28,983 bases of DNA from the IMG/VR virus record IMGVR_UViG_3300007735_000578, positions 1-28,983 of that record, one strand, 5' to 3'. Both the position numbers and the translations under genes were made by a program. This DNA comes from a virus. The notes beneath the pieces are model-generated. The model saw only the letters and a list, made by a program, of their open reading frames with translations, was not told the DNA's origin and searched no databases. Positions 1-28,983 of the stretch are shown in pieces; position 1 is the stretch's first letter; each line of letters starts with the position of its first letter.

Positions 1-178
1 CAAAAGGCACATCTCCACAATATGTGTTTGGATAAGTAGGCCAACTAGGATTGGTCACACTAATATTTAGTGCTTGACGACACTGTTCATACAAAGTTGA
101 AACTTCTTGTTCAGTTAGAAAATATGCAGTGTCTTTAATTGTTAGTTTAAAAGTCTTTTCAATAGTCATATAATTCAT
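1..178 (-). CDS. Unknown protein, cut by window edge
   Basis: This open frame starts at ATG 178 (alternative in-frame ATG at 169) and runs off the left edge without a stop, so about 59 codons are seen. The N-terminus reads MNYMTIEKTFKLTIKD, followed by a helix-like stretch (TEQEVSTLYEQCRQAL) and an aromatic/proline segment (NPSWPTYPNTY). I recognise no family. It is divergent from the gene starting at 251, and the 72-bp gap must hold the promoters of both. No Shine-Dalgarno sequence precedes either ATG. The reading is supported by an uninterrupted frame and a plausible composition only. Confidence 0.55.
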   Translation of the reverse strand, partial: MNYMTIEKTFKLTIKDTAYFLTEQEVSTLYEQCRQALNISVTNPSWPTYPNTYCGDVPF

Positions 179-238
179 ATTAACAGTTACCCCAAACAAA
201 GTCAAGTACTTTCTTGATTTGTATCTTTGTTCGTGGTA

Positions 239-250
239 TATTTATAAGAT
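239..250 (+). promoter_or_regulatory. Candidate late promoter motif abutting start codon
   Basis: The sequence TATTTATAAGAT lies directly against ATG 251. The identical 12-mer lies directly against the ATG at 2513 on the other strand, and close variants abut the starts at 3080 and 3785. It resembles the AT-rich -10-only late promoters of T4-like phages. If it is a -10 element, the transcript would start almost at the ATG. Confidence 0.45.
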
Positions 251-769
251 ATGATACTTTCAGAAAATAGAATAGTTGAATATGGTTGTTTAATGGCATT
301 ACCTCCAATAGATTATGGTTATAAAATGGTTAATCTAGCTAAAAGATTAATACCTGTAAAAAATCTATACACAGATCCAAACGATCCAAGTTACGGTCAT
401 ACAGATCAAGACTTTCATTGTACACTAAAGTACGGATTTTCTCCTGATCTGATGAAAGTTGATGTGGCTAGAATTCTAAACGGTATGGAACCATTTAACA
501 TTAAATTAAAAGCACTCAACTTGTTTGAAAATGATAAATTTGATGTGGTTAAATTTGAGGTTGAACCAAATGAAACACTGATGGAATTGAGAAAACGATG
601 TGACGGATATAAAAACGAAGATAAATATCCTACATATAATGCACACGCAACACTTGCTTATGTGAAGAAAGGTACTTTTCCACATATTAAAGAAAATCTA
701 AATATAGCTCTACCAATTACCCGATTCAAATATAGTGGGCCTTCAGGAAGATACTTTATAAATCTATGA
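251..769 (+). CDS. 2H phosphoesterase family protein (LigT / Acb1-like)
   Basis: The 172-residue product carries the two HxT signatures of the 2H phosphoesterase superfamily: H56-C-T58-L in FHCTLKYG and H132-A-T134-L in AHATLAYV, 76 residues apart. Family members hydrolyse or form 2',5' or cyclic phosphodiester bonds in RNA or cyclic nucleotides. Phage members include the anti-CBASS enzyme Acb1 (T4 57B), of similar size and motif order, and LigT-like RNA ligase/phosphodiesterases. The sequence alone does not say which. The start is fixed by the motif TATTTATAAGAT against the ATG; an internal Met15 is possible but less supported. It is the first gene of a tight operon, its TGA overlapping the next ATG (ATGA at 766-769). 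The class call is firm and the substrate is not. Confidence 0.8.
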   Translation: MILSENRIVEYGCLMALPPIDYGYKMVNLAKRLIPVKNLYTDPNDPSYGHTDQDFHCTLKYGFSPDLMKVDVARILNGMEPFNIKLKALNLFENDKFDVVKFEVEPNETLMELRKRCDGYKNEDKYPTYNAHATLAYVKKGTFPHIKENLNIALPITRFKYSGPSGRYFINL

Positions 770-1185
770 TTACTTTGTGTGAAGTATTTGAATCTTCTCA
801 TAAAGATCTAGTATCTTTATTTGAAACGCCTCTTAAAATATCTCCACTTGATTTTGATCCTAATAAACTAAATAGTTTTAGTGGTACTTATTTGTTTACA
901 ATAGGCGTAAAAGAAGTTGCTAGAAAAATAGGAACTTTTGAAAAATTCGATATTTATGAATATACCGTTGGAGATTATACAATAATAACATTGGTTAATG
1001 GTGATTATACAGAAGCATTTTTTATGTACCAATTAAATGATAATAAAATAATTTTACATAAAATGTGGGAATGGATATTGGGATGTGGATTATGTGAATA
1101 TTTTATTAATAACTACATATTAAATAATATCACAAAATCAATAGAGTATTCATCATTAACAGACTATAGATTATTTTTTAAATAA
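766..1185 (+). CDS. Unknown protein in 2H/ART operon
   Basis: This 139-residue protein has no family I recognise. It is rich in aromatic and beta-branched residues (FEKFDIYEYTVGDYTIITL, then EAFFMYQL), suggesting an alternating beta-strand domain followed by a helix around KMWEWILGCGLCEYF. No signal peptide or clear membrane segment is seen. Its ATG overlaps the stop of the 2H phosphoesterase gene by 4 bases, so translation is probably coupled. It ends 1 nt before the next start. The tight spacing suggests it works with, or is delivered with, the neighbouring enzymes. Confidence 0.7.
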   Translation: MITLCEVFESSHKDLVSLFETPLKISPLDFDPNKLNSFSGTYLFTIGVKEVARKIGTFEKFDIYEYTVGDYTIITLVNGDYTEAFFMYQLNDNKIILHKMWEWILGCGLCEYFINNYILNNITKSIEYSSLTDYRLFFK

Positions 1186-1186
1186 T

Positions 1187-1531
1187 ATGATAAAACTAAA
1201 AGATATACTAACTGAGATTAAGAGTGATGATGTTGCTTATCATTTTACTAAGTTATCTAATTTAAATAGTATAAAAAGAGAAGGATTAAAGCCGTTTGTT
1301 CCAAAAGATATGCCTACAGAAGAAGAAGGCGTATATTTGTTTAAGACTAAAGAAGGAGCGGAAGAAGCATTTGAAAATTGGTATGGGGAAAGATATGATG
1401 AAGATGTAGAATTTGTATTGTTAACCATTGACATTTCAAATTTAAGAGTATTTTCTACATTAGCTGATTATGAATATATTTCATATGAACCAATTCCCCC
1501 ATCAAACATTATCAACATAGAACACATATGA
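1187..1531 (+). CDS. ADP-ribosyltransferase-like small protein
   Basis: The 114-residue product begins MIKLKDILTE, then has YHFTKLSNLNSIKREGLKP and GVYLFKTKEGAEEAFENW, and ends in a strand (VLLTIDISNL) and YEPIPPSNIINIE. A start of the type 'YHxTxxxNLxSIxxxGL' with a C-terminal 'EPIPPxNI' block is a pattern I know from small ART/KptA-like NAD-binding folds. This is recognition by pattern, not by search. The N-terminal ten residues are almost identical to those of the next gene (MIKLKDILNE), suggesting a shared leader such as a head-targeting propeptide. It starts 1 nt after the previous stop, and its TGA overlaps the next ATG. A catalytic glutamate cannot be assigned with certainty. Confidence 0.6.
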   Translation: MIKLKDILTEIKSDDVAYHFTKLSNLNSIKREGLKPFVPKDMPTEEEGVYLFKTKEGAEEAFENWYGERYDEDVEFVLLTIDISNLRVFSTLADYEYISYEPIPPSNIINIEHI

Positions 1532-2361
1532 TCAAATTAAAAGACATACTAAACGAAACGCCACTAGGCACATACACAGCCATAGGCGGATTTGACAAAG
1601 GCGCTTCATACAAAGATCCAAGAGATCGAGCAGCTTTAAATCATCCTGTAACAATTCAAAAAGTCAAAGATATGTTGAAAAATACATCTGTTGACTTTGA
1701 CTTTTATTTTGTTAATAAACCAGGTCTCAGAAAATTTAGTGAAAAAGGCAAAGTACCCTACGATTTTATTGTAAAACCATATCCAGAAGGATTGGGCATA
1801 GATCCTAATAAAATAGAAATAAATAAAGATAACATCACCGTTTTCTTTGTGGGTAATACTGCTGCTGATAAAATTCCAATGACTGCTTGGACTATAATTC
1901 ATAGAGTAGGACACGTAATGAATAGAACTCCTCAATTTCAAGACTATACAAAATGGATAGATAATGAATTTAATGAACTATTAAAGATTTACGGTAAAAG
2001 CAAAGAAAACACAAGATACGGCAACAATGATTATAAAAAATCAAGAACATTTGATTTAGCAAAAGGTAGATTGTTTAATCACATCGGTACAATGCGTAGT
2101 GCAAGAGAAGGCAAACTATCTCGTAGATATTACGAATTTTATTATGAACTGTTTGTACAGTATTTAAAAGACGGTAAAATTACATTCAATCCACTTACAA
2201 AAAATCTTTTGGTAGGATTTGGTCCTTACGGTAGCAAAACTATCGCAACTACACAAAACTTAACTGAAGCACAAGAAAAATTAGATAGTATTGCAAATAC
2301 AATACCATATCTAATTGAAGATGTTTTAGGAGCTAGTGTAGGCGATATATTCGTTATGTAA
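1528..2361 (+). CDS. Unknown protein with HRxGH motif, possible inactive metallopeptidase
   Basis: The 277-residue protein opens with MIKLKDILNE, shared with the gene before it. The central segment TAWTIIHRVGHVMN (about residues 119-132) sits in a predicted helix and looks like a zinc-peptidase HExxH in which the glutamate is arginine (HRVGH). Without the Glu, peptidase activity is doubtful, so this may be a structural or binding fold. Downstream are a charged region (RSAREGKLSRRYYEFYYELF) and a hydrophobic C-terminus. I recall similar HRxGH proteins in large phages but can name no function. It ends a four-gene operon and meets a small gene on the other strand tail to tail. Confidence 0.65.
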   Translation: MIKLKDILNETPLGTYTAIGGFDKGASYKDPRDRAALNHPVTIQKVKDMLKNTSVDFDFYFVNKPGLRKFSEKGKVPYDFIVKPYPEGLGIDPNKIEINKDNITVFFVGNTAADKIPMTAWTIIHRVGHVMNRTPQFQDYTKWIDNEFNELLKIYGKSKENTRYGNNDYKKSRTFDLAKGRLFNHIGTMRSAREGKLSRRYYEFYYELFVQYLKDGKITFNPLTKNLLVGFGPYGSKTIATTQNLTEAQEKLDSIANTIPYLIEDVLGASVGDIFVM

Positions 2362-2363
2362 TA

Positions 2364-2513
2364 TTAATTAGCCAATGATCCAGATCCATTACTACTAATA
2401 CTCACATCATATGCTGGTTGACCCAATTGGTTGTTGACATAAATTTCATCCCAACTAGGAACATTTACTAACTTTTTCTTGCCTTTTTTATCTTTGGTTA
2501 CAATACGTCGCAT
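2364..2513 (-). CDS. Small basic protein, unknown
   Basis: This 49-residue frame starts at ATG 2513 and stops with TAA at 2364-2366. The N-terminal part is very basic (RRIVTKDKKGKKKLVNV). It is followed by PSWDEIYVNNQLGQPAYDV and a Ser/Gly/Asn-rich tail. I know no family. The main support is upstream: TATTTATAAGAT is directly against the ATG, identical to the motif before the gene at 251. It ends 2 nt from the stop of the convergent gene at 1528-2361. Confidence 0.6.
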   Translation of the reverse strand: MRRIVTKDKKGKKKLVNVPSWDEIYVNNQLGQPAYDVSISSNGSGSLAN

Positions 2514-2525
2514 ATCTTATAAATA
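2514..2525 (-). promoter_or_regulatory. Candidate late promoter motif (exact copy)
   Basis: Read on the minus strand this is TATTTATAAGAT, identical to 239-250 and likewise touching the start codon (2513). An exact 12-mer at the same position in front of two unrelated genes on opposite strands is unlikely by chance. Confidence 0.45.
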
Positions 2526-2534
2526 GAGAAAAAA

Positions 2535-3080
2535 TTATTTGGGTTGTACATTTGGTACACAATAGTTTGGTTTACACTGACCAAACTTTATTGGACTTCT
2601 CAATAACAATGTTCCAAACATCCAATCAGCAAATGGCAATACCACATTATAGTTCTTGTACATATATCTATGATGCAACAAATGATGTCCATTTAATTTA
2701 ACAAACCACCATCTATACTCCACTCCTCTTTGTTTGGGTAAATGCATACACCAATGTATAAACTCATAAACTCCATAATAACACATAGCAACCACAAATG
2801 TCAACAAAAATAATTTATATCCAAATACCAACATAGGTAATCCAGCCAATGTAGATATTACCAAACCATTCCACTTAGCCATAGGAATCTTTTTACCATC
2901 ATCACCATCTTGAGCGTGGTACGTTTCATCATACTTGTATATGTTATGATGCACTTTGGTATGAGCATTATAAGCATATGTAAATCCAAATGGAGGTTTA
3001 TGCATCACAAATCTATGTAGTGACCACTCACATATGCTACACCAACAAATCAAACCAACAATAGTTAATAATAGTATCAT
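2535..3080 (-). CDS. Fatty-acid-hydroxylase / sterol-desaturase-like membrane enzyme
   Basis: The 181-residue product shows the histidine boxes of the di-iron fatty acid hydroxylase superfamily: H22-RFVM-H27, H40-TKV-H44-H45, H109-WCM-H113 and H132-H133-LL-H136-H137. Hydrophobic stretches near residues 1-17 and 72-105 fit two membrane hairpins. Such enzymes use iron and oxygen to hydroxylate or desaturate lipids or carotenoids in the membrane. The length is close to small bacterial members, and all boxes are present, so it is probably active. It is unusual in a phage-like setting. The motif TATTTATAACA lies against its ATG. A terminator separates it from the gene upstream, so it is transcribed alone. 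Confidence 0.85.
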   Translation of the reverse strand: MILLLTIVGLICWCSICEWSLHRFVMHKPPFGFTYAYNAHTKVHHNIYKYDETYHAQDGDDGKKIPMAKWNGLVISTLAGLPMLVFGYKLFLLTFVVAMCYYGVYEFIHWCMHLPKQRGVEYRWWFVKLNGHHLLHHRYMYKNYNVVLPFADWMFGTLLLRSPIKFGQCKPNYCVPNVQPK

Positions 3081-3091
3081 TGTTATAAATA
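3081..3091 (-). promoter_or_regulatory. Candidate late promoter motif (variant)
   Basis: On the minus strand TATTTATAACA abuts ATG 3080. It shares TATTTATAA with the motifs at 239 and 2514. It lies directly after the terminator of the upstream gene, as expected of a separate transcription unit. Confidence 0.4.
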
Positions 3092-3092
3092 G

Positions 3093-3121
3093 AAAAACCC
3101 CACACCTTAATTGATGTGGGG
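3093..3121 (-). terminator. Rho-independent terminator
   Basis: On the minus strand CCCCACA pairs with TGTGGGG across a 10-nt loop and is followed by five T. It ends the transcript of the gene at 3144-3785. Confidence 0.85.
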
Positions 3122-3143
3122 TTGATCTTTAAATATATTCTAA

Positions 3144-3785
3144 TTAATCTAAACTACTACCAATGTTTGATTGTGAATAAGCAATCAAGTCACCTTCATT
3201 GTCAACCACATAATAATCAGAATATTGACTTGGGTTAGTTGGCAATTGTTTCATTTGAATATTTGGAAATGCTTTTTGAAAATCAGCTGCTGATACAACC
3301 CACTTCTTTACACCATTCTTCATCTTGGGCTTAGCATTTGTTGATATCCAATTGTTTGGAGTCTCCATCGGACTAAATACATATCCTTGTACTTCATTCA
3401 CATCACTCTTGGTAGGCTTAAATCCCAATTTCTGTAATTCTTTGGTACTAGCTTCTTCACTTACTAATTGTGATAGATCTTTATTAACTACCACAATCTT
3501 TTCTTTTGCCAACTCTTTTAATTCTGCTGCGGTCAACTTTTTCAATATATTCTTGATAACTTCATCAGTAGTCATACCACCTGTAGTATTCAATGATGCA
3601 ATCAAATCTTTAAATTGTGTTGGAGTCTTATAATGCTTATCAGATGATCTTTCAGTTTGTCTAGCATCTCCTCTATATAATAATAGTGTAGTACCCCCAC
3701 CAACTGTAGAAATTTGTAGTGTTGTAAGTGCATTTTGTTCAGCAATCACTTCTTTGATCAATTGCTTAAGTTCATTCTTGGTCAT
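3144..3785 (-). CDS. Unknown protein with possible head-targeting N-terminus
   Basis: The 213-residue product begins MTKNELKQLIKEVIAEQ, an amphipathic helix ending in IAE, in the style of capsid-targeting propeptides of T4-like internal proteins. The first part (about residues 20-50) is Thr/Gly-rich. A middle helical part (LKKLTAAELKELAKEKIVVV) and a C-terminal part (NNWISTNAKPK, then DYYVVDNEGDLIAYSQS) follow. I recognise no enzyme motif. It stands alone: a terminator follows it, another ends just upstream of it, and TATTTATTAAGAT abuts its ATG. I am confident it is a gene and unsure of its role. Confidence 0.65.
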   Translation of the reverse strand: MTKNELKQLIKEVIAEQNALTTLQISTVGGGTTLLLYRGDARQTERSSDKHYKTPTQFKDLIASLNTTGGMTTDEVIKNILKKLTAAELKELAKEKIVVVNKDLSQLVSEEASTKELQKLGFKPTKSDVNEVQGYVFSPMETPNNWISTNAKPKMKNGVKKWVVSAADFQKAFPNIQMKQLPTNPSQYSDYYVVDNEGDLIAYSQSNIGSSLD

Positions 3786-3798
3786 ATCTTAATAAATA
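3786..3798 (-). promoter_or_regulatory. Candidate late promoter motif (one-base insertion)
   Basis: On the minus strand TATTTATTAAGAT abuts ATG 3785. It is the 12-mer seen at 239 and 2514 with one extra T. Confidence 0.4.
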
Positions 3799-3824
3799 TA
3801 AAATCTAGTCCAAGTTTACCACAA

Positions 3825-3859
3825 TAAAAAATCCCCGTCAATAAAATATCAACGGGGAT
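3825..3859 (-). terminator. Rho-independent terminator after the secreted protein gene
   Basis: On the minus strand ATCCCCGT pairs with ACGGGGAT across a 13-nt A/T-rich loop, followed by a run of T. It lies 24 nt after the stop of the gene at 3883-6033. Confidence 0.85.
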
Positions 3860-3882
3860 CTTATCTATAACTTTATTCTACT

Positions 3883-6033
3883 TCACTCAACCACAACTCT
3901 AATAAAGCCAACACTATCAACAACACTCACTTCTACACTCAATTCAGATCCAGTACCCACCACACCTGATTGTACAACCTTCCAACTATTGTTGTTGCTA
4001 CCATTCAATACATAACTACGACCACTTCCCTTCAAAAAGAAGCCTTCACCAACCTTCACACTAGGCACAGATGGAGACCAAGTACCATCAACAAACTCCG
4101 TAGCACCAAATCCAGTGCCAGTCCATTGATACACAACATCTCCCTCATTAGCTACCAATCCACCCACATCAGTCAAACTACCACCCACTGCCATTGGAAC
4201 CGACAACAAACTAATTCCATTATCCAATGTCTTGTTGTTGTTCTGACTAACTTCACCAATCAATGTAATAGTAGTAGCACTAGGTACATTGATAAAGAAC
4301 CCTTCACCAACTGGTAATGCCATAGTTGGTAGATCCCAAGCACCATCAACATATGAATTGGCTGAATACTTACCATCAAACTTATAAACGGTAGTACCAT
4401 CTGGTACATTCAATACATTGCCAATTAGATTATTACCATTATTTAGCTGGTTACCAATCAAATTATATCCCTTGTTGAGATTCAAACGAACATAACCCAC
4501 AATATTCTGACTCACAACCTGTGTGCCAACAACAGACTGACTTGGTACTACACTGCTTTGAATTGTATATGTTCTACCCAACTCAGAAGCAAAATTAACC
4601 TTCAATGCAGTTGCAGTAGATGATACACTCAATACTGGAGACTTTGCTTGGGGTACATATTCAACAAAAAATCCTTCATCACTCAATGCCGTCCATCCCT
4701 GAGCCCAATTATCACTGCCAAATGCTCCTGTAAAATTAACAACATCAAATCCAACCACATCAGTCTGTGCAATAGTATAAGCTGGACTACCAACCTTTAA
4801 TGTAGGATCCAACTTGCCATCCTGAGCACGACTAATACTAACAATCATAGGATCAATAGTAGGATTGCTGTTGGAAGATACATAAGTACCACCATAATCT
4901 TCTGTGGTACCTGTCTTATATCCCCAGAAAATATTGTTCTTCAAATCAGGAGTAGATACTCCATCATCATCAATACGCACTCTTACACCACCAAAATCAG
5001 TAAAAATACTATTGTACCAACGTGCCTTGTTTTCTACACGAAAACGTAAAGCATCATTAGCTGTAGTATTGGTTCCAGCACCAATCAATGTAGCATTACG
5101 AATAGTATAGTTAGCCAATGGCAACGCACCGGGTACTTTTACATCAGGTGGTTGTGGTTGTCCATTTTGTTCAGATCCATTGTCCTTAGCAGTAGGTTCT
5201 TGAATACCAAACCAAAATTGATTTGATCCATTATACCCCATATCAGTATCAAATCCATCATCATCATTAAACGCTGATACCAAATACTTTGTATTCACAC
5301 ATCCACCAAAGAACTCAAATCCATCATCAGCAGTACAATATGCCTCCAAATACTCCATAGTTGTACCCCTACCAACCGCACCCAATGACCATCCATTGAT
5401 TTCTTTATCAGTAGTCAACTTCTTGCCACCATGTCTTACTGATACATAACGATATACACCCGAATTATCACTATCATCACTACCACCAAATCTATGAATA
5501 AAATCAAGTTGTCCATTAGCAGTATTGGTTACACACAAATCAGGCAATCCTTCATAAATTTCATAATTTACATTGTTTGTAGTCCAACCAGCATTGTTTA
5601 GTCTAGCATTACCAAATACTACCAATCCTCCCCACAAACCACGACTCGGAAATGGTAAATCACCACTATCACTCACATCATCCACCGCAGCAGTCATAAT
5701 AATTGGATTGGTTGCAGTGCCATTAGCATTAACTTTACCACCCCTACAAACAAACAAACAACCGAAATCATTTGCCGCACTACTACTAGTACCACTACCA
5801 GCAGTTCCTTGAATAACAGTACCAGCTTCAATATCCAATACCGCATTGCTCATCACATAGGTAAATCCAGTCAAAATATATGTGTTGCTGGCTACCCACT
5901 TGTGATTATTATACAAATAACCACTAATATAGTTGGTATCACCCCTCACATTTACGCTGGTCAACACTGACATTAATAATGTCATACACGCAATCAATAC
6001 CCCAAACTTCATACTTTTCATCTTCATATGCAC
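3883..6033 (-). CDS. Secreted right-handed beta-helix-type protein, bacterial in style
   Basis: This 716-residue protein has a signal peptide: basic MHMKMKSMKFG, then a hydrophobic core about LIACMTLLMSVLTSV, ending near residue 31. Residues of about 40-450 contain WGGLVVFGNARLNN, IYEGLP, YRYVSVRHGG, DGFEFFGG and FNDDDGFDTDMG. I associate these with large extracellular repeat proteins of Bacteroidota and Verrucomicrobiota that fold as beta-helices. A segment FASELGRTYTIQSS follows, then two related C-terminal repeats (GYNLIGNQLNNGNNLIGNVL, and VVYQWTGTGFGATEF; each has a VGEGFF block). That tail style is typical of Verrucomicrobiota. It probably came from the host and may be secreted by the infected cell or be a virion surface protein. 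The AUG choice among Met1, Met3 and Met5 is open. A terminator follows it. Confidence 0.8.
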   Translation of the reverse strand: MHMKMKSMKFGVLIACMTLLMSVLTSVNVRGDTNYISGYLYNNHKWVASNTYILTGFTYVMSNAVLDIEAGTVIQGTAGSGTSSSAANDFGCLFVCRGGKVNANGTATNPIIMTAAVDDVSDSGDLPFPSRGLWGGLVVFGNARLNNAGWTTNNVNYEIYEGLPDLCVTNTANGQLDFIHRFGGSDDSDNSGVYRYVSVRHGGKKLTTDKEINGWSLGAVGRGTTMEYLEAYCTADDGFEFFGGCVNTKYLVSAFNDDDGFDTDMGYNGSNQFWFGIQEPTAKDNGSEQNGQPQPPDVKVPGALPLANYTIRNATLIGAGTNTTANDALRFRVENKARWYNSIFTDFGGVRVRIDDDGVSTPDLKNNIFWGYKTGTTEDYGGTYVSSNSNPTIDPMIVSISRAQDGKLDPTLKVGSPAYTIAQTDVVGFDVVNFTGAFGSDNWAQGWTALSDEGFFVEYVPQAKSPVLSVSSTATALKVNFASELGRTYTIQSSVVPSQSVVGTQVVSQNIVGYVRLNLNKGYNLIGNQLNNGNNLIGNVLNVPDGTTVYKFDGKYSANSYVDGAWDLPTMALPVGEGFFINVPSATTITLIGEVSQNNNKTLDNGISLLSVPMAVGGSLTDVGGLVANEGDVVYQWTGTGFGATEFVDGTWSPSVPSVKVGEGFFLKGSGRSYVLNGSNNNSWKVVQSGVVGTGSELSVEVSVVDSVGFIRVVVE

Positions 6034-6203
6034 TTTAATTTATTATCTTATTTATTATTATATAACATAATTCCATAAACAACTTCCACTCGGAAACTAT
6101 GAAACTATGTAACACAATCTACCATAGATATTAACAAAAGTACACTATAAAAACTCCTACACCCCATTCGTAACAACTTCGTCACATTACCCACCCAACC
6201 AAA

Positions 6204-6587
6204 TTAATGCACAATATCAACACAATATACTTTTTGTTGATTAACCGTGGTCACTATCACATTTACATCTACCTTGATATCATCATTCCTAAAACAATAA
6301 TACTGATACGCCGAATGAAGCTTCAATTTATCTGGGGGAAAACATTTAAATACTCTATGCCATGGATCCATTCTCACTAATGCATCCTCATTCATCACAT
6401 TTTTAGCACTTTTATACCTGAACCTCAAATATGATTGACTTATACCCATAAATCTATGTTTATGTAATTTATAACCCCGACCCTCCAACTTCAAACTATC
6501 CAAATAACCACTCAAACTATAGTCAATAACCTTCCACTGTGTATTTGTCACGGGATATTCATTATGACTCTTATTATCAATATTCAT
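6204..6587 (-). CDS. Unknown protein, paralog of the next gene
   Basis: The 127-residue product shares landmarks with the 179-residue product encoded just upstream (6591-7130): EYPVTNTQWKV against KYPVINNDWVL, MDPWHRVFKCF against IDPWNRQFPYF, and a C-terminus VYCVDIV against VACLDIV. The two genes are therefore diverged tandem duplicates, with this copy shorter. I know no family. No membrane segment, metal site or catalytic motif is obvious. The genes are 3 nt apart and surely co-transcribed. The 170 bp between this stop and the start of the secreted-protein gene (6034-6203) hold nothing recognisable. Confidence 0.65.
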   Translation of the reverse strand: MNIDNKSHNEYPVTNTQWKVIDYSLSGYLDSLKLEGRGYKLHKHRFMGISQSYLRFRYKSAKNVMNEDALVRMDPWHRVFKCFPPDKLKLHSAYQYYCFRNDDIKVDVNVIVTTVNQQKVYCVDIVH

Positions 6588-6590
6588 ATA

Positions 6591-7130
6591 TTATGCCTCC
6601 ACTATATCCAAACAAGCCACACTAACTCCCTCTATAGATGTAGTAGTCAAAATCATCAGCGGTACAATATTATTAATTATACTAACCATATAGTTACTGC
6701 TACTACTTACCACTTTATCTCTATATACTACCCAATATCCATATCGTATCTTATTATCACTACTATTATAATAATCACTAGTTGTATCCTCCACAAAATA
6801 CGGAAACTGCCTGTTCCAAGGATCTATGTTATATGCCTTCCATATAGCTTCCTTAACACGATCTGTCATAAATTGATTGCCAGGATACCTCATAAAAGCA
6901 TTACGCTTCATATACCCCCTCCTCATATAATACTCATACACATCGTTAAACTTGGTTATCTCATTCTTTACCACATCAATTACATTGCCAACATCCAAAC
7001 AATGTGCCATCATATCACTACCCAAACTTCTACCCCATAACTCTGGTATCTTAATATCATCGGGATTCTTATGTAACACCCAATCATTGTTGATCACCGG
7101 ATACTTAGTAAATACTTCAATGTTTGCCAT
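6591..7130 (-). CDS. Unknown protein, paralog of 6204-6587
   Basis: This 179-residue protein is the longer of two tandem paralogs (shared W, DPWxR and C-terminal LDIV blocks, see 6204-6587). Its middle has a basic, aromatic region (YEYYMRRGYMKRNAFMRYPG). The C-terminal third alternates hydrophobic strands. No known family comes to mind, and the DPWxR block is the best anchor for a search. The start at 7130 is followed by ANIEVF; no Shine-Dalgarno site precedes it. Confidence 0.65.
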   Translation of the reverse strand: MANIEVFTKYPVINNDWVLHKNPDDIKIPELWGRSLGSDMMAHCLDVGNVIDVVKNEITKFNDVYEYYMRRGYMKRNAFMRYPGNQFMTDRVKEAIWKAYNIDPWNRQFPYFVEDTTSDYYNSSDNKIRYGYWVVYRDKVVSSSSNYMVSIINNIVPLMILTTTSIEGVSVACLDIVEA

Positions 7131-7196
7131 ATACTAACCATATTACACCACTTCACTAGAGTTTGTCAAGATTAAACCAAATTTAAATACAATAAG

Positions 7197-7261
7197 CCCC
7201 CCCCCCTCCATATACCCGCTTAATCAACCAGCCCCCCCTCCCCATATTTGCGCGGGGTATT
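7197..7261. other. C-rich intergenic tract with a short repeat
   Basis: A run of ten C (7197-7206), a second C-rich stretch near 7231-7243, and CATATTTGCGCGGGGTATT (7243-7261) lie just downstream of the methyltransferase gene. A close copy of the last part is at 7891-7911, again after a C run. The role is unknown; it may be a terminator or protein-binding site. Confidence 0.4.
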
Positions 7262-7266
7262 ACTAT

Positions 7267-7842
7267 TTACTTCTTACGCACTACAAATTCTATCTGACAA
7301 ATAGCATCTGCTCTAGTTTGATCTTCATCAAATCTATTAAAATCAAAATCGCTAACTATACTATTACACCTAATTAACTCAATATCATCATCAAAATGCT
7401 TCAAAAAATCTATCACATTAATTGACTTGGGTAAATTAGACGCAAATTCCAATGTCCAACTAGTCTTATGATCACCATTATACACAGATGGCCATTTACA
7501 CTTTTCATAAAAAATCTCATGCGGTATCGCAACTATCACATATCCACCCACCTTACATATCCTCAACCAATTGCTAAACGCCTCATACGGATTGTCCATA
7601 TGCTCCAAACAATGTGAACTATACACAAAATCAAACACACCATCACCTATATTACCACAATACATAGCATCATTGCTAACATCAAACTGCTTATCATAAA
7701 CAACTACACTATCAATATTCTTAAATATCATCTTACTCAAAACATCACCACCACACCCAATGTCTATACCACATCCCCTAAAATATTCATCATACTTGTT
7801 CTTTAACCTGTACCCATTGAGCTTCTTAGTTTCATTCGCCAT
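7267..7842 (-). CDS. SAM-dependent methyltransferase, class I
   Basis: The 191-residue product has the class I methyltransferase order. GIDIGCGGDVL (about residues 26-36) is motif I for AdoMet. VVYDKQFDVS supplies the acidic residue at the end of strand 2. GVFDFVYSSHCLEHM is motif IV, in the Methyltransf_11 style, followed by NPYEAFSNWLRICKVGGYVIVAIPHE. The C-terminus carries the variable substrate part. The target may be a small molecule, sugar or protein and cannot be told from sequence. It lies alone on the minus strand between two C-rich tracts. The neighbouring HNH fusion gene is divergent. Confidence 0.88.
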   Translation of the reverse strand: MANETKKLNGYRLKNKYDEYFRGCGIDIGCGGDVLSKMIFKNIDSVVVYDKQFDVSNDAMYCGNIGDGVFDFVYSSHCLEHMDNPYEAFSNWLRICKVGGYVIVAIPHEIFYEKCKWPSVYNGDHKTSWTLEFASNLPKSINVIDFLKHFDDDIELIRCNSIVSDFDFNRFDEDQTRADAICQIEFVVRKK

Positions 7843-7890
7843 ATATCACCATCATACCACATACTCTCCAACTTGTAAAGCACCCCCCAC

Positions 7891-7911
7891 CATATATTTG
7901 CGCGAGGTATT
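7891..7911. repeat. Second copy of the C-run / TTGCGCG element
   Basis: After a C run (7883-7888) comes CATATATTTGCGCGAGGTATT, matching 7243-7261 except for an AT insertion and one G/A change. The two copies flank the methyltransferase gene. TATTTATAAAGAT overlaps its right end (7908-7920), like the candidate late promoters but not followed by ATG. Confidence 0.5.
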
Positions 7912-7954
7912 TATAAAGATATACATAATAATACAGACTATACACTAAAATCTA

Positions 7955-7983
7955 TTGACTAATATACATCCATATAGTACAAT
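7955..7983 (+). promoter_or_regulatory. Promoter of the HNH fusion gene
   Basis: TTGACT (7955-7960), a 17-nt spacer and TACAAT (7978-7983) are followed 10 nt later by ATG 7994. This is the same short-leader layout used by the small genes further right, and it decides the start in favour of 7994 over 7955. Confidence 0.7.
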
Positions 7984-7993
7984 ATATCATATT

Positions 7994-8440
7994 ATGATTT
8001 TACCTATACACACCAATAATAATTGCTTCGAATGCTATAGTACTACCAATATAGTATATCACCACGTAGTTCCAGAATCACTCGGAGGTAAAAATACCAT
8101 ACCTCTCTGCCAACCTTGTCACGATAAAGTTCATAACATAAAGCCCAGAAACATCTCTATATCAGAATTAACCAAAAAAGGTATTCAACGTGCAAAACAT
8201 CGTGGTGTCAAACTCGGCGGACCAAATCCAGAGAAATCAGTTAAAGCAATGAACATAGGCGCAGCTAAAGCCAAACAAGACTTTAAAAACAAACTGGTGC
8301 CTGTTATGCATAATCTAAAAAATAATGGATTCACTACTCTGCAAAGTATCGCAGACTATTTAAATAATAATAACATACCAACCAGAACAGGTAAAAAATG
8401 GTCACCTGGCACAGTACGCAACATATTGATATACAAATAA
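7994..8440 (+). CDS. HNH endonuclease fused to a serine-recombinase-type tail
   Basis: From ATG 7994 the product has 148 residues. The first 50 form a zinc HNH nuclease: C11-x2-C14, then H23-H24 with VVPESLGG, then CQPCHDKVH. The remainder (ISELTKKGIQRAKHRGVKLG, later SIADYLNNNNIPTRTGKKWS and GTVRNIL) closely follows the segment after the catalytic domain of small serine recombinases, including the 'A(K)xRGVKLG' linker and the 'IPTxxGxxWxxxTVRxIL' helix-turn-helix. The serine catalytic domain is absent. It is best read as a mobile nuclease that borrowed a recombinase DNA-binding tail. It has its own promoter and a terminator. Confidence 0.82.
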   Translation: MILPIHTNNNCFECYSTTNIVYHHVVPESLGGKNTIPLCQPCHDKVHNIKPRNISISELTKKGIQRAKHRGVKLGGPNPEKSVKAMNIGAAKAKQDFKNKLVPVMHNLKNNGFTTLQSIADYLNNNNIPTRTGKKWSPGTVRNILIYK

Positions 8441-8473
8441 ACACTCATCAACCTTTATCTCCTACAAGTATTC

Positions 8474-8498
8474 CCCCTCTATACCAAGAGGGGTTTTT
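8474..8498 (+). terminator. Rho-independent terminator after the HNH fusion gene
   Basis: CCCCTCT pairs with AGAGGGG across a 6-nt loop and is followed by TTTTT, 34 nt after the stop. Confidence 0.9.
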
Positions 8499-9286
8499 CA
8501 CATAGCCCCCCCCTCATTTTACCTCCCCCCCTCGCTTTTTTAAGTTCACAACACCACCCACCCTCATAAACATACACACCACCTCATCACCTCACCACAA
8601 TACACCACTAATCGCTTGTCAAATACTATTTCTCCCATAACCTCCCTTTATTCAACTATTCACTACTATTGACATTTTTGCTCAACAGCGTTGTATTGCC
8701 ACCAATACACGATATTACAACAAACATACACATTTGTATATATGTTAATTAATTAAGCGCTTAATTGTAACATTTATAAGCATAATAAGCACTATATCAC
8801 GTTTTCGTAGCGCTTATGTGCTTTTTTTATAGTGGCGCAACATATGTGTATATGGTGCTTGCGGTTATTGCTATTTTTGTTTCGTCTCGTTTACCCACAT
8901 CAAATTTAGCACTTGACAACATCCATCACGCTTTTGTCAAGTTATTTAGTTTTGTCATAAGATCATCTACTACATTGCCATATCATAAGTGACTCTACTT
9001 GTTCCACAGGATGCAGTCGCAAAATATATTAAGCTAAGACGTTTGACAACACCAAAAAGTGTGTTATGATAATATTGGGGGGTACTGAGGCTTATTTATA
9101 AATAATTATAACACAATAGTCGGGGTACGTCAAACACTAACGTTAATGGTATATAATAGTAATAGCATTATGTATATACATAACGTTTATTAATAGTATC
9201 AATGGGGGAATAAACAGCAATAAGTGATAAACCAGTGACATATCACTAATTTATCACGTTAGCGTTAACGTAACGCACGCAGCCTC
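8499..9286. other. Gene-free region with palindromes and TAACG repeats
   Basis: No convincing gene is present. The region holds a perfect 16-bp palindrome (8751-8766, AATTAAGCGCTTAATT), an inverted repeat ACTTGACAA / TTGTCAAGT (about 8912-8944), another perfect 16-bp palindrome (9168-9183, TTATGTATATACATAA), a nested inverted repeat around GTGATAAA/TTTATCAC (about 9221-9260), and TAACG/CGTTA repeats near 9138, 9183 and 9258-9276. It separates the mostly leftward left part from the rightward small-gene block. An origin of replication or a regulatory hub is the natural guess, but nothing proves it. Confidence 0.5.
9043..9070 (+). promoter_or_regulatory. Promoter without an obvious gene
   Basis: TTGACA (9043-9048), a 16-nt spacer and TATGAT (9065-9070). 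No start codon with a good frame follows, so the product may be a noncoding RNA covering the TAACG-rich region or a primer transcript. Confidence 0.55.
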
Positions 9287-9354
9287 CGGTGCCCTACCCT
9301 AGCTTTGTCAGCCGATCTTGTAAATACTTTACCACAGAGCCAGTCAAACCTCAA
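9287..9354 (-). ncRNA. Promoter-linked repeat element, copy 1
   Basis: On the minus strand TTGAGG (9354-9349), a 17-nt spacer and TAAAGT (9331-9326) are followed by AGATCGGCTGA (9318-9308) and AGCTAGGGTAGGGCACCGG (9305-9287). The same order occurs at 11481, 14203 (minus) and 21181. TAACG-type repeats lie just beyond. The conserved block starts where the transcript should start, so a short RNA or a leader with a control role is likely. No protein is encoded. Confidence 0.5.
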
Positions 9355-9414
9355 GCCTTTTCTTTGAAAAAGTGCGTTAACGGTAACGGTATGCACGCAG
9401 GGGGGGTGTAATTA

Positions 9415-9443
9415 ATTTTACCACGAATCGTCGGCAAAGTCAA
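9415..9443 (-). promoter_or_regulatory. Leftward promoter without a gene
   Basis: On the minus strand TTGACT (9443-9438), a 17-nt spacer and TAAAAT (9420-9415). The transcript would run through a C7 run and then GTTACCGTTAACG. It lacks the AGATCGGCTGA core. Confidence 0.5.
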
Positions 9444-9488
9444 GTTTTATTTGCGAAAAAGTGCGTTAGCGATAAAGTAATTTGGGTA

Positions 9489-9584
9489 GGCGCCGGTCCC
9501 CAACTCTCGGCGCCCTAGGGTCGGCCTCACACTGTCCTATGTCTTATTGTGGAGCTAGTCTACCAGCTCTGGCGCAGACCTCAA
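9489..9584 (-). ncRNA. Promoter-linked repeat element, divergent copy 2
   Basis: On the minus strand TTGAGG (9584-9579), a 16-nt spacer and TAGACT (9562-9557). Downstream GACCCTAGGG and GTTGGGGACC recall the tail of the other copies, but the AGATCGGCTGA core is replaced. GGCGCC at 9514-9509 can pair with GGCGCC at 9494-9489 to form a hairpin. The outward sequence leads to GCGTTAGCG repeats (about 9463). Confidence 0.4.
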
Positions 9585-9659
9585 GCTTTATTTTAAAAAA
9601 AGTGTAAAGTGTGGGTAGGGCTTGACAATCTGGGGATTCCTGATAGACTATTGTCCGTG

Positions 9660-9869
9660 ATGAAAAACAAGTCATTTAAGCCCGAGGTGCTAGTGGATGG
9701 TCAATGGTCAACGAACGCTCTGCGGTTCGCTACGGCGGAGGAAGCGTTTGGATCGATGATGGCGTTGCGGATGCGCTGGTGGGTGCCTACGGATGGTCGA
9801 GCCACTGAGAGCGAGGATCCGGTCAACTATCGGTTTGTGGATGGTAGGGATGTGCGGATTGAGGCTTGA
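9660..9869 (+). CDS. Small unknown protein, leaderless
   Basis: ATG 9660 is chosen because TTGACA (9622-9627) and TAGACT (9644-9649) lie 10 nt before it; the longer frame from 9609 would start upstream of the promoter. The 69-residue product (MKNKSFKPEVLVDGQW, then RFATAEEAFGSMMALRMRWW and SEDPVNYRFVDGR) resembles short phage and plasmid proteins of the type 'VDGxWxxNxLRFATxEEA' that I have seen without assigned function. Its stop TGA is part of the -35 box of the next gene (GCTTGACA). Confidence 0.65.
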   Translation: MKNKSFKPEVLVDGQWSTNALRFATAEEAFGSMMALRMRWWVPTDGRATESEDPVNYRFVDGRDVRIEA

Positions 9870-9903
9870 CAGCCAGGAATTCTCTGGTAGACTATTGTCC
9901 ACG

Positions 9904-10020
9904 ATGAAGAACGATCTTGATACGGCGTTGATGCTGATTATGGGCTGGATTGCGTTTGCGATGTTGGTCGCTGCTGTGAATCTGGTGGTTGTGGTTGGAA
10001 AGTTGATTTTTGGGGCTTGA
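9904..10020 (+). CDS. Small membrane protein
   Basis: The 38-residue frame starts at ATG 9904, 10 nt after TAGACT (9888-9893; -35 TTGACA 9866-9871). After MKNDLDTAL it is almost wholly hydrophobic (LIMGWIAFAMLVAAVNLVVV), giving one membrane helix. The stop TGA again lies inside the next gene's -35 box. No family can be named. The promoter, the spacing and the single-pass design support a real gene. Confidence 0.55.
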   Translation: MKNDLDTALMLIMGWIAFAMLVAAVNLVVVVGKLIFGA

Positions 10021-10053
10021 CATTTTAGAAAAAGCTGATAAAGTATTAAAACA

Positions 10054-10278
10054 ATGAATAAGGTAACGTTTAAGCGGGTTGTGAATCAAAGTCTTCCCAA
10101 TTTGTATAGTGGAACGATTAATGGTGAGATTGTTGGGTTTATATATAAGCCTAATGATAGCAAGAGTGATAGAAATGCTTGGCGTAGTTATGTTGGTGTG
10201 GGTGATAATGCTAAGTTTTTGTATCATACGTGGGATATGAATGATGCTATGGAGGCGGTACAATTGGCGGTTAAGTAA
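10054..10278 (+). CDS. Small unknown protein, leaderless
   Basis: This 74-residue product starts 9 nt after TAAAGT (10039-10044) with TTGACA at 10017-10022 and a 16-nt spacer. It reads as a compact alternating domain: VTFKRVVNQSLPNLYSG, then EIVGFIYKPNDSKSD, RNAWRSYVGVG and a C-terminal helix WDMNDAMEAVQLAVK. No family is recognised. The same promoter sequence (TTGACATTTTAGAAAAAGC) stands before the gene at 16088, so the two may be co-regulated. Confidence 0.65.
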   Translation: MNKVTFKRVVNQSLPNLYSGTINGEIVGFIYKPNDSKSDRNAWRSYVGVGDNAKFLYHTWDMNDAMEAVQLAVK

Positions 10279-10288
10279 ATAACATATT

Positions 10289-10327
10289 GTCATTGGGATG
10301 GAAATAAATTGAATTAATCTCAATGAC
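10289..10327. other. Long inverted repeat before the HNH gene
   Basis: GTCATTGGGAT (10289-10299) pairs with ATCTCAATGAC (10317-10327), 11 bp with one G-T, across a 17-nt loop. No T run follows. It may be a weak terminator of the gene at 10054 or mark the edge of the inserted endonuclease gene. Confidence 0.45.
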
Positions 10328-10361
10328 CATAATATATATTATCTGAAAGGATAATTATATT

Positions 10362-11003
10362 ATGAGTATTAAAAGACCAGATAAGTTTGTATGTAGATGG
10401 GCAAAGAGATTAAGAGCCTATAATGATTTGGGAGGTGAATGTAATAGATGTGGGGAAACTGACATATTTAAATTACATTTTCATCATACAGATCCTACTC
10501 AAAAAGAATTTGAAATGAGTAAAATTACGGCTCACGTTCCGTGGCCGATTATTAAACAAGAACTTGATAAGTGTATTTTACTTTGTGCTAATTGTCATAC
10601 ATCTTTACATTCAGAAGATTCAAGAAAAAAGTTTGAATTGTTATATGACAAAATATTAGAGAAAAGTAAAGTAGTAGAAAATATATCAAGACCTGAGTTA
10701 GACTCTGATTATATCTATAAGTTATTAAAAGAAAAGAAAAGCATTGCTCAGATTGGAAAGATTTTGGGTAAAGACCCATCAACTATATTAGACATAGCTG
10801 AAAGACTACAAGATAAATATGGTGAAAAGTTATTCTTAACAAGAGAAGAATATAACAAAGATAAACAAAAGGTTGATCAAGACGAATTGATTAGTTTGGT
10901 ACGTAATGGAGAGTCCGTAAAAAACATCGCAAAAAAGTTTGACTCTGCGCAAAGTACGGTGTACAATCTTATCCGTAAGTTGAAACGGAAACAAAAATTA
11001 TAA
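10362..11003 (+). CDS. HNH homing-type endonuclease with helix-turn-helix tail
   Basis: The 213-residue product has a zinc HNH nuclease near its start (CNRCGETD, LHFHHTDPTQKEF, CILLCANCHTSLH) followed by two helix-turn-helix-like repeats (KKSIAQIGKILGKDPSTIL and ESVKNIAKKFDSAQSTVYNL), the usual build of free-standing homing endonucleases. Unlike the phage genes around it, it has a Shine-Dalgarno site (AAAGGA, 10346-10351, 10 nt before ATG) and no short-leader promoter. That suggests recent arrival. It ends 5 nt before the gene at 11009, which may now depend on its transcript. Confidence 0.87.
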   Translation: MSIKRPDKFVCRWAKRLRAYNDLGGECNRCGETDIFKLHFHHTDPTQKEFEMSKITAHVPWPIIKQELDKCILLCANCHTSLHSEDSRKKFELLYDKILEKSKVVENISRPELDSDYIYKLLKEKKSIAQIGKILGKDPSTILDIAERLQDKYGEKLFLTREEYNKDKQKVDQDELISLVRNGESVKNIAKKFDSAQSTVYNLIRKLKRKQKL

Positions 11004-11008
11004 AATAT

Positions 11009-11428
11009 ATGGCTACCCGTGGAAATATTGGTATCGTGAATGAAGACGGTTCTATTACCGTTATCTATGTTCATTGGGATTCTTATCCTGAGTATGTGGG
11101 TAAGATTCTTTTGAATCACTACACTACTTCTGATATTGTCAATGAACTATTGAAGTTGGGTAATCTGAGTCAGTTGTGTGAGAATGTGAATCCTACTGAG
11201 TCTCACACTTTTGCTGAACCTCAAAAGGGAGTGTGTGTTGCTTATGGTCGTGAACGTGGTGAGAAGGATCAGGAGGCTATTGTGTTTGAGGATCTGGGTG
11301 AGTTTGAGGATAGTGCTAGTAACAGTTGGGCTGATTATCAGTACTTGTTTGACAATGGTAAGTGGTCCTATCGTAATGTGAATAACACGTTGGGATGGAG
11401 GGAGTTGACCCAGACAGTTTGTGGTTAA
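11009..11428 (+). CDS. Unknown phage/plasmid protein of the 'MATRGxIGI' type
   Basis: The 139-residue protein opens MATRGNIGIVNEDGSITVIY, followed by HWDSYPEYVG and a long middle with LGNLSQL, and ends in a tryptophan/tyrosine-rich segment (SWADYQYLFDNGKWSYRNV). I have seen this opening (short hairpin, 'YxHWDxYPExVG') in small phage and plasmid proteins of unknown function. It has no promoter of its own in the 5-nt gap after the HNH gene, so it is read from upstream or was separated from its promoter by the HNH insertion. Confidence 0.75.
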   Translation: MATRGNIGIVNEDGSITVIYVHWDSYPEYVGKILLNHYTTSDIVNELLKLGNLSQLCENVNPTESHTFAEPQKGVCVAYGRERGEKDQEAIVFEDLGEFEDSASNSWADYQYLFDNGKWSYRNVNNTLGWRELTQTVCG

Positions 11429-11480
11429 TTTATAAACAAGAAAGGTTGTGGGTGATCCTTTGAAACCCTCAAGAAAGTTG

Positions 11481-11550
11481 TTGACTTTCCTGGCTGATCT
11501 GGTAAAGTAGGTTCCAGATCGGCTGAAGGGAGCCAGGGTAGGGTACCTGG
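11481..11550 (+). ncRNA. Promoter-linked repeat element, copy 3
   Basis: TTGACT (11481-11486), a 16-nt spacer and TAAAGT (11503-11508) are followed by CCAGATCGGCTGA and AGCCAGGGTAGGGTACCTGG. CCAG at 11514 can pair with CTGG at 11547, closing a stem. AACGATAACG (11568-11577) lies downstream, as in the other copies. No open frame follows until the next gene's own promoter, so the product is probably a short RNA of about 40-60 nt. Confidence 0.5.
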
Positions 11551-11644
11551 GGGTAATTTAAAATTTTAACGATAACGTAGAAAGTTGCAGAAAGTTGCAA
11601 AAAACAGTTGACTTTGGACCAGGTTGGTCTATACTGTTTCCACG

Positions 11645-11977
11645 ATGAAGATTTCCTCCGCTGTTACCGAGTACGTCAAGGTTCAACTCTCAACCAATCC
11701 CGCTTGGGCTCAACGAGCCATCGTGAAGCTGTGGGAACGTCAAACGTCCGATGAACAGGCTGCTCAGACCACGGGACACAACAATGGTGTGGGTTTCAAT
11801 GGTACTGATGCTTTTATTCTTAGCTCATTTGCTGAACAAATCAACAAGGGTCGTACTCTTAGTCCTAAACAGTTGACTATAGCGTTCAAGAAGCTTCCCA
11901 AGTATAGTAAACAGATTATCAGTGAAATACCCGCTGATAAACTGAGTGAGATTGAGAAAAAAGCGGTTGTTGCTTGA
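11645..11977 (+). CDS. Unknown protein of the 'QTxDEQ…GVGFxGxD' type
   Basis: ATG 11645 lies 9 nt after TATACT (11630-11635; -35 TTGACT 11608-11613). The 110-residue product has WAQRAIVKLWERQTSDEQAA, NGVGFNGTDAFILSS and LSPKQLTIAFKKLPKYSKQI. I know this series of blocks from small plasmid and phage proteins and from the ends of some larger replication-associated proteins, but no activity is established to my knowledge. It is mostly helical with a basic C-terminus. Its stop TGA sits in the next -35 box. Confidence 0.7.
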   Translation: MKISSAVTEYVKVQLSTNPAWAQRAIVKLWERQTSDEQAAQTTGHNNGVGFNGTDAFILSSFAEQINKGRTLSPKQLTIAFKKLPKYSKQIISEIPADKLSEIEKKAVVA

Positions 11978-12013
11978 CAAATGGGGGTATATCCCCTATA
12001 CTTGTTATATAAG

Positions 12014-12217
12014 ATGAATACTGATTTGACTGTATTGTTTAAGACTATTACCGAGAGTGTACCCAATTATATTATGTTTATTATATTAATTGTGTTGGGT
12101 TATTCACTGTGTGTAGCATTTGTGAAGACATTGAGTGACAATGTGGTCAAGGTGGTGTTGGCTGCTCGTGCTCCGGTTGAATTCAAGATCCGTGATGGCA
12201 GCGACACTGAAAAATAA
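12014..12217 (+). CDS. Small single-pass membrane protein
   Basis: ATG 12014 follows TATACT (11997-12002; -35 TTGACA 11974-11979, spacer 17) by 11 nt. The 67-residue product has one long membrane helix (about residues 18-38, NYIMFIILIVLGYSLCVAF) and a short charged C-terminal tail (EFKIRDGSDTEK). No family is known. A longer frame from 11981 overlaps the promoter and is not used. Confidence 0.6.
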   Translation: MNTDLTVLFKTITESVPNYIMFIILIVLGYSLCVAFVKTLSDNVVKVVLAARAPVEFKIRDGSDTEK

Positions 12218-12268
12218 TTCAAAAAAGTGCTTGAGGTTTCTAGGGGGTCGTGATAATCTATTTACACA

Positions 12269-13627
12269 ATGAACGTTGAACTTCTACTTCCTCCCCAACG
12301 GGAGCACGCTGTTAATATGCTTAACAGTTTGTATATCAATGGTGTTGCTTGTGATCAGAGTGAGACTGGTACTGGCAAGACTTATGTGGCTGCTTGGATT
12401 GCTAAGAATCTTAATAGTCCAGTGGTTATTGTGTGTCCCAAGATTATGATGCCTGCTTGGACCACGGTCTTGAGTTATTTTGGTATTAAGGCTCATTGTT
12501 TGATTAACTATGAGAAATTGATTCGGGGTAACACTGAACATTTATCATTTAAAGATGGTAAGGATAATCTTCCTAGTGATTATACTATTAACTTCCCCAA
12601 GAATAGTTTGGTTATTCTGGATGAAGTACATAAGTGTAAGTCTAGTACCAGCAAGAATAGTGATTTTCTTATTAAGTTGAAGATGGATGGTTATAAGTCA
12701 TTGTTGCTTAGTGCTACTAGCGCTACCAATCCGTTGGAGATGAAAGCGTTTGGTTTTGCTACTACTCTTCACAATCTTACTAGTTATCGTCAGTTTATCA
12801 CTGATAGTGGTGCTTATGTTGGACGATATGGTGGATTTCAGATTGATCTACAGAGTCAAAAGACTGTAGAGGCTATGTCTAACATTCACGATAAGCTATT
12901 TAATCTGTATAAGGTTAGTAGCCGTATGACCCGAAAGATGTTTGACAAGATCTTTCCTGACAATCACGTGATGGCTGAATGTTTTGATATGGGTACCAAT
13001 ACTGATAAGATCAACAAGGTATATCTTCAAATGGAGTCTGAATTGGCTGCTTTGGAGGAATCCAGTGTCAATTATAGTCAACATCACTTTGCTATTATGA
13101 CTAAAGCTCGTCGTATGGCTGAATTGTTGAAGGTACCCACTATGGTTGAAATGATTGAAGATTGGTATGATGAGGGTATCAGTCCTGTGGTGTTTGTGAA
13201 TTTCACTGACACTGTTGAGGCTATTGAGAAACAATTGGCTAAGAATAGGAAGTTTGATGGTACTATTGCTAGGATTGTTGGGGGACAATCTGATAAGGTT
13301 AGACAAAAGGACATTGAATTGTTTCAGAGTGATGACAAACGAATTATGATTGCTAATTTAGCTGCTGGTAATGCAGGAGTTAGTTTGCACGATTTGATTG
13401 GTAATCATCCACGTGGTAGTATTATTAGTCCTAGTTACAGTGCTATTAATCTTCTTCAGGCTTTAGGACGTTGCCACAGAGCCGAAGGTAAAACTCCAGT
13501 AATTCAAAAGGTGATGTTCGCAGCTGGGACTATTGAGGAAGATGCTTGTAAACGTGTACAGTCTAAGCTTAATAACTTGGAATGTCTTAATGATGGTGAT
13601 TTGACTTATAGTGTTCGTATTGCTTAA
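12269..13627 (+). CDS. SNF2/DEAD-like superfamily 2 helicase
   Basis: The 452-residue enzyme has the ordered SF2 motifs: Walker A SETGTGKTY (Lys37), VVIVCPKIMMPAW (Ia), DEVH at 118-121 (motif II), LLSATSATNP (motif III), VVFVNFTD (IV), GNAGVSLHD (V) and QALGRCHRAEGK (VI). The order and the compact size fit phage SNF2-type or T4 UvsW-like DNA translocases acting in replication, recombination or transcription. ATG is 9 nt after TAATCT (12254-12259), with a TTGAGG -35 (12231-12236). A 90-residue gene follows 11 nt downstream and is probably co-transcribed. Confidence 0.88.
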   Translation: MNVELLLPPQREHAVNMLNSLYINGVACDQSETGTGKTYVAAWIAKNLNSPVVIVCPKIMMPAWTTVLSYFGIKAHCLINYEKLIRGNTEHLSFKDGKDNLPSDYTINFPKNSLVILDEVHKCKSSTSKNSDFLIKLKMDGYKSLLLSATSATNPLEMKAFGFATTLHNLTSYRQFITDSGAYVGRYGGFQIDLQSQKTVEAMSNIHDKLFNLYKVSSRMTRKMFDKIFPDNHVMAECFDMGTNTDKINKVYLQMESELAALEESSVNYSQHHFAIMTKARRMAELLKVPTMVEMIEDWYDEGISPVVFVNFTDTVEAIEKQLAKNRKFDGTIARIVGGQSDKVRQKDIELFQSDDKRIMIANLAAGNAGVSLHDLIGNHPRGSIISPSYSAINLLQALGRCHRAEGKTPVIQKVMFAAGTIEEDACKRVQSKLNNLECLNDGDLTYSVRIA

Positions 13628-13638
13628 TATATAAATTT

Positions 13639-13911
13639 ATGACTAAAGTACTTGCAGTAAAGTATCCATCTAGTGTGGATCGTGTTCGACAAAGTTTTGA
13701 TCATTTGCGTCAGGTGTTTGATGTACCTGATGTATCTACGATCAAAGATATGTTTGGATCGTTGTTGTTTAATGATAACCAGACATTTAGGTACAACTAT
13801 TGTTTGGTTAAATATAATAATGAACTTTTTATTATAGAACCAGTAGACTTAAGTAAGTGTACGTATGTACGGAAAAAAATTGAATTTCATCCACTACAAC
13901 ATATGGTTTGA
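13639..13911 (+). CDS. Small unknown protein downstream of the helicase
   Basis: The 90-residue product (MTKVLAVKYPSSVDRVRQSF, later FGSLLFNDNQTFRYNYCLVK and NNELFIIEPVDLSKC) has an N-terminal helix and then strands; no motif is recognised. It lacks a promoter and a Shine-Dalgarno site in the 11-nt A/T spacer after the helicase and therefore depends on its transcript. A link to the helicase is inferred from position only. Confidence 0.65.
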   Translation: MTKVLAVKYPSSVDRVRQSFDHLRQVFDVPDVSTIKDMFGSLLFNDNQTFRYNYCLVKYNNELFIIEPVDLSKCTYVRKKIEFHPLQHMV

Positions 13912-13979
13912 TCTTCGTAGGTGTTATCGTACATCTACATCCACAAAAACAAAAACGATTGGTTGGTGTTCATTGTATT

Positions 13980-14010
13980 GAGGCTGGAGGAGCAATCTTC
14001 CAGCCTCTTT
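13980..14010 (+). terminator. Probable terminator
   Basis: GAGGCTGGA (13980-13988) pairs with TCCAGCCTC (13999-14007), followed only by TTT. It is strong as a hairpin and weak in its T tract. It ends the helicase operon and lies opposite the leftward element at 14140-14203. Confidence 0.6.
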
Positions 14011-14139
14011 GGTTGCGCAGAAAGGCTGCTAGGTGATGGTTTGATTGAGAGGCTGCAGCGTAGATATGGCTTGGGAAATCAAGATCGCCTATAAACGATT
14101 CTGTAACGCTAACGTTATAACGCAATTTGGGTAGCCCTT

Positions 14140-14203
14140 GGTCCCCTACCCTGGCTGTCAGCCGATCTTGTGTATACTGTACCAGACCTGGCGCAGACCA
14201 CAA
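14140..14203 (-). ncRNA. Promoter-linked repeat element, copy 4
   Basis: On the minus strand TTGTGG (14203-14198), a 16-nt spacer and TACAGT (14181-14176) are followed by AGATCGGCTGA (14168-14158) and AGCCAGGGTAGGGGACC (14156-14140). Outward lies GCGTTATAACGTTAGCG (14123-14107). It faces the helicase operon, so its transcript would run toward the hairpin at 13980-14010. Nothing else is visible in 13912-14259. Confidence 0.5.
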
Positions 14204-14265
14204 GCTAAAAGTGCAAAAAAGAATGGGGGCTTGACTTCTGGGTTGGCTGTGGTACTCTAATGAAG

Positions 14266-14451
14266 ATGAACAAACTCAAGTATTGGATTTTGGTTACCGC
14301 AGCTCTTGTTAAGGTGTTTACCCCATCAATTTTGATGTTTGGGTCTGCATTTGTGTTCAATGGCACGTTGGTTGGGGATGCTATGTTTATTTTAGGTATT
14401 TGCAGCCTTGGTTGGATTACCGACATCAATTTCCCGCAAAAGCCTGAATAA
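14266..14451 (+). CDS. Small membrane protein
   Basis: TTGACT (14231-14236), a 16-nt spacer and TACTCT (14253-14258) place the transcript start near the second of two close ATGs, so 14266 is preferred over 14260. The product (61 residues) has two hydrophobic segments (YWILVTAALVKVF and AMFILGICSLGWI) separated by a short loop, fitting a two-pass membrane protein. No family is known. Confidence 0.6.
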   Translation: MNKLKYWILVTAALVKVFTPSILMFGSAFVFNGTLVGDAMFILGICSLGWITDINFPQKPE

Positions 14452-14501
14452 GCTAAAAAAGGTGTTGACTTTGGGGTTGGTTGTGGTAATCTATTTCCAC
14501 G

Positions 14502-14807
14502 ATGAAGCTACTGACTGCTGAACTGACCGCCAAGCTGAACGAGGCTGGCTACGACAACGAAACCCCGATCTGCAAGCTCTTTACTCCGTGGGGACGGGCT
14601 ACCTGGTTGATTACCGGAATGGAGGATGGTATTCTGTATGGGTACGCCGATCTGGGTATGGGATGTGTGGAGTGGGGTGGTATTGAGACTCTGGAGGCTC
14701 TGGAGTCGATTCGGGGTCCGTTTGGACTGAAGATCGAACGAGATCTCTACTGGACCCCAAAGGAGGGTGTGAACTATTCCGAGAAAGAAAGTCTGATTGG
14801 GGCTTGA
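14502..14807 (+). CDS. DUF2958-like protein
   Basis: The 101-residue product follows the DUF2958 pattern: an LLTAELTAKL opening, CKLFTPWGRATWLITGM, GYADLGMGCVEWGGIETLEA and an end of type SIRGPFGLKIERDLYWTP. The family is common on plasmids and phages, and its function is unknown. ATG is 9 nt after TAATCT (14487-14492; -35 TTGACT 14465-14470). The stop TGA lies in the next gene's -35 box (GCTTGACA). Length is normal for the family. Confidence 0.82.
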   Translation: MKLLTAELTAKLNEAGYDNETPICKLFTPWGRATWLITGMEDGILYGYADLGMGCVEWGGIETLEALESIRGPFGLKIERDLYWTPKEGVNYSEKESLIGA

Positions 14808-14840
14808 CATTTTCTGAAAGTCTGGTAGGATATTTCCACA

Positions 14841-15050
14841 ATGAATCCTGAAATTAGAGAGATTGAGAAGCGGTTGATGAACATCCGTCTTGACAAGTAT
14901 GAAGTTGACCAGGGACTTATGTTGAATTGTTTGGTTGGTGCTTTGGTTGGACATATTGTTTGGCAAGATGGTGAGGGTAAGGTTAGTGCTAGTGATATTG
15001 TGAGTGCTATTGAACGTACTCACCAAGCGTGTAAGTTGGTTACTAAATAA
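14841..15050 (+). CDS. Small helical unknown protein
   Basis: The 69-residue product starts 9 nt after TAGGAT (14826-14831), with TTGACA at 14804-14809. It is helical throughout: EIREIEKRLMNIRLDKYEVD, then MLNCLVGALVGHIVWQDG and ASDIVSAIERTHQACKL. No motif is recognised. The next gene (15069) follows after an A-rich 18-nt gap without its own promoter and is probably in the same transcript. Confidence 0.65.
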   Translation: MNPEIREIEKRLMNIRLDKYEVDQGLMLNCLVGALVGHIVWQDGEGKVSASDIVSAIERTHQACKLVTK

Positions 15051-15068
15051 TAAACTAAAAATAAAGAT

Positions 15069-15299
15069 ATGACGTTTAATGATATTCAGAATCGTTTGGT
15101 TGATATGTTGAACCAGGCGGAAATCAAGATTGGTACTAAGCAAGGTCGGTTGATGGAGTGGGTTTATGTACAGGCACTTCGTGATAATGGAGTGACTATT
15201 CCGCCTGCTGTGGATATGATGTTTATGTGTGGACGTAGTGTGGCTGGATACAAGGACATTGGCAAGCGGGTCCAGCTTGGATATGATCACGGTGAGTAA
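15069..15299 (+). CDS. Small unknown protein
   Basis: The 76-residue product (MTFNDIQNRLVDMLNQAEIK, later WVYVQALRDNGVTIPPAVDM) is helical with a short C-terminal charged part. It lies in an operon with 14841. The spacer AATAAACTAAAAATAAAGAT has no Shine-Dalgarno site but is strongly A-rich, a pattern seen before most second genes here. Confidence 0.6.
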   Translation: MTFNDIQNRLVDMLNQAEIKIGTKQGRLMEWVYVQALRDNGVTIPPAVDMMFMCGRSVAGYKDIGKRVQLGYDHGE

Positions 15300-15363
15300 T
15301 CAAAAAAAGTTGTTGACTTCTTGAAAAAAGCTGGTAAACTAGTTCTGTAAATAAAATAAAGAT

Positions 15364-16023
15364 ATGCCTAATCATACTGCTAATAACTTCACTGTGACTG
15401 GTCCGAAGGATGATGTGCTTCGTTTTGTGGCACAGATCAAGGGTACTGATGGTGATATTGATTTCAACAAGGTTCTTCCTATTCCGGATGAACTTCGTGG
15501 TACTAGTAGTCCTACTCGTATTGTGACTCAAGAACAGATTGACGAGATGTGGGCTGATTGGAATAAGCGTAAGGATGAAGGTAAGTTGAGTGAGTTTGAG
15601 AAGGAACGTCCTATGGGTCTTGGTATTACCCAGGCTCAATCTAGTGAGTTGGTTGCCAAGTATGGATATGATAATTGGTATGACTGGTGTATTTTTCACT
15701 GGGGAACCAAGTGGAATGCTTATGATGTTACGGAGTGGAGTATCAATGAGGATGGTGATAATTTTAGTGCTACTATCTATTATGAGACTGCCTGGAGTCC
15801 TGTTACTGCTTTGTGGATGTGGGTGTCAAATGATTATCCTACATTGGATTTTTATCACGAATATGCTGATGAGGGTGGTGCTTTCTTGGGTAGTGAGACT
15901 ATTAGGGAGGGTCGTATTATTAGTTCAGAGGAGTATGATTGGGAAAGTGATGATGGTATTGAGTTGAGGGAGGGATTGGGTCGGTATTGGCCCGAGGATG
16001 CTGAGGATGAGGTTGAGACGTAA
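15364..16023 (+). CDS. Api92-like protein with ferredoxin-like domain (DUF1281-like)
   Basis: The 219-residue product begins MPNHTANNFTVTGPKDDVLR, continues with DFNKVLPIPDELRGTSS, and has YGYDNWYDWCIFHWGTKWNA and YETAWSPVTALWMWVS. These are hallmarks of the Api92-like / DUF1281 proteins found on phages and plasmids, with a ferredoxin-like fold and unknown function. The C-terminus is very acidic (EEYDWESDDGIELRE). The promoter is TTGACT (15313-15318) and TAAACT (15335-15340), with a 23-nt gap to ATG, so it has a short A-rich leader, unlike the leaderless genes. Confidence 0.82.
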   Translation: MPNHTANNFTVTGPKDDVLRFVAQIKGTDGDIDFNKVLPIPDELRGTSSPTRIVTQEQIDEMWADWNKRKDEGKLSEFEKERPMGLGITQAQSSELVAKYGYDNWYDWCIFHWGTKWNAYDVTEWSINEDGDNFSATIYYETAWSPVTALWMWVSNDYPTLDFYHEYADEGGAFLGSETIREGRIISSEEYDWESDDGIELREGLGRYWPEDAEDEVET

Positions 16024-16087
16024 GTAATCGGGGTAATCAAAAAAAGTTGTTGACATTTTAGAAAAAGCTGATAAAGTATTACCCACG

Positions 16088-16285
16088 ATGAAAATCAAAG
16101 TTACGGATATTGTTTACGATACTGATATTGATGATGATAGCACTACGTTTGTGCTTAATTCGGATTTACCGAGTGAGATGATTGTGGAGGTTGATGGTAT
16201 TATTGATATTGAGTCAGAGATTGCTGATGCTATTAGTGATACAACTGGATGGTGTGTTAGTGGTTACAACTACGAGGTTCTGTAA
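16088..16285 (+). CDS. Small acidic unknown protein
   Basis: The 65-residue product (MKIKVTDIVYDTDIDDDS, later IIDIESEIADAISDTTGWCV) is acidic and looks like a strand-helix unit. ATG lies 10 nt after TAAAGT (16072-16077), with TTGACA at 16050-16055; this promoter is nearly identical to that of 10054. The next gene (16300) shares its transcript. Confidence 0.62.
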   Translation: MKIKVTDIVYDTDIDDDSTTFVLNSDLPSEMIVEVDGIIDIESEIADAISDTTGWCVSGYNYEVL

Positions 16286-16299
16286 ATAAACTAAAATAT

Positions 16300-16503
16300 A
16301 TGACTAACCCGATTTATAAGTTGATTGGATATGTGATTGGAGTATTGGTTGGTAATGGTATTATTATGTGGGTGTATAATAGTATATTGCCTGAAATGTA
16401 TGGTTTTAAGCCTATTGGCTATTGGCAGTTGTTTGGATTGTATCTGATTTGCGGTTATTTGTTTAAGACTCATAATGTTAATATTCTGAATAAAGATAAG
16501 TAA
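16300..16503 (+). CDS. Small two-pass membrane protein
   Basis: The 67-residue product has two hydrophobic helices (LIGYVIGVLVGNGIIMWVY, and QLFGLYLICGYLF) with a short loop holding MYGFKPIGYW, and a polar C-terminus. No family is known. The 14-nt spacer after the previous stop (AAATAAACTAAAATAT type) has no Shine-Dalgarno site. Confidence 0.6.
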   Translation: MTNPIYKLIGYVIGVLVGNGIIMWVYNSILPEMYGFKPIGYWQLFGLYLICGYLFKTHNVNILNKDK

Positions 16504-16511
16504 TACCCACG

Positions 16512-16685
16512 ATGAAAACTTATTATTGTGATTTTGGATGGCGAGGTGGAGTTGTGGTAGTTGCTGAAAATGCTGAAGAGGCACTAAAGCTGATTAGTCA
16601 ACAGAGCCACAATATACCTTCTTCACTGGATAGGCTGACTGAAATCAAGCCGGGTGAAGTTTATACTTTCTTTGGAGGTTCTTGA
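16512..16685 (+). CDS. Small unknown protein
   Basis: ATG 16512 follows the previous stop (16501-16503) after ACCCACG, resembling the tail of the leaderless promoters (CCCACGATG), though no promoter precedes it. The 57-residue product reads MKTYYCDFGWRGGVVVVAEN, AEEALKLISQQS and IKPGEVYTFFGGS. This strand-helix-strand pattern is common to small 'GxxxxVxAxNxEEAL' phage proteins of unknown role. It ends 47 nt before the next gene. Confidence 0.6.
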   Translation: MKTYYCDFGWRGGVVVVAENAEEALKLISQQSHNIPSSLDRLTEIKPGEVYTFFGGS

Positions 16686-16732
16686 AAAAAGCCGTTGACT
16701 TCTGCTGATGCTTGGTGTAGGATATATCCACA

Positions 16733-16915
16733 ATGAAGATTTTCACTAACGATAACGCCGAGGTTGAAGTGGAAGATAGTTGGCAAGAGGAATGTCCCCA
16801 ATGTGGTGACACGAATGTTCAATGCCACTACATCCCAAACTGGGCTGCAACTCGTTGTTATGACTGCCTGGTTAACGAAGCGATCAAGTTTCATTATCGG
16901 GTTGAAGAAAAGTAA
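16733..16915 (+). CDS. Small zinc-ribbon protein
   Basis: The 60-residue product has CPQCGDTN (about residues 21-28) and CYDCLVNEA (42-50): two CxxC pairs that would bind one zinc. Between them lies QCHYIPNWAATR. It starts 9 nt after TAGGAT (16718-16723), with TTGACT at 16695-16700 and a 17-nt spacer. Such ribbons bind nucleic acid or protein; the partner is unknown. Confidence 0.65.
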   Translation: MKIFTNDNAEVEVEDSWQEECPQCGDTNVQCHYIPNWAATRCYDCLVNEAIKFHYRVEEK

Positions 16916-16967
16916 AAAAAGTGGTTGACTTTGTAAAAAAAGCTGGTAAACTGAAAGAGTAAATTAA

Positions 16968-17174
16968 ATGAGATACAAATACGACAAGAAGAATCTGGTC
17001 ACTGCCTTCAAGAATCTCGCTGAATGGGCTGAAAATCTTGATGTCAATGCTAACAAAGATGTGATTGATGCCACTTGGGATAGGTTGGAGAGTTTGATGG
17101 AGAAAACCCAAGAGGATTACGATGACATCTTTGGCACTGAGGGTTACGAGGCAACCATTCTTGGAAAAGATTAA
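16968..17174 (+). CDS. Small helical acidic protein
   Basis: The 68-residue product (KKNLVTAFKNLAEWAENLDV, DATWDRLESLMEKTQEDYDD) forms two predicted helices. The promoter is TTGACT (16925-16930) and TAAACT (16947-16952). A 15-nt gap including GAAAGAG separates it from ATG, so a short leader with a weak ribosome-binding site is possible. No family is recognised. Confidence 0.6.
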   Translation: MRYKYDKKNLVTAFKNLAEWAENLDVNANKDVIDATWDRLESLMEKTQEDYDDIFGTEGYEATILGKD

Positions 17175-17222
17175 AAAAAGTGGTTGACTTCTCAACCTAA
17201 ATCCTGTAAAGTATTAACCACT

Positions 17223-17429
17223 ATGAATATGATGACGTTGGAAGAATGGAAGGCTATGAATGAAGAAACCATTACGATTAGCCGATATGAATACGAAAAA
17301 TTCAAGTATGACCAGTTATTTCTACAACTTTTGCGTCAGTGTGGAGTTAGTGACTGGGAACGATATGAAAGTGTCGTTAATTCTATGGAAGACTATGAAA
17401 TGAGAAAGAAAGCCCCAAAGATTTTCTAA
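17223..17429 (+). CDS. Small unknown protein, leaderless
   Basis: ATG 17223 lies 10 nt after TAAAGT (17207-17212), with TTGACT at 17184-17189 and a 17-nt spacer; the longer frame from 17184 begins in the -35 box and is rejected. The 68-residue product (TLEEWKAMNEETITISRYEY, then FLQLLRQCGVSDWERYESVV) is helical and resembles short phage proteins with a 'SxxEYxxL' helix, function unknown. Confidence 0.62.
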   Translation: MNMMTLEEWKAMNEETITISRYEYEKFKYDQLFLQLLRQCGVSDWERYESVVNSMEDYEMRKKAPKIF

Positions 17430-17436
17430 AAAGTGG

Positions 17437-17465
17437 TTGACTTTCGGGTGGGGTGATGGTAAGAT
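17437..17465 (+). promoter_or_regulatory. Promoter of the structured-RNA block
   Basis: TTGACT (17437-17442), a 17-nt spacer ending in TGG, and TAAGAT (17460-17465). This is the same class as the gene promoters, but no start codon follows. The predicted transcript starts with the hairpin at 17471. Confidence 0.75.
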
Positions 17466-17470
17466 ATTTT

Positions 17471-17820
17471 CAGTTGATGGGACCGGAAGGAATACGACTG
17501 CAACCTATCAACTGACAGCTAACTCAGAGAGTGCTAGTCAATAGATGCCGAGCATGGGGCGACTGGTGATGCCGCTGAGGAAATGGAGAACCAGGCCTGC
17601 TGCCAACAATGAAATCTGGACAATTTTTTAGTTCTTTTAATAATTTTGATTGAATATCTATTGTTAGCTTAATTAAAGCAATCGGTCAATCCCCGTCAAG
17701 ATGTAGTAACCAATCTACACAATAGTAAACATCAAACTGGTTGATGAGGCTATAGCCAATTCAAGTATATGTAAAGCAGAGGAAATTGTTGGGACTCTGC
17801 CATCAACCAAACCAATTTTT
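17471..17820 (+). ncRNA. Structured RNA of unknown class
   Basis: No gene is present. CAGTTGAT (17471-17478) pairs with ATCAACTG (17507-17514) at the expected transcript start. A second long helix, TGGTTGATG (17738-17746) with CATCAACCA (17801-17809), encloses GGCTATAGCC (17748-17757) and the helix GCAGAG (17775-17780) / CTCTGC (17795-17800), and is followed by a T6 run. The stretch 17520-17620 can form further short stems. There is no tmRNA tag, RNase P core or group I core that I can recognise. At least two RNAs may be present. Confidence 0.5.
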
Positions 17821-17821
17821 T

Positions 17822-17904
17822 GAATAATAGTATCAGATAGACATCTTAGTTAGAACTGATCATTCTATAGAATATGAGTGGTTTAAGTCCACTTACTAGT
17901 ATTC
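17822..17904 (+). tRNA. tRNA-like element, anticodon not identifiable
   Basis: GAATAATAGTA (17822-17832) pairs with TACTAGTATTC (17894-17904), 11 positions with one mismatch. A T-arm-like hairpin AGTGG-TTTAAGT-CCACT (17877-17893) directly touches the 3' strand, as in a tRNA. AGAT-AGAC-ATCT (17835-17846) stands where the D-arm should be but has a 4-nt loop. The 30 nt between (17847-17876) form small hairpins but no 7-nt anticodon loop. It may be a degenerate, interrupted or decoy tRNA. Confidence 0.35.
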
Positions 17905-17928
17905 AATAACAAGACAACAGATAGACAC

Positions 17929-18000
17929 GTAGGCAAAGCATTCGGTTAATGCGCTGGTATAATAATACTAGAGATTGGGTCCGACTCCCAATTGCTTATA
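17929..18000 (+). tRNA. tRNA-like gene with 8-nt anticodon loop
   Basis: A full cloverleaf can be drawn: acceptor GTAGGCA/TGCTTAT (7 bp, two G-T), D-stem GCAT/ATGC with loop TCGGTTA, anticodon stem CTGGT/ACTAG closing an 8-nt loop ATAATAAT (17959-17966), variable AG, and a 6-bp T-stem ATTGGG/CCCAAT with loop TCCGACT. The 8-nt anticodon loop, the long T-stem and C at position 55 are unusual. No CCA is encoded. An AAT anticodon could be read after T17960, but identity is not assigned. The following 18001-18070 starts GGGAA and ends TTCCC and may be another small RNA. Confidence 0.45.
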
Positions 18001-18171
18001 GGGAACGTATCGCTATACCACAATGGTAATGTGAGTGAGATCCTGAAAACTTGTTATCTTCATTTTCCCAAATTAAAATAATATCGTAGTTTTATAAAAA
18101 GCATAATTATTAGCGCTGAAAGCGGCTAAGAAAATGCTTGACTCCTGAAAAATTCCTGATAAATTATAAAA

Positions 18172-18309
18172 ATGAAAACTAAAATTAAGATTCGTAAGAC
18201 CTGGGGCGATTTGAAGCCTGTTACCAAGCGCATTGAGTCTGATAAGATTTACAAGCGCAGTAGGAACAAGTACAACTTCAATGATTACAGTTGGGGAGAC
18301 CTTAATTAA
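18172..18309 (+). CDS. Very small basic protein
   Basis: The 45-residue frame starts at ATG 18172, 6 nt after TAAATT (18160-18165), with TTGACT at 18138-18143 and a 16-nt spacer. The product is strongly basic (MKTKIKIRKTWGDLKPVTKR, then IYKRSRNKYNFNDYSWGDLN). Two WGDL blocks stand near the start and at the end. No family is known. The gene at 18328 follows 18 nt later and shares the transcript. Confidence 0.6.
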   Translation: MKTKIKIRKTWGDLKPVTKRIESDKIYKRSRNKYNFNDYSWGDLN

Positions 18310-18327
18310 TTTAAAATAATAATAAAT

Positions 18328-18615
18328 ATGTCTGATATTAATCCTGAGTTGGTTGCAGAACAAGCAGAAGATGCTAAGTATCTACAAGAGCTTAATCACT
18401 ATGTAAATACTCTTTCAGCTCCTAGTGCTGAAGCAGTGGCTCTATATAGATCAAAGCTTAGTATGCTTGAAGATATTCATAATGAAATTCGATCCAAGTA
18501 TCCTGAATTTATGCCTGAATATGATCCTAGTATGGATGCAGAACTCAATCAATCATTGGGTAAATATCAAGAACATACTTATAGTCTCAGCAGCCGAGAC
18601 ATGCGCTCGGAATAA
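18328..18615 (+). CDS. Small helical acidic protein
   Basis: The 95-residue product (SDINPELVAEQAEDAKYLQE, ALYRSKLSMLEDIHNEIRSK, ending SSRDMRSE) is helical and acidic; no motif is recognised. The A/T-rich spacer after the previous stop lacks a Shine-Dalgarno site. Its stop is 1 nt from the end of the opposite-strand GIY-YIG gene, so that gene was inserted right behind it. Confidence 0.6.
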   Translation: MSDINPELVAEQAEDAKYLQELNHYVNTLSAPSAEAVALYRSKLSMLEDIHNEIRSKYPEFMPEYDPSMDAELNQSLGKYQEHTYSLSSRDMRSE

Positions 18616-18616
18616 G

Positions 18617-19531
18617 TTATTTTACTAAAATCCAACCGTGTATAGATTTTTGATTTCCAGTTATAAATCTATTGAAATTACACGGACACTTACCAAAGTA
18701 TTTCATATACCAATCATATTTACAACCGGTGAAAATCTCACCGGTTTTTTCGTTTTTAAATATAAATGTCGTTTTGTCTTTTTTGCCTTGGGAAATCTTA
18801 TTTGAATGTTCTTTGGATTTACAATATTCACTGTGTTTTTTTCTGAACTCATCTGTGAATTGTTGTTTGGCTTTTTCTCTTAATTTACATTTTGTTTCCT
18901 CAGATGTTTTCAATCCTCTATTCCACGCTGGAACATTTGTTCTTAATCCTTTGTTCCACGCAGGCCTGCCTTTTATATTCCAATAAGCTTTTCTACCACG
19001 CATAGGTGCTGTGGCATCATAAGCAATCATATAGTTGTTGTCCGGATTGTTTTTACATTCATCAAGATATCTTTGTTCAACTTCCAATAATTTACTAACA
19101 TCAGATACAGATTCAACTATAATATATTCAAAGTTATTTATACCATACTTGTTGTAAGCATTTTGAAGATGTTTGTTCCAATGTTTGTTTTTCTTCAAAT
19201 TGCTTTTATGTCTTTCCCATCTACGTTTTATATTTTGTGAACTACCCACATAATATTTGCCATTAACATTGTTGATTATCTTGTATATCCCGCTCTTTGG
19301 ATTCATAGTATCTTTCAAGTCGTTGTTTATTAAGTCGTTTTTTGTTTCGTTCATAGTAACGCAACTGTCTTTCTCTTCTAGCTTCAAGTTGTTCTGATTC
19401 TGATTTGTATATTTGTTTTCTTCCCATAAGTCCTTTGTTTCTATTGGTGGTAACATATCTATTGCTTTATATATTGCCACACGTTTACAAATTGCTTTTT
19501 CTATTATATCATAGTTTATATTGTTGTCCAT
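18617..19531 (-). CDS. GIY-YIG homing endonuclease with NUMOD3-type tail
   Basis: The 304-residue product has the GIY-YIG nuclease domain starting at G81-I-Y83 and continuing to Y94-V-G96, with RRWERHKSNL carrying the conserved Arg and NNFEYIIVE the strand before the catalytic Glu. Repeats of NUMOD3 type follow (WNKGLRTN, WNRGLKTSEETKCKLREK), then a C-terminal strand-rich end. The first 75 residues are not typical, and an internal Met76 is an alternative start. AGAGGA stands 12 nt before ATG 19531, while most phage genes lack such a site. Reversed orientation in a rightward block also marks it as mobile. Confidence 0.88.
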   Translation of the reverse strand: MDNNINYDIIEKAICKRVAIYKAIDMLPPIETKDLWEENKYTNQNQNNLKLEEKDSCVTMNETKNDLINNDLKDTMNPKSGIYKIINNVNGKYYVGSSQNIKRRWERHKSNLKKNKHWNKHLQNAYNKYGINNFEYIIVESVSDVSKLLEVEQRYLDECKNNPDNNYMIAYDATAPMRGRKAYWNIKGRPAWNKGLRTNVPAWNRGLKTSEETKCKLREKAKQQFTDEFRKKHSEYCKSKEHSNKISQGKKDKTTFIFKNEKTGEIFTGCKYDWYMKYFGKCPCNFNRFITGNQKSIHGWILVK

Positions 19532-19651
19532 AGTTATTTAATTTCCTCTACTTATATATATTAAAGTAGAGGAATAAAAGTAGAAGAAAAGTGAAAAAAC
19601 TTGAGGGTGGGGCTTGACTTTCCGATGGGGTCATGGTAAAGTATCTAAACA

Positions 19652-20224
19652 ATGAAAGACATTCCTGAGAAATTCGTGAAGAACTGTGATCTGGTTGGTA
19701 ACAACACTTTTATCCAGATCAAGAAAGAGGGTAACGTGTATATGTATCGTCGTGAACGTATGGATGGTACTATCAAGAGTTATGAAGTGTTTCTCGGCAA
19801 GTTTATTGCAAAGGGAACTCCTCTGCCTGGTGGTGTTGTAGAAAAGGAAGATCGTATCCAATATCCTGGAAGTGCCCAGTTTGGTAAGACGGCGTATGAT
19901 TGTAAGACTGAAGCTCAAGCTGAACAACGTTTCGAGGAACTTCTAAAGAAGTCTGCTAATCAAGCAGAAGCTAAGGAAGAGGCTGCTAAGACTGGTGTTC
20001 GCAATCGTGGTCGTCGTGGTGCTAGTAAGAAGATTAAGCTGGATATGACTCTCAATAAGGGTACTAAGTTTACAGCTAAGTTTCTTATGACTGTACTGGG
20101 AGTGACTCAACCTGTGTTGTTTCCTATCATTAAACAGTGGGAAAAGGATGGGGTAATCAAGGCTAATGGCACTGTCAAGGCTGAAGGTAAGGGTCGTCCT
20201 AGCACCGAATACATCGTGGTTTGA
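19652..20224 (+). CDS. DNA-binding-like protein with winged-helix C-terminus
   Basis: The 190-residue product has an N-terminal strand-rich domain (NNTFIQIKKEGNVYMYRRER, then YEVFLGKFIAKG), a basic linker (RNRGRRGASKKIKLD) and a C-terminal domain TKFTAKFLMTVLGVTQPVLF followed by GRPSTEYIV, typical of a winged helix with an AT-hook-like tip. The C-terminal layout recurs in the next gene. ATG is 9 nt after TAAAGT (19637-19642; -35 TTGACT 19614-19619). A regulatory or nucleoid role is inferred. Confidence 0.65.
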   Translation: MKDIPEKFVKNCDLVGNNTFIQIKKEGNVYMYRRERMDGTIKSYEVFLGKFIAKGTPLPGGVVEKEDRIQYPGSAQFGKTAYDCKTEAQAEQRFEELLKKSANQAEAKEEAAKTGVRNRGRRGASKKIKLDMTLNKGTKFTAKFLMTVLGVTQPVLFPIIKQWEKDGVIKANGTVKAEGKGRPSTEYIVV

Positions 20225-20285
20225 TCCAAAAAAAGTTGAAGAAAAAGCTTGTTTTCTCCACAAACTCTGGTAAATTAGACACGTA

Positions 20286-20639
20286 ATGAACAACGTCTCC
20301 ACTGATTCGAATATGAACTCCACCTCCACCAAGACCTCCAAGGTTGGTCGTCCTGCCAAGGCTCTCAAGTTGATCCTCAACAAGAGTTTCACTATCAAGG
20401 ATCTTCAGACTCTCAATCCTGATATCAAGTTTGTGACCATCCGAGCTGCTGTGCTTCGTGGGTTGTCCAATGGCAAGTATACCAAGCTTCCTCGTAATGT
20501 CCAGACTGGAAAGAAGGGCAAGCCTGCCAATATCTTCATCAATACCAAGGTCTACAAGGCTAACCTCGCCAATCTCGCCAAGACCAAGGCTGTCGCCACT
20601 GTGACTGCTGAGGTTGTGACTGAGCCGGTTGTTGCTTGA
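20286..20639 (+). CDS. AT-hook / helix-turn-helix-like protein
   Basis: The 117-residue product has SKVGRPAKALKL (AT-hook-like GRP), NKSFTIKDLQTLNPDIKFVT (helix-turn-helix-like), KGKPANIFI matching the GRPSTEYIV wing of the gene before, and an Ala/Val/Thr-rich tail. ATG is 9 nt after TAAATT (20271-20276) with a weak -35 (TTGTTT 20249-20254). It is probably a relative of 19652-20224 that kept only the DNA-binding part. Confidence 0.62.
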   Translation: MNNVSTDSNMNSTSTKTSKVGRPAKALKLILNKSFTIKDLQTLNPDIKFVTIRAAVLRGLSNGKYTKLPRNVQTGKKGKPANIFINTKVYKANLANLAKTKAVATVTAEVVTEPVVA

Positions 20640-20664
20640 TCATTCTTTAAAAAAAGTACAAAAA

Positions 20665-20696
20665 CCCTTGACTTTGAACGGTCAAGGGTTTATTCT
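20665..20696 (+). promoter_or_regulatory. Combined terminator hairpin and promoter
   Basis: CCCTTGAC (20665-20672) pairs perfectly with GTCAAGGG (20681-20688), followed by TTTATTCTTTT: a terminator for the gene before. The same bases contain TTGACT (20668-20673) and, 17 nt on, TATTCT (20691-20696), the promoter of the gene at 20706, whose ATG is 9 nt later. Confidence 0.6.
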
Positions 20697-20705
20697 TTTG
20701 GGGTA

Positions 20706-21089
20706 ATGAAAAAGAACCTAATTCACGTTATCTATCCTGACGAAGCCACTTATTCTTATGTTGCCACTAATGATATGTCTGTGGAAGACAATCTGGAACG
20801 TGTATTTGCTGAGTGGAACCATGGTAGTGGTATGGAATGTGAAATGTTTATCAAATCCAATAAGCGTTCACTGAGTGTCAATGACATTGTATGTGTTAAT
20901 GGTAAGTATTTTCAGTGTCAATCAGTTGGTTGGAATAAAGTGACTGATGAATATGTTATCAACCTTGAGAATGATGTTGCTAACAGTCCTCGACGGTCTG
21001 AAGGTGCCTGGTTTGCTCTAAGTGATGTGATGTACAGTCGCAGTCCCGATGGCGCTGAGGCTACGTTGGACGGAATAGATGTCTTCTAA
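20706..21089 (+). CDS. Unknown phage protein
   Basis: The 127-residue product reads MKKNLIHVIYPDEATYSYVA, VEDNLERVFAEWNHGSGMEC, SVNDIVCVNGKYFQCQSVGW and an end with SRSPDGAEATLDGIDVF. The 'SVxDIVxVxGxxxxCxSVGW' block is one I have seen in small phage and integrative-element proteins without known function. It is leaderless (TATTCT 20691-20696). A strong terminator follows at 21137. Confidence 0.7.
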   Translation: MKKNLIHVIYPDEATYSYVATNDMSVEDNLERVFAEWNHGSGMECEMFIKSNKRSLSVNDIVCVNGKYFQCQSVGWNKVTDEYVINLENDVANSPRRSEGAWFALSDVMYSRSPDGAEATLDGIDVF

Positions 21090-21136
21090 AGGGTAGCCAG
21101 AACGCCCTATAGGCCTCATACAGACACTTTGATTGA

Positions 21137-21169
21137 TTGGGAGGGTCAACACACCCTCCCAATTTTTTT
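21137..21169 (+). terminator. Strong rho-independent terminator
   Basis: TTGGGAGGGT (21137-21146) pairs with ACCCTCCCAA (21153-21162), followed by seven T. Confidence 0.92.
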
Positions 21170-21180
21170 GCACTTTACTG

Positions 21181-21245
21181 TTGACTTCCTGACTGGGTAG
21201 TGTAGAGTCTTTACAGATCGGCTGAACAAGCTAGGGTAGGGGACC
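21181..21245 (+). ncRNA. Promoter-linked repeat element, copy 5
   Basis: TTGACT (21181-21186), a 16-nt spacer and TAGAGT (21203-21208) lead into AGATCGGCTGA (21215-21225) and CTAGGGTAGGGGACC (21231-21245). GTTAACATTAACGCAC (21264-21279) follows, then the promoter of the next gene. Layout and spacing match copies 1, 3 and 4. A strong terminator sits just upstream, so this is an independent transcript. Confidence 0.5.
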
Positions 21246-21334
21246 AAAGAGTGCGCTGATTACGTTAACATTAACGCACAAAGTTAAAGAAAGTGCTTGA
21301 GGTTTTGAGTTGGGTACTGTAGGATATTTCCACA

Positions 21335-21577
21335 ATGAACGTTGCTTCTATCGCTTCCAACAAGATCAAGGTTGAGTATTCCGCCGTACCGGGTGACAAC
21401 CGTGAGTTCCTCACCTTCAGCGTGCCGAACGGCTGGGATGATGTTAAGCGGCTCGTCAACCGAGTGCTGACCTACAACAACAAGGATTTCACCTTCAGCG
21501 GCTGGAACAGCGACCGCAATGAGTGCTACTTTGTTCGCTTGGTCAATGGAATGAGCTTCGTCGCTACGATTAAGTAA
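21335..21577 (+). CDS. Small unknown protein of 'NGWDDVK' type
   Basis: The 80-residue product (MNVASIASNKIKVEYSAV, FLTFSVPNGWDDVKRLVNRV, TFSGWNSDRNECYFVRL) looks like a strand-helix-strand unit that I have seen as stand-alone small plasmid and phage proteins. ATG is 9 nt after TAGGAT (21320-21325), with TTGAGG at 21297-21302; this promoter is nearly identical to that of 22540. GC content is higher than in its neighbours. Confidence 0.65.
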   Translation: MNVASIASNKIKVEYSAVPGDNREFLTFSVPNGWDDVKRLVNRVLTYNNKDFTFSGWNSDRNECYFVRLVNGMSFVATIK

Positions 21578-21638
21578 ATCGTGGGTAGTTAAAAATAACT
21601 GTTGACTTTCTCTAAAAATCCTGTAAGATATTTCCACA

Positions 21639-21830
21639 ATGAAGATCACGATTGAGTTTGATACCGACAATGCAGAGTTTGAAGATAATCGTCTGATGGC
21701 GGTTACTCGCATAATGAAAAACGTCAAGGAAAAAGTGTTGGATTGTGTTTTTGATGGAGTTGGCCCTATTCGTACTCCTATCAAAGATATCAATGGAAAT
21801 CGTGTGGGTGTTCTTGAAATTAAACTCTAA
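21639..21830 (+). CDS. Small unknown protein, leaderless
   Basis: The 63-residue product (MKITIEFDTDNAEFEDNR, then MKNVKEKVLDCVFDG and GNRVGVLEIKL) has a strand-helix-strand layout. ATG is 9 nt after TAAGAT (21624-21629; -35 TTGACT 21602-21607). Two further genes (21842, 21985) follow with short A/T spacers and are probably co-transcribed. Confidence 0.62.
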   Translation: MKITIEFDTDNAEFEDNRLMAVTRIMKNVKEKVLDCVFDGVGPIRTPIKDINGNRVGVLEIKL

Positions 21831-21841
21831 GTAATAATAAT

Positions 21842-21973
21842 ATGGACCCAGAAGATATTGCTTATGAAGATAGTGTCAGTAGTGACACTGCTGGTTGGCC
21901 TGGTGATGGTAGTGGAGAAGATGACTTTCAAGACTACAATCAAAACGAAGCTTCGGATTATTACAACGAATAA
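21842..21973 (+). CDS. Very small acidic protein
   Basis: The 43-residue frame (MDPEDIAYEDSVSSDTAGW, later GSGEDDFQDYNQNEASDYY) is extremely acidic, with no basic residue. It lies 11 nt after the previous stop and 11 nt before the next ATG, each spacer being TAATAAT-like. Acidic mini-proteins of phages often mimic DNA or bind host enzymes, but nothing here proves that. Confidence 0.55.
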   Translation: MDPEDIAYEDSVSSDTAGWPGDGSGEDDFQDYNQNEASDYYNE

Positions 21974-21984
21974 ATAATAATAAT

Positions 21985-22266
21985 ATGACTCTTACACAAC
22001 GATATTCCAATGATACTATGATCCGCAACTATGATCGTATTTATGATCCTGGTCATAGTTGGTTAGAAGTGCCTATCAAAGATGTTCGTGATAGTGGTAT
22101 CTATAATAAGATTACAGCCTATTCACCAATTAAAGGTGGTATGATGTACCTGGAAGAAGATTGTGATATGTACACCTTCTACAAAGCTATGACTGATAAA
22201 GGATACACTATCAATATCACTAATATCAATGTAGATGACTTTGATCAATATTTAGCCACTAAGTAA
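21985..22266 (+). CDS. Small unknown protein
   Basis: The 93-residue product (MTLTQRYSNDTMIRNYDRI, PGHSWLEVPIKDVRDSGIYN, KGGMMYLEEDCDMYTFYKAM) looks like a compact alpha/beta domain. Its C-terminal GYTINITNINVDDFDQYL has 'DxxxF' spacing. I know no family. It lies in the 21639 operon, and no Shine-Dalgarno site is seen. Confidence 0.65.
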   Translation: MTLTQRYSNDTMIRNYDRIYDPGHSWLEVPIKDVRDSGIYNKITAYSPIKGGMMYLEEDCDMYTFYKAMTDKGYTINITNINVDDFDQYLATK

Positions 22267-22270
22267 TATT

Positions 22271-22477
22271 ATGAGTACAATGGAACAATTCAAAGAAAAC
22301 CTCAGTATGAAGCTATTTGGCCGTAGTGTCATACTAGCACAAGCCGGTAATCAATGTGTTGAATGTGGTAAACAAGCAACATACTTTCGTGACGCTCTTA
22401 GTGCAAAAGAGTATAAGATCAGTGCCACTTGCCAACCCTGTCAAGACAAGTACTGGGGCATTCACCAAGCTGAGTAA
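22271..22477 (+). CDS. Small zinc-binding protein
   Basis: The 68-residue product has CVECGKQAT (about residues 33-41) and CQPCQDKYW (57-65), two CxxC pairs separated by about 20 residues, with DALSAKEYKIS between them. This fits a zinc ribbon like the 'xFRDxLSxKEYxISGxCQxCQD' proteins I recall from phages, function unknown. It starts 4 nt after the previous stop in the same operon. Confidence 0.7.
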   Translation: MSTMEQFKENLSMKLFGRSVILAQAGNQCVECGKQATYFRDALSAKEYKISATCQPCQDKYWGIHQAE

Positions 22478-22539
22478 TCAAAAAAAAGTTGAAGAAAGTG
22501 CTTGAGGTTTCGGTCTGGGTACTGTAGGATATTTCCACA

Positions 22540-22692
22540 ATGAACGCTGACTTCAACACGATTGATCCGCAAAACGAACTTTCTGACCTCTACACTCCCG
22601 ACTATCGGGAAGAAGCTCTCAACGAAGATCGTTATTTAGAGATGGCTTACGAGGATCGGTTTGAAATGCCTTGTATGGAGGACTATCAGTAA
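22540..22692 (+). CDS. Very small acidic protein, leaderless
   Basis: The 50-residue frame starts 9 nt after TAGGAT (22525-22530), with TTGAGG at 22502-22507. The product (MNADFNTIDPQNELSDLYT, then YREEALNEDRYLEMAYEDR, ending MEDYQ) is acidic and helical. No family is known. Its promoter matches that of 21335 over the whole TTGAGG to ATGAACG segment apart from the spacer middle. Confidence 0.6.
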   Translation: MNADFNTIDPQNELSDLYTPDYREEALNEDRYLEMAYEDRFEMPCMEDYQ

Positions 22693-22737
22693 TTTGTTCG
22701 GGGTAATACAACAACAACTTTAATAATCTACTACACT

Positions 22738-23256
22738 ATGGCTAATAAAATCAAAAAGAACGATATCGTCACCAATAACACTCAGCTCGCCTATGGTAAC
22801 TACAATAACCTCACCGTTGTACCTGCCAATACTGAACTAAAAGTCTGGAAAGTCAAACGTGATGGTACTCTCTATTGTAGTACCACTGATCGCAACATCT
22901 ACTATGGTACTATCATCATCAAAGCTACTGATGTTACCAAGGTCAATAAACCTCTGCCTACTGTCAATATCGGTGATATCTACGTCACCTCTTGGGGTTA
23001 TGACCAAACCAATATCGACTACTACAAGGTTACCAACGTAAAGAATAAAACCGTCAACCTCGTTAGTATTGGCCAAAAGCGCAACTACACTGGACCTATG
23101 CAAGGCGAGTGTGTGCCTGATCCTAGTGTTGTTGGTAACAAGATCTACACCAAACGCATGATCCCCAATGGTGATAGTGTCAGTTTCAAAATGACCAGTT
23201 ACAGCTGGGCTTACAAGTGGAATGGTAAAACCAACCACTTCACTGAGTGGGCTTAA
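22738..23256 (+). CDS. Unknown small beta-rich protein
   Basis: The 172-residue product (KIKKNDIVTNNTQLAYGNYN, TVNIGDIYVTSWGYDQTNID, YYKVTNVKNKTVNLVSIGQK, SVSFKMTSYSWAYKWNGK) follows a pattern I have seen in phage and plasmid proteins of type 'GDIFVxSWGYDQTNxDYYxVT', no function known. It is probably all-beta (SH3-like). A TAATCT box (22724-22729) stands 8 nt before ATG, but no good -35 is visible. A terminator follows at 23312. Confidence 0.75.
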   Translation: MANKIKKNDIVTNNTQLAYGNYNNLTVVPANTELKVWKVKRDGTLYCSTTDRNIYYGTIIIKATDVTKVNKPLPTVNIGDIYVTSWGYDQTNIDYYKVTNVKNKTVNLVSIGQKRNYTGPMQGECVPDPSVVGNKIYTKRMIPNGDSVSFKMTSYSWAYKWNGKTNHFTEWA

Positions 23257-23311
23257 TAGGGTACCCATACGGGGGGCTACGTCACTTTTAGCCTATTTAA
23301 TAACTTGACGG

Positions 23312-23340
23312 GGTAGGGGGTATAGCTCCCTACCTCTTTT
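23312..23340 (+). terminator. Terminator at the end of the small-gene block
   Basis: GGTAGGG (23312-23318) pairs with CCCTACC (23328-23334) across a 9-nt loop and is followed by TCTTTTT. Confidence 0.8.
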
Positions 23341-23604
23341 TATTATAATAGGGGGGAGGGGGTATGCAGCACCCTACCGAAGTGGTTCTGAACATACAAA
23401 GCAGCCCCGCGCCACCCCCACGGATAGCTCCATGACACACAAGGAGGTTTTTTACTTGGGAAAAAACACATATGTGTTTTTGTTTGAGTGCTTATGTAAG
23501 TGGGGGTAAAAAGGGGGTTTTTGGGGGGTATTTTTTGGGTTTTTGGGACAATTTGTGAAAAAAACAGGGGGGTAATTTTTTTATGGGGAAAAAGAGTATA
23601 TGTT
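23341..23604. other. Gene-free spacer with palindrome and G-runs
   Basis: No gene is present. The spacer holds a GGGGGGAGGGGG run near 23351-23362, a perfect 20-bp palindrome (23462-23481, centre CACATATGTG flanked by A5/T5), and five G-runs of 3-6 bases within 23502-23547, separated by A/T loops of 5-8 nt, which could form a G-quadruplex on this strand. It separates the rightward block from the leftward glycan cassette and probably stops transcription from both sides. Confidence 0.5.
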
Positions 23605-24267
23605 TTATGTGGTTAATTTGGTGGCGACTATATCCATTGGCAAAATGTTGTATGTGTAGTTATTTGAATTCAGGATATTGGTGATTGTATTTTTGTCTTG
23701 GTCAGAGTGGTTATGAAATTCTAGAATTATTATGTGGGGGGTAAATTGAGAGAGGTTGATTTGTTTTAGAATTTCGCATTCGTATCCTTCTGTGTCTATT
23801 ACCAAAATGTCTATGTTATTGATATTGTGTTGTGTTACAAAGTGATTGAAGGTTAGGGTATTTACTTGCAGTTTGATTATGTTATTTTTTAGGTAATTGT
23901 TTACATCGTGGTTGTTGACGATATTTTGCCAATATGGGTCTATGATATTTTTGTTGGTGAAGAAGCTGGAGCAACCTTTTAGCCAAGTTGGCATAGAGTG
24001 GTTGTAGGGAATATAGTTTATAAATTCTGTGCCTGATGTATTTGTGATTGCGTAGTTGTGGCAGTGTACATTTTTATAATCTTTGTAGGTGTTGCATAAT
24101 TCTTTGTAGTATTGTGGTATGGGTTCCAGTGTGTGTAGGGTGGCATTGGGATATTGAGATATTATAGGTTTTATAAAATCGTCTTGAGTGCCGTCGTTGC
24201 CGCCTATTTGCAGAATGGTGGCGTTTGGGTTTGATTGTAGAAATGTGGATATGGTATTAAATATCAT
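23605..24267 (-). CDS. FkbM-family methyltransferase
   Basis: The 220-residue product has the FkbM layout: ATILQIGGNDGTQDDFI (AdoMet motif I), TLHTLEPIPQYYKEL, a middle loop, and IDILVIDTEGYECEIL (motif IV/VI with the typical DTEG). FkbM enzymes O-methylate sugars or antibiotics. Here it is the last gene of a leftward cassette with an acetyltransferase and a glycosyltransferase-like gene, so methylation of a surface or tail sugar is likely. Codon use is strongly A/T. No promoter lies in the 10-nt gap to the previous gene. Confidence 0.88.
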   Translation of the reverse strand: MIFNTISTFLQSNPNATILQIGGNDGTQDDFIKPIISQYPNATLHTLEPIPQYYKELCNTYKDYKNVHCHNYAITNTSGTEFINYIPYNHSMPTWLKGCSSFFTNKNIIDPYWQNIVNNHDVNNYLKNNIIKLQVNTLTFNHFVTQHNINNIDILVIDTEGYECEILKQINLSQFTPHIIILEFHNHSDQDKNTITNILNSNNYTYNILPMDIVATKLTT

Positions 24268-24277
24268 ATTATTTTTA

Positions 24278-24745
24278 TTAGATGTGTCGAACGTGTCGAG
24301 CTGGGTTGCCGTAGGCTAGGTAGTGTGGTTTGATATTTTTGGTGACGACTGAACCTGCGCCTATCATAGCCAATTCGCCTATGGTTATGCCGCAGATGAT
24401 GGTGGAGTTTGCGCAGATGCTTGCGCCTTGTTTTACTATAGTTTTTCTGAATCTGTCTGTCCAATCGCCTTGTGCTCTTGGAAACATATCATTGGTGGTA
24501 ATTACGTTTGGGCCGATGAATACATTATCTTCGATGGTTAGTCCTTCGTAGATGAGGCTATGGTTTTGAATTTTGCAATTGTTTCCTATGATAACGTTTG
24601 GTCCTATGTATACGCCTTCGCCTATGATGCAGTTGGATCCTATTGTGGTATTTTTGCATATATGGGAGAATGCCCATATTTTGGTATTTTCTCCTATATT
24701 GGAGATGTGGGTATCTATGATGGCGGATGGGTGTATTGTTGGCAT
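24278..24745 (-). CDS. Left-handed beta-helix (hexapeptide) acyltransferase, WbpD/WlbB-like
   Basis: The 155-residue protein starts [20 protein letters not shown] and shows repeated hexapeptides ([38 protein letters not shown]), then the sugar-acetyltransferase loop [11 protein letters not shown] and closing repeats [20 protein letters not shown] with GNPARHV. This is the pattern of N-acetyltransferases acting on amino sugars (UDP-2-acetamido-3-amino sugar type). It acts in the same pathway as its cassette partners. The substrate is not provable from sequence. Confidence 0.88.
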
Positions 24746-24754
24746 ACAGTCAAA

Positions 24755-25420
24755 TCAGAAGGTTTTGATTATTTCTTTATTATTGAAGCATTGTGAAGGG
24801 TCAAAGTAGCTTTTTTGGTAAAAGTGGCTTAGGTGGATGGCGTGTGCTTGTTTTATTATGTATTGTTTATATTTTTTGTCTGAGAATACTCTGTGGCTAA
24901 AAAGCAGGTCTGAGCTACTGTATGGCCATTGTAGTGTTTGGAAAGGATATTGTTGCCATATGTGTTTGTGCATGCCTGTGTAGCACCAGCCTGTGAATGC
25001 GGATTCTATGATATCTGGCAGTGCGTTGACTTGGTGAGTTTTGTAGGTGTGGTGTAGAATATTGTTTACGAATTGATTGGTGGTGAAGTTTGGTTTAAAT
25101 ATTAGGTTATGAAAGTTATTGGGTTTTACGATGGTGGTGTGGTTTGCGTTTTGTCTATACAGACACCAGCCTGAGACGATATTGTGATAATGTAGGTGGT
25201 GTTGTAGGTTTATGAAGTTTTCTTTTTTTATGAGTGCGTCGTCTGAGGTGATGAAGTAGTATTTGAAGTTTGAGTTATTAACAAAGTCATTGATGATGGG
25301 TGCTAATTCGAATTCTTTGTATCCTTTGAACCAAATTTTTTCGCATGGCAGGCTCAGGTTGCAATCTATTACTGATTGTATATTTCTAACTGATAGTATC
25401 ATTAATACTGTATCGTGCAT
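24755..25420 (-). CDS. Glycosyltransferase-like protein
   Basis: The 221-residue product has FKYYFITSDDALIKKENF (a GT-A-like strand followed by DD, about residues 53-70), GWCLYRQNANHTTIV, TGWCYTGMHKHIWQQYPFQT and HAIHLSHFYQ, all typical of small phage glycosyltransferase-like proteins that act on surface sugars. A classical DxD is only approximated by SDDA. The neighbours are a hexapeptide acetyltransferase and an unknown gene 4 nt upstream. Enzyme class is likely; donor and acceptor are unknown. Confidence 0.65.
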   Translation of the reverse strand: MHDTVLMILSVRNIQSVIDCNLSLPCEKIWFKGYKEFELAPIINDFVNNSNFKYYFITSDDALIKKENFINLQHHLHYHNIVSGWCLYRQNANHTTIVKPNNFHNLIFKPNFTTNQFVNNILHHTYKTHQVNALPDIIESAFTGWCYTGMHKHIWQQYPFQTLQWPYSSSDLLFSHRVFSDKKYKQYIIKQAHAIHLSHFYQKSYFDPSQCFNNKEIIKTF

Positions 25421-25424
25421 ATGA

Positions 25425-26093
25425 TTAAATTATGGTAGTGTAGTAGTATAGTATATCGTTGATGATATCCAGAGAATTTTTGTTATGTAAACCAGTTGGG
25501 TGATAATTTACGTCTGGATTTTGGCTATTGGGTTGATAAAATCTGCCGATGTGTAAACCTAGGTAATATTGTTTATTTGCATCATTGGTTTTATATTTTA
25601 CATCTGCGATGTGGTCGAATTCTGTGGTAGAGGCGACTGTATCATTTTTTATAGATATGTCGCATTGCATTTGTTTTTTGAAATTTTCTATAACATTCAT
25701 CCAGGTGTATAGTTCTCTATCATCTTTTGGATGTAGAGTAAAGTTGACCAATTTGAATTTGCAGTCTAAAGTATCTGATTGATACAATTCGGTGTTATAA
25801 TAAATGTCTACGTGATATGGCACAAAGAATTTGGAAAAGCTTGGTTGTATCCAGCATCCCAGGTTGCAATCGTTTACTGTTAGTATTGTTTTGTTTGATG
25901 TGGATTCTAATTCTTCGATTGTTGCGGTTATGCCCAATTGGTCTGGGTGTGTTTGCAGGCTACGTTTTATTTTTTTGTGACAAAAATAAACTTTTACCAT
26001 ATAGTGAGATTCTTTACCTGCGGCAAATTCTGGGTCATAAAAGTTATTGTCTATTTTGAGACCGTCTGTGTAATCTAATGTAAAATTGTGCAT
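25425..26093 (-). CDS. Unknown protein, first gene of the glycan cassette
   Basis: The 222-residue product opens MHNFTLDYTDGLKIDNNFYD and contains KESHYMVKVYFCHKKIKRSL, TILTVNDCNLGCWIQPSFSK and a C-terminal YYLGLHIGRFYQPNS. It is beta-rich in appearance. I recognise no family. Its position at the head of the cassette suggests a role in the same sugar modification, for example as the acceptor protein. Upstream CTATATTAGTTATG recalls, weakly, the late-type motif before other genes. Confidence 0.55.
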   Translation of the reverse strand: MHNFTLDYTDGLKIDNNFYDPEFAAGKESHYMVKVYFCHKKIKRSLQTHPDQLGITATIEELESTSNKTILTVNDCNLGCWIQPSFSKFFVPYHVDIYYNTELYQSDTLDCKFKLVNFTLHPKDDRELYTWMNVIENFKKQMQCDISIKNDTVASTTEFDHIADVKYKTNDANKQYYLGLHIGRFYQPNSQNPDVNYHPTGLHNKNSLDIINDILYYYTTII

Positions 26094-26163
26094 AACTAAT
26101 ATAGATAGAATTGATGTAATAAGTGGTTATAATTTTAATTTAATATAATAAGTTTAATGATTA

Positions 26164-26337
26164 ATGGTTGAGTATGTATTTTGCGATATGTTTACATTGA
26201 GTGAAGAACAACGTAATATAATTGGTTGGGTAGTTACAATAGGAGTGAGTTTTGGGGTTAGTGCTTTAACAGTATTAACGATGTATTGTATTTATAGTTT
26301 GTATAGAATTATAAAGAATTTTAGTAAAAATTATTGA
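26164..26337 (+). CDS. Small membrane protein
   Basis: The 57-residue frame (MVEYVFCDMFTLSEEQRN, then IIGWVVTIGVSFGVSALTVL and MYCIYSLYRIIKNFSKNY) has one or two membrane helices and a basic end, the typical inside-positive tail. Met9 is an alternative start. No clear promoter or ribosome site is seen, so the call rests on composition. Confidence 0.45.
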   Translation: MVEYVFCDMFTLSEEQRNIIGWVVTIGVSFGVSALTVLTMYCIYSLYRIIKNFSKNY

Positions 26338-26370
26338 TGTTTTTTAAATTGAGTGATATATATTAACATA

Positions 26371-26448
26371 ATGAGAGTACAGTATACACATATTAAACGC
26401 TGGGATACATTTACAAATTGTGAATGTGTTGGCGGTGATATTGTATAG
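26371..26448 (+). CDS. Possible micro-protein
   Basis: A 25-residue frame (MRVQYTHIKRWDTFTNCECV, GGDIV) starts after TATATTAACATA and stops at TAG 26446-26448, shortly before a terminator. Nothing else supports it. Confidence 0.25.
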   Translation: MRVQYTHIKRWDTFTNCECVGGDIV

Positions 26449-26480
26449 ACTCAAATTTGGTCAACTTCGAAACAATATCA

Positions 26481-26508
26481 ACCGTCACAGAAAAAGTGAC
26501 GGTTTTTT
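26481..26508 (+). terminator. Rho-independent terminator
   Basis: ACCGTCAC pairs with GTGACGGT across a 7-nt loop, followed by a T run. It isolates the tRNA region from upstream transcription. Confidence 0.9.
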
Positions 26509-26518
26509 GTTTTTGGGG

Positions 26519-26546
26519 TTGACGTTCTTTGAAGTTGTGGTAAAGT
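26519..26546 (+). promoter_or_regulatory. Promoter upstream of the tRNA cluster
   Basis: TTGACG (26519-26524), a 16-nt spacer ending in TGG, and TAAAGT (26541-26546). Exactly 9 nt later stands GTG, the spacing seen for leaderless genes here, opening an 11-codon frame (26556-26591, MNDESISLKKI). Confidence 0.65.
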
Positions 26547-26601
26547 AGTTAAACAGTGAACGACGAAAGTATTTCATTGAAGAAAATTTAAAGAAAGTTT
26601 G

Positions 26602-26629
26602 TTGACAACTGTTAAAGTTGTGATAGACT
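26602..26629 (+). promoter_or_regulatory. Second promoter of the tRNA cluster
   Basis: TTGACA (26602-26607), a 16-nt spacer and TAGACT (26624-26629). It lies 177 nt before the first tRNA and probably drives the leader RNA and the cluster. Confidence 0.65.
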
Positions 26630-26635
26630 TAGAGA

Positions 26636-26800
26636 AGATTGTGGAAGGCTTGAAACTCCATCTGTTGAGCCACCGCCAGTAACCAAAGGTAAAGACTGGG
26701 AAAATCAATTGATTGGTCCGTGGGTGTTATGCTCTAATACAGAACCCATAGGGCGATAATGACATAACTGAGGTTATTGTTATAAGTAAATGTAAAATAC
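26636..26800 (+). ncRNA. Structured leader RNA before tRNA-Thr
   Basis: No frame is convincing. Several stems can be drawn: CCAGT/ACTGG (about 26678-26699), GGGTGTT...AACCC around 26723-26750, and a long imperfect hairpin around 26755-26788 (ATAATGACATAAC with GTTATTGTTAT). It could be an unrecognised small RNA or a degenerate tRNA processed from the same transcript. Confidence 0.35.
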
Positions 26801-26805
26801 TTTGC

Positions 26806-26881
26806 GCCAAAGTAGCTCAATTGGCAGAGCAGGACTTTTGTAAAGTTCAGGTTGCAGGTTCAATTCCTGTCTTTGGCTCCA
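26806..26881 (+). tRNA. tRNA-Thr (TGT)
   Basis: Acceptor GCCAAAG/CTTTGGC, D-stem GCTC/GAGC with loop AATTGGCA, anticodon stem GGACT/AGTTC with loop TTTGTAA (anticodon TGT 26839-26841), T-arm GCAGG-TTCAATT-CCTGT, encoded CCA. Canonical GG and TTC elbow bases. Two stem positions in the anticodon arm are non-Watson-Crick. Confidence 0.93.
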
Positions 26882-26893
26882 GTTTATAGTAAT

Positions 26894-26969
26894 GGTGATA
26901 TTGGTGTAACAGTTAGCATTTGAGTTTGTGAAACTCATGGAACGAGGGCAGCACTCGTATATCACCCCA
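26894..26969 (+). tRNA. tRNA-His (GTG) with altered elbow
   Basis: An extra 5' G (26894) pairs with C73 (26966), the hallmark of tRNA-His. Acceptor GTGATAT/ATATCAC, D-stem GTGT/GCAT with loop AACAGTTA (no GG), anticodon stem TGAGT/ACTCA with loop TTGTGAA (GTG 26928-26930), T-arm ACGAG-GGCAGCA-CTCGT, encoded CCA. The T-loop lacks TTC and the D-loop lacks GG, as in tRNA-Glu, -Asn and -Tyr here. Confidence 0.88.
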
Positions 26970-26975
26970 ATTTAT

Positions 26976-27053
26976 GCTTCGGTGGTGAAAATGGATATAT
27001 CACGCAATGCTACGAACATTGAGTTTGGGGTTCGAATCCTCACTGAAGCACCA
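26976..27053 (+). tRNA. tRNA-Arg (ACG)
   Basis: Acceptor GCTTCGG/CTGAAGC, D-loop with GG, anticodon stem CAATG/CATTG with loop CTACGAA (ACG 27012-27014), T-arm TGGGG-TTCGAAT-CCTCA, discriminator A and encoded CCA. A at the wobble position would need conversion to inosine by a host TadA-type deaminase to read all CGN codons in its set. Confidence 0.9.
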
Positions 27054-27060
27054 TTTTAAT

Positions 27061-27135
27061 GGCCTATTCGACAACCAGCTAAGTCACCTGACTTTCACTC
27101 AGGAGTAGCCGGGGCAGCACCGGCATAGGCTACCA
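27061..27135 (+). tRNA. tRNA-Glu (TTC) with altered elbow
   Basis: Acceptor GGCCTAT/ATAGGCT, short D-stem GAC/GTC with loop AACCAGCTAA (no GG), anticodon stem CCTGA/TCAGG with loop CTTTCAC (TTC 27094-27096), T-arm GCCGG-GGCAGCA-CCGGC, encoded CCA. All stems pair well, so it is no pseudogene, yet the T-loop is the same noncanonical GGCAGCA as in tRNA-His. Confidence 0.88.
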
Positions 27136-27142
27136 TTTCAAT

Positions 27143-27219
27143 ATCCGCCAATGTTCCAAGGTTAGGCGAGTTGGACTCCAAATCCGACTGGGTAAGTTCG
27201 ATTCTTACGGTGGATGCCA
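27143..27219 (+). tRNA. tRNA-Trp (CCA)
   Basis: Acceptor ATCCGCC/GGTGGAT, D-loop with GG, anticodon stem TTGGA/TCCGA with loop CTCCAAA (CCA 27178-27180), T-arm GTAAG-TTCGATT-CTTAC, discriminator G and encoded CCA. The D-stem relies on G-T pairs. Confidence 0.9.
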
Positions 27220-27244
27220 TTTTTTCAAATACATTAGGTGAAGG

Positions 27245-27406
27245 CAACGAACGTAGTTTAATTGGTAAAACAACCGCACGAATAAGCGGGAGTCATTCAG
27301 TTCGAATCTGAATCACTAGTTGAAGTAGTAAGTAATGTATTGAAACTGATAGACATTGAATGTTATAATCTGACGAGGTTATGATTAGTAAATGGAACGT
27401 TCGTTG
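27245..27406 (+). tRNA. tRNA-like gene with a long insert before the 3' acceptor strand
   Basis: CAACGAACGT (27245-27254) finds its exact partner ACGTTCGTTG only at 27397-27406. Between them stand a D-arm GTTT-AATTGGTA-AAAC, a hairpin CCGC/GCGG with 8-nt loop ACGAATAA (27278-27285), and a perfect T-arm ATTCAG-TTCGAAT-CTGAAT (27295-27313). About 84 nt (27314-27396) then separate the T-arm from the acceptor 3' strand. No T precedes a clear anticodon, so identity is not assigned, and no CCA is encoded. It may be an interrupted tRNA or a tRNA-like RNA. Confidence 0.5.
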
Positions 27407-27434
27407 AAATCCAGTAAACATTTTTAATTTCAAT

Positions 27435-27506
27435 TCCCCTGTAGTGTCAAAGTAGCACGGCTGGTTGTTACCCAGTTCGGTGAAGGTGCGAGTCCTTCTG
27501 GGGGAG
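27435..27506 (+). tRNA. tRNA-Asn (GTT) with altered elbow
   Basis: Acceptor TCCCCTG/TGGGGGA, D-stem GTGT/GCAC with loop CAAAGTA (no GG), anticodon stem GCTGG/CCAGT with loop TTGTTAC (GTT 27467-27469), T-arm GAAGG-TGCGAGT-CCTTC, discriminator G as usual for tRNA-Asn. No CCA is encoded. The T-loop has G at position 55. Confidence 0.85.
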
Positions 27507-27557
27507 CTTTCGTCAAAATAAAATATATTTTGATAGTTCGTGTCTATATTTATTAGT

Positions 27558-28235
27558 ATGGACACGAACCTAGATTTCAAATACACAATATATAAGACAA
27601 CCAATAAAGTTAATAACAAAGTTTATATTGGAATGCATAAAACAAAAAATCCATATGATAATTATATGGGGTCCGGTAAACTTTTTAAAAGAGCAATGGA
27701 AAAATATGAAGAGTCGAATTTTGTAAAAGAAGTTTTGTTTATATTTGATACCGCTGAAGAAATGTTTGCTAAAGAAAAAGAAATAGTAAATCAATTATTT
27801 ATTGAATCAGATAATACATACAATATTATGGAAGGTGGTTGTGGAGGATATTCATATATAAATGAATCTGGTAAAAATTTATATGGACAAAATGGTGATA
27901 TTAATCACGGAGGAAAAAATTTATTACCTGGAGATAAAATGAAACAATTTTTGATAGAACACGGATTATTTGATAAGTATAAAGAAAAAATATCATCATC
28001 TTTAAAAGAAAAATGGAAACGAGATGGTTTTCATTGGACCGGTAGAAAACATAAAGATGATACAAAAAAGAAAATTGGGGAAAAATTAAAAGTAGCACAA
28101 TCCGGTGCAAAAAATTCTCAATATGGAACTTGTTGGGTATATCATTCTACAACAAATAAAAATCTTAAAATTAAAAAAGAAGAATTACAAACATACTTGA
28201 CAAACGGTTATACTAAAGGTAGAGTATGTAAATGA
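27558..28235 (+). CDS. GIY-YIG endonuclease inside the tRNA cluster
   Basis: The product from ATG 27558 has 225 residues: YTIYKTTNKVNNKVYIGMHK is the GIY-YIG core in the phage 'xYKxTNxxNxKxYIGxHxT' style, then MGSGKLFKRAMEKY, FVKEVLFIFDTAEEMFAKEK with the catalytic-helix Glu, and a basic tail with KKKIGEKLKVAQSGAKNSQY and a C-terminal strand segment. This build is that of Seg-like free-standing homing endonucleases. TATATTTATTAGTATG before the start recalls the late-type motif. It sits between two tRNA-Asn genes, and ATTTCAATTCC is directly repeated at 27427-27437 and 28235-28245. Confidence 0.85.
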   Translation: MDTNLDFKYTIYKTTNKVNNKVYIGMHKTKNPYDNYMGSGKLFKRAMEKYEESNFVKEVLFIFDTAEEMFAKEKEIVNQLFIESDNTYNIMEGGCGGYSYINESGKNLYGQNGDINHGGKNLLPGDKMKQFLIEHGLFDKYKEKISSSLKEKWKRDGFHWTGRKHKDDTKKKIGEKLKVAQSGAKNSQYGTCWVYHSTTNKNLKIKKEELQTYLTNGYTKGRVCK

Positions 28236-28242
28236 TTTCAAT

Positions 28243-28365
28243 TCCAGAGTAGCTCAATGGTAGAGCATGCGGCTGTGGGCCATAAAGTATTATTTAATAG
28301 AGAGTGCAAATCTCATAAGGCCAAAGTTAACCGCAGGGTTGGGGGTTCGAAACCCTCCTCTGGAG
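28243..28365 (+). tRNA. tRNA-Asn (GTT) interrupted by a 51-nt insert
   Basis: Acceptor TCCAGAG/CTCTGGA (7 perfect pairs), D-stem GCTC/GAGC with loop AATGGTA, T-arm GGGGG-TTCGAAA-CCCTC, discriminator G. The anticodon stem TGCGG (28268-28272) pairs perfectly with CCGCA (28331-28335), but the loop between is 58 nt. Removing 51 nt (28277-28327, or shifted by one) leaves CTGTTAA, a normal Asn loop. The insert has its own stems: GGCC with GGCC, TATTA/TAATA and GAGA/TCTC. At 51 nt it is far too short for a group I intron. No CCA is encoded. Confidence 0.72.
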
Positions 28366-28380
28366 CTCTTTCAATAGTTT

Positions 28381-28497
28381 TATATGATGTATGATATATG
28401 CTGATTAAGGGTTAGGCAGTTGATCAAATTGCAATAGTATGAACATAAAGTGCCTTAAGAAATTTAAATAATTTCATTGTTCATTATACATTATATA
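28381..28497 (+). ncRNA. Stem-closed structured RNA between tRNAs
   Basis: TATATGATGTATGAT (28381-28395) pairs with ATTATACATTATATA (28483-28497) over 15 positions including G-T pairs. Inside, TTAAGG (28405-28410) pairs with CCTTAA (28453-28458), and GCAGTT (28416-28421) with AATTGC (28427-28432). The nested layout is not a cloverleaf, although TA follows the outer helix as in a tRNA. The function is unknown. Confidence 0.4.
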
Positions 28498-28504
28498 ATT
28501 TTTC

Positions 28505-28590
28505 GGGGTATTATACCATTAAAGAGATGGTCCAGACTGTAAATCTGGCGCTGAAAGGCTCGGTAGGCGCATTACCTACATACCCCACCA
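28505..28590 (+). tRNA. tRNA-Tyr (GTA) with altered elbow
   Basis: Acceptor GGGGTAT/ATACCCC, D-stem TACC/TGGT region with loop ATTAAAGAGA (no GG), anticodon stem CCAGA/TCTGG with loop CTGTAAA (GTA 28539-28541), long variable arm as expected for bacterial tRNA-Tyr, T-arm GTAGG-CGCATTA-CCTAC, encoded ACCA end. The T-loop has G55-C56 instead of T55-C56. Confidence 0.88.
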
Positions 28591-28599
28591 TTTTAAACA

Positions 28600-28741
28600 T
28601 TGTATGTAGCTCAGTGGTTAGAGCAGAGTACCTGACTATGGGATAAGCCCACAAAAATCTTATGTCAGGTTGTAAAATTTTCCATTACTCATATGATAAT
28701 GGTTGTAAAGATAGCCGTTGGTTCAATTCCAACCATACATC
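28600..28741 (+). tRNA. Interrupted tRNA, possibly CAT anticodon (Met or Ile2)
   Basis: Acceptor TGTATG/CATACA, D-stem GCTC/GAGC with loop AGTGGTTA, and T-arm GTTGG-TTCAATT-CCAAC are clear. Between the D-arm and T-arm lie about 90 nt with two hairpins: ACCTGAC/GTCAGGT (28630-28636 with 28664-28670) and CATTA/TAATG (28683-28687 with 28697-28701) around CTCATATGA. The second would give an anticodon CAT (28690-28692) with two extra loop bases. GGTTGTAAA follows each hairpin, as if a segment had been duplicated. GAGTA/TACTC is an alternative stem. Identity is uncertain, and no CCA is encoded. Confidence 0.5.
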
Positions 28742-28751
28742 GTGATTTATT

Positions 28752-28826
28752 GGCTCAGTAGCTCCAATGTAGAGCAGAAGTCTGAAGAGCTTCGTGTTGT
28801 CAGTTCAAGTCTGACCTGAGCCACCA
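28752..28826 (+). tRNA. tRNA-Phe (GAA)
   Basis: Acceptor GGCTCAG/CTGAGCC, D-stem GCTC/GAGC with loop CAATGTA (only one G), anticodon stem GAAGT/GCTTC with loop CTGAAGA (GAA 28784-28786), T-arm GTCAG-TTCAAGT-CTGAC, encoded ACCA. The D-loop keeps a single G while the T-loop is canonical. Confidence 0.9.
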
Positions 28827-28842
28827 TTTTTTAAGAAGATTG

Positions 28843-28870
28843 TTGACGGGCGGATAAAGTGTGGTAAGAT
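28843..28870 (+). promoter_or_regulatory. Internal promoter before tRNA-Lys
   Basis: TTGACG (28843-28848), a 16-nt spacer ending in TGG, and TAAGAT (28865-28870), 38 nt before tRNA-Lys. It may start a second tRNA transcript that continues beyond the window. Confidence 0.6.
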
Positions 28871-28908
28871 GATTATAGTTCGTTGACAATATTAGATACA
28901 ATTTTTAT

Positions 28909-28983
28909 GGATGTGTAACTCAACTGGATCAGAGTATTCGGCTCTTACCCGAAAGGTTGCAGGTTCAAATCCTGTCACATCCA
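28909..28983 (+). tRNA. tRNA-Lys (CTT), reaching the window edge
   Basis: Acceptor GGATGTG/CACATCC, D-stem ACTC/GAGT with loop AACTGGATCA, anticodon stem TTCGG/CCGAA with loop CTCTTAC (CTT 28944-28946), T-arm GCAGG-TTCAAAT-CCTGT, discriminator A as the last base of the window. Whether CCA is encoded cannot be seen. Confidence 0.9.

Follow-up and report, generated by a model that had tools for sequence, protein, structure and literature searches.

Background

Leaderless initiation in phages is usually seen as a side route, represented by single examples or by the Thermus phages, and to our knowledge leaderless expression is so far known from only a few phages. In T4-type phages, promoter-early-stem-loop cassettes were reportedly described by Arbiol et al. 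in 2010, and early promoters there are said to accompany modular, variable small genes.

In the Thermus thermophilus phage YS40, most middle and late mRNAs have no leader, and during infection the host IF2 goes up and IF3 goes down (review, PMC3594737). In T4, the late promoters have no -35 element and consist of a single AT box of 8 bp, placed about one helical turn ahead of the start (PMC2988020). In a bacterial survey, a TAnnnT close to the start codon was read as leaderless (PMC3160421), and in Actinobacteria and Deinococcus-Thermus the leaderless (TA-led) genes have TAnnnT right before the start and no Shine-Dalgarno (SD) site (PMC3160421, PMC12340547). Here we describe a phage clade which, with a probability of roughly 0.8, would follow a largely leaderless, SD-independent programme, with a sigma70-type early and a T4-type late promoter each fused to the AUG. 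Leaderless phage mRNAs being already known from YS40, the clade would add a variant with two promoter classes in the T4 superfamily.

The phage clade

The window, that is, the whole stretch of 28,983 nucleotides analysed here, is by its shared genes a fragment from a clade of T4-superfamily phages of the Caudoviricetes (gp23, gp20, UvsX), which comprises at least 80 IMG/VR contigs, with genomes of 33-37% GC. The link is provided by the relative G005, which has structural genes in common with the relative G003 and module genes in common with the window. Its profile matches include a gp23-type major capsid protein (PF07068, E=5.6e-73) and a gp20-type portal (PF07230, E=8.2e-70), together with UvsX (phrog_97, E=1.1e-73) and a phrog_207 match (E=2.8e-53), and the T4-type protease is among the superfamily markers found. 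On the whole, homologues of the capsid, portal, protease, UvsX, SSB and tail proteins are present in the clade. No known phage matches the window at the DNA level.

Early-type junctions

In the window, 22 of the 45 matches to TTGA(C/G)-N16-18-TAnnnT are followed, 5-11 nt downstream, by an ATG that opens an ORF, compared with 0.4 junctions per sequence in 10 first-order Markov shuffles. The relatives G001-G004 show a similar excess over shuffles, and in G000 a similar pattern gives 14 matches forward versus 1 when read backwards. An earlier note had listed 20 such starts; all 20 ATGs exist, and 19 of them follow TTGAC(T/A) or TTGAGG, a spacer of 16-17 nt, TAnnnT and a gap of 6-11 nt. The remaining one, at 20286, keeps its TAAATT box and 9-nt gap, but its -35 is only TTGTTT, where orthologues mostly have TTGATT. 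The predicted promoters are given below as -35 box, spacer, -10 box and gap to the ATG.

7955..7996, + strand: TTGACT-17-TACAAT-10-ATG 7994 (HNH endonuclease gene)
9622..9662, + strand: TTGACA-16-TAGACT-10-ATG 9660
9866..9906, + strand: TTGACA-16-TAGACT-10-ATG 9904 (38 aa ORF)
10017..10056, + strand: TTGACA-16-TAAAGT-9-ATG 10054 (orthologues compared)
11608..11647, + strand: TTGACT-16-TATACT-9-ATG 11645
11974..12016, + strand: TTGACA-17-TATACT-11-ATG 12014
12231..13627, + strand: TTGAGG-17-TAATCT-9-ATG 12269 with the DNA helicase gene it would drive
14231..14268, + strand: TTGACT-16-TACTCT-7-ATG 14266
14465..14504, + strand: TTGACT-16-TAATCT-9-ATG 14502 (orthologues with diverged spacers)
14804..14843, + strand: TTGACA-16-TAGGAT-9-ATG 14841
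16050..16090, + strand: TTGACA-16-TAAAGT-10-ATG 16088
16695..16735, + strand: TTGACT-17-TAGGAT-9-ATG 16733
17184..17225, + strand: TTGACT-17-TAAAGT-10-ATG 17223
17437..17640, + strand: TTGACT-17-TAAGAT, then a structured non-coding RNA-like unit, no gene
18138..18174, + strand: TTGACT-16-TAAATT-6-ATG 18172
19614..19654, + strand: TTGACT-17-TAAAGT-9-ATG 19652
20249..20288, + strand: weak member, TTGTTT-16-TAAATT-9-ATG 20286
20662..20708, + strand: TTGACT-17-TATTCT-9-ATG 20706, the -35 within a terminator-like hairpin
21297..21337, + strand: TTGAGG-17-TAGGAT-9-ATG 21335
21602..21641, + strand: TTGACT-16-TAAGAT-9-ATG 21639
22502..22542, + strand: TTGAGG-17-TAGGAT-9-ATG 22540

At 14260 there is another ATG in the same frame, but just 1 nt past the -10 box, and thus 14266 is the better start. 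A further pattern match, at 13639, was left out; the 3' end of the helicase gene probably supplies its TTGACT and TAATAT by itself. Contrary to what had been suggested, the promoter type is not genome-wide but clusters in a small-gene module of about 15 kb, with another cluster in G003, at 99-109 kb. Many units are indeed led by their own promoter, however the description as one-gene units does not hold for about one third of the module genes, which are second or third cistrons without one, operon-internal with short AT-rich gaps or with longer leaders, and also without SD sites.

Across six genomes, 119 early-module genes have the junction (the contigs are related, so that the counts are not independent, and ORFs were called by a simple greedy method), with -10-to-ATG gaps of 6 (4 genes), 7 (3), 8 (3), 9 (93), 10 (14) and 11 nt (2), in accordance with the earlier statement that the gap is mostly exactly 9. 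At the 9-nt position ATG comes next in 98 cases, and no long ORF started by GTG or TTG was found there among those inspected. The -35 is kept in 94% of orthologue pairs versus 63% for the spacer core, and in some orthologue families the boxes are fixed while the spacers have diverged. The recurrent junction TTTCCAC(A/G)ATG is real and reaches into the gene: 97% of early-type starts have A at +4, and 79% of them open with ATGAA versus 19-21% elsewhere. Sequence statistics and conservation in relatives both support the absence of SD sites from the early units and a predicted transcription start 0-4 nt from the AUG. As most gaps are 9 nt, about 3 above strict leaderless spacing, a 3-nt leader may be present on many of the transcripts.

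A late-type box outside the module

Outside the module, TATTTAT is found 4-6 nt before the ATG at 6-20% of called starts, compared with 0-0.35% of internal Met codons, and the sites at these distances number 71 versus about 1 per position. This junction is absent or rare in T4, cyanophages and pelagiphages, and the T4 late box itself, TATAAATA, is not enriched in the clade. On sequence grounds TATTTAT is probably the late promoter of the clade; the gap of 4-6 nt leaves about +/-2 nt of uncertainty in the predicted 5' end. Sites of this kind in the window are given below.

239..253, + strand: late-type TATTTAT, 5 nt, ATG 251
3078..3092 (approximate), - strand: late-type TATTTAT 4-6 nt upstream of ATG 3080
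3783..3797 (approximate), - strand: late-type TATTTAT upstream of ATG 3785
27546..27560 (approximate), + strand: late-type TATTTAT 4-6 nt upstream of ATG 27558

Shine-Dalgarno use and comparison with other phages

AGGAG-type sites precede 0-3% of clade starts, compared with 11% in T4, 13% in Mosig and 23% in Melnitz, and SD-like 5-mers are not enriched at starts relative to internal Met codons. As in the TA-led bacterial genes, TAnnnT stands right before starts without an SD site, and in the clade it occurs far above chance at a distance of about 6-12 nt or less from the start codon. Those genes, however, belong to host chromosomes and have a gap of about 6 nt, whereas the clade consists of phages with a strong -35 and a common gap of 9 nt.

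The strict pattern has 0-2 matches each in T4, Syn9, SPO1, D29, Pepy6, immuto, Mel-JY01 and RM378, so that the density noted before is unusual among the phages compared, although not unique: there are 13 matches in YS40, 8 in Mosig and 11 in Melnitz, the latter two being pelagic T4-like phages. With YS40 the clade shares many genes having a promoter box directly before the ATG and no predicted leader. The host of YS40 is a leaderless-rich thermophile, and we saw no connection between this phage and the clade; moreover, the clade belongs to the T4 superfamily, has a sigma70-type class plus a second, AT-box class, both at leaderless distance, and has early genes built as promoter-ATGAA cassettes. 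With T4 it shares the lone AT box as probable late promoter, whereas the TATAAATA boxes of T4 lie at 7-45 nt and T4 has SD sites in addition; at leaderless distance, the same script finds neither early nor late junctions in T4. In contrast to the promoter-early-stem-loop cassettes, in which a stem-loop is paired with an early promoter at gene boundaries, the clade promoter is fused to the ATG, and the pairing does not hold in the clade, few early-type starts (16%) having a terminator-like hairpin within 100 nt.

Proposed expression programme and alternative explanations

The early small, exchangeable genes would be carried as cassettes in which an A-rich stretch is followed by TTGACT, a spacer of 16-17 nt with TG at its end in many cases, TAnnnT, TTTCCAC(A/G) and ATGAA, in this order. 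They would probably be read right after injection by the RNA polymerase of the host, carrying its main sigma factor. Transcription would initiate at the conserved A three nt before the AUG in the 9-nt class and on the AUG itself in the 6-nt class, and ribosomes would begin translation at the 5'-terminal AUG, no SD site being involved. The messages of structural and replication genes, which have (A/C)TATTTAT 4-6 nt before the ATG, would be leaderless too, the box probably being read by a T4-gp55-like late sigma factor. We also lean, less firmly, to the wider view that a whole abundant uncultured clade does without SD initiation, with early (sigma70-type) and late (TATTTAT, diverged T4-type late sigma factor) genes both leaderless and the early promoter-ATGAA cassettes exchangeable.

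The better of the alternatives, still an unlikely one, is short-leader, non-SD expression, in which transcripts start slightly upstream or by read-through, an AT-rich unstructured upstream region drives translation, as proposed for Bacteroidota, and the closeness of promoter and ATG reflects genome compaction. The operon-internal genes with AT-rich upstream regions and no SD would agree with this, as would the frequent A at -3, -5 and -11 of structural genes and the scarcity of hairpins between units, which makes read-through likely. Immuto, a gp23 relative with a Flavobacterium host, is also without SD sites, but in spite of its A-rich upstream regions it has few early (1%) or late (2%) junctions; moreover, the gap in the clade is not merely short but fixed at 9 nt and kept by most orthologues, and ATGAA is specific to the early class.

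Slightly less probable again is that TATTTAT is a translation-initiation element and only the early module is leaderless. The box sits at a distance where such an element could act, and no gp55-like late sigma factor was found among the proteins scanned, a subset from fragmentary genomes. However, starts with the box have larger upstream gaps (12 nt or less in 6%, versus 42% of box-less genes), a lone AT box without a -35 is likewise the form of the T4 late promoter (PMC2988020), and terminator-like hairpins, present ahead of 16-19% of the starts of early and late type versus 3% of box-less starts, precede the late-type box about six times more often than they precede box-less genes. In one conserved case a hairpin and its T-run end about 14 nt before the ATG, leaving space for little beyond the box. 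Finally, the base composition and several near-identical junctions might suggest that the pattern arose by chance, the genomes being AT-rich, or as a by-product of repeats. This reading is refuted by the shuffles and by internal Met codons (about 0.5% with early-type and 0.3% with late-type junctions), and the junctions precede many unrelated genes, with spacers diverging between orthologues.

Host and implications

Under the leaderless programme, initiation without a leader is apparently the default at transcription-unit starts of a large T4-related clade, with two unrelated promoter classes and near-zero SD use, and the clade lends itself to a sharp test of the extent to which 5'-terminal AUGs can sustain a complex lytic programme. 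The pattern would point to a host whose ribosomes accept such AUGs well. The searches for a host gave no match: a conserved structural protein had no relative among the GTDB genomes, and a search for the tag peptide of the phage tmRNA, made with a degenerate pattern, gave no genome either. WhiB was found in none of 19 relatives and PsbA in none of 17 (controls positive in both searches), nor was bS21 in 17 relatives. Start prediction relying on SD sites would mis-call these genes. Related phages can readily be searched for by means of the promoter-ATG junction. In addition, no credible Rfam match was obtained for the non-coding stretch, and some early-type promoters, such as that at 17437..17640, lead non-coding RNA-like units instead of genes.

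Promoter-ATG junctions in the window

In this linear IMG/VR virus sequence of 28,983 bases, the earlier note had described an array of starts each closely preceded by a promoter. The upstream sequences of all 20 listed starts bear this out, as 19 of them have TTGAC(T/A) or TTGAGG, a spacer of 16-17 nt, TAnnnT and then ATG 6-11 nt on, the sole exception being 20286 with TTGTTT at the -35 position. Counting both strands, the window holds 45 combinations of TTGA(C/G)-N16-18-TAnnnT, and 22 of them are followed 5-11 nt downstream by the ATG of an ORF with 30 or more codons; first-order Markov shuffles average 0.4. ORF calling was simple, the longest being taken first. The junction array is real and far from chance. 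Endonuclease genes lie in or beside it, between promoter units:

7994-8440, 10362-11003 and 18617-19531: two HNH endonuclease genes and a GIY-YIG homing endonuclease gene

In addition, the -35 of the 20706 promoter is located inside a terminator-like hairpin (CCCTTGAC..GTCAAGGG, then TTTATTCTTTT; 20662-20691), which is kept in relatives, e.g. G002 and G005, and may have a double role as terminator and promoter.

The phage clade and its early module

No DNA-level match of the region to phage records was found. With the helicase (12269-13627) as query we obtained four relatives, including the contigs G003 (115.6 kb), G002 (91 kb) and G004 (46.7 kb), while a conserved structural protein matched at least 80 IMG/VR contigs. 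The contig G005 (134 kb) has structural genes in common with G003 and module genes in common with the window; it encodes homologues of T4-type gp23, gp20 and gp15, as well as UvsX, SSB and a head protease, and the closest gp23 among isolates are those of Microcystis phage Mel-JY01 (49.5%) and Flavobacterium phage immuto (48.5%). Therefore, judged by these homologies, the window phage is placed in a distant T4-superfamily clade, of which we found no published description in the literature searched, whose coverage is incomplete.

Across six mutually related genomes (the window, G002, G003, G004, G005 and G010), the junction is present at 119 genes of the early module, with a spacer of 16 or 17 nt in nearly all; from TAnnnT to ATG there are 9 nt at 93 of these genes and 10 nt at 14. 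Among orthologues with equal spacing, identity is 94% in the -35, 79% in the junction and 63% in the spacer core. AAAA stands upstream of the -35 in 69% of junction genes, possibly as an UP-like element. Often 33-66 nt separate a gene from the one before it, roughly what the promoter by itself takes up, and gene content is variable, many units occurring in one genome only with the promoter-ATG junction unchanged. Other module genes are second or third cistrons, separated from the gene before by short AT-rich gaps; in a few others, 14-25 nt lie between -10 and ATG, again with no Shine-Dalgarno (SD) site. In G003, early junctions lie mainly within 66-109 kb, where a second early cluster (99-109 kb) has the same -35 and -10 with gaps often of 6-7 nt.

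Start codon context and Shine-Dalgarno sites

The codon at the 9-nt position is ATG 98 times, and no long ORF opening with GTG or TTG there was seen among the exceptions inspected. Early-type starts have A at +4 in 97%, A at -3 in 76% and C at -2 in 65%, and ATGAA in 79%, versus 19-21% in other start classes. By the usual sigma70 geometry, transcription would begin at the A at -3 in the 9-nt class (message ACR-AUG) and at the AUG itself in the 6-nt class.

SD sites, for which the earlier note saw no room, are nearly absent in the clade genomes counted: AGGAG/GGAGG no further than 18 nt from the start is present at 0-2.9% of starts in six genomes (G003 0.8%, G005 2.9%, G010 0%, G002 1.3%, G011 2.4%, G012 2.3%), and at 10.6% in T4, 13.0% in Mosig and 22.6% in Melnitz, the last two being cultured pelagic T4-like phages. 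Extended-SD 5-mers occur at 55 of 471 starts versus 10.5% of internal Met codons, hardly any excess. G011 (279 kb) and G012, whose query structural protein is 42% and 37% identical, retain both the boxes at the ATG and the near-absence of SD.

Comparison with other phages

We searched the strict pattern TTGAC-N18-TAnnnT-N6-10-ATG, with the pattern read backward as control (in brackets). Within the clade it matches 16 (0) times in G011, 24 (1) in G003 and 12 (1) in G010. YS40, most of whose middle and late mRNAs are reported to be without leaders (review, PMC3594737), served as positive control with 13 (1). There are 2 (0) in T4, 1 (0) each in Syn9, P23-45 and Mel-JY01, 3 (2) in HTVC008M, none in SPO1, D29 and Pepy6, and 0 in RM378 (control 1) and immuto (control 2). 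Mosig, 8 (0), and Melnitz, 11 (0), have such junctions yet, unlike the clade, keep SD sites, hence their starts are a mixture.

A late-type box

Upstream sequences of structural genes, when listed, show TATTTAT just 5' of many ATGs; at a distance of 4, 5 or 6 nt from the ATG it occurs 71 times, against a background of about 1 per position. A terminator-like hairpin lies ahead of 16-19% of the starts of early and late type, versus 3% of box-less starts. At a 113-aa gene (G003 32234-32575), as at its relatives, CTATTTATAGATAT stands between the ATG and an upstream hairpin with T-run, a space that fits little more than the box. The T4 late promoter likewise consists of a lone AT box, of 8 bp and with no -35, roughly one helical turn ahead of the start (PMC2988020). 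Because of its position, the upstream hairpins and this likeness, TATTTAT is probably the late promoter of the clade. Late boxes in G003 spread across structural, replication and tRNA regions; the window has four late-type starts:

251 (+)
3080 (-)
3785 (-)
27558 (+)

RNA-like units

A non-coding stretch within the gene array (17437-18130) has an early-type promoter followed by a structured RNA-like unit (GTTGATGGGACCGGAAGG...), with no credible match in an Rfam search. Comparable promoter-driven units are present in G002, G003, G004 and G010, some of about 92 nt with a long closing stem (z about -2.2 to -2.5). Another unit, an early-type promoter followed by GATCGGCTGA..AGCYAGGGTAGGG..ACC, is repeated in the window:

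9317 (-)
11517 (+)
14167 (-)
21216 (+)

In most copies a ACGTTAAC-type inverted repeat comes next, and no ORF of its own was seen in the unit, which is also found in G002, G003, G004, G005 and G010 and may represent a family of small RNAs or operators.

A one-piece tmRNA is encoded in the relatives. Its tag is conserved (for example AEDNVVSYDFSYDEVVALAA), and a degenerate pattern for this tag had no match in GTDB genomes. The tmRNA genes lie at:

G003 (L008), 9425-9809
G002, 27454-27838
G004, 27199-27582
G010, 27639-28021

In the window, Rfam calls a tRNA across 123 nt at 28243-28365, not listed by ARAGORN, which is perhaps an intron-bearing tRNA.
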